Assembly: GCF_004348545.1 (NCBI RefSeq)
Contig: NZ_SMKL01000035.1
Coordinates: 1 to 63,241, forward strand
Length of the DNA: 63,241 nt
From: Jiangella ureilytica
GTDB taxonomy: Bacteria > Actinomycetota > Actinomycetes > Jiangellales > Jiangellaceae
Reading direction: 5' to 3'
The notes under the pieces are model-generated. The model was not told where the DNA came from. It worked only from the letters and a program-made list of their open reading frames with translations, and made no database searches. How positions within the stretch are numbered: the stretch's first letter is position 1; each line of letters starts with the position of its first letter. A program made the position numbers and the translations under genes. Positions 1-63,241 of the stretch are shown one piece after another.

Positions 1-58
1 TCGTGTGATGTGTCCTTCCGCGAGAACCATTGGCGTGGTCTCGCTGACCATCACACGA
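1..58. repeat. Two-tier inverted repeat (long imperfect hairpin)
   Basis: The outer arms TCGTGTGATG (1-10) and CATCACACGA (49-58) are perfect reverse complements. Inside them GCGAGAACCA (20-29) pairs with TGGTCTCGC (36-44) with one bulged A around a short loop. The structure may start left of the window. It could be a terminator, a structured RNA or the subterminal hairpin of a mobile element. No T-tract follows it. Confidence 0.5.
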
Positions 59-763
59 TGGCCTCCACACGCGTGGTCACCCACGCCGTCAGGCCCGACG
101 AGTTACACCACAAGCGGGGACATCACCGCTCTGAGCGTCAGTCGAGCCGGACAACGTGCTGAGCAGAGCCGCACGCAGGCGCAACTATTGGACAGTGCCT
201 GATCACACAGCACGCATGCGGGCTGAACAAGAAGCATACGGTCGTCAGCCGACGCTGGACAGGGCGGGATACTGCCGTGCTGTCGAGGCCGAGCTGCGGA
301 CCTGGGCCTAAAGGCGAGCAGGCGACGGGAGCATTATCTGCTTGCCGGTGCCCACAGAGTGTCCCACGCGTAATGTTCCGGCGACTCGGGACAGGCATCT
401 CCGTGGCGCCGGTACCGTCAACTGCCGGACGGTGATGAGAGTTCTCTCATTAACATCTCCCCAGGAAGCAGGTGTGAGTCTGCAGCTCGCGGGGCGCGTG
501 GGCGCTATACGACTCGGCGTCCTAAGACGCAGCACTGAGCAGCTCGTCGCAGTTGGTCGGCAGCTCATATGAAATCGACGTTGACATGGGGCCTCGTGTC
601 ACCTCGATATGCGCCTGGGTGGCGAAACTTCGCGGCATCGGCGCCGGCGAGCAGCTTCACCATGCCGACGGCTCAACGTGAGCGCGACCGCGCCTTGGTT
701 GCCTCGGGCGAGAGCTGGCCACCGGGCCGTTCGAGGACTCGGAGGCTGTTCAGGCTCGTGCGC
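59..763. other. Gene-free stretch at the island's left end
   Basis: No open frame here has family character or a convincing ribosome-binding site. The only structure seen is a short palindrome near 435-450. It is downstream of the minus-strand response regulator gene, so it may hold decayed mobile-element DNA. Confidence 0.5.
435..450. promoter_or_regulatory. Short palindrome of unknown role
   Basis: ATGAGAG (435-441) and CTCTCAT (444-450) are perfect inverted arms around TT. It could be an operator or a small hairpin. No adjacent gene is recognised that it would control. Confidence 0.3.
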
Positions 764-1927
764 TTAGCGGCAGGATCGGAGGTCGGCGACCGTGATCTCC
801 GAGTCGACGCGCGTGCCGTTATCGAGGTTGATGTACCGGAGCTGACCGTTCCGCGTGACGCCGTCCAGAACGGAGATAGACCAATGACCGGGACGATCGT
901 CTGGGGTGCTAGTGATCAGAGGCCACAGATTGATCACGGGTTCGTCAGCTACCACGAGGTATACGCGTCCTTTGCGAAGCGGTTCAGCGGCGTGGAATTC
1001 CTGCCAGCGCACGGCCGTTGCGCTGCCGACGAGATTTGCGACCTCGGCAACGAAACCGTCGCCGGTATGCTCAAGCTTGCCGGCAACCACGGTCCGCAGC
1101 GCTGGGCGTGTTGCGGCAACGGTAACGAACAGCTCGAGCCAGTCGTCGACGTCTCGCTGTCGCTCTTTCACCCATGAGGCCACTGGCACCCCACCATGGG
1201 CAAGGTCGTTGCGCACGCTCACAAGATCGGCGGCCGAACGGTCGGCGACGGTAGTGAGCCAATCGCGTAACACGCCACCTGCGGTCTGGCCTTGCAGCTC
1301 GCGACACAACGATTGCCAGGTTCCCATGGACGGCGGCTTTTCAAGCCGCTCGGCTAGCAGGTCACGGAACGAGGCGGCGGCCGCCAGAGCGCTGAACCGG
1401 AAGATGGACTCTACACAGTGGATGCTGTCGCGCAGGCGGTGCATGTCGTCGGTCTGTAGTCGCGACCGTATGAGTGGGATAGCGACTGGAGCCGGAAGCT
1501 CGCTGGTCGCGACTTGCCAGTGCGCGTGGGCAGCGTCGGCAAGCACCTCTTTTACCACGTCCAGGAGTTCTTCTGTTGCCTTGTGTTTAACAACGTAGTT
1601 CTTCGCTCCAAGGCGCTGCGCCTCGATCGTTTCGTCCTGTGCTTCATTCCCAGACAGGATGACGGTTGGGATCCGGATCATGTCTTCGGCAAGTCGGCGC
1701 AGGAGCCACATGCCGCCTACGTCACCCGGTGGCATGAACAGGTCAACCAGCACGAGGTCGAACATCTCGGTACGCAGCCGCCGCAAGCCCGCGTCCCCAT
1801 CCTCTGCGAAGCGGAACTCGGCGTTCAATGGCTTGAGCAGTTTCGACAAAGTATGAGCGACGTCACGCTGGTCGTCGACGAGCAGAATCCGCGGCCGACG
1901 CCGAGGACGCTGTCTATCAATTGTCAT
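764..1927 (-). CDS. Response regulator with HEPN-like output region
   Basis: A 387-aa protein. Residues about 12-135 form a receiver domain: acidic pair D18-D19, phospho-acceptor D62 in VDLFMPP, S92 and K114 in the expected places. There is no helix-turn-helix. The C-terminal two thirds is helical (about 150-275) and contains VRNDLAHGG, matching the R-x4-H motif (R239, H244) of HEPN RNases. A last part of about 100 residues resembles a beta-rich domain found after such helices in some signalling proteins. The ATG at 1927 has GGAG six bases upstream; a GTG at 1939 lies further out. It overlaps the kinase gene's 3' end, so the two are almost certainly cotranscribed. Inference: phosphorylation controls an RNase or RNA-binding output. 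HEPN folds can also be non-catalytic, so RNase activity is unproven. Confidence 0.8.
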   Translation of the reverse strand: MTIDRQRPRRRPRILLVDDQRDVAHTLSKLLKPLNAEFRFAEDGDAGLRRLRTEMFDLVLVDLFMPPGDVGGMWLLRRLAEDMIRIPTVILSGNEAQDETIEAQRLGAKNYVVKHKATEELLDVVKEVLADAAHAHWQVATSELPAPVAIPLIRSRLQTDDMHRLRDSIHCVESIFRFSALAAAASFRDLLAERLEKPPSMGTWQSLCRELQGQTAGGVLRDWLTTVADRSAADLVSVRNDLAHGGVPVASWVKERQRDVDDWLELFVTVAATRPALRTVVAGKLEHTGDGFVAEVANLVGSATAVRWQEFHAAEPLRKGRVYLVVADEPVINLWPLITSTPDDRPGHWSISVLDGVTRNGQLRYINLDNGTRVDSEITVADLRSCR

Positions 1928-4895
1928 CAGCTGCTCCACTCTCCTCTGCCAGCGGAAGCGTGATCAACCAGGCCCCTCCGACCGCCACCTGCAAGGGGTG
2001 TAGGTCACAGCCAGCTCGGCGCATCATCCGTATCACGCCCGGTAGGCCCAGACCGCTTCCGTGCCGCTTGGTGGTCGGGGCTACTCCGCCCCTCCGCAGC
2101 GCCGAGATTACGTGGCTCGGCAGGCCAGGGCCGGTGTCCCGTACTTCCAAGAGTGCGACACGGTCGTCCTCCAGGAGGGTGTACTCGAACTCGATCTGCC
2201 CCGCATCGCCCATCGCCTCGACAGCATTCTTCACGAGATTGTCCAATGCGCCCCGCAGGACTTCGGCACCAAGCGCCACCCGCACCGGGACCGTGTTTGG
2301 TGGAATCACACGGATACCTGGCGGGAGCCGCTTCATCAGATCGCTGATGTAGTGCCGCATGAACGACCCCAGATTGCACATGCCGATCTGGATCCTGGTG
2401 TAGAGCCCCTCGGCGCCAACAAGCTGAGTGGTGATCGCGGCCGCTGAGTCGATGTGCTGGCTTGCATCGAGTTCTGCTTCGAGCTGCTCGGTACGTGTCT
2501 CTGTCGGCCGGCTTAGTGCCATCCGAGCACCCATGATCTGGTTCTTCAGGTCGTGTAAGAGCCGGCCGAATTCAACGTCGTACTGGTCAGTTGCGCGCGT
2601 GCTTGTAGCAGCGTCCCACAGCAATCCCGAACCGGCGACGCTCTGGTTGGTGATCCGCAAGACTGTCTCATCCCCGTGCGTGTCCACCACTACGCCTTTG
2701 GTGGCCTCGCATACCAGCGCCACCACGGACGCAGACCCAGACGACCAGACCGCTCCTGGCGACAGCCGGATTTCGTGTCCTCGTGGCCCAGAACTGAGTT
2801 TTGCATGGAGACCAAGTTCATTCGGTCCGCGGCTCGGCGGCCGGAATTCCTGCAGGAGGCGCTGGACGGCCGCACAGGCCTGAGCTCCTATCTCGGCGGG
2901 GCTGTCCAAATCGAGCGTTACGGATGCTCGTCGGCGGTCGGGTTGAGCCCAACGTTCAAGCATTTTGGCGAGGTCCGCTGTCCCTCCTGGAGCCAGCCAG
3001 ATGCTGTGAGCAGCGGTTAAAGCTACCATCTCCTCCCATTGTTCAGGCTCAAGGATGGCTCTGTTTTGCTCCCTTGCAGCCTCGACCCAGCGCAGCACCC
3101 TAGTAAGCACGGCTGCGAAGCTTGGGCGCGCGTAAGCGGATCGGACGGCCCTCTGGTAATAGTCGGCGAGGACATGCCGGGTCTCCGCGGGGAACTGGCT
3201 GTCGAGGAGGCCAGCCGCTCGTACGGCATCGGTCCAATTGGCGAAGGCGGCCCAGTCTAGATTTGCGAGATAGCCGGCACCCAGAACATTGGCCTGTTGC
3301 CACCGCGGCCAGAGCCGCGGCTTCGCAGCGAGCACCTCTATCTGCCTCACAAGGAAGAAGAGAGCCACGTCGCGCTGTTCGAAGTCCGTGGCGCCTACGC
3401 GCAGGTTGGCAGAGCCGATCGCCTGCGCAGCTGCCGCCTTCTTCGCAGCCGTCCGCCCCGCACCGTATCCCTCGACGACGATTGTCGCGGAGCCACCGTT
3501 GATCCACGTGGTGTTGTGGTAAACGACCGCGTGACCCGGTCCCGTGCTTCGATCCGTGGACCTCCACTCAAGGTCGAGTTCGACGGCGAGTTCTTGCAAC
3601 CGGGTCGCGGCGTCGCGAGTCGAGCGACGACTGTGTGCCGCGAGGAACTCGGCGACGACCGCTGGCAACCGGCGCTCAAATTCAGTGATGCCAGGCGCCT
3701 GCACGTACGCTGCCGCGAGTACGCCCTGCACGAAGTTCGCCAGCATCTCGGTCGTCATGCCCAGTCGCCTCTGCCCGGCTCCAAGGCGACATGCCGCCGG
3801 CAGCCCCAGATCGTGCGCGAGTGGCACCAGATCTTCGTCGGGTACCGTCAAGCCTGTTGACAGGTCTGGATCAGGCCGTGTGGTGGAACTCAAGAGGCGG
3901 GCTGATCTCGCCCGTGCTGCCAGGACCCCTAAGACGGCACTCCCCAGGTTCGCCAGTACCTCGTTGGATGCCCGGCGATCCCCGTGGGGCGTATTTTCGT
4001 ACACCCAGGACTTGTGAGTGAGCGCCTTGGCGAACAACCTCGCGTCAGTCGTGTCGAAGAGCCCTGCAAGGCGTCTGTGTTCCATATGGACAGGAAGTTC
4101 AGACAGCGGCGGCTTGCGGTCTGATGAGGTTCGGCTGGCGAGTAACCTTGGTGCGTGGGCGGTAAGATAGGCTTGACTTGCAAGCCGGGCCGCTTCTTTC
4201 TTGCTTCGGGCCACCGAACCAGTGCTAGACCGGCCGTCTGATGTCCTGACCGTCGCTTGGAACAGCTTGGTGTGATCCGGTCCCTGTTCGGAGAAGAAGA
4301 ACTCTGGCGCCAACTTGCCAAAGTGCTCGCTTAACATCGTGCGCCAGTCATAGCCGACCGTAGTGTCAGGCCCTAGGTCGGCGTGGATTTGGTCAACCAA
4401 TCTTGAGATTGTACCTCCCGGCAGCATCAGGGACCACCAGCCGAGGACCTGAAGCATCACGGTTTCGACGGTGCGAGCTCCGCTTCCGGCGCTTATCGCC
4501 TGCCATTCTCCAGCGCCGAGGCGGGAGTTGTCCGTGACGCGTAGAATCTCGACCAAGTCTCGTCGGACCGGCCCAATGAGGCGCGCTTTCTCTGCGTCGC
4601 GCTGCGCGACATTCATCAATGGATTTCGTCGGCTGATCAGCATCCGCAGCTCGAGATCCAGCACGGCTCTGCCGACGCCTTCGAGTAACGATAGGCATTC
4701 CTTGGAGACGATCGCCGACAAGTCGGCCTTCTCGTATAGTCCTGATCGGTGCAGCGTAGCTATCGTCAGCCACTGACGTTGGTGGGGGCCGACTCCGTCT
4801 TCATCAGCCCCCAATTTTGAACCCAACTCTGGCCAGACGGCCGTCTCAGGAACGTCTGCTGGGAGGATCGCAAGAGTGCGGAGTTGATGCGTCAT
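1917..4895 (-). CDS. Tandem pseudo-RNase III / dsRBD histidine kinase
   Basis: A 992-aa protein counted from the ATG at 4895. It reads as: RNase III-like domain 1 (about 40-180); dsRNA-binding domain 1 (about 185-247; GPDHTKLF then ARSKKEAARLAS); RNase III-like domain 2 (about 275-420; ALTHKSWVYEN); dsRNA-binding domain 2 (about 428-494; GAGRTAAKKAAAAQAI); a linker without recognised family (about 500-770); a kinase core with LLHDLKN (H781) and an ATPase domain (N-box DNLVKNAVEAM, DTGPGLP, GSGLGLPG). In RNase domain 2 the signature reads NEVLANLGSAVL instead of NERLEFLGDAVL, and the later ADxxEA reads ANFVQG: acidic catalytic residues are replaced by A, S, N and Q. Domain 1 is also degenerate. 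It therefore looks Dicer-like in layout but unable to cut, coupled to phospho-signalling. An in-frame extension to 5183 looks non-coding. Confidence 0.82.
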   Translation of the reverse strand: MTHQLRTLAILPADVPETAVWPELGSKLGADEDGVGPHQRQWLTIATLHRSGLYEKADLSAIVSKECLSLLEGVGRAVLDLELRMLISRRNPLMNVAQRDAEKARLIGPVRRDLVEILRVTDNSRLGAGEWQAISAGSGARTVETVMLQVLGWWSLMLPGGTISRLVDQIHADLGPDTTVGYDWRTMLSEHFGKLAPEFFFSEQGPDHTKLFQATVRTSDGRSSTGSVARSKKEAARLASQAYLTAHAPRLLASRTSSDRKPPLSELPVHMEHRRLAGLFDTTDARLFAKALTHKSWVYENTPHGDRRASNEVLANLGSAVLGVLAARARSARLLSSTTRPDPDLSTGLTVPDEDLVPLAHDLGLPAACRLGAGQRRLGMTTEMLANFVQGVLAAAYVQAPGITEFERRLPAVVAEFLAAHSRRSTRDAATRLQELAVELDLEWRSTDRSTGPGHAVVYHNTTWINGGSATIVVEGYGAGRTAAKKAAAAQAIGSANLRVGATDFEQRDVALFFLVRQIEVLAAKPRLWPRWQQANVLGAGYLANLDWAAFANWTDAVRAAGLLDSQFPAETRHVLADYYQRAVRSAYARPSFAAVLTRVLRWVEAAREQNRAILEPEQWEEMVALTAAHSIWLAPGGTADLAKMLERWAQPDRRRASVTLDLDSPAEIGAQACAAVQRLLQEFRPPSRGPNELGLHAKLSSGPRGHEIRLSPGAVWSSGSASVVALVCEATKGVVVDTHGDETVLRITNQSVAGSGLLWDAATSTRATDQYDVEFGRLLHDLKNQIMGARMALSRPTETRTEQLEAELDASQHIDSAAAITTQLVGAEGLYTRIQIGMCNLGSFMRHYISDLMKRLPPGIRVIPPNTVPVRVALGAEVLRGALDNLVKNAVEAMGDAGQIEFEYTLLEDDRVALLEVRDTGPGLPSHVISALRRGGVAPTTKRHGSGLGLPGVIRMMRRAGCDLHPLQVAVGGAWLITLPLAEESGAADDN

Positions 4896-6088
4896 ATGGA
4901 TTGTCCCGGCTAGCCGAATTGGTCCAGTCGGCGTTGGCCGACGACAGGTTCGTCCTCGGCGCGGATGCCGAGCTGTGATTCCAGAGCGTGCGCTTCGATA
5001 GGTGGTTGAGCCGTCCGCGTGTATCTGGGGCGGCGAGGCTGTCTGGAAGGCGGGTCCGTCGAGGAACCTGCTTGCAGTCGCGATGTGGCGGATATCAGGT
5101 GGCATGCTGAAGTGGGGGCTGACCAGGTATTTTGCTTCCGACTCCGCGCTTTCGTTGGGGCACGCATAGGTACGGTAAGACAAGGTTCAACGTTCTGTGC
5201 GGCGGCGTCCGCGGGGTCGAACCATCGCTCCCGCGCCGCGTCTGCCTCACACGTCATCGGCCCCCCTCGAACGGATCTGATCAACCCTACCGACGTGGTC
5301 GGACGCAACGCATCTATCTACGTCGAGAACCGAGGCAGCCGAGACTGGAGGAATGATCGACGCAGGCCGCGAGGCTCGATCGCCATGGCCAGCCTGGGCC
5401 TGGCCGGCACAGGCGACTCGGCGCCTTGCTGGCCAACATGGCCTCGTCTTCCCGCGCCAACCGAGCCCTACTATGCCGGCCGCTGTATCACCTAGTGATT
5501 CCTGAAGCCGCCGACTATGTGCGACACCCCTACGTCGCGGCTGCACCAGTGGCCGGCGGGTCCGCTACGACCGAGGCGCCTACTGCGGCCGCGAGCGTCA
5601 TCTAACGCGGGGTTCATCCAGCTCAAAGGGTGGCAAGCACTGGCCAACACCTACGGCATAGTCGCCCCTCAGGTACCGAGGAGGTGTTTGTACTCGCCGT
5701 CATCATCATCAGGCTATGCCAGTGAGACCTGCCCTGGGCAATATTTGATCATGGGCATGTCTGGCCGGCCGTGGGTTGTTTGAGGCAGCCTCTCCTCCGT
5801 TACTGGCCTGGCGCGCTGGCCTGCTGAGGGCCACCAACGAACGACTCAAGATGGCGGGCACTATCGTGCGACAGGCGATGCGACCGACCGAGCAGCAAGG
5901 ATCGCATTGGTCGCCACCGCGGCCCGGTTGATGAACGGCGGCATGCCAGCTCCCGGAGACTCCGGCCCGGGAAATCAGCCCAGGTTCCGCTCTCGCAGTT
6001 CAGCGCCGGGTGTCCGGAGGGCTGGAGCATGCGGGACTCTCCACTACGCTCTCGACGACGTCAGCCATGCGTGGGATGAGAGGTTGGG
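4896..6088. other. Intergenic region with transposase debris
   Basis: About 1.2 kb between the divergent kinase and 877-aa membrane protein genes. Apart from the IS5-like remnant annotated separately, the frames are short and lack family signal. Promoters for both flanking genes should lie here, but none is clear by eye. Confidence 0.5.
5560..5725 (+). pseudogene. IS5-family transposase C-terminal remnant
   Basis: Reading across frames gives pieces like YDRGAYCGRERH, FIQLKGWQALANTYGI and FVLAVIIIRL. These follow the order of the conserved IS5-family C-terminus (RGRNVIER, F-N-LK-WR-LATRYDK, VVLAAxxxWL). At least two frameshifts are needed, so it is dead. It marks past insertion activity next to the signalling pair. 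Confidence 0.5.
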
Positions 6089-8722
6089 ATGCGCAGCCGT
6101 AGAGTGTCCTGGTTTGTCCTGGTTGGCTACCTCGCAGTTTGTCTGACCGCGCTGGTGATCGCTCATGGTTCGGAACTCACCTTCCTGCCAACGCTCAGCC
6201 CGGAGGCAGGCGCGTCGGGGCTGATTTGGCAGGTTCAGACAACCTTCTTGTCTGTGGGCCTCGCCGGCCTCGCGATCGCCACGCAGTTGTTCGTGGACAC
6301 GCCGCATGCCGTCGGTGCGACAAGGGCTGACGTCCTTAGGTACGCGTACGTAGAAGAGTTTGTCGGACTCGGGCTCGCGGCGAATGCGCTTCTCGCCGTC
6401 GAAACGATCTGGCTCCAAAGCGACGCAGGGGTCGCCGTTGCAGTGGTTGGCGGTCTGGCCCTGACTGTAGCGATGATGCTCATATCCTATATTCGGGTCG
6501 CAAGACTCTTCGGGAAGCCGTCTCTGCTCGACGAGGTGGTCAAACGATCGCTTGCGCGAAACCTGATTGATCGGCTCGACACGGTCGCGCGCAACTATGC
6601 GTCGGCGACCAAACAACTCGAACCCCTCTTCGAGGCTGGCCTCACACGGGAACCGACGGTATCAGCGTCAGATTACGCCCCAATCCGAACACCTCGTGGC
6701 GGCTTGGTGTTGCGGCGAATCAACCCACGACCTGTACGGCAAGCGCTAGCAGCGCTCGCCCCTCGAGTGCAGTCTATCCCTGAGGCGGCCGCCGCAATGG
6801 AAACCTCGAACTATTCTCCGCCGGAGATTGTTGTCAGCGCGGAGCCAGGCGATCGAGTCCGCCACGGCGCGGTGGTCTTCCGTGTTCGAGGCTATTCGGA
6901 CGTTCCTGCCCCAGTCAGGGAACGCGTTGAAACCCTGCTGGCGAGCAGCTTAGAGTTCGAGGGTCGGGAAGCGGTGACGCCCGATGAGGAAATTTCCCGC
7001 GAAATATCCATGCTGCAAGACGCCGTCGCGGCGGGAATCCGAGCAGGCGCCTTTGGCTCCGCCAGCCGTGCATTAGAACTCATTGATGCGATCCTTCGAG
7101 AGGCGTGGACGGCGCATATAGCGACACAAGAGGCACCGCGCAGAACCTATTCGGTACGACGCAGGTGGCTCTATGGCGTGCTCGCGGAGGTAGAACTTGA
7201 CGCCATACAATCGCCCAAGGCTTTTACTCTCTTCGTACATCAGGCGATGGCGCGAGTGCTGCAAGTAAGAGACGTAAAATCCACTGACTATACCGATGAA
7301 TCCCTGAGAAGTTTCACCCGAATCTGGTCAAATGCGCTAGTCGCCGGCAACCACCAGCTGGACGAGTACGTCGACCTGATCTTGCTCGACCTTCAGAACC
7401 TAGCTGAGTACTCGCACCTAGGTGAGGCGGACGGAGTCGACTTACGGGTGCGATCGTCGTGGGCAATTGTTGAACTCGTCAAGCTCGCAGTCGATGCCCG
7501 CCGGTTCTCTGCCGCACGCGCTGCAGCCAATTATCTCTCCGGACTCTTCGAATACACAGACACCAACGGTCATCTGCGCAAGCACGCACGCGCCGGGCAA
7601 CTCGTCTTGTCTGCATGGCTGGCCTGGCAAGAGTCGCGATCAGACGAGATCCTGCCCCGGGATGAAGATCTGCACAGACTCCTTGGCCCGAAAGGTAACC
7701 GCAGCGACATAGTTGCCGCTGGCCTTGTGGTTTCCAACGAATCGACGCCATTCTCGAGATGGCAGTGGTGGGAGGCGGCCAATCTCGGGCCGATGCAAGT
7801 CAAAGCACTCGAGATGAACAACTACGTGCTTCATGCTGTCGCAAGAGCGCTAATCAGATCGAATGGGACGCTTCCAAAAGCGACATCGCACGATCTGAAC
7901 TCCTTCTACACGCGACTAATGCCGCTTCTTGAAGAAGTTGATGAGGCGCTAGATCATAGCGCCACGACGCTCAGGGCTAATCTCTCCCAGGAGATCGAGC
8001 GCTGGAAGGCAAGCGAGATAACCGCACTAGCGAACGCGCACGTCTCAGACCAGAAGGTGGGCGAGCTGAAGCGGGCATTTGAGGCGCGGCTCTATAGCGA
8101 CAGCCGAATTTCCCGTCGTCTGCCGCGCTCGTCCAGCGTTCCGCTCGATGCTGACGCCGCCATGCCCGTCTTTGGGATCAACTACAAGATTCCTCGCCAC
8201 TACTTCGTTGACGAGATATTCAATAGCACTTATGCGGATCCCAAGGATCTTGGAGACATGATCGCGCAGGCCTTCATTGACGCCGAAAACCGTAAGATAG
8301 TCGACCATCTTGCTGCACTAACGACCAGGCGGGCAAAAGTCCGCACCGACGCGGTAGTACGCGCGATCGCGAAGCTGGGGGACGACGCTTCCAAATACAT
8401 ACTGCTAGCACCTTTTGGGGGGCCAGACGCGGAGGAATGGTGGGAGGAATCGCTCCAGGCGAGCCTCAAGATGGTCTCGGTTATCGAAACTGCCGCGCTC
8501 GATGACACGCTCATCCTCTTCGACCCGCGGAGGACGCTGCTATCTCACATCCACCCGAGAACTTCTGGGGAGCTCGAACCTGTTGGTGAAACAGGAATCG
8601 CCTTAGGAGTCATCGACGACGTGAATGACCAGGACGATCCAAAGGTACGTGTAGAAGCTGGCGAGTACGTTGTCTTCTGGCCGGGTGACGATCCTTTTGT
8701 GCACGCGTTTCAGTCCAGCTAG
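6089..8722 (+). CDS. Large protein with four N-terminal membrane segments
   Basis: An 877-aa protein of no family I recognise. The first about 140 residues hold four hydrophobic segments (about 8-25, 50-68, 90-112, 117-137). Then follow about 730 mostly hydrophilic, helix-rich residues predicted to be cytoplasmic. There is no P-loop, nuclease or protease motif that I can see. The architecture, a membrane anchor with a long soluble region in a defence-type island, is reminiscent of membrane effectors and of DUF2254-like proteins, but that is only inference. Codon use is less GC-biased than in the catabolic region. It diverges from the RNase III-kinase gene across a 1.2-kb gap and may or may not belong to the same system. 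Confidence 0.7.
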   Translation: MRSRRVSWFVLVGYLAVCLTALVIAHGSELTFLPTLSPEAGASGLIWQVQTTFLSVGLAGLAIATQLFVDTPHAVGATRADVLRYAYVEEFVGLGLAANALLAVETIWLQSDAGVAVAVVGGLALTVAMMLISYIRVARLFGKPSLLDEVVKRSLARNLIDRLDTVARNYASATKQLEPLFEAGLTREPTVSASDYAPIRTPRGGLVLRRINPRPVRQALAALAPRVQSIPEAAAAMETSNYSPPEIVVSAEPGDRVRHGAVVFRVRGYSDVPAPVRERVETLLASSLEFEGREAVTPDEEISREISMLQDAVAAGIRAGAFGSASRALELIDAILREAWTAHIATQEAPRRTYSVRRRWLYGVLAEVELDAIQSPKAFTLFVHQAMARVLQVRDVKSTDYTDESLRSFTRIWSNALVAGNHQLDEYVDLILLDLQNLAEYSHLGEADGVDLRVRSSWAIVELVKLAVDARRFSAARAAANYLSGLFEYTDTNGHLRKHARAGQLVLSAWLAWQESRSDEILPRDEDLHRLLGPKGNRSDIVAAGLVVSNESTPFSRWQWWEAANLGPMQVKALEMNNYVLHAVARALIRSNGTLPKATSHDLNSFYTRLMPLLEEVDEALDHSATTLRANLSQEIERWKASEITALANAHVSDQKVGELKRAFEARLYSDSRISRRLPRSSSVPLDADAAMPVFGINYKIPRHYFVDEIFNSTYADPKDLGDMIAQAFIDAENRKIVDHLAALTTRRAKVRTDAVVRAIAKLGDDASKYILLAPFGGPDAEEWWEESLQASLKMVSVIETAALDDTLILFDPRRTLLSHIHPRTSGELEPVGETGIALGVIDDVNDQDDPKVRVEAGEYVVFWPGDDPFVHAFQSS

Positions 8723-8734
8723 TCGGCTGGGTCG

Positions 8735-9465
8735 AGACGTCGTGCTCGAATGCCCATGGTGCGATGGCCATGGCGATCGTGGTGGGGCGTTTGAGGATTC
8801 CGTAGAGGTGCCGAAGCCGGCGATGCCCCAGCGGTCGCTGATGGCGGTGGACTGGAGCAGGGTGAACTCGCCGCGGGCGATGCCGAGAACGAAGGTCGCG
8901 GCGATGAGAGCGGCGGCCGGTCCGGGGAGGAAGCCGACAGAACGAAAGCGTGGGCTGGTGCGGCGCGAGAGCGGCGCGTAGCCGATGCGGCCGAGCAGTT
9001 GCCCGGCGCCGGAGAGGCCGAGGGCCCAGGCGGCGGCCAGGGTCATGGTGAGGCCGCGATCGGTCAGTAGCGGGATGAGGTCGATGGTGGTCGCGAACAG
9101 CGTGAACGCCGTCAATGCGGCGGAGATGGTGAGGCAGAGGAACGCACGGCTGGTGGCGACGGCGCGGATGTGCCCGTTGCCGCGTCGCGTGTGCGCTTGG
9201 CCGTGGTGGGTGGCGGGCCAGGGCGCGGTGAGGCCGAGGGCGTGGCCGGGGATGGTCGTGACAGCTAGCAGGATCGCGAGAACGACGTAGGTCTGCCGCC
9301 ACGACAGGTGGTCGAGGAGCGCGGCGGTCGGGGAGCGAAGATCGTGCTGGAGAGGCCGGCCACCAGGGTGAGGATGGTGAGTGCGCGGGTGCGAGGGGGG
9401 TCGTACCAGGGGGTGAGCGCGGTGAACGCCGGTGCGTAGAGGGTGCCGGCCTGCGCGAGCCCGTG
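8735..9465 (-). pseudogene. Truncated MFS permease, paralogue of the ars-cluster permease
   Basis: This stretch aligns closely at base level with about 47700-48470, the C-terminal and middle part of the intact MFS permease in the arsenic cluster. Shared stretches include the runs coding for LLTDRGL, GLSGAGQLLGRIGYAPLSRRT, ARGEFTLLQS and SDRWG. Small indels break the frame repeatedly and the N-terminal half is missing. The similarity stops at about 9464, immediately beside the nucC stop codon, so the CBASS operon abuts a recombination junction inside this old gene. Confidence 0.85.
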
Positions 9466-10230
9466 TTAGCTGGCCTCGAGCGGCGTCGCGTACGCCTCAT
9501 AATCGATGGCGCCGACTGTCCCGAGTTGCTGGAGGCGGTGGAGCAGTCGCATCATGAAATAGCTGAGTGATCTGTGAGGCACGCTCACCGAGAGCTCCAC
9601 GAGGTTTCTGCCATCACGTATCGGCTGACGTACGGTGTCGAATGCGCCGGCACCCAAGGCACAGCCCAGATCGATGGCCTGGTCGCGCTGCTGGTTCTGG
9701 AGATGCTTCCGGAGCGCATCTTCGAACGGAACGGCCCAGTCGCTCCCGGACGCCAGGATGCCACCCAGGATGGGCATACTGTTGAGGTCTTTTCGGATCT
9801 CCTTCCCGAACTGATTCGGGATGAGCGCGGACGTTCTGTGCAGCCGTCGGACGGATTGGACTTTTGCCGCTGCGGCGTCAAGGTACGCCTTGTTAAGGGC
9901 CTGCTTTACTTCGAAGACCGCGTACACACTCTCGGCCGGTACGAAAGTCGCATCCGCCACCTTGAACAGTAGCGGCGAGTAGAAGGTGTCGTAGACGATG
10001 AGGTCGATCTGCTCACTCTGATGGCCCTGCGAGTCCACTACCTTCCCCGTCGCGAGTCCATACCTGCCGGGCAGGAAGCGAGAAAGCACACCGTTCCAAC
10101 CATGTTCCGTTCCGGTTCCGACCAGCGTGCCGTGGTTCGTGAGAGCGCCCCCCAGGCCGAGTGTGGCTGCGAGTTGCTGCTCGCGTGCCTGGAAGGCGCC
10201 GGGTAGGTCGAAGGCTTCAAGCGGCTTCAT
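9466..10230 (-). CDS. nucC: NucC-type CBASS effector endonuclease
   Basis: A 254-aa protein matching NucC, the homotrimeric DNA endonuclease activated by cyclic trinucleotides in type III CBASS (known for the family). Diagnostic stretches are FLPGRYGLATGKVVDSQG, SEQIDLIVYD, PAESVYAVFEVKQALNK and VRRLHRTS. The restriction-like active site is intact: D76 in QIDLIV and E107-x-K109 in VFEVKQ. Length is slightly above the usual about 240. It is the last gene of the CBASS operon, starting eight bases after the ATPase stop. On activation it would degrade cell DNA and stop phage spread by abortive infection. Confidence 0.93.
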   Translation of the reverse strand: MKPLEAFDLPGAFQAREQQLAATLGLGGALTNHGTLVGTGTEHGWNGVLSRFLPGRYGLATGKVVDSQGHQSEQIDLIVYDTFYSPLLFKVADATFVPAESVYAVFEVKQALNKAYLDAAAAKVQSVRRLHRTSALIPNQFGKEIRKDLNSMPILGGILASGSDWAVPFEDALRKHLQNQQRDQAIDLGCALGAGAFDTVRQPIRDGRNLVELSVSVPHRSLSYFMMRLLHRLQQLGTVGAIDYEAYATPLEAS

Positions 10231-10238
10231 CTAGGCCG

Positions 10239-11165
10239 TCACGGCTCCTGCACGAATGGCCGGGTCGGCACGAACGACGAGGCGAGCTCGATCAGACGCT
10301 CGCCGTCGAGTGGCGCGTCGCGGCCGAAGGCGTCCAGCACCGCGTCGGGGACGAACCGTTGGCGAAGGTCAGAGTACGTTGCGCCGTACGGTCGGTCTTC
10401 GGTAGCACCGAGAAGGTGCGCGACCTTCTCGATGTCTGCGTTGGTGATGTTGCTCGCGCCGCTAAGCGCCGCTTGTAGGACGAAATCGCGTTGCGCCTGG
10501 TCGGGCCGCTCTAGGCTGAAGATGTGGGCAGCGCGACGTGCGACCGCAGGGTCGATCGCGTCTGGCCTGTTCGTGCACATGATGGTGAGCACTGGGAGGC
10601 CGTCCTTCCTGAACGTGTCAATTCCCTGGATGAGCGCGTTGACGCCTGCGCGATCCTCGTGGTGCATCTCCGCGAGCTCGCGTGACTGGGCGACCGAGTC
10701 AGCCTCGTCCACCAGCAGAACGAATGCTCGGTTCAGGTTCCCGTTGGTGCTTCTGGCCTTCGCAGCCCTTTGGCCGACCTCGGTCAGGGCGCTCGTGATG
10801 AGCGTGGTCATCTGGCCAACCAAGCCCGAACCGCGTGCATTGAGGCTCAACGGATACAGCGTCACATCGACTCCAAGCGCCCGCGCGATGGGGTGTCCGA
10901 CGGTCTCGGCGAGTTCTGTCTTGCCAGTCCCTACGTCGCCGGCGAGCACAATCAGAGGGACCCGCTCGCGCACGGACCGAACCGCCGCGACAAGTCCGTC
11001 ATGGTGCTTGCTCGACCACTTGTCCAGCACCTCGGGCTTGAGCAGCACGATAGCCTCGTCGACGAGTCGCCGTTTCACCGCGTCGAGCCCAACAAGAGCG
11101 TCGAATCGCTCGCCCGAGTCCGGGTCTGGGAACTCTTGAACGTGACCGAACAACTCGGATGTCAT
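10239..11165 (-). CDS. TRIP13-like AAA+ ATPase of CBASS
   Basis: A 308-aa AAA+ protein. Walker A is GDVGTGKT (76-83), Walker B FVLLVDEAD (D153, E154), sensor-1 asparagine in CTNR, and arginines R210-R211 sit where the finger is expected. In HORMA-type CBASS, TRIP13-like (Cap6) ATPases remodel the closed HORMA protein and switch off the cyclase. The ATG overlaps the HORMA stop as ATGA (11162-11165), giving translational coupling; a longer in-frame start at 11588 would run through the HORMA gene and is unlikely. Its place after HORMA is the family's usual order. Confidence 0.92.
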   Translation of the reverse strand: MTSELFGHVQEFPDPDSGERFDALVGLDAVKRRLVDEAIVLLKPEVLDKWSSKHHDGLVAAVRSVRERVPLIVLAGDVGTGKTELAETVGHPIARALGVDVTLYPLSLNARGSGLVGQMTTLITSALTEVGQRAAKARSTNGNLNRAFVLLVDEADSVAQSRELAEMHHEDRAGVNALIQGIDTFRKDGLPVLTIMCTNRPDAIDPAVARRAAHIFSLERPDQAQRDFVLQAALSGASNITNADIEKVAHLLGATEDRPYGATYSDLRQRFVPDAVLDAFGRDAPLDGERLIELASSFVPTRPFVQEP

Positions 11166-11668
11166 AGTGGCCGGAAGGTCTTTCGTGTCACCGCGACACC
11201 GCCCCGCGTGTAGGTTTTGTCGGTAATCCAGTAACCGGAGCCGTCGCCTGGCAGTTGGCCGGCGGCACGCGTGAACGGGAGCGTCGCCAAGAAGGCCGTC
11301 TTCTCCTCTGCTGAGAGCGCATTCCATTTCTGGGTGTACGCCATGTAGTTGTAGTAGGAGGCGCCGGATATGTCGGCACGGGCATACACTCGGCCCGGGC
11401 GGTCGTCGACGCTTCCGCCGACAAGATCGCCGTCTTTTACCGCGTACTGCCACGCCACAACACGCTTGTCGTTCTTCTTGAACCCGAACTCGTATTCCGA
11501 GACGTAGCCGTTCACGAGCCGTTCCACCAACTCCGTCTCGTAATCGGTGATGCTGGAGGCACTTGGCTTGCCGTACAGGCGGGCACACTGATGGAGGTCG
11601 GCGACCACCTTCGAAGCGAGGTAACGCGCCTCAGTTCGGCTGAAGGTCTGGGTCTGAGCGTAGGTCAT
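11162..11668 (-). CDS. Bacterial HORMA-domain protein of CBASS
   Basis: A 168-aa protein beginning MTYAQTQTFSRTEARYLASKV, the typical opening of bacterial HORMA (Cap7) proteins. It continues with a helical/beta pattern and ends in a C-terminal YTRGGVAVTRKTFRPL, the seat-belt-like tail region. In the family, HORMA binds the CD-NTase after sensing a peptide ligand and licenses nucleotide synthesis. The ATG at 11668 lies two bases after the CD-NTase stop and the 3' end overlaps the ATPase start. A longer start at 11707 would run into the upstream gene. Only one HORMA gene is present, so this is a single-HORMA system. Confidence 0.88.
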   Translation of the reverse strand: MTYAQTQTFSRTEARYLASKVVADLHQCARLYGKPSASSITDYETELVERLVNGYVSEYEFGFKKNDKRVVAWQYAVKDGDLVGGSVDDRPGRVYARADISGASYYNYMAYTQKWNALSAEEKTAFLATLPFTRAAGQLPGDGSGYWITDKTYTRGGVAVTRKTFRPL

Positions 11669-11670
11669 GT

Positions 11671-12636
11671 TCAGCCTCGGAATGATGGGCCGAGGACCGA
11701 CTGCCACGCATCCACGGCTCGGGTCTTCGTGGTCGCGTACCGGGCCTCAGAGAGCGCGTCAAAAGCGTCCTGGCAAGCTTCGACGATCCGCTTCTTGCCG
11801 GCCGCGTCGTAGCGGACGGCGACGTTGTTGTCAGGATTCACAGGGTCAATTACCTCGATGGGTGCTGTACGACGATCAGGAAGCTCGGCCACGGACGAGA
11901 AGTCCGTGAAGCTGATGATGTCGTCGAACTCGGTTCGCACGACGTAGAGGAAGAACTCCTCTAGGGCCGTGGGGTAGTCAGACAGGTCGAGGCCAGCGTC
12001 TGCTAGGTGAGCCCAGAGCAACTCGATCATGAACGATTTGAACTTGAAGTCCGGGTCATCGGTGACAGCCTGCCGCTTCCACCATTTCGTGAGCCGGATG
12101 AGCTGCGCGAAATCAACGCCGTGCTCGTTCTTGCGGGCGCGGATGAACTGCAGGTGGAGGGTTATGCTTGTGAGCAGACGGTCACCTGTGCGCTTGTTCA
12201 CGAGGTAGCCGACGTCGTCCGGTTGGCCTTCGTAGAGGACTGGCACCACGTCCACATTTAGGCCGCTGCCCTTGAAATTGACCGTGACGCAGTGGTCCTC
12301 TTCCTGGAACTGATCTCGCGTCATGTTGGGCGGCGCCGCCTCAAACAGTCGGTCTGCAAGCCACGGCACGAGATTGCGGTCGTCGTCCGGCGCATCGGCC
12401 TTCTTGACGTAGACCGCGGTGTCCAGGTCATTGACGGTCTTGAGCGCTGTTCCCTTCGCGACGCTGCCGGCGTGCAGCATCTTCACCAGAGAGAAGCCAG
12501 GGTCCTCGTTGATCTTTGCCTGGAGCCGCTCCCGAAGTCGGTTGACCTGCTCTCGGTGTTCCTTCGCCTTCGCTGCCGGCAAGTTCACCTTGTCGGCAGC
12601 GAACGCGGCTATCTGATTGTGCTCGACCTCGGGCAT
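11671..12636 (-). CDS. CD-NTase (cGAS/DncV-like nucleotidyltransferase) of CBASS
   Basis: A 321-aa protein with the polymerase-beta-type active site: GS at 57-58 in HAGSVAKGTALK, D70 and D72 in NDLDTAVYV, and a third aspartate D129 in LNVDVVPVLY. These bind the metals for cyclic oligonucleotide synthesis. Because NucC is the effector here, the product is expected to be a cyclic trinucleotide such as cAAA; this is inferred from the effector. The ATG at 12636 has a purine-rich GGGGGAAG upstream; a start at 12720 would add a weak 28-residue extension. It is the first gene of the operon. Confidence 0.93.
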   Translation of the reverse strand: MPEVEHNQIAAFAADKVNLPAAKAKEHREQVNRLRERLQAKINEDPGFSLVKMLHAGSVAKGTALKTVNDLDTAVYVKKADAPDDDRNLVPWLADRLFEAAPPNMTRDQFQEEDHCVTVNFKGSGLNVDVVPVLYEGQPDDVGYLVNKRTGDRLLTSITLHLQFIRARKNEHGVDFAQLIRLTKWWKRQAVTDDPDFKFKSFMIELLWAHLADAGLDLSDYPTALEEFFLYVVRTEFDDIISFTDFSSVAELPDRRTAPIEVIDPVNPDNNVAVRYDAAGKKRIVEACQDAFDALSEARYATTKTRAVDAWQSVLGPSFRG

Positions 12637-12973
12637 GTGCTTCCCCCGGCTGCCGCCCGCGTCGGCGGCTGACAACAGTGAAATTACAGACGTGTCGATG
12701 ATACCGGACGGATGTGACACTGAGGGTGATCTTGCCTCTTGGTGAGCGGGTGCATGACTCTAGAGCCAGAGACGGGACGAGACGGACCGGCTCCTGCCTC
12801 AGGGCCAACCACGCCGACCCGCTGCGGAGCCCGATTGCGAGACATCAAGATCGTGTGCGATCTGTGTGCCGATCTTGCTCGTAAGGCCGGGCCAGCCGGG
12901 GTGAGTCCAGGCCACCCTAGGCTCCTGACCTGCGGCGACTCGATCCGACCCAGGTGGGCGAGGTGTGGGTTCG

Positions 12974-13020
12974 TCGTTCACACCGAAGAGGTCACTGGTT
13001 CGATCCCAGTATCGCCCACC
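12974..13020 (+). other. tRNA-Val(CAC) 3' fragment, putative attachment site
   Basis: The sequence contains an anticodon loop TTCACAC (anticodon CAC at 12979-12981), the 3' anticodon strand CGAAG, a variable loop, a T-arm (CTGG-TTCGATC-CCAG) and the acceptor strand ATCGCCC with discriminator A. The 5' half (acceptor 5' strand, D-arm and most of the 5' anticodon stem) is absent. Such 3' tRNA pieces are left as the distal att repeat when an element integrates into a tRNA gene. The orientation puts the element to the left, with the intact tRNA outside the window. The comparison with a full tRNA-Val is from memory of the gene. Confidence 0.7.
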
Positions 13021-13189
13021 CAGGTCAGCAGGCCTTGTGGCCCTCGCCAGCGAAGACAGATCGCCGTCTGTGAGTAATCTGCGAGCAGAATTCCTGGGCA
13101 CCTCGTCGCAGCCGGGCTCAGGACCTCTCCGAAAGCGACCGCGGGCGCTTCGACTTGAGGGTCGGATTGCAACCTCCTCGTGACGATCC

Positions 13190-13345
13190 CGTAGCAGTTC
13201 GTCGAGGATTGCCACGGGCGAGCGGGGGGACGCGGGTGGTGGTGCCGACCTTCGCCGGCGTGCACGAATCGCGCGTCGGTGAGCTTGCGCACGTGGTGGG
13301 ACGCTGTGGACTGGCTGATGCCCAGAAGTTCGGTCGTTCACCGAC
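13190..13345 (-). pseudogene. ArsR-family regulator remnant
   Basis: One minus-strand frame reads TELLGISQSTASHHVRKLTD followed by ARFVHAGE, which is the recognition helix and start of the wing of an ArsR-type winged helix. After GEGRHHH the family pattern continues only in another frame (VGTTTRV), and both the N-terminal helices and the C-terminus are missing. It is a broken fragment, between the tRNA piece and the Csp pseudogene. Confidence 0.65.
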
Positions 13346-13542
13346 GGTCATGCCGCCGTTCGAGGTGGCGACGGCGTGCCGCGACGCCCGTTCGCGTCCT
13401 CAGCTCTGCCGTAACGACACCCAGGCGCATGCCCGAATGGTGATACGGGTGCCGCCGGCCCGGGGGTTCTCACCCCGCCGAGCGACTCGGCGTGGGCACC
13501 TCGTGTCGCGACCGGGATGAGAAGACCGTGCAGGTCAGCGAA

Positions 13543-13900
13543 ATGCTGCAGACCTACCCACAGGACCTGTGCAGGGTCGACACATAAGCCCTGACCAGGT
13601 GCATTGGGGAGCGCTTCGCATGAGCCCGGACCTGTACCGCTTGCGCCGATGCATGCCTGAGTGAGGACATGGTCGCCGAGCTGGTGAAGTGCATCCGCAC
13701 CAACCTTGATTGGCCGACATCTGCGAGGCGACCGGCCGGGCGTTGTCGCGCCATACCGGCTACGACGCGTCGCTGGGCTGAACAGCTGGTCCGTCTGTCT
13801 CGCCCCCGTGCGACGCCGACTCGGCGCCACACGGGGACCCGGCCTGCTCGTGGAACACCGTTCGGGCCGTCATGCAAGGCGCACGCGACGAGTGCTCGGG
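13543..13900 (+). pseudogene. Four-helix copper-storage protein (Csp/DUF326) pseudogene
   Basis: The plus strand reads MLQTYPQDL, then after a stop ALTRCIGERFA, then after another stop ARTCTACADACLSEDMV and AELVKCIRTNLD, and in a shifted frame ICEATGRALSRHTGYDASLG. This is the order of a Csp copper-storage protein, a cysteine-lined four-helix bundle. In-frame stops near 13586 and 13621, a frameshift after NLD near 13710, and loss of the C-terminal cysteine helices make it non-functional. It suggests a former copper-handling locus here. Confidence 0.8.
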
Positions 13901-13971
13901 TCGCCGGGTGTCGCAGCAGGGCGCCGCTGCGGTGTGCCCTCACCCTGGGGTCAGTGCAGGCCGGCACAGAG

Positions 13972-15420
13972 TCACGACTCCCAAGCACGTTCCAACTGCT
14001 CCACGTCGGCGGCGGCTGCGCTGCGCCCGGAACGAAGGGTGACCGCGGCGAGCACGGCTCCTGCTGCAGCGATGGCCGCGGCGCCGACGAAAGCGGCGGA
14101 GAAGCCATTGGTGAGGGCGGGCAGGTCGTCCAGCTGAGCGGCGCCGTAGCCCGCGGCCACGGCGGTCATTGCCGCCAAGCCGAGAGCAGAGCCGACCTGG
14201 TAGCTGGTGTTGACGATGCCGGAGGCCAAGCCGCCTTCCTCGGGCCGGGCGGAGGAGATGGCCGTGCCCAGTGACGGGATGAAGGCCAGCGACATGCCCA
14301 GGGCGGCGACGAGCGACGCAGGGAGCACGTCGACCCAGAAGCTGCCGTCTGGGCGGATGAAGGACAGCCAGCCCATGCCGATCGCCAGGATCGCCAGCCC
14401 GGTGACCGTCATCGCCTTGGGGCCGAACCGGCCGATCATGCGCGGAGCCAGGGCGATCATCCCGATCATGATGAGCACCGTCATCGGCAGCAGTGCGGCC
14501 CCGCTGGGGAAGGCGCTGTAGCCGAGCACCTGCTGCAGGTAGAGGTTCAGGAAGAACCACATGGGGATCCACGCGCCGCCGAGCAACAGCTGGGCAAGGT
14601 TGGCGGCGCCGAGGTTGGGGGTGCGGAAGATCGACAGCCGCATCAGCGGTTCCCGGCGTGCTGCCTGCACCGCGAGGAAGATGCCCAGTAGGACGACGGC
14701 GCCGGCCAGCACGAGCCAGGTCTCACCGGCCGCCCACCCGACCTCCGGAGCGCGCACGATCGCGTAGACAGTGGCGCCGAGGCCGGCGGTCACGGTGAGG
14801 GCACCGACGATGTCGACGGAGCCGCGCGTGCCAACGCTTCCGGCGGGCATCAGCGCGGGCGCCGCGATCAGCGCGATCAAGGCAATCGGAATGTTGATGT
14901 AGAAGACCCACGGCCAGGAGACGTACTCGGTGATGACGCCGCCGAGGAACACTCCGGCGGTGCCGCCGGCCGGCGCGGCCGCGCCGTAGATGGCCAAGGC
15001 CTTGGTGAGCTGCCGCGGTTCGGCGCCGAACAGCATCATGAGCAGCGTGAGGGCCGATGGTGCGATCAGCGCGGCGCCGACGCCCTGGACGGCGCGGCCG
15101 GTCAGCTCAGCCGCCACGCTGCCGGCAGCTCCCGCGAGCACGGAGCCGACCAGCAGGATGAACCAGCCGAGGCCGAACATCCGGCGAGCCCCGAACAGAT
15201 CCGACAGTCTTCCGCCGAGAAGCAGCAGGCCACCGAACGCGACGACGTAGGCGTTGAAGACCCAGGACAGCTCGCCTTGAGAGAAGCCGAGGTCGGCTTG
15301 GATCTCGGGCAGCGCCACGCCGATGATCGACGTGTCCATGATCACCATGAACTGTGCCATGGCGATCAAAGCCAACGCGGCCCAACGCCGCGAGGCCGTC
15401 GAGGACGTCATCGTGGTCAT
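13972..15420 (-). CDS. DHA2-family (14-TM) MFS drug exporter
   Basis: A 482-aa integral membrane transporter. The first segment reads AALALIAMAQFMVIMDTSIIG, with the acidic D in the first helix and VALPEIQADLGFS following, as in EmrB/QacA proton antiporters. GRLSDLFGARRMF is the loop 2-3 motif and GGTAGVFLGGVIT the antiporter motif C. Hydrophobic segments are consistent with 14 helices. The start has AAGGAG six bases upstream. It stands alone, with no linked regulator gene. A TACCCCC-containing sequence lies just upstream (15438-15450). Substrate unknown. Confidence 0.9.
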   Translation of the reverse strand: MTTMTSSTASRRWAALALIAMAQFMVIMDTSIIGVALPEIQADLGFSQGELSWVFNAYVVAFGGLLLLGGRLSDLFGARRMFGLGWFILLVGSVLAGAAGSVAAELTGRAVQGVGAALIAPSALTLLMMLFGAEPRQLTKALAIYGAAAPAGGTAGVFLGGVITEYVSWPWVFYINIPIALIALIAAPALMPAGSVGTRGSVDIVGALTVTAGLGATVYAIVRAPEVGWAAGETWLVLAGAVVLLGIFLAVQAARREPLMRLSIFRTPNLGAANLAQLLLGGAWIPMWFFLNLYLQQVLGYSAFPSGAALLPMTVLIMIGMIALAPRMIGRFGPKAMTVTGLAILAIGMGWLSFIRPDGSFWVDVLPASLVAALGMSLAFIPSLGTAISSARPEEGGLASGIVNTSYQVGSALGLAAMTAVAAGYGAAQLDDLPALTNGFSAAFVGAAAIAAAGAVLAAVTLRSGRSAAAADVEQLERAWES

Positions 15421-15598
15421 CTTGTACTCCTTACCGGTAGGGGGTATCCGGATGGTGCACTGAACCCCATGGCGGGATTTCGGTGTTCCTGCTTGCGCCG
15501 TGAGGTGGACAACAGCCGCCCGATCGGCGCTGATGCTCCGTCGTGATCGTTGGATGCCGAGCGGTGGCGCAGCCGTGCGCAGCGCAGCGACGCCGGTG

Positions 15599-15618
15599 TA
15601 TACCCTAGGGGGGTACGG
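15599..15618. promoter_or_regulatory. CsoR-like G-tract inverted repeat
   Basis: TATACCC followed by TAG and GGGGGGTAC forms an inverted repeat with TACCC...GGGTA arms, the form seen in CsoR-family copper operators. It lies about 180 bp upstream of the MFS exporter, near the Csp pseudogene. No csoR gene remains in the window, so its activity is uncertain. Confidence 0.35.
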
Positions 15619-15854
15619 TTACAGGCGCAAGTGCTGCTCGGACCAGGAAGGCCTTCGCGCTCCCACGATCCCTGCCCGCCACGTCGCGGGCCAGACCTGG
15701 ATCCAAGACACCACTCCGAGGCGGTGTTCGCGATGCTCGCCGGCGCCGCACCCATCCCAGCGGCCAGCGGACAGACCGCCGACCGCCACCGCCTCAACCG
15801 CTACGGAGATCGAACCGCCTCGGGATGCCCGGAGACTTACAGGCGGTTCATCGT

Positions 15855-15990
15855 GTGCTGTGCCGTAGCACGTGGCGCGTGAGGCCTTGCTCATCCGCTC
15901 CAGTGGGGTGGTGGACCAGATCTTCTTCCCGTGGCTGACGGGGGAGTCGGCGACGGCGGTGGCGTCGTGGCCGGCTTCGCGCAGCATCAG
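15855..15990 (-). pseudogene. IS256-family transposase remnant
   Basis: The minus strand reads VADSPVSHGKKIWSTTPLERM, which matches the conserved IS256/Mutator stretch F-P-x-x-H-W-x-K-I-W-S-T-N-P-L-E-R. The tail then diverges (SKASRATCYG) and the catalytic DDE parts are absent. A short fragment, certainly not functional. Confidence 0.6.
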
Positions 15991-16119
15991 CCGACGCATC
16001 GTGAGGCGATGTTTGCCGACCTGATCGCCGCCGAGGTCGAGAACGTGCCCCTTCACTCAGGAGTTCAGCCACGGGAGGAAGCCGAAGAGATGTCCGACTG
16101 TTGACGGACACGCTCAGCC

Positions 16120-16602
16120 TCACGTGGCGGCGTCGCGCACCATGCGCTCGATGAGCGGCCGGACCCGGTGCGGCACCCGCCGGCGGAGGACCGGCTCGGT
16201 GCGGGTCCGCAGCACCCCCGGCACGGCCAGGATCTGCTGCAGCACCTCCTCGGTGTTCTCCGGGCCGGTGGACACGACGTGGCACATGACGTCGGCGTCG
16301 CCGGCGATGGAGTCGACCTGGATGACCTCCGGGATCGCGGCCAGCCGCTCGGTCACCTGGTCGAGCACGCCCTGCGCCAGGTTCAGCCGCACGTAGGAGA
16401 GTGCCGTGAAGCCGAGCGCGGCCGGCGCGACGCCCGGCTCGTGCCCGGTGATGACGCCAAGCCGCGCCATCCGGTCGAGGCGGGACTGGACGGTGCCGCG
16501 CGCCACGCCGAGCAGACGGGCGTACTCGCGGACCCCGGCACGGGGCCGGTCGAGACTCAGCTGGAGGATCGACAGGTCCAGCAGGTCGAGCGAGCGTGTC
16601 AC
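16120..16602 (-). CDS. Lrp/AsnC-family transcriptional regulator
   Basis: A 160-aa regulator from the GTG at 16602. An N-terminal helix-turn-helix (LDLLDLSILQLSLDRPRAG, then YARLLGVARGTVQSRLDRMARLGVI) is followed by a RAM ligand-binding domain (about 75-150) with the GDADVMCHVV core. An ATG at 16659 would add 19 residues but would cover a likely operator. It is divergent from the indolepyruvate:ferredoxin oxidoreductase gene, and Lrp-type proteins commonly control a divergent amino-acid gene, so it probably senses an amino acid or its keto acid. Confidence 0.88.
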   Translation of the reverse strand: MTRSLDLLDLSILQLSLDRPRAGVREYARLLGVARGTVQSRLDRMARLGVITGHEPGVAPAALGFTALSYVRLNLAQGVLDQVTERLAAIPEVIQVDSIAGDADVMCHVVSTGPENTEEVLQQILAVPGVLRTRTEPVLRRRVPHRVRPLIERMVRDAAT

Positions 16603-16610
16603 GGATACCT

Positions 16611-16729
16611 GGCCAATGGTCGACGGGGTGCGCCCACGGGCGCGTGGAATTCGGGCCAATGGCCCAATCTCGGGCCGCGAGTCTTGCCCTCATGGTACGT
16701 CGATCGCCAGAGTCGGTGCACCATTGGCC
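16611..16729. promoter_or_regulatory. Three GGCCAATGG boxes, candidate Lrp operator
   Basis: GGCCAATGG occurs at 16611-16619 and 16654-16662, and its reverse complement CCATTGGCC at 16721-16729. The middle copy is part of a longer near-palindrome GGGCCAATGGCCC. They lie in the intergenic gap between the regulator and the oxidoreductase, the usual place for an autoregulatory Lrp operator bound by an oligomer. Confidence 0.55.
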
Positions 16730-16748
16730 GATCCGGAGGGCGCTCGAC

Positions 16749-19700
16749 GTGACGACCACCGCGACCGTCGTCCGGCCCCGCGACCGCTACGCGGCGGTCG
16801 AGGGCCGCGTGCAGCTGACCGGCATCCAGGCGCTGGCCCGGCTGCCGATCGAGCAGGCCCGCCGCGACCGCAACGCCGGCCTCGACACCGGCACCTTCAT
16901 CTCCGGCTACGAGGGCTCGCCGCTGGCCGGCTACGACCTCGAGCTGAACCGGATCCGCGACCTGCTCGACGCGAACGCGGTGACGTTCGTGCCCGGGCTC
17001 AACGAGGAGGCGGCGGCCACCTCGGTGCAGGGCAGCCAGCTCGCTCCGACCGTCGACGGCGCGAACTGCGACGGGGTGCTGGGCATTTGGTACGGCAAGG
17101 CGCCGGGGCTGGACCGGGCCACGGACGCGCTGCGGCACGGCAACCTCATGGGCGCCCACCCGTGCGGCGGCGCGCTCGTCCTGGTCGGCGACGACCCGGC
17201 CGCGAAGTCGAGCAGCGTGCCGTGCGCCTCCGAGTTCGCCCTCGCCGACCTCGCCATGCCCTTCCTCTACCCGGGTGACAGCGCCGAGGTGCTGGAGCTG
17301 GGGCTGCATGCCGTCGAGCTGTCGCGGGCCAGCGGCCTGTGGGTGGGAGTCAAGGTCGTGACGTCGGTGGCCGACGGCACCTCGACCGTCGACCTCGGCG
17401 ACGAGCGCCCCGAGCCCGTCCTGCCCGCCGGCGCGAAGCGGCACGTGCCGACGGCGCGGCTGCTGCAGCCGACCCTCGGCCCGCTCGAGCGGGACCAGCT
17501 CACCACCCGGCTGCGGATCGCCCGCGAGTACGCGCGGCTCAACGACCTCAACCGGACCGTCGGGCGGGGCACGGCGGACCGGCTCGGGATCGTCTCGGCC
17601 GGACGCACCTACCTCGACGTCGTGACGGCGTTGGAGAAGCTCGGCATCGCCGCCGACGCGCTCGAGGCCAGCCCGATCCGGCTGCTCAAGGTCGTCATGC
17701 CCTACCCGCTCGACGAGCAGACCCTCCGCGAGTTCGCGACCGGCCTCGACGAGGTCGTGGTCGTCGAGGAGAAGCGCTCCTTCCTGGCGACGGCGTTGCG
17801 CGACGCCCTCTACGATCTCGACCGCCGGCCGGTCGTCACGGGAAAGGCCGACCCGGGCGGCGCCGAGCTGTTCCCGGCCTACGGCGAGCTCGACGTCGAC
17901 CTCGTGGTGGCCCGGCTGGGCAGGCGCCTCGCCGCGCACGGCCTCGCGCCGGCCGGGGACGCACCGGACCGCAGCCCCGCCGCGGTCGCAGCGGACCGCA
18001 GCCCCGCCGCGGTCGCCGGCCGCACACAGCTGCCGCTGCTGCGCCGCACGCCGTACTTCTGCTCCGGCTGCCCGCACAACACCTCCACCAAGCCGCTCGA
18101 CGGCTCCCTCACCGGCGCCGGCATCGGCTGCCACGCCATGGTGCTGCTGATGGACGAGGGTCAGGTCGGCACCGTCACCGGGCTCAGCCAGATGGGTGGC
18201 GAGGGGCTGCAGTGGATCGGCATGGCCCCGTTCGTGCACCGGTCGCACTACGTGCAGAACCTCGGCGACGGGACCTTCGACCACTCCGGGTCGCTGGCCA
18301 TCCGCGCCGCCGTCGCCGCGGGTGTGAACATCACCTACAAGCTGCTCTACAACTCTGCGGTCGCGATGACCGGCGGGCAACGCCCCGCGGGCGGCATGAC
18401 CGTCGCCCAGGTGGTCGACGTGCTGCGGGCCGAGGGCGTGGCGCGCGTCATCGTCACGACCGAGGACGCCAGCCGCTACCGGCGGAACCGGCTCCCGGCC
18501 GGCGTCGCCGTCTGGGACCGCTCGCGGTTCGACGAGGCGCAGCGGGTGCTCGCCGCCACGCCCGGCGTCACCGTCCTCGTCCACGACCAGGAGTGCGCCA
18601 CCGAGCGCCGCCGCCGTCGCCGCCGCTCGAAGGACGAGCGGCCGGAGACCCGGGTCGTCATCGACGAGCGGATCTGCGAGGGCTGCGGCGACTGCGGCCG
18701 CACCTCGAACTGCCTGTCGGTGCAGCCCGTCGCCACGGAGTTCGGCCGCAAGACCGCCATCCACCAGGGCTCGTGCAACCTCGACTACAGCTGTGTCGAC
18801 GGCGACTGCCCGGCCTTCCTGACGGTGACGGTGCCGGCCGGCGGCCGCGGCCGCGAGGGCGTCGCGGACATCGACGCCGCGGAGCTGCCCGACCCGCCGG
18901 TGGCCGCCCAGCGCGACGGCTTCAGCGTCCGGCTCGCGGGGGTCGGCGGCACCGGGGTGGTGACGGCGTCGCAGATCCTCGCCACGGCGGGCCTGCTGGC
19001 CGGCTGGAACGTGCGCTCGCTCGACCAGACCGGGCTGGCTCAGAAGGGCGGCGCGGTGGTGTCCGACGTGCGCTTCCGGCGCACCGGCCACGAGGCGAAC
19101 AAGCTCGCCGCGGGGGAGTGCGACCTGTACCTGGGTTGCGATCTGCTGGTCGCCGCCGACCCGGCGCACCTGGCCGTGGCCGCGCCCGGCCGCACCACCG
19201 CCGTCCTCTCGGTCGCCGAGCTGCCGACGGGCCGCATGGTCAGCGACGTCTCCGTCACCTTCCCCGACGTCGACGAACTCGCGGACCGGGTCCGCGCGGG
19301 CGCCCGGACGACGCACCTGCTCGACGCGCGCGAGCTGACCACCGCGCTGTTCGGCGACGACCAGTACGCCAACCTGTTCCTCGTCGGCGCCGGGTTCCAG
19401 GCCGGCGGGCTGCCGCTGCCCGCCGCGGCGGTCGAGGAGGCGATCAGGCGGGGCGGCGTCGCCGTCGAGGCCAACCTGCAGGCGTTCCGCCGGGGCCGGC
19501 AGTACGTGGTCGAGCCGGAGGTCGTGACCGCCCTCGCGGCGACACGGCAGTCCCGCCGGCCCGCCGCCACCGGCACGCTCGCCGATGTCGTCGCGCTGCG
19601 GGTCGCCGAGCTGACGGACTACCAGAACACCGCTTACGCGGCGCGGTACGCGGCCCGGGTCGAGCAGGTGCGCCGGGCGGAGGCCGCCGTCGATCCGTCC

Positions 19701-20198
19701 TCGACCGTCCTGACCGAGACGGTGGCGCGGAACCTGCACAAGCTGATGGCCTACAAGGACGAGTACGAGGTCGCCCGGCTGGCGCTGCTGCCGCAGACCC
19801 GGGCCGAGATCGAGGAGCGGTTCGGCCCCGGCGCGCGGGCGTCGTGGAACCTGCACCCGCCGGTGCTGCGCGCCCTGGGCATGAAGCGCAAGCTGCGCCT
19901 CGGCCCTTGGTTCCGCGTGGTCTTCCGGGTGCTGCGGGCGCTGCGCGGCCTGCGTGGCACCGCCTTCGATCCGTTCGGCCGGGCCCATGTGCGCAGGGCC
20001 GAGCGCGACCTCGTCCGCGAGTACGGCGCCGTCGTCGACGAGCTGGCCGCCCGGCTCGACGCCGCGACCCTCCAGCAGGCGGTGCGCGTGGCCGGACTGC
20101 CCGACGTCGTGCGCGGCTACGAGGACCTCAAGCTCGCCACCATCGAGCGCTACCGCACCGAGCTCGACGCGGCGATGACGGCGTTCAGACGGCCTTGA
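16749..20198 (+). CDS. Fused indolepyruvate:ferredoxin oxidoreductase
   Basis: A 1149-aa single-chain enzyme that oxidatively decarboxylates aryl-2-oxo acids such as indolepyruvate to acyl-CoA, reducing ferredoxin. N-terminal pyruvate:ferredoxin-type region (YEGSPLAGYD, GLNEEAAATS) is followed by a TPP-binding part with CSGCPHNTSTK near residue 437. A cysteine cluster region (EGCGDCGRTSNC near 643, then CNLDYSCVDGDC) can hold iron-sulfur clusters. The gamma-type domain starts near 730 (LAGVGGTGVVTASQILA). Length agrees with the fused bacterial family. The GTG start has GGAGG about ten bases upstream. Its role is probably the catabolism of aromatic or branched amino acids, under the divergent Lrp-type regulator. 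The 3' end overlaps the convergent hydrolase gene by 14 bp. Confidence 0.93.
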   Translation: MTTTATVVRPRDRYAAVEGRVQLTGIQALARLPIEQARRDRNAGLDTGTFISGYEGSPLAGYDLELNRIRDLLDANAVTFVPGLNEEAAATSVQGSQLAPTVDGANCDGVLGIWYGKAPGLDRATDALRHGNLMGAHPCGGALVLVGDDPAAKSSSVPCASEFALADLAMPFLYPGDSAEVLELGLHAVELSRASGLWVGVKVVTSVADGTSTVDLGDERPEPVLPAGAKRHVPTARLLQPTLGPLERDQLTTRLRIAREYARLNDLNRTVGRGTADRLGIVSAGRTYLDVVTALEKLGIAADALEASPIRLLKVVMPYPLDEQTLREFATGLDEVVVVEEKRSFLATALRDALYDLDRRPVVTGKADPGGAELFPAYGELDVDLVVARLGRRLAAHGLAPAGDAPDRSPAAVAADRSPAAVAGRTQLPLLRRTPYFCSGCPHNTSTKPLDGSLTGAGIGCHAMVLLMDEGQVGTVTGLSQMGGEGLQWIGMAPFVHRSHYVQNLGDGTFDHSGSLAIRAAVAAGVNITYKLLYNSAVAMTGGQRPAGGMTVAQVVDVLRAEGVARVIVTTEDASRYRRNRLPAGVAVWDRSRFDEAQRVLAATPGVTVLVHDQECATERRRRRRRSKDERPETRVVIDERICEGCGDCGRTSNCLSVQPVATEFGRKTAIHQGSCNLDYSCVDGDCPAFLTVTVPAGGRGREGVADIDAAELPDPPVAAQRDGFSVRLAGVGGTGVVTASQILATAGLLAGWNVRSLDQTGLAQKGGAVVSDVRFRRTGHEANKLAAGECDLYLGCDLLVAADPAHLAVAAPGRTTAVLSVAELPTGRMVSDVSVTFPDVDELADRVRAGARTTHLLDARELTTALFGDDQYANLFLVGAGFQAGGLPLPAAAVEEAIRRGGVAVEANLQAFRRGRQYVVEPEVVTALAATRQSRRPAATGTLADVVALRVAELTDYQNTAYAARYAARVEQVRRAEAAVDPSSTVLTETVARNLHKLMAYKDEYEVARLALLPQTRAEIEERFGPGARASWNLHPPVLRALGMKRKLRLGPWFRVVFRVLRALRGLRGTAFDPFGRAHVRRAERDLVREYGAVVDELAARLDAATLQQAVRVAGLPDVVRGYEDLKLATIERYRTELDAAMTAFRRP
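17966..18016. repeat. Two 24-bp direct repeats inside the oxidoreductase gene
   Basis: A 24-bp unit starting GGACCGCAGCCCC occurs at 17966-17989 and 17993-18016 (period 27 bp). It encodes DRSPAAVA twice in the linker before the TPP domain. It looks like an in-frame slippage duplication of a flexible linker. Confidence 0.85.
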
Positions 20199-21291
20199 TC
20201 AGGTTGTCGCCCATGCCGAACGCGATCTGCCCGATGCGGCCGTGGTCGTGGAGGCGCCGGGTCACGTAGGCGACGCCGTGGCCGTTGGTGAACGACCAGT
20301 ACCCCGCGGAGCCGCCGAGGCCGCCCATGCCGATGAAGTTGTCGGTGCGGAACATGCCGAGCGTCCAGTTCACCCGCTCCTGGACGGTCTGGTCGACGGC
20401 GGTGACCTGTGTGGTGACGAACTCGGTGTGCAGCTTCTCGCCGAGCAGGTCGCGCAACGGACCGTCCGGGTCGGTCACCGTCGAGTAGAAGCGGGCCAGC
20501 GCGCGGGCTGACGTGTGCAGGTTGATGGCGGCGAATGTCGACTGCCGGAACGCCGTCGAGTTGATCCGGTCCATGTCCATGGCGCCGTGCGGCCGCGAGA
20601 GGGCACGGTCGTAGGTGGGGCAGACCTCGGCCAGCATCTGCGCCGCTCCGCCGGGGAGGCCGTGCTCGAGCTCGGCCACCCGCGGCAGCTCGCTGGTCGG
20701 CACGCCGAACCAGGCGTCCATGCCCAGCGCCGGCCGGGCCACGTCGTTGAACCAGTGCCCGAGGGGCTGCCCGGTGGCGGCGCGCAGCACGCCGTCGAGC
20801 AGGTGGCCGTAGGTGAGGGCGTGCTCGGCCAGCACGGTGCCCGGCCGCGTCTCGGGCGGTGCGGCCGCGAGGATCTCGCGCAGCGCGTCCTCGTCGACCA
20901 GGTCCACCGTCGCGGCGGCGGGCGGGAAGACCGGCTGCCCGGCCCGGTGGGTCAGCACGTCGCGCAGCGTGGTCTCGTCCTTGCCGGCCTGCCCGTACTC
21001 GGGCCAGTACGCCGCCACCGCCCGGTCCAGCTCCAGCGCGCCCGAGGCGACGGCGGTCAGCGTGGCCAGCGCGGCGAACGGCTTGGAGGTCGAGTACGTG
21101 TGCACCAGGGTGTCCGGGCGCCACGGCTCGGTCCGCGCGGCGTCGCTCCAGCCGGCGGTGAGGTCGACCACCTCGGCGCCCGCGGACCAGATCGAGAGGC
21201 CGGCACCGGTCTCCTGGCCGTCGGCGACGAATCGGGTCAGCAGCTCGGTGACGCCCTCGTAGCCGTCGCCGGCGAATCCCTGGACCGACAT
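20185..21291 (-). CDS. Class C beta-lactamase-like serine hydrolase
   Basis: A 368-aa protein of the serine beta-lactamase/esterase family (EstB-like). The catalytic S-x-x-K is STSK at 67-70, followed by the family's LDRAVAAYWPEYGQAGK and the LRDVLTHRAG stretch. A tyrosine in LTYGHLLDGVL is in place for the second motif. There is no signal peptide, so it is probably a cytoplasmic esterase or amide hydrolase. Two TGTAATC-type operators lie in its promoter region, which it shares with the divergent 183-aa gene. That makes it a likely member of the TetR regulon, perhaps acting on an ester or amide intermediate. Substrate unknown. Confidence 0.85.
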   Translation of the reverse strand: MSVQGFAGDGYEGVTELLTRFVADGQETGAGLSIWSAGAEVVDLTAGWSDAARTEPWRPDTLVHTYSTSKPFAALATLTAVASGALELDRAVAAYWPEYGQAGKDETTLRDVLTHRAGQPVFPPAAATVDLVDEDALREILAAAPPETRPGTVLAEHALTYGHLLDGVLRAATGQPLGHWFNDVARPALGMDAWFGVPTSELPRVAELEHGLPGGAAQMLAEVCPTYDRALSRPHGAMDMDRINSTAFRQSTFAAINLHTSARALARFYSTVTDPDGPLRDLLGEKLHTEFVTTQVTAVDQTVQERVNWTLGMFRTDNFIGMGGLGGSAGYWSFTNGHGVAYVTRRLHDHGRIGQIAFGMGDNLIKAV

Positions 21292-21304
21292 GTGAGCCTC
21301 CTCC

Positions 21305-21319
21305 TGTAATCAGATTACA
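21305..21319. promoter_or_regulatory. TetR-regulon operator 1 (TGTAATC palindrome)
   Basis: TGTAATCAGATTACA, a perfect 7-bp inverted repeat around one base, just upstream of the serine hydrolase start. An extra C...G pair extends it by one base each side. Confidence 0.8.
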
Positions 21320-21352
21320 GTCTGGCACCTCTGGTGCCGTCGCACCAGCCTA

Positions 21353-21367
21353 TGTAATCTGATTACA
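21353..21367. promoter_or_regulatory. TetR-regulon operator 2 (TGTAATC palindrome)
   Basis: TGTAATCTGATTACA, 33 bp from operator 1 and 31 bp upstream of the 183-aa gene. The pair of sites would control both divergent transcripts. Confidence 0.8.
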
Positions 21368-21398
21368 TCGGGAGTCGGCGGACCGGAAGGGGAGGCAC

Positions 21399-21950
21399 GT
21401 GCAGAACCAGGCGAACGAGCAGTCCGAGGACGTGGCGCAACTGCTGAAGCTGCACCGCGACTGGTACTTCTCGAACTACAACATCAACATCCCGCTGATG
21501 CGGACGGTCTTCCCGCCGAAGCAGGACCAGTTCCTGATGTTCAACCTCAACGACCACCCCTACTTCGGGGTCGACGACCTCGACGCGCTGTGGTCCTTCT
21601 ACGCCCGCACCGACCGGTGGGGGCTGTGCGAGGACCACGTCATGCGGGTCGACGTGGCGGGCGACATGGGCTACATCGTCTCCGAGGGCATCTATCCGTC
21701 CTGGGTCATCAAGGACGACGAGGGCAACCTGCTGCCCGAAGAGATCGACGCCACCTTCCGGTACCGCTCCACGGAGATCTACAAGCGCGACGACGGCGAG
21801 GGCGGCCGGGAGTGGAAGATGTGGCACTTCCACTGCTCGACGCGGCCCGATGACGACGCCGTCCCCGACGCCAAGACCGCCGAGGACAGCTCGCGCAGGC
21901 GGGGCCTCGGCAACACGCCCTACAGCCAGGGAACCCTGGTCGAGTACTGA
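21399..21950 (+). CDS. NTF2/SnoaL-like small protein, paralogue 1
   Basis: A 183-aa protein with no assigned function. It opens with LLKLHRDWYFSNYNINIPLMRTVFP, followed by FLMFNLNDHPYFGVDDL, ALWSFYARTDRWGLCEDHVMR and a C-terminal KMWHFHCSTRP. The layout (helix, then beta strands ending in W-x-HxH) fits the SnoaL/NTF2-like cone fold, which often binds or isomerises small hydrophobic substrates. It is about two thirds identical by eye to the protein at 34323-34898. Each is the first gene after a TGTAATC operator, suggesting both are strongly expressed parts of the pathway. Start: ATG is not visible; the GTG at 21399 has GGAAGGGGAGG upstream. Confidence 0.75.
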   Translation: MQNQANEQSEDVAQLLKLHRDWYFSNYNINIPLMRTVFPPKQDQFLMFNLNDHPYFGVDDLDALWSFYARTDRWGLCEDHVMRVDVAGDMGYIVSEGIYPSWVIKDDEGNLLPEEIDATFRYRSTEIYKRDDGEGGREWKMWHFHCSTRPDDDAVPDAKTAEDSSRRRGLGNTPYSQGTLVEY

Positions 21951-21953
21951 GCC

Positions 21954-23339
21954 GTGTCCGACGCGACGGGGCCGGCGCCCTGCGACCTGCTGCTGACCGG
22001 CGGCACCGTCGTCACCATGGACCCGTCGGCCGGCGTCATCGAGGACGGTGCCGTCGCCGTCGGCGGCGGACGGGTGACGGCGGTGGGCACTGCCATCGAC
22101 CTGGCCGGCCTGACGCCGTCGCGCACCGTGGACTGCCGCGGCGCCGTCGTCCTGCCGGGCCTGGTCGACACCCACACGCACCTGTACCAGGGCCTGGCCC
22201 GCAGCCTCGGCGAGGGCCGGCCGCTCTGGTCCTGGCTGACGGACTTCATGTGGCCCTACGCCGCCGCGCTGACCAGGGAGGATGCGCGGCTGGCGGCGCT
22301 GCTCGGCGCTGTCGAGGCGGCCCGGGCGGGGACCACCTCGCTGCTGGACCACCACTACGCCCCGGCGGATCCCGAGACGGTGCTCGCGGTCGCCGAGGCG
22401 GTCGAGGACGTCGGGCTGCGCGGCGTCGTCGCCCGCGGCATGGCGGGCACGCCGAGCGCGGTGGCGCGCGAGAACGGCCTCGCCGGCGGCCTGTTCGCCC
22501 ACCCCACCAGCGCGGAGATCGAGCTGACCCGCGACTGCATGACCGCGAGGCCGCCGGACAGCCGGGTCGCCGTCTGGCCCGGCCCGCACAACGTCACGTA
22601 CGCCGACCAGGCCCTGCTGCGGGCCTCGGCGGAGCTGGCCCGCGACGCCGGGACCGGCTGGCACACGCACTGCTCCTCCACTCCGCGCGACCCCGAGACG
22701 TACCGGCGCGCCTACGGCACCACCCCCGTCGCCTGGCTGCACGAGCAGGGGCTGCTGGGGCCGGGCGCCACGCTCGCCCACGGCATCCACCTGACCGACG
22801 CCGAGGTGCGCATGGTGGGCGAGACCGGCTCCGCAGTCGCACACTGCCCGGTGTCGAACCAGTACGGCGCCGACGGCGTGCTGCGGCTGCGTGAGCTGCG
22901 CGCGGCGGGCGCGGTCGTCGGGCTGGGGACGGACGGCGCCGCGTACAACCACCGCCAGGACCTGTTCGAGTGCATGAAGCAGGCCGTCCTGGTCCAGCGG
23001 CTGCACCGGCTGGATCCCGAGGCGGCGCACAGCCACGAGGCGCTGGCCCTCGCGACCCGCGAGGGGGCGCGGCTGCTCGGCATCGACGCGGGAGTGCTGG
23101 CGCCCGGGCGGCTGGCCGACCTCACGGTGGTCGGGCTCGACGCGCCGCACCTGACCCCGCACCACGACGTGCGGGCGACGCTCGTCTACGCGGCCCGCGG
23201 CTCCGACGTGCGCATGACGATCGTGGGCGGCGAGGTCGTGGTCGAGGACGGCCGCTGCACCCGGGTCGACGAGGACGCGATCTGCGCCGAGGCGCTCGAC
23301 CGGGCCCGTGCCGTGGTGCGCCGCGCCGGGATCGTGTGA
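21954..23339 (+). CDS. Amidohydrolase (TrzN / 8-oxoguanine deaminase-like)
   Basis: A 461-aa metal-dependent hydrolase of the ATZ/TRZ branch. The metal HxH is H74-x-H76 in VDTHTHLYQG; further ligands are in GWHTHCSST, LAHGIHL and LGTDGAAYN. The C-terminus returns to the small beta-domain (GVLAPGRLADLTVVGLDAPHL). Members deaminate or dechlorinate aromatic N-heterocycles, so a heterocycle amine or imine is the likely substrate. A GTG start at 21954 follows the previous stop by three bases. It is gene 2 of the operon starting at 21399. Confidence 0.88.
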   Translation: MSDATGPAPCDLLLTGGTVVTMDPSAGVIEDGAVAVGGGRVTAVGTAIDLAGLTPSRTVDCRGAVVLPGLVDTHTHLYQGLARSLGEGRPLWSWLTDFMWPYAAALTREDARLAALLGAVEAARAGTTSLLDHHYAPADPETVLAVAEAVEDVGLRGVVARGMAGTPSAVARENGLAGGLFAHPTSAEIELTRDCMTARPPDSRVAVWPGPHNVTYADQALLRASAELARDAGTGWHTHCSSTPRDPETYRRAYGTTPVAWLHEQGLLGPGATLAHGIHLTDAEVRMVGETGSAVAHCPVSNQYGADGVLRLRELRAAGAVVGLGTDGAAYNHRQDLFECMKQAVLVQRLHRLDPEAAHSHEALALATREGARLLGIDAGVLAPGRLADLTVVGLDAPHLTPHHDVRATLVYAARGSDVRMTIVGGEVVVEDGRCTRVDEDAICAEALDRARAVVRRAGIV

Positions 23340-23351
23340 GGAAGGACAGCC

Positions 23352-24644
23352 ATGAGCCGATCCGACGCCGTCCGCGCCATGATCGCGGACCGGCGCGACC
23401 TGCACGCCCACGCCGAGGCCGGGTGGTGCGAGGTGCGCACCGCCTCGCTGGTGGCCCGCCGGCTGGCCGGCCTCGGGTTCGCCGTCCGGGTGGGGCGCGA
23501 GGTGCTGGCCGCGGACCGCCCGGGCCTGCCGTCGCACGAGGAGCTGAAGGCGGCCTACCGCCGGGCGCTCGCCCACGGCGCCGACCCCGGGTTCGCCGAG
23601 CTCGTGCGCGACGGGTTCACCGGGGTGGTCGCGACGCTGGCGACCGGGCGGCCCGGCCCGACGGTGGCCCTGCGGTTCGACATCGACGCGAACTACGGGC
23701 ACGAGTCGGCCGATCCCGGGCACACCGCGCAGCGGGGCGGCTACCGCTCGCGCACCGACGGCGTGCACCACAGCTGCGGTCACGACGCGCACACCGCCAT
23801 CGGTCTCGGGGTGGCCCGGGAGATCGCCGCCGCCTCCGCCGCAGGCGAACCGGCCGGCGAGGTCCGGCTGGTCTTCCAGCCCGCCGAGGAGGGGCTGCGC
23901 GGCGGGCCGGCCATGGTGGCCGCCGGTGTGGTCGACGGCGTCGACGTGCTGCTCGGCTGTCACATCGGCGTCCAGGCGCGCGCGACCGGCGAGGTGATCG
24001 CCGGCTACCGGAGGATCCTGGCCAGCCACAAGTTCGACGCGCACTTCACCGGCCGCAACGCGCACGCCGGCATCTCGCCGCATGAGGGCCGCAACGCCGT
24101 CCAGGCCGCCGCGATCGCCGTCCAGAACCTGCTCGCGATCAGCCGGCACGGCGACGGCGAGACCCGGGTCAACGTCGGGACCGTCGAGGGCGGCGAGACG
24201 CGCAACTCGGTGCCGGCGCGCGCCGTCCTGCGGGGCGAGGTCCGCGCCGACGACGACGTCATCCTCGGCTACCTGCGCGACCGGGTCGGCGACGTCGTGC
24301 GCGGCGCCGCCGCCGTCGCCGGTGTCGCGGCCCGCATCGAGACGGCCGGGGGAGCGGCGGGCGCGGACAGCACCCCGGAGCTCGCGGCGGTGGTCGCGCG
24401 GGTGGCCGCCCGGGTCGACGGCGTCACCGTCGTGCGCGATGCCGCCGACTTCAAGGGGAGCGACGACATGAGCAGCTTCATGAACGCCGTCCAGGCCGCC
24501 GGCGGGCAGGCCGTCTACTTCGGTCTCGGGTCGCGCCTCGGCGACGTGCACCACGCGCCGTTCTTCGACGTCGACGACGACGCGCTGGTCATCGGCCGCG
24601 ACGTGTTCCTCGGCTGCCTGCGCGAGCTGGGCGTGCTCGGGTGA
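23352..24644 (+). CDS. M20 family amidohydrolase (AbgB-like)
   Basis: A 430-aa M20D-type metallohydrolase. Metal-site signatures: LRFDIDANYGHES, HHSCGHDAHTAIGLG and FQPAEEGLRGG; then the lid domain with HFTGRNAHAG and a C-terminal DVHHAPFFDVDDDAL. Proteins of this branch split amide bonds of acylated amino acids or p-aminobenzoyl-glutamate-like compounds. It follows the deaminase-like gene with a 12-base gap (GGAAGGAC before the ATG) and overlaps the next gene as GTGA. Inferred to hydrolyse an amide generated upstream in the pathway. Confidence 0.88.
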   Translation: MSRSDAVRAMIADRRDLHAHAEAGWCEVRTASLVARRLAGLGFAVRVGREVLAADRPGLPSHEELKAAYRRALAHGADPGFAELVRDGFTGVVATLATGRPGPTVALRFDIDANYGHESADPGHTAQRGGYRSRTDGVHHSCGHDAHTAIGLGVAREIAAASAAGEPAGEVRLVFQPAEEGLRGGPAMVAAGVVDGVDVLLGCHIGVQARATGEVIAGYRRILASHKFDAHFTGRNAHAGISPHEGRNAVQAAAIAVQNLLAISRHGDGETRVNVGTVEGGETRNSVPARAVLRGEVRADDDVILGYLRDRVGDVVRGAAAVAGVAARIETAGGAAGADSTPELAAVVARVAARVDGVTVVRDAADFKGSDDMSSFMNAVQAAGGQAVYFGLGSRLGDVHHAPFFDVDDDALVIGRDVFLGCLRELGVLG

Positions 24645-26011
24645 GCGGCGACACCGTTTTCCGCGGCGCGACGGCGGTACTGCCCGGCGGGCCGGTCCTC
24701 GCGGACGTCGTCGTCGGCGGCGGCGTCGTCACGGCCGTGGCGGCGCCTGGCACGCTGAGCGCCGACGAGGTCGTCGACGTCCGCGACAGGATCCTTCTGC
24801 CCGGCGCCGTCGATGTGCACGTGCACTTCCGCCAGCCCGGGTTCGAGCACAAGGAGGACTTCCGGACCGGCAGCGCCGCCGCCGCCTGCGGCGGGGTGAC
24901 GACGGTCTGCGACATGCCGAACACGCACCCGCCGGTGTCCAGCGCCGAGCGGTTCCGGGCCAAGCGCGACCTGGTCGAGGGCACGTCGCACGTCGACCAT
25001 GGGCTCTGGGCCGGCGGCACCGACCTGCCCGAGCTGGCCGCGATGGCCGGGCTCGGCGCCGTCGGGGTCAAGGTCTACCTGAATCGGTCGCACCGGGCCG
25101 ACGACCCGTACGCCGACGAGCTGTCGATGCCCGACGCCGGCACCCTGAGCACGCTGTTCCGGGCCTGCGCGAGCTGGGCGCTGCCGGTCGCGGTCCACGT
25201 CGCCGACCACGACCAGGAGGTCCGGCTGCGGGCGCGGCTGCGGGCGGCGAGCACGACGGACGCGCGGCTGGTGAGCCGGTCCTACCGCGGCGACGGCGTC
25301 CTCGACGCGCTCGCACGGGTGCTGGCCGCCGCGGCCGGCACCGGCTGCCGGGTGCACATCGCGCACGCCTCGCTCGCGCCGGTCGCCGCGCTCGACCGGA
25401 TCGACGCCGCGCGCCGGGCCGGCGTGCGCGTCACAGCCGAGTGCGGCCCGCCCGCGCTGCTCGAGGACGACCTCGACCGCCTCGGCGTCCTCGGGGTGCC
25501 GTTCGCCTTCCCGGCCGGCGACGCCGAGGCCTACTGGTCCGCGCTCGCCGACGGGCGAGTCGACCTGGTGGCCACCGACCACGCGCCGCACACGCGCCAG
25601 GACAAGGCGGCCGGGCTCGACGACGTCTGGGCCGCGCCGCCGGGCTACCCGGGCGTCGAGACCGTCCTGCCGCTGATGGTCGACGCCGTGCTGGCCGGGC
25701 GGCTGAGCTGGTCGCGCCTGGCCGAGCTGACCAGCGCCGCCCCGGCCCGGCTCTGCGGGCTCGGCGGCAAGGGCGCGATCACCCCCGGAGCCGACGCCGA
25801 CCTCGTCGTCGTCGACCCCGCCGCCACCACGACCGTCGACGCCGCCCGCCTGCACAGCCGGGCCGGCTGGTCGCCGTTCGACGGCCGCCGCCTGGCCGGC
25901 GCCGTCACCGCCACCTACCTGCGCGGACGCGCGATCGCCCGCGACGGCGAACTGCTGCCCGGCCCGCCGGCCGGGCGGTTCCTGACCCCGGAAGGACGCG
26001 CGAGGCCGTGA
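24641..26011 (+). CDS. Dihydroorotase-like cyclic amidohydrolase
   Basis: A 456-aa amidohydrolase of the dihydroorotase/hydantoinase group, which opens cyclic amides or imides. Metal ligands appear in DVHVHFRQPGFEHKEDF, with a candidate carboxylated lysine in VGVKVYLNRS, and further histidines in VAVHVADHD and IAHAS; the aspartate is in ATDHAPHT. The C-terminal GKGAITPGADADLVVVDP is characteristic. GTG start overlaps the previous stop (GTGA, 24641-24644). The window encodes no pyrimidine biosynthesis operon, so this is a catabolic paralogue rather than pyrC. Confidence 0.88.
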   Translation: MSGDTVFRGATAVLPGGPVLADVVVGGGVVTAVAAPGTLSADEVVDVRDRILLPGAVDVHVHFRQPGFEHKEDFRTGSAAAACGGVTTVCDMPNTHPPVSSAERFRAKRDLVEGTSHVDHGLWAGGTDLPELAAMAGLGAVGVKVYLNRSHRADDPYADELSMPDAGTLSTLFRACASWALPVAVHVADHDQEVRLRARLRAASTTDARLVSRSYRGDGVLDALARVLAAAAGTGCRVHIAHASLAPVAALDRIDAARRAGVRVTAECGPPALLEDDLDRLGVLGVPFAFPAGDAEAYWSALADGRVDLVATDHAPHTRQDKAAGLDDVWAAPPGYPGVETVLPLMVDAVLAGRLSWSRLAELTSAAPARLCGLGGKGAITPGADADLVVVDPAATTTVDAARLHSRAGWSPFDGRRLAGAVTATYLRGRAIARDGELLPGPPAGRFLTPEGRARP

Positions 26012-27006
26012 GGATCGGACTGCACTACAGCTTCCAGGTGGGACCGGACGAGTCCGGCCGGCTGGTCGTCGAGCGCGGGCTGCGCGACATCGCCGCCGCC
26101 GACGCCCGCGGATTCTCCTCGGTCGTCTTCGCCGAGCACCACTTCCTCGACGACGGCTGGCTGCCGCGGCCGATGCTGCTGGCCAGCGCCGCGGCTGCGG
26201 TGACGTCGCGGATGCGGATCGGCACCGACGTCGTCATCCTGGCGCTGCACCACCCGGTCGCCGTCGCCGAGGAGGCCGCCGTCCTCGACCTGATGTCGGG
26301 CGGCCGCGCGATCCTCGGGGTCGGGCTCGGCTGGGTCGAGGCCGAGTTCGACGGCTTCGGCGTGCCGTTCCGCCGCCGGGCCAGGATCTACCAGGAGTCC
26401 CTCGGGCTGGTCCGCCGGCTGCTGGCGGGCGAGGTGGTCGACGGCGACGGCCACTACACGTTCCGCGGCGCGCGGGTGCGTCCGCTGCCCGTCAACCCAG
26501 AGGGCGTTCCGCTGTGGATGGGTGCCCTCGAGGACCCCGGCGTCCGGCGCGCGGCGGCCGGTGGCGACGCCTGGGTGATGCCGCCCGGCCACCCGATCGA
26601 CCGGCTACGGCGGCAGCTCGCGCTGTTCCGCGAGACCCGCGAGGAGGCCGGGCTCGCGCCGGCGACCGAGCAGCCGCTGCGCCGCGAGGCCTTCGTCGCT
26701 CAGACCGACGAGCGGGCCTGGGAGCAGTTCGCACCGGGGATCCGGCACGAGTACGGCACCGTGTACCGGCCCCTGCACCCGACCTATCCCGACGACGACT
26801 CCCTCGACAACCTGAGGCGCTGGGCCGACGGGCGCTTCCTCATCGGCTCGCCGGAGACGGTGGCCGCCGACCTGCGCCGCTACGAGGACGAGCTCGGGGC
26901 CACCGAGTGCCTGGTCCGCTTCCAGCTCCCCGGCGTCGGCGAGGAAGCGGTCGCCGACGCGCTGGACGGTTTCGCCGACACCATCTCACTGCTGGACGAC
27001 GCCTGA
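26008..27006 (+). CDS. LLM-class flavin-dependent oxidoreductase 1
   Basis: A 332-aa TIM-barrel flavoenzyme of the bacterial luciferase-like family (FMN or F420 dependent). Landmarks are SSVVFAEHHFLDDG, MRIGTDVVILALHHPVAVAEE and GGRAILGVGLGWVEAEF, ending with FLIGSPETVAADLRRYEDELG. Such enzymes oxygenate or desaturate small organic substrates and can open heterocyclic rings (RutA is a relative). GTG start overlaps the dihydroorotase-like stop. Its 3' end overlaps the convergent isoaspartyl dipeptidase-like gene by 21 bp. Confidence 0.88.
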   Translation: MRIGLHYSFQVGPDESGRLVVERGLRDIAAADARGFSSVVFAEHHFLDDGWLPRPMLLASAAAAVTSRMRIGTDVVILALHHPVAVAEEAAVLDLMSGGRAILGVGLGWVEAEFDGFGVPFRRRARIYQESLGLVRRLLAGEVVDGDGHYTFRGARVRPLPVNPEGVPLWMGALEDPGVRRAAAGGDAWVMPPGHPIDRLRRQLALFRETREEAGLAPATEQPLRREAFVAQTDERAWEQFAPGIRHEYGTVYRPLHPTYPDDDSLDNLRRWADGRFLIGSPETVAADLRRYEDELGATECLVRFQLPGVGEEAVADALDGFADTISLLDDA

Positions 27007-28173
27007 CGCCGGCTCGTACATCGAGCGGACCAGGGCCCTCCCATGGGCGACCAGCTGCTGGCCGCGGGCGAACACGTCGGCGATCCGCAGGTCATCGTCG
27101 ATGATGAGCAGGTCGGCGTCGCCACCCACCCGGACCCGGCCCTTGCGCTCCAGCCCGAGCGCCCTGGCCGGGTTGCTGGTGACGAACGAGAGCGCCCGCT
27201 CCAGCGGCTGGTCATGGTCGCGCACCAGCTCGGCCACCGTGTCCCAGAGCCAGCCAAGGCTCTTCTCGTAGACGTCGCGGCTGCCGTCGGCCAGCAGGAT
27301 CGGCACGCTGGCGTTGCCGTCGGTCGTCATCGTCACCAGGCTCGGGTCGACCCCGGCCGCCAGCGTGCGCGCGATCGCCTCGGCAGCCGGCACCGCACGC
27401 GGGTGCCCGAACGTAGGCGTCAGGATCGGGTTGAAGTCGACGAAGCCACCCGCGGCCGCGACGTCGAGCACCGCCTGCATCGTGTGCTCGGTGTAGTTGC
27501 CGTGCGTCGCCTGGAACCGGTGCGCCGGCACGCCGGACGTGCGCATGGCGTGCAGGAACTGCCCGGCCGGGTCGGCGGACTGGCCGAGGTGGGCGTGCAG
27601 CAGGCAGGCCTTGCCCGTCGCGCCGGCCAGGTAGTGCAGCTGCGCCGCCAGCTCGACCAGCTCCTCGTCGCGGAACGGCGTCGCCTTGACCTCGCCCAGC
27701 GCCACCTTCACCCCGATGAACTTCTCGATCGTGAACAGGTCGCCGAGCAGCGAGCCGGTGACGGTGCGGAACGGGCGCTGGAACCCGCCGGCCATGGCGT
27801 AGGCCGAGATGCCCTCGCTCTCCAGCGCGTACGTCTTCGCCAGCAGCCCCTCGAGGTTCTTGGCCACCATGTCCAGCCCCGGCGGCGCGACCACGGTGGT
27901 GATGCCCGCGAGCGCCAGCTCACCCACCCACAGCTCGGGGATCCGCGAGGCGTAGCCCTCGTTGCCGCCGCCGCCGATGACGTGCAGATGGCCGTCGACG
28001 AGACCGGGCACGACTCGTCGTCCCGCCGCGTCCACCTCGACGACGTCCAGGCCGCCGAGGTCCAGGCGCTCCTCGATCGCGACGATGCGCCCGCCCGCCA
28101 GCAGGAGGTCGCGGACGCCGACGTCCTCGGGCGCGTGGACGTGGCCGTTGCGGATGGCGCTGAGCTCGGTCAC
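26986..28173 (-). CDS. Isoaspartyl dipeptidase-like amidohydrolase
   Basis: A 395-aa M38 amidohydrolase. Features of IadA: GHLHVIGGGGNEGYASRIPEL with the metal HxH, bridging lysine candidate in IGVKVALGEVKATPF, HAHLGQSADPAGQ, THGNYTEHT and MTTDGNAS with the catalytic aspartate. IadA enzymes cut beta-aspartyl dipeptides, so the pathway may produce an N-acyl or beta-aspartyl-like amide. It is on the minus strand, sharing the TGTAATC operator at 28216 with the divergent amidohydrolase. Confidence 0.87.
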   Translation of the reverse strand: MTELSAIRNGHVHAPEDVGVRDLLLAGGRIVAIEERLDLGGLDVVEVDAAGRRVVPGLVDGHLHVIGGGGNEGYASRIPELWVGELALAGITTVVAPPGLDMVAKNLEGLLAKTYALESEGISAYAMAGGFQRPFRTVTGSLLGDLFTIEKFIGVKVALGEVKATPFRDEELVELAAQLHYLAGATGKACLLHAHLGQSADPAGQFLHAMRTSGVPAHRFQATHGNYTEHTMQAVLDVAAAGGFVDFNPILTPTFGHPRAVPAAEAIARTLAAGVDPSLVTMTTDGNASVPILLADGSRDVYEKSLGWLWDTVAELVRDHDQPLERALSFVTSNPARALGLERKGRVRVGGDADLLIIDDDLRIADVFARGQQLVAHGRALVRSMYEPASGVVQQ

Positions 28174-28215
28174 GGTGACCTCCCGGGGTTGACGCGGCGC
28201 TCACTGAGCTGGGAA

Positions 28216-28230
28216 TGTAATCAAATTACA
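28216..28230. promoter_or_regulatory. TetR-regulon operator 3 (TGTAATC palindrome)
   Basis: TGTAATCAAATTACA between two divergent amidohydrolase genes. One base of the left half differs from the right half (TGTAATC/AATTACA). Confidence 0.75.
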
Positions 28231-28254
28231 TACCAGCGCGCAAGGGAGTCCGAG

Positions 28255-29667
28255 ATGCCGGACCAGCTCACCGCGATCGCCGCGCGCTGGACCGTGCTGC
28301 CGCGGCCGGCGGGCGGCGTCGAGGCCGTCGAGAACGTGACGGTGCTGGTCAGGGGGCGGCGCATCGAGGGCGTCGTGCGCGGCCCGGTGGCCGTCGACGC
28401 CGACCGGCGCATCGTGTTGCCGCGCGGGATCGTGCTGCCGGGCTTCGTCAATCTGCACAACCATGCGCTCAACGGCCCGGTCTTCCGCGGCATCGTCGAC
28501 GACGTCGGCGCCGGCACCCCGGGCGGGGTCGCGGCCGACGCCATCGTCTACGGCCTGCTGCTGCCGCTCGGCGACCTGGCGAGCGAGGTGCTGTCCGGCG
28601 ACGAGCTGCGAGCGGTGTACCGGCTCGCGGTGCTCGAGCTGCTCCGGTCCGGCACCACCAGCGTCCTCGACATGCCGCGCGCCCAGCACCACGGGTTCCT
28701 GGACGCGGCCACCGAGCTGGGGCTGCGCGCCTTCGCCGCTCCGTACGTCTTCTCCGCCCCCAGTCGCGGCCTCGACGACGGCGGCCGGCCCCGCTACGTG
28801 GGCATCGACGAGGACGCCTCGCTGGCCGCGGCCATCGCCGTCGCCGACCGCTACGACGAGGGCCGCGACGGGCGGATCCGGGTCGGGTTCGGCCCGCATG
28901 CCACCGACACCTGCTCGCCGCGGCTGCTGCGCCGGATCGCGGACCTGGCCTCCGAACGGGACACCTTCGTCACCATCCACGTCGCGCAGAGCCGGCACGA
29001 GGTCGAGACGGTGCGCGCCCGGCACGGGCGCACCCCCGTCGAGTACCTCCGCGACACCGGCCTGCTCGGCCCGCGCACGGTCGTCGCCCACGGCGTCCAC
29101 ACCGAGGACGGCGACCTCGGCCTGCTCCGCGAGTCCGGCACCACCCTGGCGCACTGCCCGCTGACGTTCGCGCGCAGCGGGGTGACGGTGGCCTTCGAGC
29201 GCTTCCACGGTGCCGGCGTGCGGACCGGCATCGGGACCGACGCCTACAGCTTCGACCACTTCGGCGAGCTGCGCGCGGCCGGCCTCATCGCGAAGCTCAC
29301 CAGCGGCGACGGCGGCACGGCCGACGCGGCGACGCTGCTGGCGGCGGCCACGAGCACCGGAGGCGAGGCGCTGGGCGGCCGGTTCGGCCGGATCGAGCCG
29401 GGACTCCTGGCCGACCTGATCGCCGTCGACCTGTCGGCGCCGCACCTGCAGCCGGTGCGCGATCCGCTGCGGAACCTGGTCTGGAACGCCACGCCCGCGG
29501 ACGTCGCCGTCGTCATGGTCGACGGCCGGGTGGTCGTCGACGGCGGCGGTGTGGCCGGCTGCGACGAGCGCCGCGTCGTCGACGAGGCCGCGGCCGCCGT
29601 GGAACGGCTCTGGCACGCGGCCGAGGCTGCCGGTGTCCTGCCGCCGATCGAGAGGACCCCCGCATGA
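28255..29667 (+). CDS. Cytosine/SAH deaminase-like amidohydrolase
   Basis: A 470-aa amidohydrolase of the cytosine deaminase/SsnA/MtaD branch. The metal site begins NLHNHALNGPVF, with FVTIHVAQSRHE, VVAHGVHTEDG and TGIGTDAYSFDH following. The ATG at 28255 has AAGGGAG seven bases upstream and lies 24 bp after operator 3. The upstream in-frame region from 27043 is the shadow of the divergent gene. It leads a tightly coupled operon (28255-34265), so it probably catalyses an early deamination or ring-hydrolysis step. Confidence 0.88.
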   Translation: MPDQLTAIAARWTVLPRPAGGVEAVENVTVLVRGRRIEGVVRGPVAVDADRRIVLPRGIVLPGFVNLHNHALNGPVFRGIVDDVGAGTPGGVAADAIVYGLLLPLGDLASEVLSGDELRAVYRLAVLELLRSGTTSVLDMPRAQHHGFLDAATELGLRAFAAPYVFSAPSRGLDDGGRPRYVGIDEDASLAAAIAVADRYDEGRDGRIRVGFGPHATDTCSPRLLRRIADLASERDTFVTIHVAQSRHEVETVRARHGRTPVEYLRDTGLLGPRTVVAHGVHTEDGDLGLLRESGTTLAHCPLTFARSGVTVAFERFHGAGVRTGIGTDAYSFDHFGELRAAGLIAKLTSGDGGTADAATLLAAATSTGGEALGGRFGRIEPGLLADLIAVDLSAPHLQPVRDPLRNLVWNATPADVAVVMVDGRVVVDGGGVAGCDERRVVDEAAAAVERLWHAAEAAGVLPPIERTPA

Positions 29668-30254
29668 CCGTCGCCCCACCACCGGACTTCCTGACGGCCC
29701 TCGCGGTCGGCGACCTCAGCGTGTTCCAGGCCGACGACGTGCGCCGCGACGAGCTGCTGGCCGACCTGGTCGCCGCCGCGTGGGGCACCCACGGCGAGTT
29801 CATCGACGCCGACCAGTTCCTCACCAAGCCGACGGTGCTGCGCCGGCTGGCGTCGATCCTGGCCGGCCGGGTCCCCGCCGACGTCGACCGGCTCGTGGGC
29901 CGCGACCCGCACTCGCTGGTGCTCGGCGCGGCCATGGCGCTCGAGACCGGGCTGCCGCTGGTGGTCGCCCGCGTGGTCGAGACCGGCGGCGGACCCCGGC
30001 TGGCCTGCCACGGCGAACTGCACGCGGGCGAGCGGGTGCTCGTGGTCGAGGGGGTCACCGGAACCGGCGCCTCGGCCGCCGAGGCCGTGCGCGCGGTGCG
30101 CGACCGGGGCGCCGTCGTCGTCGGCGTGCTCGCAGCCGTCGACAGGGGCAACGGCGCCGCCGAGCTGCTGGAGGGCGTCGCCGTGGCGCTGGATCACCTG
30201 TTCTCCGACGACGAGCTGCGGCGTACGGCGACCCGGGGCAGGGGAGCGCCATGA
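29664..30254 (+). CDS. Orotate phosphoribosyltransferase-like protein
   Basis: A 196-aa type I PRTase-like protein. LVVEGVTGTGASAAEAV is the PRPP loop, in the position of VVEDVVTTGGS in PyrE, but the first two acidic residues are reduced to one (EG instead of ED). The N-terminal LTKPTVLRRLASIL lies ahead. It overlaps both neighbours as ATGA, sitting between two hydrolases. In PRPP-binding enzymes both acids are important, so it could be catalytic with altered chemistry or a sensor. A catabolic role is unusual for this fold. Confidence 0.78.
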   Translation: MTVAPPPDFLTALAVGDLSVFQADDVRRDELLADLVAAAWGTHGEFIDADQFLTKPTVLRRLASILAGRVPADVDRLVGRDPHSLVLGAAMALETGLPLVVARVVETGGGPRLACHGELHAGERVLVVEGVTGTGASAAEAVRAVRDRGAVVVGVLAAVDRGNGAAELLEGVAVALDHLFSDDELRRTATRGRGAP

Positions 30255-31540
30255 CGGCGGTGCGCCCGGCCGACCCCGAGCGCCTCTGGTCGACCCTGCA
30301 GGCCATGGCCGCGCTGAGCGAGCCAGGCCCTGGCGTCACCCGGCTGGCCTACACGCCGCTCGAGCGCGCCGCCCACGCCCGCTTCGCCGAGTGGATGGCC
30401 GAGGCCGGCTGCGAGATCGCCGTCGACCCCGCCGGCAACACCGTCGCCACCCGTCCGGGCCGGTCCGCCGGACCCGCCGCCGGCACCGGCAGCCACCTCG
30501 ACTCCGTCTACAACGGCGGCCGCTTCGACGGCATCGCGGGCACCATGGCCGCGGTCGAGGCGGCGCGGCTGCTGCACGAGGCGGGTGTCGAGACCGAGCT
30601 GCCGTTGCGCTTCGTCGCCTTCGCAGGCGAGGAGGGCGCCCGGTTCGGCCAGGCCTGCTGCGGCTCGAAGCTGGCGGCCGGGCTGTCGTCGCGCGACGAG
30701 CTGGACGTCCGCCGCGACCGCGACGGCGTCTCGCTGGCCGAGGCGATGGCCGCCGTCGGGCTGGATCCCGACCTCGCGGCCCGCACGGCGTGGGCCGCCG
30801 AGGACTGGTCCGCCTTCGTCGAGCTGCATGTCGAGCAGGGCTCGGTCCTCGAGCGGGCGAAGCTCGACATCGGCGTCGTCGACCTCATCTCCGGCTCCAC
30901 CCGCATCGAGCTGACCGTCACCGGCCAGGCGTCGCACACCGGCGGCACGCCGATGCGCGGCCGCGCCGACGCCCTGGCCGCCGCGGCCGAGGCCGTGCTG
31001 CTCGCCGAGCAGGTGGCGCTGGACCCCCGGCACCGCGGCACCCGGGCGACCGTCGGGCGGCTGAGCGTGCAGCCCGGCTCGATCACGACCATCCCCGGCC
31101 GCGTGACCTTCTCGCTCGACGTCCGCGACGTCGACGCGGACCGGCAGCGGCACTCCGCGGCCGAGATCGTCACCCGGATGCGGGCGGCGTGCCTGCGCCG
31201 CGGCACGCGGCTGGAGGCGCGGCTGCTCGCCGACACGTCCGCCGTCGTGCTCCCCGACTGGGTCCGCAACGAGGTGACGGCGGCAGCCGCGGACCGCGGG
31301 CTGCCATACCGGGTGCTGACGTCGGGGGCGAGCCACGACGCGCAGATGGTGAACCGGTTGGTGCCGACGGCGATGATCTTCGTCCCGAGCCGGCACGGAC
31401 TGTCCCACGTGCCGGAGGAGTGGACCGAGCCGGCCCAGCTGGCCGTCGGCACCGACCTGTTGCTCGCCGCGCTGCTGCGGCTGGACGCGCGAGCCGCCGC
31501 CGTCGCCGGCATCCTCGAGAACGCCGGAGGTGCGCCGTGA
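30251..31540 (+). CDS. N-carbamoyl-L-amino-acid hydrolase / allantoate amidohydrolase-like
   Basis: A 429-aa M20-family enzyme of the hydantoinase/carbamoylase group. Metal ligands are in GTGSHLDSVYNGGRFDG, AGEEGARFGQACCGSK and ELHVEQGSVLE. The dimerisation domain has TVTGQASHTGGTPM. It would hydrolyse N-carbamoyl or allantoate-like ureides to the amino acid, ammonia and CO2. The ATG overlaps the PRTase stop and its own stop overlaps the next gene's GTG. The adjacent hydantoinase-like gene is the natural partner, giving a ring-opening/decarbamoylation pair. Confidence 0.9.
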   Translation: MTAVRPADPERLWSTLQAMAALSEPGPGVTRLAYTPLERAAHARFAEWMAEAGCEIAVDPAGNTVATRPGRSAGPAAGTGSHLDSVYNGGRFDGIAGTMAAVEAARLLHEAGVETELPLRFVAFAGEEGARFGQACCGSKLAAGLSSRDELDVRRDRDGVSLAEAMAAVGLDPDLAARTAWAAEDWSAFVELHVEQGSVLERAKLDIGVVDLISGSTRIELTVTGQASHTGGTPMRGRADALAAAAEAVLLAEQVALDPRHRGTRATVGRLSVQPGSITTIPGRVTFSLDVRDVDADRQRHSAAEIVTRMRAACLRRGTRLEARLLADTSAVVLPDWVRNEVTAAAADRGLPYRVLTSGASHDAQMVNRLVPTAMIFVPSRHGLSHVPEEWTEPAQLAVGTDLLLAALLRLDARAAAVAGILENAGGAP

Positions 31541-32946
31541 GAGTGGTCGTCACCGGGGGAGAGCTGGTCACCGAGCAGGGGCTGGTCCCCGCCGACCTGC
31601 TCCTCGCCGATGGACGCATCGAGGCCTGGCTCGACCGCGGCGCCGCCGGTGCCGCCGTCGCCGACGAACGGGTCGACGCCGCGGGGCTGCTGGTGTTCCC
31701 GGGCTTCATCGACCCGCACGTGCACTCGCGCGACCCCGGCCACACGCACAAGGAGACGTTCCACCACTCGACGCTCGGCGCCCTGTGCGGCGGCACGACG
31801 ACGGTGCTGGAGATGCCGAACGCCGTCCCCGCCGTCACCGACGTCGCGACCTTCGAGGACCGCCGGGCCGCCCATGCCGCCCGCGCCTGGACCGACTTCG
31901 GCCTGTGGGGCATGGCGCTGGGCCCGGCCAACCTCGACCAGGTGGCGCTCCTGCACGCCTCCGGCGCCGTCGCGGTGAAGTTCTTCTGGGGTTACGCGCT
32001 GGACAAACAGACCAAGGGCCTGGTCTACAATTTCGCGGCGGCGCCGCCGGACTCGCTGCTGCTGCCGCCCGAGAACGGCGCGGTGCTGGAGCTGTTCGGC
32101 GAGGTGGCCCGCTACGGCGGGCTGCTGGCCGCGCACTGCGAGGACCGGCACGTCCTCGCCCGCTCGGCCGAGCTGCTGGGTCACCCGATCACCACCTACG
32201 ACGACCTGCTGCGGGCCAGGCCGGCCGTCGCCGAGGCGACCTCGATCGCCGTCGGCGCCCAGTTCTCCCTCGCCACGGGTTGCCGGTTCCACGTCGTGCA
32301 CATGGCGTCGGCCGCGGGGGCGGCGGTCGTGCGTGCGGCCCGGGCCGCCGGTGCCGCCGTCACGGCCGAGACCTGCCCGCAGTACCTCACCCTCACCGAC
32401 GCCGACGCCGCCCGGCTCGGCCCGGCCATCAAGGTCTACCCGCCGGTGCGTTCGCAGGCCGACCAGGACGCGCTGTGGGCCGGGATCGCCGACGGCACCA
32501 TCGGCTCCGTCGGCTCCGACCACGCGCCGCACCTGCTCGAGGAGAAGCTGCGCGGGTTCGAGGACGCCCCCGCCGGCGGGCTGGGGGTCGAGACGCTGGC
32601 GCCGCTCATGGTCGACGCGATGGTGCGCGGCCGGATCTCGCCGGCGCGCCTGGCCGAGGTGCTGTCGACGGGGACCGCGCGGCTCTACGGCCTGTGGCCG
32701 CGCAAGGGCAGCCTGCGGCCGGGCTCGGACGCCGACCTCACGCTCGTGGACCCGCGGGGCTCGGCCCGCATCTCCAACGAGCGGATGCACGCGCTGAACC
32801 CCGTCACCACCTGGGACGGCTGGGAGCTGCGCGGGCGGGTGGTGGCCAGCCTGCTCGGCGGGGAGCCGGCGATGCGCGACGGCGAGCCGGTCGGCGAGCG
32901 CCGCGGCCGCTTCGTCGCCGCCCGGCACGGGGCGCCGGTCGGATGA
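31537..32946 (+). CDS. Hydantoinase/allantoinase-like cyclic amidohydrolase
   Basis: A 469-aa cyclic amidohydrolase. Signatures: DPHVHSRDPGHTHKETF (metal HxH), bridging lysine in AVAVKFFWGYA, AAHCEDRHVL, HVVHMASA and GSDHAPHLL. The C-terminal SLRPGSDADLTLVDPRGSARI is the usual beta-domain. Such enzymes open hydantoin, dihydropyrimidine or allantoin rings. A GTG start overlaps the previous stop (31537-31540). It pairs with the carbamoylase-like gene, as in hydantoin or allantoin use. Confidence 0.9.
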   Translation: MRVVVTGGELVTEQGLVPADLLLADGRIEAWLDRGAAGAAVADERVDAAGLLVFPGFIDPHVHSRDPGHTHKETFHHSTLGALCGGTTTVLEMPNAVPAVTDVATFEDRRAAHAARAWTDFGLWGMALGPANLDQVALLHASGAVAVKFFWGYALDKQTKGLVYNFAAAPPDSLLLPPENGAVLELFGEVARYGGLLAAHCEDRHVLARSAELLGHPITTYDDLLRARPAVAEATSIAVGAQFSLATGCRFHVVHMASAAGAAVVRAARAAGAAVTAETCPQYLTLTDADAARLGPAIKVYPPVRSQADQDALWAGIADGTIGSVGSDHAPHLLEEKLRGFEDAPAGGLGVETLAPLMVDAMVRGRISPARLAEVLSTGTARLYGLWPRKGSLRPGSDADLTLVDPRGSARISNERMHALNPVTTWDGWELRGRVVASLLGGEPAMRDGEPVGERRGRFVAARHGAPVG

Positions 32947-34265
32947 CGGCTGGGACGACTGCTCGGACGACGGCCGGCCTCGTCGACCTGGTGGAGCGCC
33001 GCGTCGCGGAGGCCGCCGCACTGCGGTGGGACGACCTGCCCGACGACGTGCGCGAGCACACCGGCCTGGTGCTCGCCGACACGATCGGCGTCATCGCGGC
33101 GGGCGCTCGCTCCGCCGAGGTCGGGGCGCTCGCGAGCGAACCGATGCTGGGTCTCGGGCCGGCCGGGCCGGCGCGCACCCTCGCACCGGGCCGCCCGCGC
33201 GGGGACCCGGCGACCGTCGCCTGGCTGAACGGCACGGCCGGCACCGTCCTCGAGCTCGACGAGGGCTTCCGGCCGACGGGCCACCCGGCGATCCACCTGC
33301 TGCCGGCGGCGCTGGCCACGGCCGAGGCGGTGCACGCCGACGGCGCCCTGCTCGGCGCCGCCCTCGTCGCGGGCTACGAGGTGGCCGCGCGGCTGTTCGA
33401 GTCGTTCCGGCTCCCCGAGCCGATGCACCCGCACGGGCACGTCGGCGCGCTCGGCGCCGCCACCGCCGTGGCGATGCTGCGCGGCGACGACCCGGTCGCC
33501 CTGGTCCGGATCGCGGCGACGCAGCCGCTGCTCACCGGCTGGACCGCCTGCTACGAGGGCGCCACCGCGCGCCACACCTGGACCGGGCACGCGAACCGGG
33601 CGGGCGTCCAGGCGTCGGTCCTGCACCGGGCCGGCTTCACCGGCGCGCTGAGCTCGCACGTCTCCGTCGTCGCGCCCTACGCCGCCGACCCCGGCGGCCT
33701 GCGCGATCCCGTCGACCCCTCGACGCTGCGGATCCGGCACAACTACCTCAAGCTGCACTCCGCCTGCGCGCTGACCCACAGCGCGCTCGACGCCACCGTC
33801 CAGGCCTGGTCGCGGCTGGCCGGCGACCCGGACGAGGTGGCCGAGGTCGTCGTCGACACCGTACGCGCCAACCTGCGCGTCGACCGGCAGGCCGCACCCA
33901 ACGCGCTGTCCACCCGCTTCTCGCTGCCCTACGCCGTCGCCGCCGCCATCCGAACCGGCGGGACGGGGCCCGACGCGCTGGAGTGGCGGCCCGACGTGGC
34001 CGCCCTGGCCGTGCGGGTGCGCACGCGGGCCGACCCGGAGCTGGACGCACTGTGGCCGGGCGCCGCGCCGGCCCGGGTCCTGATCCGGCTCGCCTCGGGG
34101 GCCACGGCGAAGGCCCGGGTCGACAACCCGCACGGCCACCACCGCGACCCCGCGACCCGCGACGAGCTGCGGGCCAAGTTCGTCCGGCTCGGCGGCTCGG
34201 CGGCGATCTTCGACACGCTGACAGGGTTCGCCGCCGTCGGCGACTGTGCCGCGCTGCCCCTCTAG
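32943..34265 (+). CDS. MmgE/PrpD-family protein
   Basis: A 440-aa protein of the MmgE/PrpD family (2-methylcitrate dehydratase, iminodisuccinate epimerase and relatives). Characteristic stretches: VLADTIGVIAAGARSAE, NGTAGTVLELDEGF, THSALDAT and the C-terminal FDTLTGFAAVGD. The context of cyclic-amide hydrolases suggests a dehydratase or epimerase acting on a dicarboxylic product rather than propionate metabolism. It ends the operon; its ATG overlaps the previous stop. Confidence 0.85.
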   Translation: MTAGTTARTTAGLVDLVERRVAEAAALRWDDLPDDVREHTGLVLADTIGVIAAGARSAEVGALASEPMLGLGPAGPARTLAPGRPRGDPATVAWLNGTAGTVLELDEGFRPTGHPAIHLLPAALATAEAVHADGALLGAALVAGYEVAARLFESFRLPEPMHPHGHVGALGAATAVAMLRGDDPVALVRIAATQPLLTGWTACYEGATARHTWTGHANRAGVQASVLHRAGFTGALSSHVSVVAPYAADPGGLRDPVDPSTLRIRHNYLKLHSACALTHSALDATVQAWSRLAGDPDEVAEVVVDTVRANLRVDRQAAPNALSTRFSLPYAVAAAIRTGGTGPDALEWRPDVAALAVRVRTRADPELDALWPGAAPARVLIRLASGATAKARVDNPHGHHRDPATRDELRAKFVRLGGSAAIFDTLTGFAAVGDCAALPL

Positions 34266-34283
34266 TCAGGACCCGCCCTCGTA

Positions 34284-34298
34284 TGTAATCTGATTACA
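34284..34298. promoter_or_regulatory. TetR-regulon operator 4 (TGTAATC palindrome)
   Basis: TGTAATCTGATTACA, 19 bp after the PrpD stop and 25 bp before the second NTF2-like gene. It marks a new promoter for the transport half of the cluster. Confidence 0.8.
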
Positions 34299-34322
34299 CA
34301 TCTCCACGGAAGGAGGCGCCGC

Positions 34323-34898
34323 ATGGCCGCACAGGCATCGGACGAGGAGCAGATCCTCCGCCTGCACCGCGACTGGTACTTCTCGAACTTCCGCATCAAC
34401 ATCCCGCTCATGCGCACGGTCTTCGCGACCGGCGACGAGAGCTTCCTCATGTTCAACCTGAACGACCACCCGTACTTCGGCGTCGACGACCTGGCGAACC
34501 TGTGGTCGTTCTACGCGCGGACCGACGAGTGGGGCCTGTGCGAGGACTACGTGATGCGCGTCGACGTGTGCGGCGACATGGCGTACGTCGTCTCCGAGGG
34601 CAGCTTCCCGGCCTGGCGGGTCCGCGACGACGAGGGCAACGACCTGCCCGAGCGGATCGACCGGCCGGCGTACTACCGCTCGACCGAGGTCTACAAGCGC
34701 GACGACGGCGCCGGCACCCCGGAGTGGAGGATGTGGCATTTCCACTGCTCCACCCGGCCGCCGGACGACGAGGCACCCCCCGCGAAGACGCGCGACGACG
34801 CCGCCGACCGGCGGGGGCTGGGCAACACGCCGTACTCCCGCGGCACCCGCACCGACTACTCCGAGTACTCCGAGCTCGCCGACGCGGCCGGGAGCTGA
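34323..34898 (+). CDS. NTF2/SnoaL-like small protein, paralogue 2
   Basis: A 191-aa protein closely related to the one at 21399-21950: LHRDWYFSNFRINIPLMRTVF, FLMFNLNDHPYFGVDDL, FYARTDEWGLCEDYVMRVDV, and RMWHFHCSTRP match in order. The conserved HP, WGLCED and HFHC residues are candidate ligand-binding sites. ATG at 34323 follows GGAAGGAGGC. Two copies, each first after an operator, suggest either subunits of one complex or two pathway branches. Function unknown. Confidence 0.78.
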   Translation: MAAQASDEEQILRLHRDWYFSNFRINIPLMRTVFATGDESFLMFNLNDHPYFGVDDLANLWSFYARTDEWGLCEDYVMRVDVCGDMAYVVSEGSFPAWRVRDDEGNDLPERIDRPAYYRSTEVYKRDDGAGTPEWRMWHFHCSTRPPDDEAPPAKTRDDAADRRGLGNTPYSRGTRTDYSEYSELADAAGS

Positions 34899-34905
34899 GC
34901 CGACG

Positions 34906-35829
34906 ATGACCTTCTCGCTTCTGGCCAGGGACGAGGCGACCGGCCGACTCGGCCTCGCGACCGCCACCCACGCCTACGGCGTCGGCCCCGTCGCCGACCA
35001 CACGCGGGCCGGGGTGGGGGTCGTCGCCACGCAGTCGTTCGTCGAGGTGTCCTACGGGCCGCGCGGCCTCGACCTCATCGAGCGGGGCATTCCTGCGCAC
35101 GAGGCCCTGGACAAGCTGGTCGCCGACGACCCCGACGCCGACATCCGGCAGGTCGCCTACCTCGACACCGCGGGCGGAACCGCCCATCACACCGGCGCCC
35201 GCTGCGTCCCGTCGTGCGGCGGCCTGGCCGACGGGCCGGTCGTCGCGATCGGCAACATGCTCGACAACGAGGGCGTGCTGGCCGCGGTCGTCGGGGCGTA
35301 CCGGAGCGCGCCCGGCGACCTGGCCGACCGGCTGCTCGCCGGTCTCGCCGCCGGCGACGAGGCCGGTGGCGACGTGCGCGGCCGGATGTCCGCGGCGCTG
35401 CGGGTGGTCGCGGGCGAGAGGCCGGGGGAGTCCTGGCAGGGCACGCTCGTGGACCTGCGGGTCGACGTCGACCCCGACCCGGTGGGGCGGCTGCGCGAGA
35501 GCCTGCGCTTCCACCGCGCCTACGGCGTCTTCTTCGAGTCGGTCTTCAAGCCGGGGCTCGTCACCGGCGCCGAGCCGGTGCTGGGCGACGAGCTCGAGAA
35601 GGCGCTGGCCGGTCTCGCCGACACCCAGCAGGACCTCGGCGACGACCTGGAGCCCACCGTCTGGCGGGGCGTGCTGCTGCTCCGGGCCGGCCGGGTCGAC
35701 GAGGGCGCGGCGTTGATCGCCCGCGGCATCGACGCCCGGCCGCAGTTCGCCCGCTTCGTCGACGGGCTGGCCCGGGTCGGCATCCTGCCGGCCGGCTCCG
35801 CGGAGATCCTGCGGAAGGCCGGCCGGTGA
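34906..35829 (+). CDS. DUF1028-domain protein
   Basis: A 307-aa protein. The N-terminal 200 residues match DUF1028, a putative Ntn-hydrolase fold: MTFSLLARDEATGRLGLATAT, GVGVVATQSFVEVSYG and VPSCGGLADGPVVAIGNMLDNE. A C-terminal part of about 80 residues is helical, with TPR-like character. DUF1028 proteins often lie next to dipeptide transporters and amidohydrolases, as here. The ATG lies 7 bp after the previous stop, and the stop overlaps the next GTG. Confidence 0.85.
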   Translation: MTFSLLARDEATGRLGLATATHAYGVGPVADHTRAGVGVVATQSFVEVSYGPRGLDLIERGIPAHEALDKLVADDPDADIRQVAYLDTAGGTAHHTGARCVPSCGGLADGPVVAIGNMLDNEGVLAAVVGAYRSAPGDLADRLLAGLAAGDEAGGDVRGRMSAALRVVAGERPGESWQGTLVDLRVDVDPDPVGRLRESLRFHRAYGVFFESVFKPGLVTGAEPVLGDELEKALAGLADTQQDLGDDLEPTVWRGVLLLRAGRVDEGAALIARGIDARPQFARFVDGLARVGILPAGSAEILRKAGR

Positions 35830-36791
35830 GCAACCGCGTCGGATTCGTCCTGGGTAGCACGTTCCACCCCAGCATGCTGGTGCCCGTCGCCCGCGCGGTC
35901 GAGGAGCACGGGTTCGCGAGCATCTGGTCCACCGAGGACTACTTCGCCACCGCCGGCGTCGCCGGCGCGGCGACCGTCCTCGCGGCGACCGAGGAGATCC
36001 GGGTCGGCACCGGCGTGGTCTCCGTCTACGCGCGTCACCCCGGGCTGCTGGCCATGGAGGCGGGCACCCTCGCCTCGGTGCACCCCGGCCGGTTCGTCCT
36101 GGGTATCGGCGTCGGCGGCAGCTGGTGGCTCGACCAGCAGGGCATCGAGCACCGTCGTCCCCTCGGAGCCGTGCGCGGCACCGTCGAGGCGCTCCGGGCG
36201 CTCTGGGCCGGCGAGACGCTCACCGGCGACCACGGCGGGTTCACCTTCGAGGGCATCCACCTCGAGTACCCGCCGCCGGAGCCGCCGCCGATCCACCTCG
36301 GGGCGACCGGTCCGAAGATGACCGCACTGGCCGGCGAGATCTGCGACGGCCTGGTCCTGTCGGTCTTCAGCAGCCCCGCCTTCGTCCGCGTCGAGCGCGA
36401 CATCGTGGCCGCCAACGGCGGCGCGGACACCCCGATCACGACGTTCGCCTTCCTGTCCGTCGCCGAGACCACGGCCGAGGCGCGGGTCCGGATCCGGCCC
36501 CTGCTCGGCAGCTTCCTCGCCGACGGCGAGAGCACGGCGATGACCGACGCGATCGGGATCACCGAAGAGCTACGCGCGCTCGCGCGGACGGGCGGTCCCG
36601 AGGGACTGGCCGCCGACATGCCCGACGAGTGGATCGACCAGCTGAGCGTCTGCGGCGACGTGGACACCTGCGCCGGCCAGATCCAGGCCCTGCTCGCCGC
36701 CGGCTCGGACGAGGTCGCCCTCGCTCCCATTCACGTCGAGTCCCTTCTCGGGGACATCAAGGACCTCGGCACGGCCATCGCCGCCGGCTGA
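35826..36791 (+). CDS. LLM-class flavin-dependent oxidoreductase 2 (F420-type)
   Basis: A 321-aa TIM-barrel oxidoreductase. HGFASIWSTEDYFAT, EEIRVGTGVVSVYARHPGLLAMEA and VLGIGVGGSWW match the F420-dependent LLM branch. C-terminal CGDVDTCAGQIQALLAAGSDEVAL is typical. It differs from the first LLM enzyme in the cluster, so two separate oxidation steps are likely. Coupled by GTGA to the DUF1028 gene, and followed 20 bp later by the ABC binding protein. Confidence 0.87.
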   Translation: MSNRVGFVLGSTFHPSMLVPVARAVEEHGFASIWSTEDYFATAGVAGAATVLAATEEIRVGTGVVSVYARHPGLLAMEAGTLASVHPGRFVLGIGVGGSWWLDQQGIEHRRPLGAVRGTVEALRALWAGETLTGDHGGFTFEGIHLEYPPPEPPPIHLGATGPKMTALAGEICDGLVLSVFSSPAFVRVERDIVAANGGADTPITTFAFLSVAETTAEARVRIRPLLGSFLADGESTAMTDAIGITEELRALARTGGPEGLAADMPDEWIDQLSVCGDVDTCAGQIQALLAAGSDEVALAPIHVESLLGDIKDLGTAIAAG

Positions 36792-36811
36792 CCTTCACCA
36801 GGAGACATCCC

Positions 36812-38449
36812 ATGGCGCACAGAAGTCGATTGCTGGGAGCGTTCGTCGCCTCCGGCCTGTTCGTGGCCGCGGCCTGCGGCAGCGGCCCCGCTTCGGACGA
36901 CGGTACCGGAGGCGGCGACGGCGGCAGCGCTGCCGTCGACGAGCTCGTCGTCGCCTACAGCCAGGACATCGACACCCTCGACCCGCACCAGTTCAAGACC
37001 GACGCCGGCTACGGCGTGGTGGGGAACATCTACGGCACCCTGCTGCAGGAGAGCTACACCGACGGCGGCGACGGCGTCCTGTCCTACGCCGGTGAGAGCG
37101 CGCCGTACCTCGCCGAGTCGGCGACCTGGGACGAGACACAGACCACGCTGACCTTCGAGCTGAAGGAGGGCCAGCAGTTCGCCGGCGGCGAGCCGGTGAC
37201 GGCCGAGGACGTGGTCTGGTCGCTGCAGCGGGCGCTGTCCGACGTCGGGTACGTGCAGGCCATCGGCCAGTGGCTCAACATCACCGACGCCGCCACCGAC
37301 ATCGTCGCCACCAGCGACACGACGGTCGAGCTGCACGTCACGCACTACTCGCCGCTGATCGAGCAGTTCCTCGCGTTCCAGATCTTCGCCATCATCGACA
37401 AGTCGGCCGTCGAGGCGCAGGCCGCCGCCGACGACCCGTGGGGTGCGGGCTGGCTCGCCGCCGAGGCGACCGCGTCGGGCCCCTACGTCGTCGAGAGCCG
37501 GGTGCCGGGGCAGAGCATGACGCTGGCCAAGAACCCCGAGTTCACGGCCACCGACCTCGGCGACGCGCCGGAGCGCATCGTCGTCCAGAGCATGCCGGAC
37601 CCGCAGCAGGCGTTCCTCGCGCTGCAGAACGGCGCCGTCGACGTCATCTTCGGGATGACCCCCGACACCGCCGAGGCGCTCGAGCAGAGCGACGGCCTGG
37701 AGCTCTACGACCTCGAGTACAGCCTGGTCGCCTACGTCGGCTTCAACTACCAGGACCCGGTGCTGCAGGACGTGCGCGTCCGGCAGGCGCTGTCGTACCT
37801 GATGCCCTACGACGCGCTGCGCGAGGACGTCATGAAGGGCTACGCCGGCGCGGCCTACGGCGCCGTGCCGTACCCGATGCGCGACTCGCTGGACGAGACC
37901 GGCGAGCAGGTGGCGTACCCCACCGATGTCGAGCGGGCGCAGGAGTTGCTGGCCGAGGCCGGCTACGAGCCGGGGGAGCTGTCGCTGACGCTGTCGGTGC
38001 CGGCGAGCGACGAGTCGCTGAGCCAGTCCGCCGTCTTCATCCAGAGCGCGCTCCGCGACGGTGGCGTCGAGGTCGAGGTCAACGAGATGAGCGACGCCGA
38101 CTACAACGAGAACCTCGGGAGCATGCAGATGTTCCTCGACTCCTGGTACTCGTGGGGGCAGGACTCCGTCTACCAGATGTTCTTCCTGCTCACGACCGGG
38201 GTGTTCACCAACTACACCAACTTCAGCAACCCCGAGGTCGACGAGCTGGTCCGGCAGGCCATGGCGACCGCCGATCCGGACGAGCGGCGCGCGCTGTCGC
38301 AGCGGGCCCAGCAGGTGATCATCGACGAGGCTCCCTGGGCGTTCCTGTTCACCCGCGACTACCTGGTCGGGACGCGCGAGGGGGTGACGGGCGTGACCCA
38401 CGCCAACGACGCCAACCTGCGCTTCGATCAGCTGCGGGTCACGAACTGA
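36812..38449 (+). CDS. Family 5 solute-binding lipoprotein (Opp/Dpp type)
   Basis: A 545-aa secreted binding protein. Signal peptide of about 21 residues with lipobox VAAAC, so C22 would be lipidated and membrane-anchored outside. Mature protein starts with a GTGGGDGGS linker and has ELVVAYSQDIDTLDPHQFKTD, VTAEDVVWSLQRAL, FVGFNY-like YVGFNYQDPVLQDVRVRQAL and C-terminal HANDANLRFDQL, all usual in SBP_bac_5. Two further permease and two ATPase genes follow. Ligands in this family are peptides, nickel or glycosides; the neighbours suggest an amide or ureide. Confidence 0.93.
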   Translation: MAHRSRLLGAFVASGLFVAAACGSGPASDDGTGGGDGGSAAVDELVVAYSQDIDTLDPHQFKTDAGYGVVGNIYGTLLQESYTDGGDGVLSYAGESAPYLAESATWDETQTTLTFELKEGQQFAGGEPVTAEDVVWSLQRALSDVGYVQAIGQWLNITDAATDIVATSDTTVELHVTHYSPLIEQFLAFQIFAIIDKSAVEAQAAADDPWGAGWLAAEATASGPYVVESRVPGQSMTLAKNPEFTATDLGDAPERIVVQSMPDPQQAFLALQNGAVDVIFGMTPDTAEALEQSDGLELYDLEYSLVAYVGFNYQDPVLQDVRVRQALSYLMPYDALREDVMKGYAGAAYGAVPYPMRDSLDETGEQVAYPTDVERAQELLAEAGYEPGELSLTLSVPASDESLSQSAVFIQSALRDGGVEVEVNEMSDADYNENLGSMQMFLDSWYSWGQDSVYQMFFLLTTGVFTNYTNFSNPEVDELVRQAMATADPDERRALSQRAQQVIIDEAPWAFLFTRDYLVGTREGVTGVTHANDANLRFDQLRVTN

Positions 38450-38483
38450 TCCGCCGGTCCGGCCGAGAGCGAGGGAGGACGCC

Positions 38484-39506
38484 ATGCTGAGGACGACCGG
38501 GAAGCGCGCCGGTGTCGCGCTCGTCAGCATCCTCGGCGTGGCCGTCCTGACCTTCTTCATCACCCAACTGCTGCCCGGCGACCCGGCCCGCATCGCCGCG
38601 GGACAGTACGCCTCCGAGGAGCAGGTCGCCGACGTGCGCGCGAAGTACGGCCTCGACCAGTCGGTGCCTGCACAGTTCGCGCAGTACATGGGCGACTTCT
38701 TCCGGATGGACCTCGGCACCTCGATCCGCACCGACCAGCCGGTGCGCGACGAGCTGACCAGCCGGCTGCCGGCGACGCTCGAGCTCGGCCTGACGGCGCT
38801 GCTGATCGCCGTGCTGCTGGGCGTCGGGCTGGGCGTGACCGCCGCGGTGCACCGGTACCGGATCGGCGACCGGCTGGTCCAGGTCTTCGTGGTGCTCGCG
38901 TCGGCGACGGCGGTGTTCTGGATCGCGCTGGTGGCGATCACGACCCTGGTCAACGGGTGGGGCATCTTCACCAGCCCGACGGGACGGCTGCCGCGCGGCT
39001 TCGCCCCGCCCGAGCACGTGACCGGTCTCTACGTGGTGGACGCGCTGCTCGCCGGCGACCCCGCGACGGCGGGGGCGGCGCTGCGCACGCTGCTGCTGCC
39101 GGCCCTCCTGCTGGGCGTCCTTGCGTCGCCGTCCATCGTGAAGATCGTCCGATCCGCGACCATCCGGGCGCTGGAGTCCGACTTCGCGCGGACCTCGCGC
39201 TCCTTCGGGTATCCGGCCCGCTCGATCCTGTTCCAGGACGGGCTGCGCAACTCGCTGCTGCCGGTGATCACCAACGTCGGCCTGGTGGCCGGCTTCGTGC
39301 TGGCCGGCGGCGACGTCATCATCGAGCAGCTCTTCGCCTGGCCCGGCATCGGCGGGTACGCCTACTCGTCGCTGCAGGAGAACGACCTCTTCGCCCTGCG
39401 CGGGTACGTCATCGCCATCGGGGTCGCCTACGTCCTCATCAACACCGTGCTCGAGTTCGTCTACGGCTGGGTCGATCCGCGCGTGAACCTGGCGGAGGGG
39501 AGCTGA
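38484..39506 (+). CDS. ABC permease, DppB type
   Basis: A 340-aa inner-membrane permease with about six segments. N-terminal LVSILGVAVLTFFITQLLPGDP is the DppB hallmark, followed by a loop (QYASEEQVADVRAKYGLDQSV) and an EAA-loop FARTSRSFGYPARSIL. Follows the binding protein with GAGGGAGG ahead of the ATG. Confidence 0.92.
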   Translation: MLRTTGKRAGVALVSILGVAVLTFFITQLLPGDPARIAAGQYASEEQVADVRAKYGLDQSVPAQFAQYMGDFFRMDLGTSIRTDQPVRDELTSRLPATLELGLTALLIAVLLGVGLGVTAAVHRYRIGDRLVQVFVVLASATAVFWIALVAITTLVNGWGIFTSPTGRLPRGFAPPEHVTGLYVVDALLAGDPATAGAALRTLLLPALLLGVLASPSIVKIVRSATIRALESDFARTSRSFGYPARSILFQDGLRNSLLPVITNVGLVAGFVLAGGDVIIEQLFAWPGIGGYAYSSLQENDLFALRGYVIAIGVAYVLINTVLEFVYGWVDPRVNLAEGS

Positions 39507-39508
39507 GC

Positions 39509-40357
39509 ATGGCCGTCGTCGACGCCGGCGCCGCCCTGCGCGGCAACCTCGTCTCCCGGCTCCGGGTGGGCAACCCCGCCGCGGTGGTCGCCTTCGCGGT
39601 GCTCGGGACGATCCTGACCCTCGGCATCGTCGTCCCGTTCGTCGCCGGCAGCGGCGACGTGGCCCAGGAGTACGACGGGCTGCTGCCGCCGTCGTTCGAC
39701 CATCCCTTCGGCACCGACCGGTTCGGCCGCGACGTCTTCCTGCGCTGCATGGCCGCGGCGCGCATCGACATCGCGCTGGGGCTGGCCGTGGCGGTCGCGG
39801 TGCTGCTCGTCGGCTCACTGATCGGGGCGGTCAGCGCCACGTTCGGGCGGGGCGTCGACGCGGTGGTCATGCGGGCCACCGACGTGCTGCTGGCCTTCCC
39901 GGGCGTGGTCCTGGCGCTGGTCATCACGGCGTCGCTGGGGAAGAACCCCTGGTACGCCGCCATCGCGGTGGTCATCGCGTTCATCCCGCTGCTGGTGCGG
40001 CTCGCGCGGTCGAAGGCGCTCGAGGTGCGCTCGGCCGACTACATCGCGGCTGCCCGGCTGAGCGGCGCCAGCACCTGGCAGATCGCGACCCGGCACGTGC
40101 TGCCGAACTCGTTCAAGTACCCGTTCGTGCAGTCGACGCTGGTCGCGTCATGGGCGATCCTCGACTTCGCGGCGCTCTCCTTCCTCGGCGTCGGCGTGCA
40201 ACCACCCGACGCCGAGTGGGGCGCGATGATCGCCGAGGGGGTCGGCGACAACCTGCTGGGCTCGTGGTGGCCGTCGTTCTTCCCGGGCCTGATGATCCTG
40301 CTGACGGCGGCGTCGTTCCAGGTCATCGGCGACTGGCTGGACCGGAGGCTGCGATGA
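39509..40357 (+). CDS. ABC permease, DppC type
   Basis: A 282-aa permease. FDHPFGTDRFGRDVFLRCMA is the DppC signature and the EAA-loop reads ADYIAAARLSGASTWQIATRHVLPNS. About six membrane segments. Its ATG lies two bases after the DppB stop and its TGA overlaps the next ATG. Confidence 0.92.
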   Translation: MAVVDAGAALRGNLVSRLRVGNPAAVVAFAVLGTILTLGIVVPFVAGSGDVAQEYDGLLPPSFDHPFGTDRFGRDVFLRCMAAARIDIALGLAVAVAVLLVGSLIGAVSATFGRGVDAVVMRATDVLLAFPGVVLALVITASLGKNPWYAAIAVVIAFIPLLVRLARSKALEVRSADYIAAARLSGASTWQIATRHVLPNSFKYPFVQSTLVASWAILDFAALSFLGVGVQPPDAEWGAMIAEGVGDNLLGSWWPSFFPGLMILLTAASFQVIGDWLDRRLR

Positions 40358-41178
40358 GCCTGCTGACCGTGCGGGGCCTGAGCATTCAGACCCGGACCGG
40401 CGTCTCCCTGGTACGCGACCTCTCCCTCGACGTGGGCGCGGGCGAGGTGGTCGGCATCGTCGGCGAATCCGGGTCGGGCAAGACGATGACCGCGCTGTCG
40501 CTGCTCGGGCTGCTGCCCGACGGCGTCCACGTGTCGGCCGGCGAGGCCGAACTGGAGGGACGGCGGTTCCTCGACGGCCCGCGCATGCTCGCCCGGCCGA
40601 ACGCCACGATGATCTTCCAGAACCCGACGGCCGCGCTGAACCCGACGATGCGCATCGGCGCCCAGCTGGTCCGGCTGCTGCGCTTCCTGGACCGCTCGGG
40701 CACGGACGGCTCGGCCGGGCGTCGGCGTGGTGACGTACGCGAGCGCGCGGCCGCGCTCGTCTCGTCGGTGGGCATCGCCGACCCGGCCGCCGTGCTCGGC
40801 CGCTACCCGCACCAGCTGTCCGGCGGCATGAACCAGCGGGTCATGATCGCGATGGCGATCGCCGCCCGGCCGAGCCTGCTCGTGGCCGACGAGCCCACCA
40901 CCGGCCTCGACGTGACCGTGCAGGCCCAGATCCTGGACCTGATCAGGGCCACCGTCGCCCAGCACGGCATCGGGGTCCTGTTCGTCTCGCACGACATGGG
41001 CGTCATCGCCCAGATGTGCCAGCGGGTCGCCGTCATGTACGACGGCGAGGTCCGCGAGTTCGCCGCCGTCGACGACATCTACCACCGTCCTGGCGACGCC
41101 TACACCCGCGAGCTGCTCGCCTCGGCGAGCGACCACCCGCGCCCCGAGGAGGTGGCCGATGGAACTCGTGCTGGCTGA
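40354..41178 (+). CDS. ABC transporter ATP-binding protein, DppD type
   Basis: A 274-aa ATPase. Walker A GESGSGKTM, Q-loop FQNPTAALNP, signature LSGGMNQR, Walker B LLVADEPTTGLD and switch SHDMG are intact. The usual C-terminal cysteine-rich Fe-S-like tail of OppD/DppD is reduced. Its last 20 bases overlap the next ATPase gene in another frame. Confidence 0.92.
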   Translation: MSLLTVRGLSIQTRTGVSLVRDLSLDVGAGEVVGIVGESGSGKTMTALSLLGLLPDGVHVSAGEAELEGRRFLDGPRMLARPNATMIFQNPTAALNPTMRIGAQLVRLLRFLDRSGTDGSAGRRRGDVRERAAALVSSVGIADPAAVLGRYPHQLSGGMNQRVMIAMAIAARPSLLVADEPTTGLDVTVQAQILDLIRATVAQHGIGVLFVSHDMGVIAQMCQRVAVMYDGEVREFAAVDDIYHRPGDAYTRELLASASDHPRPEEVADGTRAG

Positions 41179-42100
41179 CATCGAGGTCGTCTACGGCAAG
41201 CGCACCCGCAACCACGCCGTCCGAGGCGTGAGCCTGCGGGTTCGCCGGGGCGAGACCCTCGCCGTCGTCGGCGAGTCCGGCAGCGGCAAGACCACCATCG
41301 CCAAGGTCGCGGCCGGTCTGCAGAAGGCGACCTCGGGTACCGTCGCCTGGCAGGCGACGGGCGACGGCGGTGTGGGTGGCGGCCCGGGCGGTAGCCCGGC
41401 GCGCCGGCAGCGCGTGCACATGGTCTTCCAGCACCCGGTGCAGTCGCTCGACCCCTCGTGGCGCATCCGTCGCAGCGTCAAGGAACCGCTGCGCTACCTG
41501 GGCATGGCCGACGACGAGGCCGAGCGGCTGGTCCGCCGGCTGATCGCCGAGGTCGGCCTCGACGCGCAGATCCTGGACCGCTACCCGAGGGAGGTTTCCG
41601 GCGGGCAGGCGCAGCGGGTGGCGGTCGCCCGGGCGCTGGTCGCCGATCCGGAGATCGTCATTCTCGACGAGCCGACCGCGAGCCTCGACCAGACCGTGCG
41701 CGGGCGGATCCTCACGCTCCTGGCCGACCTGCAGGTGCGCACCGGCGTCGGCTACCTGATGATCACCCACGACATCTCCAGTGTGCGGCGCCTCGCGACC
41801 CGGATCGCCGTCATGTACCGCGGGTTGATCGTGGAGAGCGGCCCCGCTGCCGCCGTCCTCGAGGACCCGCGGCACCCCTACACGCAGGCGCTCATCTCAG
41901 CCGTGCCGGTCGCCGACCCGCGGGTGCGGTGGGACGGCGTCGTCGCCCTGCCCCGTCACCCGGACGGCACCCTCGCCGTCACGTCCTGCCCCGTGCCGGG
42001 GTCGTGTCACGAGCACGGCCCCGGACTGCACGAGGTCGGCCCCGACCACGTGGCCGGCTGCACGAAGGCCGTCGACCCCCAGAAAGCAGCGACGACGTGA
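41159..42100 (+). CDS. ABC transporter ATP-binding protein, DppF type
   Basis: A 313-aa ATPase with GESGSGKTT, FQHPVQSLDPSWR, signature VSGGQAQR, Walker B ILDEPTASLD and switch THDIS. It ends with a cysteine-bearing tail (SCPVPGSCHEHG). It completes the importer. The stop overlaps the next gene as GTGA, so transporter and hydrolase are produced together. Confidence 0.92.
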   Translation: MELVLADIEVVYGKRTRNHAVRGVSLRVRRGETLAVVGESGSGKTTIAKVAAGLQKATSGTVAWQATGDGGVGGGPGGSPARRQRVHMVFQHPVQSLDPSWRIRRSVKEPLRYLGMADDEAERLVRRLIAEVGLDAQILDRYPREVSGGQAQRVAVARALVADPEIVILDEPTASLDQTVRGRILTLLADLQVRTGVGYLMITHDISSVRRLATRIAVMYRGLIVESGPAAAVLEDPRHPYTQALISAVPVADPRVRWDGVVALPRHPDGTLAVTSCPVPGSCHEHGPGLHEVGPDHVAGCTKAVDPQKAATT

Positions 42101-43296
42101 TCGACCTGATCGACCTGCGCCGGACCCTCCACCAGAACCCGGAGCTCGCCCTCGACCTGCCGGTGACCCGGCAGCTGCTGGTCGACGCCCTGGAGCCGCT
42201 CGGGCTGACGATGCACACCAGCGCGAGCTGCTCGTCGCTCGCCGTCGTCGTGCCCGGTGCCGAGCCCGGCCCGACCGTGCTGCTGCGGGCGGACATGGAC
42301 GGCCTTCCCGTCGTCGAGGAGTCGGGCGAGGAGTTCAGCTCGACCAACGGCAACATGCATGCCTGCGGCCACGACCTGCACATGGCGGGCCTGGTCGGGG
42401 CTGTCCACCAGCTGCACAGCCGGCGCGAGGAGTTCACCGGCGACGTCCTTGCCGTCTTCCAGCCGGGTGAGGAGGGTGCCGGCGGTGCCGCATTGATGAT
42501 CAGCGAGAAGGCGCACCTGCTCACCGGCCAGAAGCCGATCGCGTCGTACGGCCTGCACGTGCTGTCCTTCGCCGAGACGGGCGTGTTCTACTGCCGCGAG
42601 GGCGAGGTCATGGGCGCGGCCATGCTGTTCGAGCTGGAGCTGCTCGGCCGCGGCGGCCACGCGGCCCGGCCGCACACGGCGCTCGATCCGATCTCGACCG
42701 CCGCGCTCGTGGTGCAGGCGATCCAGACCTTCGTCGCGCAGAACAGCGCCCCCGGCGACCCGATCGTCGTGACGGTGGGCTCGATCGTCGCGGGTACCGC
42801 GGCCAACGTCATCCCCAGCCGGGCGCTGCTCAAGGTCAGCCTGCGCGCCGCCAGTCACGAGACCGCGCGGGCCGCGTACGAGAAGATCCGCGGCATCGCG
42901 ACGGCGATCGCGGTGGCCTACGGCCTGGGGCTGCGGGCCGAGATCGGCCCGGACCTCGGCCCCACCGTCACCGACGCCGAAGGAGTGGCCCTGGTCCGTC
43001 GGAGCGTGGCGGATCTCTATGGCGCCGCCCGCTACCGCGAGCTCGTCGTGCCCGAGATGATCTCCGAGGACTTCTCCCAGTTCCTCGAGGAGACCGGCGG
43101 CGCCTTCGTGCTGGTGGGCGCCGCCGTCGGGGACCCTTCGCATCCTCTTCCGACGAACCACTCTCCCGAAGCGCGTTTCGATGACTCCGTGGTGCCTGAT
43201 ATGTCTAGCCTGTTGGCGGACCTCGCCATCAGGCGACTCAACGCGGCTCGCCGCGGCGACGAACGGGACGGCATGCAGACGACGGACTCGAAGTAG
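42097..43296 (+). CDS. M20-family N-acyl amino acid amidohydrolase
   Basis: A 399-aa metallohydrolase. Motifs: LLRADMDGLPV, MHACGHDLHMAGLVG (cysteine and histidine ligands), FQPGEEGAGGA and SYGLHV. It is closer to IAA-amino acid/hippurate-type hydrolases than to the other two M20 enzymes. The GTG start overlaps the ATPase stop. Located directly after the importer, it may act on the incoming compound first. Confidence 0.9.
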   Translation: MIDLIDLRRTLHQNPELALDLPVTRQLLVDALEPLGLTMHTSASCSSLAVVVPGAEPGPTVLLRADMDGLPVVEESGEEFSSTNGNMHACGHDLHMAGLVGAVHQLHSRREEFTGDVLAVFQPGEEGAGGAALMISEKAHLLTGQKPIASYGLHVLSFAETGVFYCREGEVMGAAMLFELELLGRGGHAARPHTALDPISTAALVVQAIQTFVAQNSAPGDPIVVTVGSIVAGTAANVIPSRALLKVSLRAASHETARAAYEKIRGIATAIAVAYGLGLRAEIGPDLGPTVTDAEGVALVRRSVADLYGAARYRELVVPEMISEDFSQFLEETGGAFVLVGAAVGDPSHPLPTNHSPEARFDDSVVPDMSSLLADLAIRRLNAARRGDERDGMQTTDSK

Positions 43297-43299
43297 GCC

Positions 43300-43950
43300 A
43301 TGGAATCCAGCAGTGGGCCGGCGAAGAAGCCGGCCGCCCGGTCCGGCGGCAAACCGGCGGACAAGGCGCCGGCGCGCGCGCAGGTCAACAACATCAAGGC
43401 CGAGGAGCTGCTCGGCCGCATCATCGAGATCGTCCGCAGCCAGGGTCTGGCCGGCTTCTCCCTCGACAACCTCGCGCCCCAGCTGGGCACCAGCAGCCGC
43501 ATGCTCGTCTACTACTTCGGTAGCAAGGACGAGTTGCTCGGCCGCATCGTCTACACGCTCCGCAACGACATCGTCACCCAGCTCGAGAACGAGCCGGTCG
43601 GCACCATCACCGATGCCGTGGACCGCTGGTGGAGTCACTACCAGGCCAATCCCGCCGACATGCAGTTCTTCTTCCACCTGACGTCGCGGAGCTTTGAGGA
43701 GCCTGACAAGTTCCAGGAGTTCTCCAGCACGGCGGTCGGCCAGTGGTCGGCGTACTTCGTGCGCAGCCTCGAGGGCCACGTCCGGTCCGAGCAGGAGGCC
43801 GAGGCGATCGCCCGTCTCGTGCTCGCAACCGTCCGCGGTCTCATGGCCGACCTGCTCATCACCGCGGACCGGCAGCAGGCCGAACGTTCACTCGCGGTCT
43901 TCAAGGAGCTGCTCGAGGCAAGGCTGGCGGCGTCGGCGAAATCTCTGTAA
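43300..43950 (+). CDS. TetR-family regulator, likely controller of the TGTAATC regulon
   Basis: A 216-aa protein. The first 32 residues are rich in Ala, Lys and Pro, then IIEIVRSQGLAGFSLDNLA, PQLGTSSRMLVYYFGSKDEL is the TetR helix-turn-helix. The remainder is an all-helical ligand-binding region without recognisable subfamily. Its TAA stop lies inside a TGTAATC palindrome, and four more copies precede the other operons, so it probably represses all of them and responds to a pathway metabolite. Whether this regulator binds these sites is inferred from position. Confidence 0.88.
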   Translation: MESSSGPAKKPAARSGGKPADKAPARAQVNNIKAEELLGRIIEIVRSQGLAGFSLDNLAPQLGTSSRMLVYYFGSKDELLGRIVYTLRNDIVTQLENEPVGTITDAVDRWWSHYQANPADMQFFFHLTSRSFEEPDKFQEFSSTAVGQWSAYFVRSLEGHVRSEQEAEAIARLVLATVRGLMADLLITADRQQAERSLAVFKELLEARLAASAKSL

Positions 43951-43960
43951 TCTGATTACA
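43946..43960. promoter_or_regulatory. TetR-regulon operator 5, overlapping the tetR stop codon
   Basis: TGTAATCTGATTACA. The regulator's TAA stop is bases 3-5 of the palindrome. It sits 47 bp before the alpha/beta hydrolase start and would drive that gene. Confidence 0.8.
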
Positions 43961-44006
43961 GAATCGCTGGTGGCTGCCTGACCGACCTCGGCAAGGAGTG
44001 GGCGAC

Positions 44007-44816
44007 GTGCTCCGACTCAGCTCGATCGAGACCTCCAGGGGCAACGCCCTCAGCGTCGCGACGGTCTCGCCGACGGGGCTCGCCGGCAACCGCTCGGCGG
44101 TCCTCCTCGTCCACCCCATCAACATGCGCAAGGAGTGCTGGCTCGGCCTGCTCCCGGCGCTCGCAGCGGAGCGCACCTGTGTACTGGTGGACCTCGCCGG
44201 TCATGGCGAGTCCACTGACGACGACTTCTCCATCGAGGCATGGGTCGCCGACTGCGTGGACCTCGTCGAGCAGCTCGGCCTGTCGGACCTGCACGTGGTG
44301 GGCGGCTCGCTGGGCGGTGCCATCGCCATCGGGCTCGCGGCCGCCCTGCCGGACCGGATCCGCTCCATCACCGGGCTGGGTAGCGCCGTGGCCGGCGACG
44401 CCGCCGAGCGGGGGAACTCACCGGCCCCGGCCGACGCGGACGCCGTGGACGCCCTGTTCGCCGGGCTGGCGCGGGAGGCGGTGGCGCCCGGGCGGCCGGC
44501 GGACGTCGTAGGCACCGTGCGGCTGCTCACGAACCGGCACGGCGCCGACGTCGTGACCCGGGTGCTGCGCGCGGCGTACACCGCCGACGCGACGGGCTGG
44601 ATGCCCGCCGTGCGATGCCCGGCCCTCTGGGCGACGGGAGAGCATGACGTCACCTGCTCGCTGGCACAGAGCGAGCGGATCGCCGAGCGCCTCTCCGGGA
44701 GGCATGTGGCCCTGCCCGGGGTGGGGCACCTGCCGATGATCGAGGACCCGGGCCTCGTGCTCGAGCACCTCCTCCCACACCTCCACGCCGCAGACGCACG
44801 ACCCGCATCCGCATAG
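44007..44816 (+). CDS. Alpha/beta-fold hydrolase
   Basis: A 269-aa hydrolase. Nucleophile elbow VVGGSLGGA (S101), oxyanion region LLVHPINMRKECW, a catalytic aspartate in TGEHDV (D214), histidine in GVGHLPM (H241). The GTG at 44007 is eight bases after AAGGAG; a GTG at 43998 is too close to that site. It is the last TGTAATC-regulated gene. It probably cleaves an ester or lactone in the pathway; substrate unknown. Confidence 0.87.
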   Translation: MLRLSSIETSRGNALSVATVSPTGLAGNRSAVLLVHPINMRKECWLGLLPALAAERTCVLVDLAGHGESTDDDFSIEAWVADCVDLVEQLGLSDLHVVGGSLGGAIAIGLAAALPDRIRSITGLGSAVAGDAAERGNSPAPADADAVDALFAGLAREAVAPGRPADVVGTVRLLTNRHGADVVTRVLRAAYTADATGWMPAVRCPALWATGEHDVTCSLAQSERIAERLSGRHVALPGVGHLPMIEDPGLVLEHLLPHLHAADARPASA

Positions 44817-44977
44817 GGCTCGCTCCCTCTCACACCGTGCGCTCGACGCTTCCGTGCGCGTTGTGCGGGATCGGCCTTCGTGGCGTGCGCCTTTCGAAGG
44901 GCGGTCGTCAGCCGCCAGCCGAGGCTGGTCGACGGGCCGCACGCGGAAGCGTCCGCAAACTCCGGGGCGTTCAGTTC

Positions 44978-46156
44978 TCACGACGACGCCGGACGGAAGA
45001 CGGTGCGCAGGCACCCGTCGTCCTTCTTCTTGAACAGATCGTAACCGCGCTGGCCCTCGTCCAAGGGAAGGACGTGCGTGGCCAGATAATCGGTGTGCAC
45101 GTCGCCCAAGGCGATGCGATCGAGCAACATCGGAATGTATCGCTGCCCATGCTGCTGGGCCCCACGTACCGTCAGGCCCTTGTTCATCAGGGCGCCGAGC
45201 GGAAACTTGTCGACCCACCCCGTGAACACACCGAGCACGAACACCGAACCTCCCTTGCGGCAGGCCTGGATGGCTTCGCGAACGGCGATCGGGCGGTCGG
45301 TCTCGAGCTTCAGCTTGCTCTTCACCTGGTCGTAGACGTACTGGGGGCCGGAGCTGTGCGCCTCGCACCCGACCGCTTCGATGCACACGTCCGGGCCGCG
45401 TCCCGCGCTCATCTCCCGCAGTTCGGCGCCCACATCGGTCTGGCTGTAGTCCAGCGTCTCCACGCCGAATGCGTCGCGGGCGGCCTTCATGCGGTAATCG
45501 AACCTGTCGATCACGACGACTCGCTCCGCACCGAGCAATTGCGCGGCACGCGCCGCCATCTGACCGACCGCACCGGCGCCCCAGACCGCCACGACATCGC
45601 CGGGTTGCACCCCACCGAGGTCGGCTCCCATCCAGCCGGTGGGCACCGAGTCCGATGCGAACAAGGCGCTCATGTCACTGACCGGTTCCGGAATCCGGAA
45701 CGCCGTGGTGTCGGCGAAGGGCACTCGGATGTACTCGGCGTGGCTGCCCTTGAAGCCACCCATCGCGTGCGAGTAGCCGAAGATGCCCCCCGGGCTCGCG
45801 CCCCACAGCAGGTCGGTGTGCCCCGGGTTGGTGTTGCTGTTGTCGCACAACGACCACTGGTCGTGCTTGCAGTACCAACAGGAACCACAGCCGATGAACG
45901 AAGCGACGACCACCCGGTCACCGGGCTTGTGCTTCGTCACCGCGCGCCCGACGTCCACGACCTCGCCGCAGAACTCGTGGCCGATGACGTCCCCGGCCTC
46001 CATGAACGGAATGTGCCCGGTCAGCAGGTGCAGGTCCGAACCACAAGCAGTGCTCAGGCTGACCTTGACGATCACGTCGTGAGCATTCTGGATCGTCGGG
46101 TCCGGCACGTGCTCGACGGCGACCTCGTTGATTCCCTCCCAGCACAACGCCTTCAC
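44978..46156 (-). CDS. Zinc-dependent alcohol dehydrogenase
   Basis: A 392-aa MDR-family dehydrogenase. Catalytic zinc site: TACGSDLHL, GHEFCGEV; structural zinc: CGSCWYCKHDQWSLC; Rossmann motif WGAGAVGQMAARAA. The CxxC..C pattern and the overall 392-residue length are as in glutathione-independent formaldehyde dehydrogenase-like proteins, where long insertions occur after VAVWGAG. GTG at 46156 overlaps the stop of the small upstream gene. Substrate unknown. Confidence 0.9.
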   Translation of the reverse strand: MKALCWEGINEVAVEHVPDPTIQNAHDVIVKVSLSTACGSDLHLLTGHIPFMEAGDVIGHEFCGEVVDVGRAVTKHKPGDRVVVASFIGCGSCWYCKHDQWSLCDNSNTNPGHTDLLWGASPGGIFGYSHAMGGFKGSHAEYIRVPFADTTAFRIPEPVSDMSALFASDSVPTGWMGADLGGVQPGDVVAVWGAGAVGQMAARAAQLLGAERVVVIDRFDYRMKAARDAFGVETLDYSQTDVGAELREMSAGRGPDVCIEAVGCEAHSSGPQYVYDQVKSKLKLETDRPIAVREAIQACRKGGSVFVLGVFTGWVDKFPLGALMNKGLTVRGAQQHGQRYIPMLLDRIALGDVHTDYLATHVLPLDEGQRGYDLFKKKDDGCLRTVFRPASS

Positions 46157-46587
46157 AGCCGCCCCACCCCCTTCGCCTTCCGATTCGCCATGGCCAGCAA
46201 CTTCCCGGCCGGCCCCGGATGCGCCGATGGGTGCGCGTCAGCCTGCACGACCTCGCCCGTCTCGATGATCGACTTCGCCTCCCGAAGCGCGACGCGCAGA
46301 GAGCGCAGGTCCTCCCCGCTGGGCGACGGGGCGCGCGGGCGGGCGTAGAGTTCCGTGCCTCGATCGGCGGGGGCCGACGTCACCCGTGTCTCCACGTGGT
46401 CACCGAGACGGGCCAACGGCTCAGGTAGCCGGCCCTCGGCACCGACCTCGTCCACCGGCTTGCACACCGTCACCGCCAGCCAGCGACCGTTCGCGCGGCG
46501 GTCCCGCTGCTTGGCCCTGCGATCGGCCGCGGCTTTGATCCCGAGGCCGACGCCGGCGAGGACGGCCGCCGTCATCATCACTCTCAT
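46153..46587 (-). CDS. Small membrane-anchored SRPBCC-like protein
   Basis: A 144-aa protein from the ATG at 46587 (GGAGGAGA upstream). Residues 1-22 form one hydrophobic segment (MMTAAVLAGVGLGIKAA); then charged residues and an SRPBCC-like stretch GRLPEPLARLGDHVETRVTSAP. Only part of a full SRPBCC domain is present. Coupled to the alcohol dehydrogenase gene by GTGA. Function unknown. Confidence 0.65.
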   Translation of the reverse strand: MRVMMTAAVLAGVGLGIKAAADRRAKQRDRRANGRWLAVTVCKPVDEVGAEGRLPEPLARLGDHVETRVTSAPADRGTELYARPRAPSPSGEDLRSLRVALREAKSIIETGEVVQADAHPSAHPGPAGKLLAMANRKAKGVGRL

Positions 46588-46688
46588 CTCGTCTCCTCCC
46601 GCACCTGCCGAGACGCGCCCCGTACCCGTACCGTTCGCGAACACTCCCGCGGCCGGACGCGTATCCGGATGGTCCTGATGCCGCGCGG

Positions 46689-46808
46689 TCACCTGGTCGT
46701 CATGCGGCTGATCGTCGTGCGAGCACCCGAGTTCGAGCAGCCGACGGCGAGGCCGGCCTGCCCGCCGCCGACCACGAGGACGTCGGCGTCGCGCGGCTGG
46801 ACCGTCAT
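46689..46808 (-). pseudogene. N-terminal stub of a FAD-dependent oxidoreductase
   Basis: The frame starting at 46808 reads MTVQPRDADVLVVGGGQAGLAVG, a FAD Rossmann motif GGGQAGLA, then diverges and stops after 39 residues. It lies just past the arsC stop and is probably a remnant of a flavin monooxygenase from the arsenic cluster. Confidence 0.6.
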
Positions 46809-46824
46809 CTCGCGCCCGACGGGA

Positions 46825-47235
46825 TCAGCCGGCGCTCTCCTTCAGCGAGGCGATGAGCGCCTCGACGCGGCCGCGGATGTCGTCGCGGATGGGGCGGACG
46901 GCCTCGATGCCCTGGCCTGCCGGGTCGTCGAGCTCCCAGTCCTCGTAGCGCTTGCCGGGGTAGAACGGGCAGGCGTCGCCGCAGCCCATGGTGATGACGA
47001 CGTCGGAGGCCTGGACCGCATCGTCGGTGAGGATCTTGGGCTGTTCGGCCGTGATGTCGATGCCGACCTCGGCCATGGCCGCCACGGCGACCGGGTTGAT
47101 CTGGTCGGCGGGCGCGGACCCGGCCGAGCGGACCTCGATGTCGCCACCGCCGAGGTGGCTGAGGAATCCTGCTGCCATCTGAGAGCGGCCGGCGTTGTGG
47201 ACGCAGACGAACAGCACGCTGGGCTTGTCGGTCAC
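46825..47235 (-). CDS. arsC: Arsenate reductase (low-molecular-weight phosphatase type)
   Basis: A 136-aa enzyme reducing arsenate to arsenite. The CX5R active loop is CVHNAGR in LFVCVHNAGRSQMAAGFL; the other catalytic elements are in ITMGCGDACPFYPGKRYEDW, with the second cysteine pair. The C-terminus VRPIRDDIRGRVEAL is usual. The GTG start at 47235 reads VTDKPSVLFVC. Upstream and out of frame is a broken second arsC copy. Confidence 0.93.
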   Translation of the reverse strand: MTDKPSVLFVCVHNAGRSQMAAGFLSHLGGGDIEVRSAGSAPADQINPVAVAAMAEVGIDITAEQPKILTDDAVQASDVVITMGCGDACPFYPGKRYEDWELDDPAGQGIEAVRPIRDDIRGRVEALIASLKESAG

Positions 47236-47593
47236 CTGGGCTCCGTGTCGATGAGGTCGGCGAGCAGCGCGTGGACTCGTCAGCGCCGTCGGGGTCGGCG
47301 ACGTCCCGGTCCTCGTGGCGCTTGCCGGGATGGACCGGGCAGGCGTCGCCACAGCCCATCGTAATGACGACGTCGGCGGCCCTGACGACGTCGTCCGTCG
47401 GCACGGCCTTCACGGTGGCGCCGCCGGCCCGGGCGACAAAGGTGAGCCGCTCCCACGCGGAGTGCTCGATCAGCGACGGGACGTGCCGCTTCACGGCCGA
47501 CGTGCGCAGCAGCGCGACGTAGGACTCGGCGACGAGGCGGTGCACCGTCTCCGCGGTGACGATGCCGGTGCCGGCTGCTCGGTGAGCAGGCAT
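47236..47593 (-). pseudogene. arsC: Decayed arsC with helical N-terminal domain
   Basis: Reads as TAETVHRLVAESYVALLRTSAVKRHVPSLIEHSAWERL, the three-helix domain often fused to actinobacterial ArsC. It then jumps directly to VITMGCGDACPVHPGKRHEDRDVADPD and, after a frameshift, HALLADLIDTEPR. The segment with the CX5R active loop is deleted. It is therefore inactive, and the adjacent arsC is likely the working copy. Confidence 0.8.
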
Positions 47594-47596
47594 GCC

Positions 47597-48823
47597 TCAG
47601 CCCGCGCGCTGAGGTCTCGTCCCCGTGCCGAGCGCGATGAGGGCGGCGGCACCGGCGATCGCGGTGAGAACGGTGAACATGGTCGGGTAGGAGCCGACGG
47701 CGGAGGCGATGGCGCTGCCGGCCCAGGGGGCGATGGCCATGGCGATGGTGGTGGGGGCGTTGAGGATGCCGTAGAGGGTGCCGAAGCCGGTGGTGCCCCA
47801 GCGGTCGCTGACGGCGGTGGACTGCAGCAGGGTGAAGGCGCCGCGGGCGATGCCGAGGACGATGCTCGCGGCCACGAGAGCGGCGGCCGGTCCGGGCAGC
47901 AGCCCGACGGCGGCGATGGTCGTGGCGCCGCCGGCGAGGATGGCGACGGATCGGAAGCGCGGGGTGGTGCGGCGCGACAGCGGGGCATAGCCGATGCGGC
48001 CGAGCAGTTGCCCGGCGCCGGAGAGGCCGAGCGCCCAGGCGGCGAGCGTCATGGACAGGCCGCGGTCGGTGAGCAGCGGGATGAGGTGGATGGTCGCGGC
48101 GAACATCGCGAACACGGTTAGTGCCGAGGCGATGGTGAGGCAGACGAAGGTGCGGCTGGTCGCGACCGCGCGGACGTGCCCGTGACGCATGCGCGGGTGG
48201 GCCGCGTGGTCGTGTGCGGGCCAGGGCGCGGCGAGGCCGAACGCGTGGCCGGGGACGGTGGTGACCGCCAGGAGGACGGCGAGCACGACGTAGGTCTGCC
48301 GCCAGCCGAACTGGTCGAGGAGAGCGGCGGTGACCGGGGCGAAGATGGTGCTGGACAGGCCGGCCACGAGGGTCAGGACGGTCAGCGCCTGGGTGCGGCG
48401 CGGGCCGTACCAGCGAGTGAGCGCGGTGAATGCGGCCGCGTACAAGGTGGCGGCCTGGGCGAGCCCGGCGACCACCCAGGCGGCGGCGAACCAGCCGATG
48501 TCCGGTGCGGCGGCGATGCCGAGGGTCGCGGCGACGCCGACCACCGAGCCGATGGTCATGATGAGCCGCGGGCCGCGACGGTCGATGGCGTGGCCGGCCG
48601 GGATGCCGACGACGGCCGCGACCACGAGCGCGAGCGAGAAGGCCGCCGTCGTCGACGGGTCGGACCAGCCGGTGTCCGCGGTGATGGCCGGCAGCGCGAC
48701 CGGGAACGAGTAGTAGAGAACGCCCCAGCCGACGATCTGGGTGAGGCACAGTGCGGCCAGCGCGCGCCGAGGATCGGCCGGCCGTCCGGTCCGGCGGTCC
48801 TCGGCGCGGCGGGTTCGGCTCAC
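47597..48823 (-). CDS. MFS permease of the arsenic cluster
   Basis: A 408-aa, 12-segment transporter. GWGVLYYSFPVALPAI opens the first helix; the loop GHAIDRRGPRLIM is the MFS A-motif. LIPLLTDRGLSMTLAAWALGLSGAGQLLGRIGY is the central part, copied in broken form at 8735-9465. The GTG at 48823 overlaps the monooxygenase stop (GTGA). Its position with arsC, arsR and a flavin monooxygenase suggests efflux of arsenic or an organoarsenical, which is inference. The in-frame stretch up to 49225 reads as non-coding. Confidence 0.9.
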   Translation of the reverse strand: MSRTRRAEDRRTGRPADPRRALAALCLTQIVGWGVLYYSFPVALPAITADTGWSDPSTTAAFSLALVVAAVVGIPAGHAIDRRGPRLIMTIGSVVGVAATLGIAAAPDIGWFAAAWVVAGLAQAATLYAAAFTALTRWYGPRRTQALTVLTLVAGLSSTIFAPVTAALLDQFGWRQTYVVLAVLLAVTTVPGHAFGLAAPWPAHDHAAHPRMRHGHVRAVATSRTFVCLTIASALTVFAMFAATIHLIPLLTDRGLSMTLAAWALGLSGAGQLLGRIGYAPLSRRTTPRFRSVAILAGGATTIAAVGLLPGPAAALVAASIVLGIARGAFTLLQSTAVSDRWGTTGFGTLYGILNAPTTIAMAIAPWAGSAIASAVGSYPTMFTVLTAIAGAAALIALGTGTRPQRAG

Positions 48824-49899
48824 AGGCCGATGATGGCGGGCGCCTGCTGGACGTGAGCGGCGAGCGGTCCGACGACGTAGTCGGCGTCGCGGCTGACGCC
48901 CCGGATGGTGTTGGAGGAGAACGAGCGCTGGAACTCCAGGCCCAGATACACCAGGCCGGGGTGCGTGGTGGAGATCCCGTCGACGTGCAGCGGCAGGCCG
49001 TTCTCGTCCAAGGCGCCGAGCGGGCGCAGATAGTCGACGCTGGGCCGGTACCCGGTGGCGAAGACGACGGCGTCGACGTGCTCGCGGTCGCCGGCGGCCC
49101 AGACGACACTGTCGCCGTCGAAGGCGGTGAACATGGGTCGCCGTTCGACCTGGCCGGCCTCGATGGCGTCGCGGTAGTGGCCGGTGTCGAGCACGTGGGG
49201 CGTGCGGACGATGTGGCGCAGCCACGCCGCGGGCAGGTGGTCGAAGCCGGTGACCTCGAGCCAGTGGTGCAGGTCGCGGCCGCGGATCACCTGGGGGAGG
49301 AAGTGCACCGGCGCGAGCGTGGCCAGCGTCAGGTCGGCGACGGCGGCGAGCTCGTAGGCGATCTGCACGCCCGAGTTGCCGCCGCCGACGACGATGACGC
49401 GCGTGCCGGCGTACGGGGCGGGGCTGCGGTAGCCGGCGACGTGCAGCATGTCGCCGGTGAACGACTCCTGGCCGGGCAGGTTCGGGACGATCGGGCTGCC
49501 GAACGAGCCGGAAGCCGCGACCACGCCCGCCGCCGGCAGCGCGTCGCCGTCGGCGGTGTGCACGACGAACCCGGTGCCGTCGGCCTCCACCGCGGTCACC
49601 CGGGTGCGGGTGCGGAGGTCGACACCCAGGTGCCGGGCGTAGCGGTCGAGGTAGTCGGCGACCTCGTCGCGGGTGGGGTACCGGTCGGGGTCGCCGTCCA
49701 TCGGGAACCCCGGCATGGCGCTGTAGCGAGCGGGCGAGAAGACCCGCAGGCTGTCGTAGTAGTGCGGCCAGGAGCCGGCCGGCCGGTCTCCGGCCTCGAG
49801 GACGACGGGGTGCAGGCCGGCGTCGCGGACGGCGCGGGCGGCGGCGAGGCCGGACTGGCCGGCGCCGACGACGATCACAGGGGGTGCGGTAGCGGTCAT
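48820..49899 (-). CDS. Flavin-containing monooxygenase of the arsenic cluster
   Basis: A 359-aa FAD/NAD(P)-binding enzyme. FAD motif PPVIVVGAGQSGLAAARAV, a flavin-binding EAGDRPAGSW, NADPH motif VIVVGGGNSGVQIA and ATGYRPSVDYL. Related genes in actinobacterial ars clusters oxidise arsenicals or thiol-linked substrates (ArsO-type), which is the likely role. ATG at 49899; an ATG 12 bases upstream at 49911 lies in the operator. Divergent from the ArsR gene. Confidence 0.88.
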   Translation of the reverse strand: MTATAPPVIVVGAGQSGLAAARAVRDAGLHPVVLEAGDRPAGSWPHYYDSLRVFSPARYSAMPGFPMDGDPDRYPTRDEVADYLDRYARHLGVDLRTRTRVTAVEADGTGFVVHTADGDALPAAGVVAASGSFGSPIVPNLPGQESFTGDMLHVAGYRSPAPYAGTRVIVVGGGNSGVQIAYELAAVADLTLATLAPVHFLPQVIRGRDLHHWLEVTGFDHLPAAWLRHIVRTPHVLDTGHYRDAIEAGQVERRPMFTAFDGDSVVWAAGDREHVDAVVFATGYRPSVDYLRPLGALDENGLPLHVDGISTTHPGLVYLGLEFQRSFSSNTIRGVSRDADYVVGPLAAHVQQAPAIIGL

Positions 49900-49908
49900 G
49901 GCACTCAA

Positions 49909-49930
49909 CATATCGACGAATCGCGATATG
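49909..49930. promoter_or_regulatory. ArsR-type inverted repeat operator
   Basis: CATATCG (49909-49915) and CGATATG (49924-49930) are perfect arms eight bases apart. It is in the gap between the divergent monooxygenase and arsR genes and should control both. Confidence 0.65.
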
Positions 49931-49952
49931 TCAAAATGACGATACGTTGCGT

Positions 49953-50309
49953 ATGATCGGTGCCGTGAGTGAAGTCGTGACGGCGGGGGAGCGCAGGTCG
50001 TTGCCGCTGGTGACGGACGACCTGGTCGAGCTCAGCGACGCCACGCTCGACTTCCTCAAGGCCCTGGCCAGCCCGGCCCGGCAGAAGATCATGCTGCTGT
50101 TCGCCCGTGGCGCCGAGCTGTCGGTGGGGGAGGTCGCCGAGCTCGCCGACATCGGCCAGTCGACCGCGTCGGAGCAGCTCAAGCTCCTGCGTCGCGGCGG
50201 CATCGTCACCTCTCGCCGGGACGGCAAGACCGTCTATTACCGCGCCGACAAGGACGGCATGGCCCGCGCGCTCGACGATCTGCAGAACTACCTCGAGGTC
50301 TGCTGCTGA
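49953..50309 (+). CDS. arsR: ArsR-family regulator 1 with C-terminal Cys pair
   Basis: A 118-aa winged-helix regulator. LKALASPARQKIMLLFARGAELSVG and ADIGQSTASEQLKLLRRGGIV contain the recognition helix, then KTVYYRADK the wing. It ends LEVCC, so the last two residues are cysteines; they are a candidate metalloid site, different from the classic helix-3 CxC. It starts at the ATG at 49953; a TTG at 49947 and a GTG at 49965 are alternatives. Divergent from the monooxygenase. Confidence 0.88.
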   Translation: MIGAVSEVVTAGERRSLPLVTDDLVELSDATLDFLKALASPARQKIMLLFARGAELSVGEVAELADIGQSTASEQLKLLRRGGIVTSRRDGKTVYYRADKDGMARALDDLQNYLEVCC

Positions 50310-50528
50310 ACCCGTCGAGGACCTCGCGGTGATCGAGACGCGGCGCGGGTCCGAGGAGGTCCGCTTCTCCCGGAAGCCGTTGAGTCGCTGCACGAATCCG
50401 CACCGTCGATCGGCAGCGTTCGGCGAAGGAGCTGATCAGTTCGGGGCAATCGCTGCTCTGGTCCCGATTCGAGCGCCCGGGCACGCCGATTCCAGGTCAG
50501 CCTGTCGACGTTCAGCCGGCCTGGCGCC

Positions 50529-50894
50529 TCACTGGCCCAGCGTCAGGGCGTCGCGGATGGCGGCGAGGCGCTGGGGGATGACGCGGTAGTAGATCCAGGT
50601 GCCGCGCCGGTCGCCGGTGACCAGGCCGGCGTCGCGCAGCAGCTTCAGGTGGTGGCTGGTGGTGGCTGCCGTCTTGCCGATGCCGGCCGAGAAGTCGCAG
50701 GCGCAGACCTCGGCGGCGTTGAGCAGCATCGACAGGATCTTCACCCGTGCCGGATCGGCCAGCGCCTTGAACATGCCGGCCAGCAGGGAGGCGTCGTCGT
50801 CGCTCATGGCTGACGTCGGCGTGCAGCAGTCGTTCAGGACCGGCAGCGGCCGTGCGGTCGCGGGTGCCTCGGGGCCGATCGTCGCGGTGCTCAT
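50529..50894 (-). CDS. arsR: ArsR/CadC-type regulator 2
   Basis: A 121-aa ArsR-family protein. The N-terminal tail contains NDCCTPT and helix 3 carries EVCACDF, giving a C-x-C with extra N-terminal Cys pair, as in arsenic- and cadmium-responsive members. KTAATTSHHLKLLRDAGLV is the recognition helix and TWIYYRV the wing. Divergent from two small cysteine-rich peptide genes, across palindromic sites at 50931-50983. It is probably an arsenite or thiophilic-metal sensor. Confidence 0.9.
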   Translation of the reverse strand: MSTATIGPEAPATARPLPVLNDCCTPTSAMSDDDASLLAGMFKALADPARVKILSMLLNAAEVCACDFSAGIGKTAATTSHHLKLLRDAGLVTGDRRGTWIYYRVIPQRLAAIRDALTLGQ

Positions 50895-50930
50895 GGTTGC
50901 TCCAGCCTACCCGTCGGAGTCGTCTGTTTT

Positions 50931-50983
50931 GAAGATCTTCGGCACCTTGCTTTGAGATTCTTCGAATCAGTGTTTAGATAAAC
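50931..50983. promoter_or_regulatory. Three palindromes in the arsR2 / Cys-peptide promoter gap
   Basis: GAAGATCTTC (50931-50940) is a perfect palindrome. GATTC-TTC-GAATC (50956-50968) and GTTTA-GA-TAAAC (50972-50983) are perfect inverted arms. They lie between the divergent arsR2 and the 64-aa gene and are candidates for ArsR operators. Confidence 0.6.
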
Positions 50984-51033
50984 GTCGAAACAAGGTCTGG
51001 ATGTTCCAGCCGATGTGAGCTGGAGGAGGCGTC

Positions 51034-51228
51034 ATGTACCCGTACTTGCCCGAGACGATCGCGACCGAACGCCGGCGCGACCTCATCGCCGAAGCGGCCC
51101 GTCAGCGGCTCGTCGCCCTTGCGACCTGCTGCCGCCGCAGCGGCCTCGCCCGAGCCGCCGACCGGCTGCGCGAGGCATGGGCCGTGCTCACCACGAGCCG
51201 CGGCACCGCCTGCTGCACGACTGCCTGA
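51034..51228 (+). CDS. 64-aa peptide with two cysteine pairs
   Basis: Starts MYPYLPETIATERRRDL with GGAGGAGG upstream. It has a helical basic region and two CC pairs (ATCCRRSG and TACCTTA near the end). The paired cysteines beside an ArsR sensor suggest arsenite or metal binding, though nothing more can be said. No family recognised. Confidence 0.6.
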   Translation: MYPYLPETIATERRRDLIAEAARQRLVALATCCRRSGLARAADRLREAWAVLTTSRGTACCTTA

Positions 51229-51275
51229 GGCGCTCCGGCGCCCACCGATCACGAGTACGAGAGGAGGTGGCGACG

Positions 51276-51329
51276 ATGGACTGCTGCGATGACCAGACGA
51301 CCGACTGCTGCGACACCACCTGTTGCTGA
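51276..51329 (+). CDS. 17-aa peptide with six cysteines (metallothionein-like)
   Basis: Reads MDCCDDQTTDCCDTTCC followed by TGA. Six of 17 residues are cysteine, in three CC pairs separated by acidic residues and threonines. It has a strong site GAGGAGG seven bases before its ATG and lies 47 bp after the 64-aa peptide gene, in the same orientation. Ordinary gene callers would miss it. A small arsenic or metal chelator is the obvious hypothesis; existence of the peptide is not proven. Confidence 0.65.
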   Translation: MDCCDDQTTDCCDTTCC

Positions 51330-51529
51330 ACGCGCGGGTACGGCAGCTCCGGCATGGCGCCGGCGCTGCCCCCTCGGGTTGCCGCGGCTTGGATGGCGGC
51401 TGGCGGTGCGGGTTCTGGGCCGTCGTCGCGCTCCCGGCCGTCGCGTTCGACCGCCGCATGGGGGCGGACGTGGCCGGGCGCGTCCTGCCACGCCCGTGGT
51501 CTGCATGAGCCGCTCGGGCGCGGGTCGAT

Positions 51530-53185
51530 TCATCGCACCTCCACCGTGATGCCGGCGATGGGCTCGTCGAACTCGGAGACCCGGACGGCGACCTCGACGA
51601 TCCACTCGCCGGACAGCGGGACGTTCACCGTCGCCTCGTACGCGCCGGGAGCGGTCTCGGTCACCGTGTGCTCGAACGGGCCGAGCTCGGTGGCCGGCTG
51701 GCTGAGCCGCACCGTCGGCGGGTGGTGCGGGACCAGCGGCGCCCCGGCCGCGTCCGTGAGCTCGAACCGCAGGGTGTTGTCGCCGCGAGCGCCCGGGGTC
51801 AGCGTCAGGTCGACGCGACCGTCGCCGAGCTGGCCCCGGGCGGCGACGACGGCGGGCGCCTCGGCAACGGGCTCCCCGCGCGGGTTCTGCTCGACGAGGA
51901 AGCCGGTCAGGGCGAGGATCGCCACCAGGACGGCGGCCTCGACGCCCACGGTCCGGCGCAGGACCGGCCACGACGGCGTGCGGGCCAGCCGGGGGAGCAG
52001 CCGGTACCGGTTGTAGCCGGCGACGGCGACGACGACGCCCGCGAGACCGGCCTTCACCAGCAGCGCCGCCCCGTACGTCGTGCCGAACAGGTTCGACCAC
52101 GAGCCGATGATCCGCCAGCCGAGCACGACACCGGCGACGGACAGGGCGGCGACCAGCACGGCGGCCACGGCCGAGAACCGGGCCACCACGACCCCCGCGC
52201 CGACGGGGTCGGCGTCCGCGTCGCGCAGCACGATCCAGAGCCCGATCAGCCCGCCGAGCCACACCGCGCCGCACGCGACGTGCAGCAGGTCGCTGGACAC
52301 GACGAGCCAGCCCGGACCGTACGTCCGCGTGTGCCCGACGAGCGCCGGCGCACCCACGGCCACGCCGGCGCCCAGCAGGGCGAGCGCGGACCACGCGGGT
52401 CCGGGTCGCGGCCGCCGCGCCGTCGCCAGGCCGATCGTCAGTCCGGCGGCCGCCAGGCCCGCCGCCAGGCCGGGATCGGCGGCGAGCCGGCCGGACCAGG
52501 CATCGGCGCCGGCCAGCGCACCCAGACCGTCGCCGGTCTCGCGGGCCCCGGCGAGCGGGAGCGCGGCGAGCAGTCCCACCATGGCCAGGACCGCGCCGCC
52601 CAGCGCGAGGCCGTGCAGCCGCCGCGCCCCCGCGGTCCGGTGGTGCGGCGCGGGCAGCAGCGCGACCCGGAACACGATGAGGCCGGCCGCCGCCAGCAGC
52701 CCGAGGTACGCGGCGGCCTGGGCGACCATCGTCGCGACGGTGACACCGCGGTCCTCCTCGTCGGCGGCCACGTCCGCCGTGGTGTCGCTCGGCGCGCCGA
52801 CGGAGAAGGTGAACGCGCCGTCGATCGGGTGGGAGTCGGCCGAGACGACCCGCCAGCTCACGACGTAGGTGCCGTCGGGGAGCTCGGCGGACAGCTCGGC
52901 GACCACGTCGGTGTCGACGGCGCGGGTCGTCACCTCGACCTCGGCCCCGGCCGGGTCGAGGACGCGCACGGCGTCCTCGACCAGCCGGACCGGCTCGTTG
53001 AAGGTGAGCGTGACCGCAGCGGGCGCCGTGCCGAGCACCGTCCCGTCCGCCGGGTCGGTCGACAGCAGCTGCGCGTGAGCAGCGGCCGGGCCACCGGCCG
53101 CCACCGTCAGGAGCGCGACGACCAGCACGGTGAGCGCGGCGAGCAGTCCCGCTCGCCGCGTCACCGGGCCCGGGTGGGTCCTCAC
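51530..53185 (-). CDS. Fused copper-resistance protein CopC-CopD
   Basis: A 551-aa protein from the GTG at 53185. Signal peptide and CopC domain: AAAHAQLLSTDPADG carries the copper-binding N-terminal histidine and SADSHPIDGAF the second. Then a CopD membrane part of about eight helices, with HVACGAVWLGGLIGLW and GHTRTY. A C-terminal extracellular domain of about 110 residues (from EQNPRGEPVAEAP) is an unusually long beta-rich tail, as in YtkA-like modules. It overlaps the YcnI stop (GTGA). Inferred role: copper transfer or uptake across the membrane. Confidence 0.9.
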   Translation of the reverse strand: MRTHPGPVTRRAGLLAALTVLVVALLTVAAGGPAAAHAQLLSTDPADGTVLGTAPAAVTLTFNEPVRLVEDAVRVLDPAGAEVEVTTRAVDTDVVAELSAELPDGTYVVSWRVVSADSHPIDGAFTFSVGAPSDTTADVAADEEDRGVTVATMVAQAAAYLGLLAAAGLIVFRVALLPAPHHRTAGARRLHGLALGGAVLAMVGLLAALPLAGARETGDGLGALAGADAWSGRLAADPGLAAGLAAAGLTIGLATARRPRPGPAWSALALLGAGVAVGAPALVGHTRTYGPGWLVVSSDLLHVACGAVWLGGLIGLWIVLRDADADPVGAGVVVARFSAVAAVLVAALSVAGVVLGWRIIGSWSNLFGTTYGAALLVKAGLAGVVVAVAGYNRYRLLPRLARTPSWPVLRRTVGVEAAVLVAILALTGFLVEQNPRGEPVAEAPAVVAARGQLGDGRVDLTLTPGARGDNTLRFELTDAAGAPLVPHHPPTVRLSQPATELGPFEHTVTETAPGAYEATVNVPLSGEWIVEVAVRVSEFDEPIAGITVEVR

Positions 53186-53928
53186 GCCTGCCGTCGGGTC
53201 CGCAACAGCGCGACGGCGCCGAGGACAGCGCCGATCGCCCCGAGGACCAGTCCGGCGATGCCCCAGCCGGAGCCGGAGCCGTCGTCGCTCACCGCGGCCG
53301 CCTCCGTCACGTCGTCCGCGACCGGCTCGTCCTCGGCCGCCTCGTCGGCGGCCGGGTCGGCCGTCCCCTCCTCCGGCTCGGGCTCGGTCACCGTGAACAG
53401 CGGCGCCGGCGCGTCCAGCTCCTCTTCGCTCTGGCCGTCGGCGGCGAGCTGCACCCAGGCCGTCTCGCCCTGCTCGCAGGTCTGGACCGCGGGGAAGGCG
53501 AGCGTCTCGCCGGCCGCTTCCTCGGGCAGGCGCACGGAGAGCTCGAAGGCGTCGCGCAGGTGGTCGGGGAGCGGCGTGATCGCGGTGTAGACGACCTGGC
53601 CGACCCGCTCGGTGATCTCGGTGCCGTGGCTGTCGGTGACCGGCGTGTCCAGTTGGACCATGACGGTCTCGACGGTCCAGTTGGGGTTGACGGACGGGGT
53701 GACGGTGAGGATCTGCTCGGGGATCTCGATCGCGACGCGGGTGGTCGGCGATCCGTCGCAGCCATGCGGGACACCGACCGTCAACACGGCGTACGACCCG
53801 GCCGGGCCCGAGCTCGGGCTGACGGTCACGTGCGCGCCGCCCAGGCCGGACGAGGCGACGACCAGGGCCGTCGCGCCGAGAGCGGCCGCTCCGAGACGCG
53901 TGAGGGTACGCAGGGGGGAAGTGGTCAT
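53182..53928 (-). CDS. YcnI-like (DUF1775) copper-binding protein
   Basis: A 248-aa exported protein. The signal peptide ends in SSGLGGAHV, with the copper-binding histidine as the first mature residue (AHVTVSP). The central domain has TTRVAIEIPEQI and NPNWTVE, with a tryptophan conserved in copper sites. A linker rich in E, A and D is followed by a C-terminal membrane helix and RTRRQA tail. Upstream of the CopC-CopD gene, it is the second part of a common actinobacterial copper module. Confidence 0.92.
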   Translation of the reverse strand: MTTSPLRTLTRLGAAALGATALVVASSGLGGAHVTVSPSSGPAGSYAVLTVGVPHGCDGSPTTRVAIEIPEQILTVTPSVNPNWTVETVMVQLDTPVTDSHGTEITERVGQVVYTAITPLPDHLRDAFELSVRLPEEAAGETLAFPAVQTCEQGETAWVQLAADGQSEEELDAPAPLFTVTEPEPEEGTADPAADEAAEDEPVADDVTEAAAVSDDGSGSGWGIAGLVLGAIGAVLGAVALLRTRRQA

Positions 53929-54065
53929 GAGAGGGCTCCTTGCGACCGGCGGTCATCGCCGGCAGGTCCGGGTGACGGACGGCGGGGCCGCCCGTGAAAG
54001 GGAGCGCAGGCATGCCGCCTGCGGTGACGCGGAGGTGCCGGGCCGCCGTCGGGCGGCAGCCGGGC

Positions 54066-54602
54066 TCACGCCACCGGCGGTCCCCGTCGCGTCGCGCCGC
54101 CCGAGTGGACGCGGCCGTGCACGGGCACGCGCCGGACCCAGCCGACGGGAGCGGGCCCGGCGACGGCGGGCACCGGGTGGAGGGTCAGCGGCACCCGGGG
54201 CGGGCCGGCCAGGCTCCACACGGCCCACGCCAGCCGCTCGCCGTGGGCCAGCAGCAGGCTGGCCAGGAGGGCGGCGACGACGTGCCAGCCGATCATCTCC
54301 GCGCTGGGTGCGGCGGTGGCGACGTCGTGGGTGCTGATCGGCGCCAGCAGGTGCAGGACGACCTGCGACACCACCACGACCGTCGCGATGCCGGCGAGGT
54401 TCCGTCTCCGTTCGGCCGCCGCCACGCACAGGGCGGACAGCAGCAGCCACGCGAACAGCATCCCGTCGGTCAGATGGACCGTGCCCTCGGCGGCCGCATG
54501 AGCACCGGCCGACAGCGCCAGGCAGACCTGCGCGAGCAGGAAGCCGCGGCCGAACCGGGCCAGGCCCCGCCCGGGACCGGCACTGCGGCTTGCGTCGGTC
54601 AC
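54066..54602 (-). CDS. Small integral membrane protein, paralogue A
   Basis: A 178-aa protein from the GTG at 54602 (AAGGAG nine bases before). Four or five hydrophobic segments. Key pieces: GRGLARFGRGFLLAQVCLALS, LLLSALCVAAAERRR, LLAHGERLAWAVW. Related to the divergent protein at 54738. No family name known; it lies beside the copper module and may be a copper-related membrane protein. Confidence 0.7.
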   Translation of the reverse strand: MTDASRSAGPGRGLARFGRGFLLAQVCLALSAGAHAAAEGTVHLTDGMLFAWLLLSALCVAAAERRRNLAGIATVVVVSQVVLHLLAPISTHDVATAAPSAEMIGWHVVAALLASLLLAHGERLAWAVWSLAGPPRVPLTLHPVPAVAGPAPVGWVRRVPVHGRVHSGGATRRGPPVA

Positions 54603-54737
54603 GTGCGGACACTCCTTCGTGTCGGAGCCGCCTGGCACTGTCACATCTCGCCGTCGCACTTGTGCTCGTTGGCGAGCCAAGGTAGGGCATGCGGCCGGGT
54701 TTTGCCAGGGCGTGACCGGCCACCGGGCTTCGGTAGC

Positions 54738-55286
54738 ATGACGCGCGTGCCGCCCCCCGGACGTGGTCTGCCGCGCTTCGTGCGCGGCGCAGTGCTGGCC
54801 GGGTTCTGCCTGCTCCTGTCACTGACGGCGCACGTGGCCGGTGGGGGAGCGCCACATCTCTCGTCCGGACTCCTGGTCGCCGGGGCGCTGCTCTCGGCGG
54901 TGTGCGTGGCGGCGGCCGACCGGCAGCGCGGTCTCGGCGGCATCGTCGCGGTGCTCGCGGTCTCGCAGGTGGTGTTCCATCTGCTGAGTGCCGGCGGCGA
55001 GCACGGCGCCGCCGCGAACGGCACCGTCACCCCGAGTGTCTCGATGGTGGCGGCCCACGCGCTCGCCGCCGTCGTCGTCGGCCTGCTCCTGGCCCATGGT
55101 GAGCGGCTGGCCTGGTCGCTCGTCGCGCTCCGCGTCGTCCTCGAGGCGATCCTGCTCGTGCGCGTGACGCTCGTCCCCCCGCCCAGCCCGCCGCTGGTTC
55201 CGGCCGCCGCACGCTGCCCCGTCCGGCAGGGGGTCTTCCCGCGGTCCGGGCCGGCCTGGCGCGGTCCTCCCGTCCTGTCGATCTGA
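54738..55286 (+). CDS. Small integral membrane protein, paralogue B
   Basis: A 182-aa protein. GRGLPRFVRGAVLAGFCLLLSLTAHVA, LLSAVCVAAADRQR, VVFHLLS and LLAHGERLAWSL line up with paralogue A in the same order. The C-terminus has a proline-rich end. It is transcribed away from paralogue A, suggesting a duplicated and inverted gene pair. Confidence 0.7.
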   Translation: MTRVPPPGRGLPRFVRGAVLAGFCLLLSLTAHVAGGGAPHLSSGLLVAGALLSAVCVAAADRQRGLGGIVAVLAVSQVVFHLLSAGGEHGAAANGTVTPSVSMVAAHALAAVVVGLLLAHGERLAWSLVALRVVLEAILLVRVTLVPPPSPPLVPAAARCPVRQGVFPRSGPAWRGPPVLSI

Positions 55287-55421
55287 GCGATCCGCCGGCG
55301 CGATGCATCGCGCCGGCGTTCCCGGCGTGCGCCGCTCCAGGCTGCCGCCGGGCGTTCCCACGGTCGTGACCCGTCACGCCCGGGTCACGCCGTCAGGTCG
55401 ACGCGGAGAGGACTCCATGCC

Positions 55422-56471
55422 ATGACGGTTCCCGTACGGTCTCGGGCACCGGTCGCACCGCCGGCCGGTCCCGTCCGCCCTTCCCCTCGTGCCGTCGCCG
55501 TGCCGGCGGCGGACGGCACCCCGGCCGTGCCTCGTCACGACGTCGTGGTGCTGGCGCTGGCCGGGGTCGTCGCCCTCGACCTGAGCATTCCGGCGCAGCT
55601 GTTCGCCGAGCGGTACCCCACGCCGTACCGGGTGACGGTGTGCGCGGCGGAACCGGGTGAGGTCATGACGTCGGGCGGCTTCGCGGTGCGGGTGGCCGGC
55701 GGGCTCACGGCGCTGGCCGGCGCGGACACCGTCGTCGTCCCCGGGTTCTGGCCACCCGGCGAGCCGCCGCAGTCCGCCGTCCTCGACGCGCTGCGGGCCG
55801 CGTACGAACGGGGGTGCCGCGTGGTGTCGATCTGCACCGGCGCGTTCGCCCTCGCGGCGGCAGGGATCCTCGACGGCCGGTCCGCGACCACGCACTGGCG
55901 TCAGGCCGAGCTGCTCGCGCGGCTGTACCCGCAGGTGCGCGTCGACCGCGACGCCCTCTACGTCGACGAGGGGCAGGTGATGACGTCGGCCGGGGTCGCG
56001 GCCGGGATCGATCTGTGCCTGCACATCATCCGCAGCGACCTCGGCGCGGCAGTGGCCAACGGCATCGCCCGCGACATCGTCGCCGCGCCGTACCGGACCG
56101 GCGGCCAGTCGCAGTACGTCGAGCGCTCCGTTCCCGCGGAACAGGGGGAGTCGCTCGCGGAGACCCGGGCGTGGGTGCTCGGGCAGCTGCACCGGCCGTT
56201 GACGGTGGCCGACCTCGCCCGGCACGCGCGGCTGTCCGAGCGGACGCTCACCCGGCGGTTCGTGGCCGAGACCGGCGTCACGCCCATGCGGTGGGTCCTG
56301 ACGGCGCGCCTGGATCTGGCCCGCGAGCTGCTGGAGCGCGGTGACCTCGGGATCGAGCAGGTCGCCGGGCGCTGCGGCTTCGGCACGCCGGGCAGCCTCC
56401 GGATGCACTTCCGGCGGGTGCTGGGCACCTCGCCGCGGGACTACCGGAAGGCGTTCTCGCGGGCGGGCTGA
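55422..56471 (+). CDS. GlxA-type AraC regulator with DJ-1/PfpI domain
   Basis: A 349-aa regulator. N-terminal DJ-1/PfpI-like region (about 30-200) with the nucleophile elbow VSICTGAFALAAAGILDGR (the cysteine in SICTG). C-terminal AraC part (about 250-345): VADLARHARLSERTLTRRF and IEQVAGRCGFGTPGSLRMHFRR. Such proteins respond to a small ligand. The gene is separate from its neighbours and is preceded by GGAGAGGACTCC. Confidence 0.9.
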   Translation: MTVPVRSRAPVAPPAGPVRPSPRAVAVPAADGTPAVPRHDVVVLALAGVVALDLSIPAQLFAERYPTPYRVTVCAAEPGEVMTSGGFAVRVAGGLTALAGADTVVVPGFWPPGEPPQSAVLDALRAAYERGCRVVSICTGAFALAAAGILDGRSATTHWRQAELLARLYPQVRVDRDALYVDEGQVMTSAGVAAGIDLCLHIIRSDLGAAVANGIARDIVAAPYRTGGQSQYVERSVPAEQGESLAETRAWVLGQLHRPLTVADLARHARLSERTLTRRFVAETGVTPMRWVLTARLDLARELLERGDLGIEQVAGRCGFGTPGSLRMHFRRVLGTSPRDYRKAFSRAG

Positions 56472-56604
56472 CGCCCGGGCGTCCGCCGGTCTGCGGGGCT
56501 GGCGGAAACCTGTCGAACGGTGGCGCCGTGGCCACTGGGGCCCGTGCCGCGCACCGCCGAGCATGGACGGGTCAGCGGACAGGACCGAGGTGGAGGCACA
56601 CGGC

Positions 56605-57963
56605 GTGACGGACGAGGCATACGACGACGGCGCGGACGGGACCGGCCGGGGGCGGTTCGACCGGCGCACGATGCTGGGCGCCGCGGCGGCCGCCGGCGTC
56701 GCCGCGGTGTCCGGCACGGGCGGCTACCTGATCGGCCGCGACACCGGCCCGGCGGGGTCCGCGAGCGCCGGCTCCGCGGCGCCCACCGCGTCAGCGGCGC
56801 CCACCGCCGCGGCGATCGACGACCGGCGGCACCAGCCCGGCATCGCAACAGCCCAGCAACTCTGTGCCTGCATCGCCGCCTTCGACGTCCTCGAGCCCCA
56901 CCGGCCGAACCTCGACGAGCTGCTGGCCCGGTTGTCGGCGCTGGCGCCCGCCCTGATGCGTGGTGAGCCCGGGCCGGCCCGGGCCAACCGCGACGTGGCC
57001 GACAGCGGCGTCACCGATGGCCTCGGCCCGGCCGACCTCACCATGACCTTCGGCTTCGGCCCGCGCCTGTTCGGCGGCGACTTCGGGCCGGCAGCGGCCG
57101 CGCCGAAACGGCTCGTCGAGCTGCCGGCGTTCCACGGCGACCGGCTCGAACCGCGATGGGTGGGCGGCGACGTCGTCGTCCAGATCTGCGCCGACGATCC
57201 CACCGTCGTCGCCCACGCGATCCGCGAGGTCCGCGCCCGGGTTCCCGGCATCGCCGCTGCCCGGTGGACGCATCAGGGCTTCCTGACCAGTCCTGGCGAC
57301 GGTCGCACGCCGCGCAACCTGTTCGGGCAGCTGGACGGCACCGCGAACCTGCGGCCGGGCTCGGAGGAGTTCGAGGCCGCGGTCTGGGCCGGAGCGGACG
57401 AGCCGGACTGGATGGCCGGCGGTTCCTACCTGGTCTTCCGCAAGATCCGCATGCTGACGCCGATGTGGGATCTGGCGACGGCGGCCGAGCAGAACGCGGC
57501 CCTGGGCCGCGACCGGCACTCCGGCGCCCCGCTGTCCGGCGGCTCTGAGCGGACGCCGCTGGACCTGGCGAAGAGCGACGCCGACGGCCGGCCGCTCATC
57601 GGCGCGGACGCGCATGTCCGGCTCGCGCATGACGCGGCGCCGATGTTCCGGCGCAGCTACAACTACGACCACGGCCTCGTCCTGCCGGCCAGCGCGGGCA
57701 TCCCCGACGAGGGACACACCCACCCGCCGGGCACCGCCCCGCACGACCACGGCCCGCAACAGCCGGGCATGGGGCACTGGGACAACGGCATGCTGTTCAT
57801 GACCTACGTCCGCGACCCCGGCACGCAGTTCGTCCCGCTGCAGGACACCCTGTCGCGCAGCGACAAGCTGCACGGGTTCCTGCAGCACACGGGCAGCGCC
57901 GTCTTCGCCGTCCCCGGAGGGCCGTTCGACGGTGAGCGCCTCACCCGGGCGCTCTTCGGCTAG
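56605..57963 (+). CDS. Tat-exported DyP-type peroxidase (EfeB-like)
   Basis: A 452-aa heme peroxidase. The Tat signal has RR in FDRRTMLGAAAAAGVAAV. The DyP motif G-x-x-D-G is GQLDGTANL; a histidine in RLAHDAAPMFRRSYNYDHG and an arginine follow for heme. A long insertion rich in His and Pro (HTHPPGTAPHDHGPQQPG) is notable. The GTG at 56605 has GGAGG eight bases upstream. Acts outside or in the envelope, possibly on heme or dyes. The upstream in-frame stretch from 56341 is not coding. Confidence 0.9.
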   Translation: MTDEAYDDGADGTGRGRFDRRTMLGAAAAAGVAAVSGTGGYLIGRDTGPAGSASAGSAAPTASAAPTAAAIDDRRHQPGIATAQQLCACIAAFDVLEPHRPNLDELLARLSALAPALMRGEPGPARANRDVADSGVTDGLGPADLTMTFGFGPRLFGGDFGPAAAAPKRLVELPAFHGDRLEPRWVGGDVVVQICADDPTVVAHAIREVRARVPGIAAARWTHQGFLTSPGDGRTPRNLFGQLDGTANLRPGSEEFEAAVWAGADEPDWMAGGSYLVFRKIRMLTPMWDLATAAEQNAALGRDRHSGAPLSGGSERTPLDLAKSDADGRPLIGADAHVRLAHDAAPMFRRSYNYDHGLVLPASAGIPDEGHTHPPGTAPHDHGPQQPGMGHWDNGMLFMTYVRDPGTQFVPLQDTLSRSDKLHGFLQHTGSAVFAVPGGPFDGERLTRALFG

Positions 57964-57971
57964 GAGTGTCA

Positions 57972-57986
57972 GACGGAAGATCCGTC
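57972..57986. terminator. Short hairpin after the DyP peroxidase gene
   Basis: GACGGA and TCCGTC are perfect arms around AGA, starting eight bases after the stop. Six base pairs and no T-tract: a weak terminator candidate between converging genes. Confidence 0.35.
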
Positions 57987-58072
57987 AGAGACCCCTGGGG
58001 CGTGTCGGGTGAGCGCGAGCAGGAGGCGACGCTCGACATCGCGGGCGCGGTGCTGCTCCCGGCACGTCGCTG

Positions 58073-58576
58073 TCAGGGCTCGTCGGCGTGGTCCGCCGAG
58101 ACGGGGGTGAGCACGGCGTCGGCCTGTTGTTCCAGTGTGCTGACGGCGTGGCCCCTGCACATCAGGACGCCGTCTCCGGACTCGGTGCGAATCTGGAACG
58201 CCACGGGTTCGGTGCAGGCGAGGGAGGTGCGGTCATAGTGCCACGAGCGCCCGCATCCGGGATGACGGCACCAGCTGCGGCCGGCGGTTCCGGTGAGGGT
58301 CTTCCCGTGCTCGGGGCAGACGCCCCAGGTGATGGGGCAGATCGAGTGCCCGGGCTCGGGCGCCAGGTCGCCCGCCGCGGCCGTCAGCTCGCGGATGACT
58401 CCGCGCGTGGCGCCGGCGGCCTCGTCGAGTCGCCAGCCGGCGCGACCCGGACTGTCGTGGACGGCGCGCAGCCGTGCTCCGGCAGCCTCGATGGCCTCGC
58501 CCAAGGCTCGCGCCCGTGCTGCCAGATCTTCCAGCTCAGCGACGGTGACGACCGGGTCGTCGCCGGCGTGAGTCAT
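58073..58576 (-). CDS. Hypothetical protein with a Cys/His zinc-ribbon-like region
   Basis: A 167-aa protein. The N-terminal part is helical, possibly a coiled coil (AELEDLAARARALGEAIEAAG). The C-terminal half has CPITWGVCPEHG, WCRHPGCGRSW and CTEPVAFQI with MCRGHA: six cysteines and two histidines, like a zinc ribbon. Unknown function. It converges with the DyP peroxidase. Confidence 0.75.
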   Translation of the reverse strand: MTHAGDDPVVTVAELEDLAARARALGEAIEAAGARLRAVHDSPGRAGWRLDEAAGATRGVIRELTAAAGDLAPEPGHSICPITWGVCPEHGKTLTGTAGRSWCRHPGCGRSWHYDRTSLACTEPVAFQIRTESGDGVLMCRGHAVSTLEQQADAVLTPVSADHADEP

Positions 58577-58793
58577 CTGCGGTCCAGCCGGCCGATCCCA
58601 CTCACGACATCAGCGTCCCAGTTCGGCGGGCCGATGACAATGACAATCGCGAGGCGCGAGCACGAGTGATCGTGGAAGGACGCCGCCGGCAGTCGGCGTG
58701 ATGCCCGGGCCGGTGGGTACCGAGGGCGTGCTGTACGGCCGCCGGCATCGTTCGATGCCCACGGCTCCGTCTCTTGCGAAAGGGGTGCTCGCG

Positions 58794-59252
58794 ATGGCAC
58801 ACGATCAATCCAGGACAGGCATGACGGCGACCCCGGTCCAGACCGCGGCCACGATCGTCGGGGTGGTCTTCCTGCTGGTCGGGGTGGCGGGGTTCATCCC
58901 CGGCGTCACCACCGACTTCGACACGATCGAGTTCGCCGGGCACGAGTCCGAGGCGATGCTCCTGGGAGTCTTCCAGGTCTCGATCCTGCACAACCTCGTG
59001 CACCTGCTGTTCGGCGTCGCGGGACTGGCCCTGGCCCGGACGGCGGCCGGCGCGCGGAACTACCTCATCTGGGGCGGCATCATCTACCTGGTGCTGTGGC
59101 TGTACGGCTTGTTCGTCGACCACGAGAGCTCGGCCAACTTCGTCCCGGTCAACGCCGCCGACGACTGGCTGCACCTCGGACTGGCCGTCGGCATGCTGCT
59201 GCTCGGCCTCGCGCTCGGGCGGAACACGCGCCGCGTCGGCACCGACGTCTGA
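58794..59252 (+). CDS. DUF4383 membrane protein
   Basis: A 152-aa protein with four hydrophobic helices. VQTAATIVGVVFLLVGVAGFIPG, ILHNLVHLLFGVAGLAL and LHLGLAVGMLLLGLALG are characteristic of DUF4383. The ATG at 58794 follows GAAAGGGG. A possible sigma-B-like GGGTAC lies near 58715. Its role is unknown; family members often appear in stress clusters. Confidence 0.85.
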   Translation: MAHDQSRTGMTATPVQTAATIVGVVFLLVGVAGFIPGVTTDFDTIEFAGHESEAMLLGVFQVSILHNLVHLLFGVAGLALARTAAGARNYLIWGGIIYLVLWLYGLFVDHESSANFVPVNAADDWLHLGLAVGMLLLGLALGRNTRRVGTDV

Positions 59253-59286
59253 CGACGGCGATCGCCCGGCTCGAGTACGAGCCTCC

Positions 59287-59317
59287 CGTGGGCGGCGGCC
59301 GGGTGCCGCCGCCCACG
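59287..59317. terminator. Strong bidirectional hairpin terminator
   Basis: CGTGGGCGGCGGC (59287-59299) and GCCGCCGCCCACG (59305-59317) are perfect arms of 13 bp around CGGGT. It lies between the convergent DUF4383 and manganese catalase genes. Confidence 0.75.
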
Positions 59318-59336
59318 AGGGGTGTCGTCGTCGCGG

Positions 59337-60218
59337 TCACTCCTTGTGGAGGACGTCCTGGACCTTGCCGGCGGCCTTCTCGACGACGTTCGGCAGGTCG
59401 GTGGTGCCGTAGAGGCGGGAGTCCGGCCGCGTCGGCGGGGGCATCGGGACGCCGCCGGGCGGGTCCGCGACGTACTCGAACTCGCCCTTGCCGTCCGGAG
59501 TGGGCCCGCTCGCCCAGGAGCCCTCGCCGGCGTGCTCGCCGTCGGAGAAGTTGATGTACTGGTAGGCGACGTCGCGGTTCTCCTGCGACAACGGGAAGTT
59601 GCTCGGCACGGGCAGGTCCTCCATGCCCTCCTCCTGCAGCTCACGTGCAGCGGCGATCCACTGGTTCTGGTGCATGGTGTCGCGGGCGAGCAGGAAGGCG
59701 AGGAGGTCGCGCACTCCGGCGTCGTCGGTCATGTTGTAGAGCCGCGCGACCTGTAGCCGGCCCTGCATCTCCGCGTTGGCGTTGGCGGTGAAGTCGGCCA
59801 GCAGGTTGCCGCTGGCGGTGATGTAGCCCGCCGACCACGGGTTGCCCATGCTGTCGACCGGCCGGGCGCCGGCGCCAGCCACGATGGCGTGCTGGATGTC
59901 CGTGCCGCCGACGACGGCGGCGACTGTGGGATCGTCCTGGACGGCGTCCTCGGTGACGCCGAGCGGCGCCTTCTCGAGCAGCTGCGCGATCATCGTGGCG
60001 AGCATCTCGACGTGGCCGAACTCCTCGGCGCCGATGCCGAAGAGCAGGTCGCGGTACTTGCCGGGGATGTGGACGTTCCAGGACTGGAACCCGTACTGCA
60101 TGGCCACCGTGATCTCACCGTACTGCCCGCCCAGCACCTCCTGGAGCTTGCGGGCGTAGATCGCGTCGGGGCGGTCGGGCTTGGCCTGGTGCTGGAGTTC
60201 CTGGCGGTGGAAGAACAT
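59337..60218 (-). CDS. Manganese catalase
   Basis: A 293-aa ferritin-like di-manganese enzyme that breaks down hydrogen peroxide. Ligand motifs: GGQYGEITVAMQYGFQSW, GAEEFGHVEMLATMI, and EMQGRLQVARLYN plus HQNQW. The ATG at 60218 has GAGG upstream, and the C-terminal tail has GVPMPPPTRPDSRLYGT, typical of this branch. It ends the leftward stress gene series, in the same orientation as the genes at 60331-61864. Confidence 0.92.
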   Translation of the reverse strand: MFFHRQELQHQAKPDRPDAIYARKLQEVLGGQYGEITVAMQYGFQSWNVHIPGKYRDLLFGIGAEEFGHVEMLATMIAQLLEKAPLGVTEDAVQDDPTVAAVVGGTDIQHAIVAGAGARPVDSMGNPWSAGYITASGNLLADFTANANAEMQGRLQVARLYNMTDDAGVRDLLAFLLARDTMHQNQWIAAARELQEEGMEDLPVPSNFPLSQENRDVAYQYINFSDGEHAGEGSWASGPTPDGKGEFEYVADPPGGVPMPPPTRPDSRLYGTTDLPNVVEKAAGKVQDVLHKE

Positions 60219-60253
60219 GAGATGAGCCTCACCTCTGCGATGGTGCGAGCCGC

Positions 60254-60277
60254 GGCCCGTCGTCGGACGGACGGGCC
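60254..60277. terminator. Hairpin upstream of manganese catalase
   Basis: GGCCCGTC (60254-60261) and GACGGGCC (60270-60277) are perfect arms around eight bases. It lies between the DUF3618 stop and the catalase start; it could separate the two transcripts or stabilise an mRNA end. Confidence 0.45.
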
Positions 60278-60330
60278 ACGGCGGGTCGTCGATCCGAACC
60301 TCCCTCCGAGGTCGCTGGTGTCGTGGTCGA

Positions 60331-60873
60331 TCAGCCGTTGCTGCGCTCGTCGCGGACGGTCCGGACGGCATCCTCCGCGCTCGAGCGGACCGCGTCGACG
60401 GATTCGCGAGCAGGCTCACGCAGGTCGTCGGCCATCTCGCGGGCCACCGACGACGCCTGCTGCGCCATGCCCGCCGCCTGCTCCTTCACGGTCCCGGCAG
60501 CGCGGCGCTCGGCCCGGCTCGCCGGGATGACGGTCGACGCCAGCCAGCCGACGCCGAACGCGATGACGCCCGCGGCCAGCGGGTTGCCCGCCGTCCGCTC
60601 CCGCACCATCGCGGGAGCCTCACCCGCCTTGTCCGTCATGGCCGACGCGTTGTCGCGCACCGAGGAGGCCGCGTCGCCACCGGTGGATGTCACGTCGGAG
60701 GCGGCGCCCATGACGCGGTCCTTGAGGCCGCCCATGGCGCCGCGGACGCGATCGCCCTGACGCCTGGCCATGGCGCTCGGCCGCACCCGCTCGCGGACGG
60801 CGTCGACATCGTCGCTGAGCTCGTTCCGGGTCTGCTCGATGTCGGCCCGGATCCGATCGGGATCGTTGGTCAT
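60331..60873 (-). CDS. DUF3618-domain protein
   Basis: A 180-aa protein. The N-terminal stretch DPDRIRADIEQTRNELSDDVDA is the DUF3618 signature, followed by a long Ala/Arg-rich amphipathic region and one membrane segment (LAAGVIAFGVGWLASTVI). It overlaps the holin-like gene by ATGA. Usually grouped with Holin-X proteins; role unknown, envelope or stress related. Confidence 0.85.
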   Translation of the reverse strand: MTNDPDRIRADIEQTRNELSDDVDAVRERVRPSAMARRQGDRVRGAMGGLKDRVMGAASDVTSTGGDAASSVRDNASAMTDKAGEAPAMVRERTAGNPLAAGVIAFGVGWLASTVIPASRAERRAAGTVKEQAAGMAQQASSVAREMADDLREPARESVDAVRSSAEDAVRTVRDERSNG

Positions 60874-61289
60874 CGTGGGTTCTCCTGTGGTTTGAGTGCG
60901 TCCGGGATCTCTTTGACCGTCTCGGTCGTACGCGGCGTGCCCCGGACGCGGCGCATCTCGGAGCGGCCCCTGGCCGCCAGCACGGCGGCGACGACCGCCC
61001 AGAGGGCGGCCACGATCAGCGCGGACCAGCCGTGGCCGGTCGCGTCGGCGATCGCCCACCACAGGGCGATCGACAGGAACAGCAACGTGAGCCAGGCGGC
61101 CAGGCCCGCGCCGCCGTACATGCCCGCGCCGCGGCCGGCTCGGCCGGCCGACTGCTGGAGCTCGGCCTTGGCCAGCTCGACCTCCTGCCGGACCAGGGTC
61201 GACAGGTCGCGGCTCACCTCGCCGAGCAGGTCGCCGAGTGAGGCCTCGGAGCGCGCGGCGTGCGACGGCTCGTGCTCGAGGTCGCTCAT
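60870..61289 (-). CDS. Holin-X (phage holin-like) family membrane protein
   Basis: A 139-aa protein. It has an amphipathic N-terminal region (LGDLLGEVSRDLSTLVRQEVELAKAEL), the usual opening of the actinobacterial Holin-X family, then two membrane helices (AAWLTLLFLSIALWWAIADA and LIVAALWAVVAAVLA). Despite the family name it is not evidence of a phage; such genes are chromosomal. Coupled on both sides by ATGA overlaps. Confidence 0.85.
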   Translation of the reverse strand: MSDLEHEPSHAARSEASLGDLLGEVSRDLSTLVRQEVELAKAELQQSAGRAGRGAGMYGGAGLAAWLTLLFLSIALWWAIADATGHGWSALIVAALWAVVAAVLAARGRSEMRRVRGTPRTTETVKEIPDALKPQENPR

Positions 61290-61864
61290 GACGACGTGTC
61301 CTGCGGTGATGCCGCCTGGGTCATCCCCCGGGTGAGGCGGCCGGCGAGCACGCCCGCTCCGGCGGCGAGCGTCAGGAACAGGCCGGGTCGTTGGCGGGCG
61401 AACGTGCGCACCTCGTCGATCAGCTCGCTGGGTTCGCGGCTGTCCAGCCAGCCGGCGAAATCACCCGTCCGGCGGGCGGCCTCCTGCGCCAGGTCGCCGG
61501 CCATGCCGGACTGCTCGGTGCTGCCGGACATCGACCGCAGCTCATCCGACAGCGCCCGTAACCCGCCGACGGCGCGGTCCTTCTGCTGTCTCGCCTGCGA
61601 TGCCAGCTCGTCGCGGGTCTGGCCGGTGAGGTCGCGCACCTGCCGGCGAGCCTCATGGGTGAGCTTCGACGCCTCCTCCTTGGCGGTCTCAGTGGTCGAC
61701 GTGTTCTCCTGCGTCGCCTGCGTCTCCTGCGTCGCCTGCGTCTCCGGCGGGTCGCCCGGCAACGGCAGCTCCGTCGGCTGCGGCGGCGGGGCCGCGTGGC
61801 CCGCCGGGCCGGGCGGCTCGGCGATCCCGCCGCCAGGGCTGAGCGGATTGTCGCGGTAGGTCAT
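61286..61864 (-). CDS. Hypothetical membrane-associated protein, first gene of the stress operon
   Basis: A 192-aa protein. The N-terminal third is Pro/Gln/Thr-rich with tandem ETQATQ; the middle is charged and helical (LTHEARRQVRDLTGQTRDELA), and a C-terminal helix VRTFARQRPGLFLTLAAGAGVLAGRL spans the membrane. The ATG at 61864 lies 78 bp downstream of a sigma-B-like promoter. The following two genes are coupled, and all three share the amphipathic/TM layout. Unknown function. Confidence 0.8.
   Translation of the reverse strand: MTYRDNPLSPGGGIAEPPGPAGHAAPPPQPTELPLPGDPPETQATQETQATQENTSTTETAKEEASKLTHEARRQVRDLTGQTRDELASQARQQKDRAVGGLRALSDELRSMSGSTEQSGMAGDLAQEAARRTGDFAGWLDSREPSELIDEVRTFARQRPGLFLTLAAGAGVLAGRLTRGMTQAASPQDTSS
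61705..61740. repeat. 18-bp tandem repeat coding for ETQATQ
   Basis: TCTCCTGCGTCGCCTGCG is present at 61705-61722 and again at 61723-61740. It encodes two copies of an ETQATQ-type hexapeptide on the minus strand and probably varies by slippage. Confidence 0.9.
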
Positions 61865-61941
61865 CGGGGATCCCCCTCCGTCTGGTGTGTCATCGCACCG
61901 GCCTGGATGCCCGCCGGCGTCGATGTCCTGGAGCGCCGCCC

Positions 61942-61966
61942 ATACCCGCCCCACATCGGCGGAAAC
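61942..61966 (-). promoter_or_regulatory. Sigma-B-like stress promoter
   Basis: On the minus strand GTTT is followed 15 bases later by GGGTAT, which fits the GTTT-N14-16-GGGTAT consensus of actinobacterial sigma-B/F-type factors. It would drive the leftward operon starting at 61864. Confidence 0.7.
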
Positions 61967-62154
61967 GACACGTTCGAGGGGTTTCGTCAGTGGACTGATC
62001 TTCCGTGATGCCGTCGCCCGCCGGCTGAGTGAAGCAGCGCCGACGGGGTAGAGGAGCCGTAGATCGCCGGCGTTCCGGGAGGCCGGACGGTTCAGGTCTC
62101 GGTCGTTGAACACCCAGCCGCCGAGACCGCACCCACCGCGCGCAGGAGACGACG

Positions 62155-62619
62155 ATGAACCGTTGGGCCCGCGGTCTGGTGGTGGGCACGGTGGCGACCA
62201 CGGCCCTCAACCTGGCCACGTACGCGGACATGCTGGTGCGCGGACGGCCTGCCAGTGCGGTTCCCGCGGATGCGGTCGGCACTCTGGCCGGACGTGCCGG
62301 TGTGCGCCTGGGAGACGAGCCACGAGCCGCCCATCGCAGGGAGGCGGCGGGCGTGCTGTCGGGCTACGCCACCGGCGTCGGCCTGGCGATGTCCTACGTT
62401 CTGGCGGAGCCGCATGTCCGCGGACGCCGGCCCTTCTGGGTGGTCGCTGCGGCGGTGGGCGCGACGGCGATGACGGTGGGCAACGTCCCCGCCATCGCCT
62501 CGGGCAGCACCCACCCGAGGCAGTGGGATGCCGCGGACTGGCTGGCCGACGTCGTTCCCCATGCCGCCTACGGGCTGGCGGCGGTCGCGACCGCTGACGC
62601 GATCGGCCGGCCGAGCTGA
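62155..62619 (+). CDS. Small membrane protein of unknown function
   Basis: A 154-aa protein with about four hydrophobic segments (ARGLVVGTVATTALNLATYA, GYATGVGLAMSYVLA, VVAAAVGATAMTVGNV and AAYGLAAVATADAI). It resembles uncharacterised actinobacterial membrane proteins. ATG at 62155 follows AGGAGACGACG. It converges with the SRPBCC gene with a 16-bp gap. Confidence 0.75.
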   Translation: MNRWARGLVVGTVATTALNLATYADMLVRGRPASAVPADAVGTLAGRAGVRLGDEPRAAHRREAAGVLSGYATGVGLAMSYVLAEPHVRGRRPFWVVAAAVGATAMTVGNVPAIASGSTHPRQWDAADWLADVVPHAAYGLAAVATADAIGRPS

Positions 62620-62635
62620 TTCAGGCGGAGCTGAG

Positions 62636-63067
62636 TCAGGCCTGCGGCTCGCGCGGCCCGCGGGCCTCGGCCTGGTCGTCGGCGGTCGCGACCTGGGTCA
62701 ACGCGGCCACGGTGCGCTCCAGACCCTCCTGGACCTCCTCGCCCTCCGCCTCACGGACGCTGTGCAGGTTCACCGTGATCCGGGATCGGCCGGCGGCGAC
62801 CTCGTCGATGCGCAGCTCACCGTGATAGTCGTCGGGGCCTTCTGCGCCCCAGCTCAACGTCCGTTCGGCGGGGTCGGAGCGGATCCAGGCCTCGCTGCCG
62901 ACATGCTCGCCGTGGACGTCCGCCTCGACGTGCACGCTCTGGCCGCCGCGCGGCTCCGCGGCCGTCATCTGCGGGAAGTAGCGGGGCAGGTTCGTGGGCT
63001 CCGCCAGGAAGGCGAAGAGCGTGCCGGCCGCGATGTCGGCTTCCGCCGAGTGGGTGTAGGTCGTCAT
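62636..63067 (-). CDS. SRPBCC-family protein
   Basis: A 143-aa protein of the START-like fold: MTTYTHSAEADIAAGTLFAFLAEPTNLPRYFPQM opens the helix-grip fold, and the C-terminal helix has REAEGEEVQEGLERTVAAL. Such proteins bind hydrophobic ligands; the substrate is unknown. Located beside the broken Fur-family gene, which reads into it in another frame. Confidence 0.85.
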   Translation of the reverse strand: MTTYTHSAEADIAAGTLFAFLAEPTNLPRYFPQMTAAEPRGGQSVHVEADVHGEHVGSEAWIRSDPAERTLSWGAEGPDDYHGELRIDEVAAGRSRITVNLHSVREAEGEEVQEGLERTVAALTQVATADDQAEARGPREPQA

Positions 63068-63099
63068 GGGCGCCCAGTACCCGCGGCCGGCGCGTCCAA

Positions 63100-63241
63100 C
63101 GGGCCCGAGGGATGTCGGTGGCCTTGCCGCATTTCCTGCAGATCAGGTGGTGATGGTGGTCGCGGCTGCAGGAGCGGAACCGCTGTTCGCCGCTTGGTGC
63201 GTGGTATGTGTCGGCTTCGTCGTTGTGGACCATCTCGTTGA
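63100..63241 (-). pseudogene. Fur-family regulator, truncated
   Basis: The minus strand from the right edge reads NEMVHNDEADTYHAPSGEQRF, RSCSRDHHHHLICRKCGKATDI, the histidine- and CxxC-bearing domain of Fur/Zur proteins. After DI the frame leaves the family and runs into the SRPBCC gene, so the C-terminus with its second CxxC is missing. The N-terminus is outside the window. Confidence 0.75.

Follow-up and report, generated by a model that had tools for sequence, protein, structure and literature searches.

Five near-identical palindromes of 15 bp lie in the promoter-sized intergenic spaces of a degradation and uptake cluster of 24.6 kb and 23 genes (20185-44816) in the soil actinomycete Jiangella ureilytica, and very probably they are the operators of a local TetR repressor that would control the whole cluster. 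A search of the window, the entire 63,241-nt stretch analysed, located TGTAATCNGATTACA with no mismatches at 21305, 21353, 34284 and 43946, and a copy with one mismatch, TGTAATCAAATTACA, at 28216. These are the five places named in the first-pass annotation, and no sixth was found in the window when up to 4 mismatches were allowed. The sites share the consensus TGTAAT-N3-ATTACA, with the outer spacing GTA-N7-TAC. That such sites are unlikely by chance, as had been proposed, was borne out by dinucleotide shuffles of the window, which with up to 3 mismatches gave a mean of 0.20 matches and a largest value of 1 (100 shuffles), and by the expectation for TGTAATNNNATTACA, about 0.002 occurrences in the genome at an assumed GC content of 72%. 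A search of the whole genome (6,345,964 bases) that allowed as many as 2 mismatches, run as a refutation test for sites at unrelated promoters, recovered the 15-mer at the five window places only; as a control, the pattern read backwards gave one forward and one reverse match. In the window, each gap of more than 40 bp among the 23 genes holds a site (4 of 4) and gaps of at most 34 bp contain none, in agreement with the claim that the sites precede or separate operons. The shuffles, the genome-wide uniqueness, the low expectation and the placement in gaps together rule out a chance origin, and the first observation was confirmed in a stronger form than originally claimed. Since the palindromes are confined to the promoter-sized gaps of the cluster, one internal TetR most likely switches the whole set.

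Table 1. Putative operator sites and genes of the cluster (window coordinates).
Feature	Coordinates	Strand	Remarks
Operator site 1 (putative)	21305..21319	-	TGTAATCTGATTACA read leftward; would serve leftward serine hydrolase gene
Serine hydrolase, beta-lactamase fold family	20185..21291	-	PF00144
Operator site 2 (putative)	21353..21367	+	Would serve module A (21399-27006); start codon 31 bp on
SnoaL-like small protein A	21399..21950	+	70% identical to 34323-34898; SnoaL_3 12.7 bits, under cut-off 22
Amidohydrolase, deaminase/TRZ-ATZ kind	21954..23339	+	Under cut-offs of the 25 NCBIfam families shown
M20 amidohydrolase	23352..24644	+	TIGR01891 270.4 bits, cut-off 153.75
Cyclic amidohydrolase, dihydroorotase/allantoinase-like	24641..26011	+	Profile search
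Luciferase-like (LLM) monooxygenase A	26008..27006	+	Profile search
Amidohydrolase like beta-aspartyl peptidase	26986..28173	-	TIGR01975 287 bits, under cut-off 331.25
Operator site 3 (putative)	28216..28230		Common to divergent 26986-28173 (-) and 28255-34265 (+); one mismatch
Amidohydrolase, deaminase kind, paralog	28255..29667	+	Profile search
Phosphoribosyltransferase-like protein	29664..30254	+	Under cut-offs
Hydantoinase/carbamoylase-family amidase	30251..31540	+	NF006771 405.5 bits (cut-off 399); TIGR01879 378.8 (cut-off 204)
Hydantoinase/allantoinase-like cyclic amidohydrolase	31543..32946	+	Profile search
MmgE/PrpD family protein	32943..34265	+	Profile search
Operator site 4 (putative)	34284..34298	+	Would serve module C, including transporter and tetR; start codon 24 bp on
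SnoaL-like small protein B	34323..34898	+	SnoaL_3 14.9 bits, under cut-off 22
DUF1028 protein	34906..35829	+	Profile search
LLM oxidoreductase B	35826..36791	+	Profile search
Family 5 solute-binding protein	36812..38449	+	Profile search
Peptide/nickel-type ABC importer, two permeases and two ATPases	38484..42100	+	Profile search
M20 amidohydrolase	42097..43296	+	Profile search
TetR-family regulator, proposed repressor	43300..43950	+	Recognition helix TSSRMLVYYF
Operator site 5 (putative)	43946..43960	+	Over tetR stop codon, ahead of alpha/beta hydrolase
Alpha/beta hydrolase, last regulon gene	44007..44816	+	Profile search made from 43998

The cluster and its TetR were found in 4 of 12 Jiangella genomes, each with exactly five sites in the same places, and the other eight lack cluster, TetR and sites; this co-occurrence alone cannot tell the TetR from another regulator, because a genome has either both cluster and tetR or neither. 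Among 393 genomes of the class, exact copies of the 15-mer occur in four, the cluster-bearing ones. The half-sites TGTAAT and ATTACA are unchanged in all 20 copies from the four species, and identity per site between species is 90-100%; the flanks between sites 1 and 2 are conserved as well (0.84-1.00). The cluster proteins are 77-96% identical over the four species, and the TetR orthologs of the three relatives are 95, 85 and 83% identical. No site was found in a 154-bp gap between the first two module A genes of one genome (G004), nor, in the three relatives, in the spaces of 118-681 bp that separate the convergent genes ending module A.

All sites lie -1 to 46 bp ahead of start codons, a position that would suit a repressor. 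Between the end of site 1 and its start codon lie 13 bp, or 19-20 bp in the relatives, and site 2 is 48 bp from site 1 in all four species; site 3 lies 42 and 24 bp from its two start codons. As the annotation had noted, the last site overlaps the end of tetR, whose TAA (43948-43950) falls within it; 46 bp separate this site from the hydrolase GTG at 44007. Translation more likely begins here than at 43998, the equivalent codon being where the three relatives start. In those relatives the hydrolase ATG takes its A from the last base of site 5, and tetR and the hydrolase gene, with a gap of 9 bp, form an apparently continuous operon around the site. At one-way promoters, 16 of 16 copies have T as their centre base when read in the direction of the gene, which suggests that the operator contains a -10 box. 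In the search for -35 elements, site 4 alone matched 4/6 positions, with spacing 17, in each of the four species; two species had TTGACG at site 3, paired with a displaced -10 that is itself poor (GAATGT), and sites 1, 2 and 5 gave 2-3/6 matches, so the promoters of the cluster are predicted rather than established. These data also bear on whether the TetR, while binding the sites, works by activation or as a roadblock within operons instead of occluding promoters. A roadblock is conceivable at site 5, which lies inside the continuous operon of the three relatives; however, the sites lie further downstream than a usual activator would bind, and the invariant T suits a -10 box within the site, which makes either mode of action very improbable.

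The product of 43300-43950 carries a TetR-family DNA-binding domain (TetR_N, 26.5 bits, over the Pfam cut-off of 24) and matches TetR_C_6 with 27.1 bits (cut-off 27). It scores far under the cut-offs of the models for BetI, a choline-responsive TetR (TIGR03384, 40.5 bits against a cut-off of 201.3; NF001978, 33.1 against 118), and for RutR (TIGR03613, 20.1 against 368). The AlphaFold model is all helical, of low confidence (mean pLDDT 58.6), and was not counted as evidence of binding. No other regulator came out of Pfam or NCBIfam scans that took in all 23 genes.

We then compared sister TetRs, 27-34% identical to the window TetR plus five reached through one sister, at 37 loci (matches returned with their locus, excluding the orthologs L006-L009 and the repeats L075 and L078). 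A perfect palindrome of the form GTA(N3)N1-2(N3')TAC was present from -500 to +20 of the tetR match at 25 of them, every one with N2, that is, GTA-N8-TAC, against a background of 2 in the other 110,881 bases. In a separate tally of palindrome heads, made after TGTA had already been noticed, an ATGT..ACAT control gave 11, probably the same palindromes one base out. By recognition helix, the palindrome accompanied 22 of 23 HRM regulators (counting L017, with NHRM) and none of nine with SPRM or non-RM helices, the latter including L060, L061 and L081 (SPTTLVHHF in two, VTTTTLVHHF in one). The HRM[LI]-helix sisters of actinomycetes, one of them on contig 168 of the J. ureilytica genome, share the outer GTA..TAC half-sites near the regulator, but their inner triplet is CCA (CCG once) with spacing 8, whereas the window operator has ATC and spacing 7. 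The window TetR, with SSRM and GTA-N7-TAC, falls outside the HRM/GTA-N8-TAC subgroup defined here, to which it is related. The single site found with a near-identical helix, SSRMLIYYF, is TGTAGCGTTCGCTACA at -27 at locus L010. No such palindrome was found near the genes at L076 (same helix as L010, the two TetRs being 74% identical), L080 (SGRM) or L055 (HRM), and the relation between helix and operator is therefore incomplete. From the operators of the sister TetRs we infer that the window TetR binds the five sites.

A joint reading of these patterns is quite possible but tentative. The TetR subgroup would read the outer GTA..TAC, and the residue before Arg-Met (H, S, D or K), with its neighbours, would set the inner triplet and spacing: HRM for CCA (CCG once) at 8 bp, KRM for CCG, DRM and one SRM for GCG, and the Jiangella SRM for ATC at 7 bp. 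Under the same tentative reading, the cluster operator would double as a -10 box, TAATCT, and the hydrolase mRNA of the three relatives would be leaderless, since its ATG begins on the last base of the operator.

The sites could instead belong to another regulator, the Lrp/AsnC protein encoded at 16120-16659 or an unlinked one, with the TetR acting on other targets. A 15-mer palindrome is possible for an Lrp-type regulator, the Lrp/AsnC gene adjoins the cluster in all four species, and the IorAB gene next to it is restricted to the four cluster-bearing genomes among the 12 of Jiangella. However, the window, the Lrp-IorAB gap included, has no further site within 4 mismatches, the outer TGTA..TACA recurs in palindromes beside sister TetR genes, and the TetR is the only regulator found inside the site-marked region, its own operon bearing a site; this assignment is very improbable. 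Recent duplication or mobile-element copies without a regulatory role, which five near-identical copies within 23 kb might suggest, can be dismissed, since only the 15-mer core is common to the sites, no longer flanks are shared, no copies lie away from promoters, and all five sit near gene starts and kept their places over four species.

In the favoured TetR repression, a dimer would bind each TGTAAT-N3-ATTACA site, which would overlap the core promoter of a transcription unit or follow it closely. These units are the serine hydrolase gene read leftward, module A, the two divergent units at 28.2 kb, module C with its ABC importer and tetR, and the alpha/beta hydrolase. Without substrate, all catabolic and uptake genes of the 24.6 kb would be off; a small molecule of the pathway, most likely the cyclic amide or N-heterocycle that is taken up, or an intermediate formed early, would bind the TetR C-terminal domain and release the protein, turning all units on together. 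The operon limits are likewise predicted. With tetR at the end of the site-4 operon, induction would restock the repressor, a self-limiting negative autoregulation. This would be an ordinary kind of gene switch, clear and well conserved. It would provide a catabolic cluster of 23 uncharacterised genes with a regulator, an operator and a full regulon, and the ligand and substrate may then be found by what releases the TetR. The related TetRs, with their co-varying helices and palindromes, offer a natural data set on how TetR helices choose DNA.

The annotated TetR regulon of about 24 kb is supported by the uniqueness of the sites in the genome, their restriction to 4 of 393 class genomes and boundaries that held: the end genes, serine hydrolase and alpha/beta hydrolase, each have a site near the start in all four species. 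On the right, alpha/beta hydrolases 36-38% identical to the last gene neighbour module genes in other replicons, adjoining SnoaL-like, DUF1028 and LLM genes in Mycobacterium branderi and Embleya. The TetR at the M. branderi module is unmatched by the window TetR (tblastn), nine stretches of that locus yielded no palindrome similar to the TGTAATC operator, and none of those found in Embleya resembles it.

The cluster chemistry would act on cyclic amides. Like the Rut, pyrimidine and hydantoin clusters, this one combines a TetR-type regulator, amidohydrolases, an LLM monooxygenase and an alpha/beta hydrolase; in contrast to Rut, its proteins score far under the RutR (see above) and RutD models (46.1 bits, cut-off 238.5), the importer is of the peptide/nickel type, and DUF1028, MmgE/PrpD and SnoaL-like genes are present. 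The hydantoinase-like proteins score under the cut-offs of the families shown, and the carbamoylase-family amidase over that of TIGR01879. The two SnoaL-like proteins had no significant match in the Pfam/NCBIfam scan, a PDB sequence search with one gave two matches only (E 0.88-0.89), and its structure model failed (mean pLDDT 35.7); the Embleya homolog of protein A reaches 32.2 bits for SnoaL_3, over the cut-off of 22.

The open-access literature searched contained neither the 15-mer (exact, consensus or shorter core) nor the sister palindrome forms, and no paper on DUF1028; in a broader open-access search nothing was recognised as this cluster. According to PMC8728441, MftR of mycobacteria has a single 27-bp operator, T-N2-GGCA-N5-TGCC-N2-A. 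MftR resembles the system proposed here in being an effector-controlled repressor of TetR fold beside the genes it governs, with a palindromic promoter operator conserved in related species; in contrast to that single site, the 15-mer occurs five times here, marking the units of a 23-gene cluster.

The first-pass annotation had placed five palindromes of the form TGTAAT-N3-ATTACA in this DNA, and all of them were recovered: those at 21305, 21353, 34284 and 43946 (sites 1, 2, 4 and 5) are perfect, and the one at 28216 (site 3) carries one mismatch. Shuffled sequence gave a mean of 0.20 palindrome matches versus five in the window. No further site was returned when the window was searched allowing four mismatches, or by the genome-wide search that the annotation had proposed (6,345,964 bases, two mismatches). 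The candidate TetR operators form a real and sharply defined set, and the predicted regulon is self-contained and of a well-known kind.

Intergenic DNA amounts to just 384 bp across the 23 genes of the cluster (20185-44816). All five sites fall in the four gaps longer than 40 bp, so that, in agreement with the claim that the sites precede or separate operons, each inferred transcription unit would be headed by one. Since tetR is the final gene of module C, it would itself be governed by site 4.

Features of the cluster and of the neighboring DNA
Feature	Position	Strand	Content
Divergent gap	21292-21398		Sites 1 and 2
Gap	28174-28254		Site 3
Gap	34266-34322		Site 4
Gap	43951-44006		Site 5, starting within tetR and extending into the gap
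Serine hydrolase unit		-	Leftward gene of the 21292-21398 gap
Module A	21399-27006		
Module B	28255-34265		With the divergent amidohydrolases at 28.2 kb
Module C	34323-43950		SnoaL-like protein, DUF1028, LLM oxidoreductase, solute-binding protein and ABC importer, M20 amidase, TetR
Alpha/beta hydrolase unit	from 44007		Last unit
Second palindrome	21324-21338		GGCACCTCTGGTGCC, within 21320-21338
Lrp/AsnC regulator region	16120-20198		Divergent from a fused indolepyruvate ferredoxin oxidoreductase
CBASS-like defense genes	8610-12720	-	
Oligonucleotide cyclase	11671-12720	-	
TRIP13-like ATPase	10239-11588	-	
NucC-like nuclease	9466-10230	-	
296-aa ORF	8610-9500	-	Unassigned
Response regulator and 1088-aa ORF	764-5183		RNase III-like, dsRNA-binding and HATPase_c matches in the ORF

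An ortholog of the window TetR was found in four of the 12 Jiangella genomes (G000, G004, G008 and G010), the other three proteins being 83-95% identical to it (J. endophytica KE2-3, 95%; J. muralis DSM 45357, 85%); the next best matches did not exceed 34% identity. Allowing one mismatch, exactly five sites were present in each of these four genomes and none in the remaining eight, and the other 87 of the 99 genomes yielded one stray single site, in G045. Exact copies of the 15-mer occurred in the same four of 393 class genomes. All 23 cluster proteins matched a single stretch, in the same order, in each of the three relatives, and the five site positions are common to the four species. Sites 1 and 2 are always 48 bp apart, and the distance to the following start codon is 30-31 bp from site 2, 23-24 bp from site 3 (rightward gene) and 23-25 bp from site 4. 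TGTAAT and ATTACA are unchanged in all 20 copies, variation being confined to the three middle bases; pairwise identity between species was 0.90-1.00 for the sites versus 0.28-0.84 for the 15-bp flanks; the exception is the right flank of site 1 (1.00), which is inside the shared divergent promoter. A site in every larger gap is a rule without exception in the window alone: in G004, the first two genes of module A are separated by 154 bp with no site, and the relatives have none in the gaps between the convergent genes that follow module A (485, 118 and 681 bp). Between sites 1 and 2, the second palindrome may perhaps represent a further regulator site; GTCTGGCACCTCTGGTGC is identical in the four species, and the last base of the GGCACCTCTGGTGCC palindrome differs in one.

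Genomes carry either the whole cluster or none of it, so co-occurrence by itself is no proof that the TetR binds these palindromes. An independent line of evidence supporting it as the predicted binder came from sister TetRs of other actinomycetes (27-34% identical to the window TetR) and from five additional loci found through the TetR of one of them, L010. In 32 sister loci (112,391 bases; 7-bp arms, 1-2 bp center), the commonest palindrome head was TGTA, with 25 occurrences versus 7 for the runner-up, in a tally carried out after TGTA had been noticed. A perfect GTA(N3)N1-2(N3')TAC was located within -500 to +20 of the tetR match in 25 of 37 loci, versus two occurrences in the other 110,881 bases. 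By recognition helix, it was present in 22 of 23 HRM loci, 3/5 with SSRM, SKRM, SDRM or SGRM, 0/2 with SPRM and 0/7 without RM; HRM loci include many close relatives, and these counts are not independent events. None was detected near the regulator in L076 (SSRM), L080 (SGRM) or L055 (HRM), the last having TGTACCACCTGGTACA elsewhere in the locus.

The inner triplet of these putative operators goes with the recognition helix. Among the 22 HRM loci that have a site, it is CCA in 21 and CCG in one; the KRM locus has CCG, and both the DRM locus and L010 (SSRMLIYYF) have GCG. The HRM genes with GTACCA-NN-TGGTAC near their start are L011, L013-L018, L020-L025, L054, L057, L059 (as the variant GTACCG), L062 and L065-L069, six of the 22 having two copies. 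The window TetR has the helix SSRMLVYYF, and its presumed palindrome, TGTA-ATC-N-GAT-TACA, shares the outer half-site with its kin and has an inner triplet and spacing of its own. The second TetR of this group in the genome (L069, HRM) has TGTACCAAATGGTACA ahead of its gene; therefore, the two are not expected to share sites. In Cupriavidus metallidurans CH34, a megaplasmid-borne homolog (helix SHRMLIYYF) has TGTACCACATGGTACA 1.2 kb past the match start. For the sequence strings tried, neither the operator sequence nor the sister palindromes appeared in the open-access papers searched.

The annotated overlap of site 5 with the tetR stop codon was confirmed, TAA being palindrome bases 3-5. Palindrome base 15 is the first base of the hydrolase ATG in the three relatives; in the window, additional sequence places the start codon further on, at a GTG (44007). 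Were TAATCT (bases 3-8) a -10 box, the relatives' ATG would lie at approximately +1, giving a leaderless mRNA. The -10 consensus form TANNNT requires T at the position of the center base, and all 16 copies of sites 1, 2, 4 and 5 have T there when read in the direction in which the gene is transcribed, which supports this reading (the divergent site 3 has A, C, A and G). Since this count represents only four independent sites and the -35 boxes nearby were unconvincing on inspection, we only infer that the sites contain a -10 box and that the relatives' hydrolase mRNA is leaderless.

The gene content suggests a pathway that imports a cyclic amide or N-heterocycle and degrades it by hydrolysis: two amidohydrolases of the deaminase type, two cyclic ones of the allantoinase/hydantoinase type, an amidase of the carbamoylase family that scores above two curated cut-offs, an enzyme resembling beta-aspartyl peptidase, two more M20 amidases, two LLM oxidoreductases, a phosphoribosyltransferase-like protein, MmgE/PrpD, DUF1028, two SnoaL-like proteins, the serine and alpha/beta hydrolases, and a peptide/nickel-type importer. 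Relatives of five cluster proteins are grouped together in Mycobacterium branderi plasmid pJCM12687 (SnoaL-like 36%, alpha/beta hydrolase 38%, DUF1028 41%, M20 41%; the LLM in the row shares just 26% identity with LLM A, and ~5 kb off lies one with a higher identity, 39%, to LLM B) and in Embleya (alpha/beta hydrolase 36%, SnoaL-like 37%, LLM 44%, DUF1028 42%, then an M20 protein known from Pfam alone). The presence of its relatives in both modules supports assigning the hydrolase at 44007 to the pathway. Unlike Jiangella with its TetR, both modules have a PucR-type (purine catabolism regulator-like) gene nearby (Embleya, L071 23876-25558; M. branderi, L072 16187-17821). In Embleya, the palindrome CATCGTTACTGTAACTATG (L071 17099-17117), which differs from the Jiangella TGTAATC, lies ~27 bp before the hydrolase match (17144) and is thus probably near the promoter or start of this gene.

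Among the 12 Jiangella genomes, the indolepyruvate ferredoxin oxidoreductase gene occurs in just the four that carry the cluster, and it lacks a TGTAATC site in the four-mismatch window search. The 1088-aa protein, encoded beside the response regulator and with an unusual domain combination, had no match in a PADLOC search. GC content is 60-67% at 1-15000 versus 70-76% in the remainder, in line with a foreign defense island adjoining the catabolic cluster.
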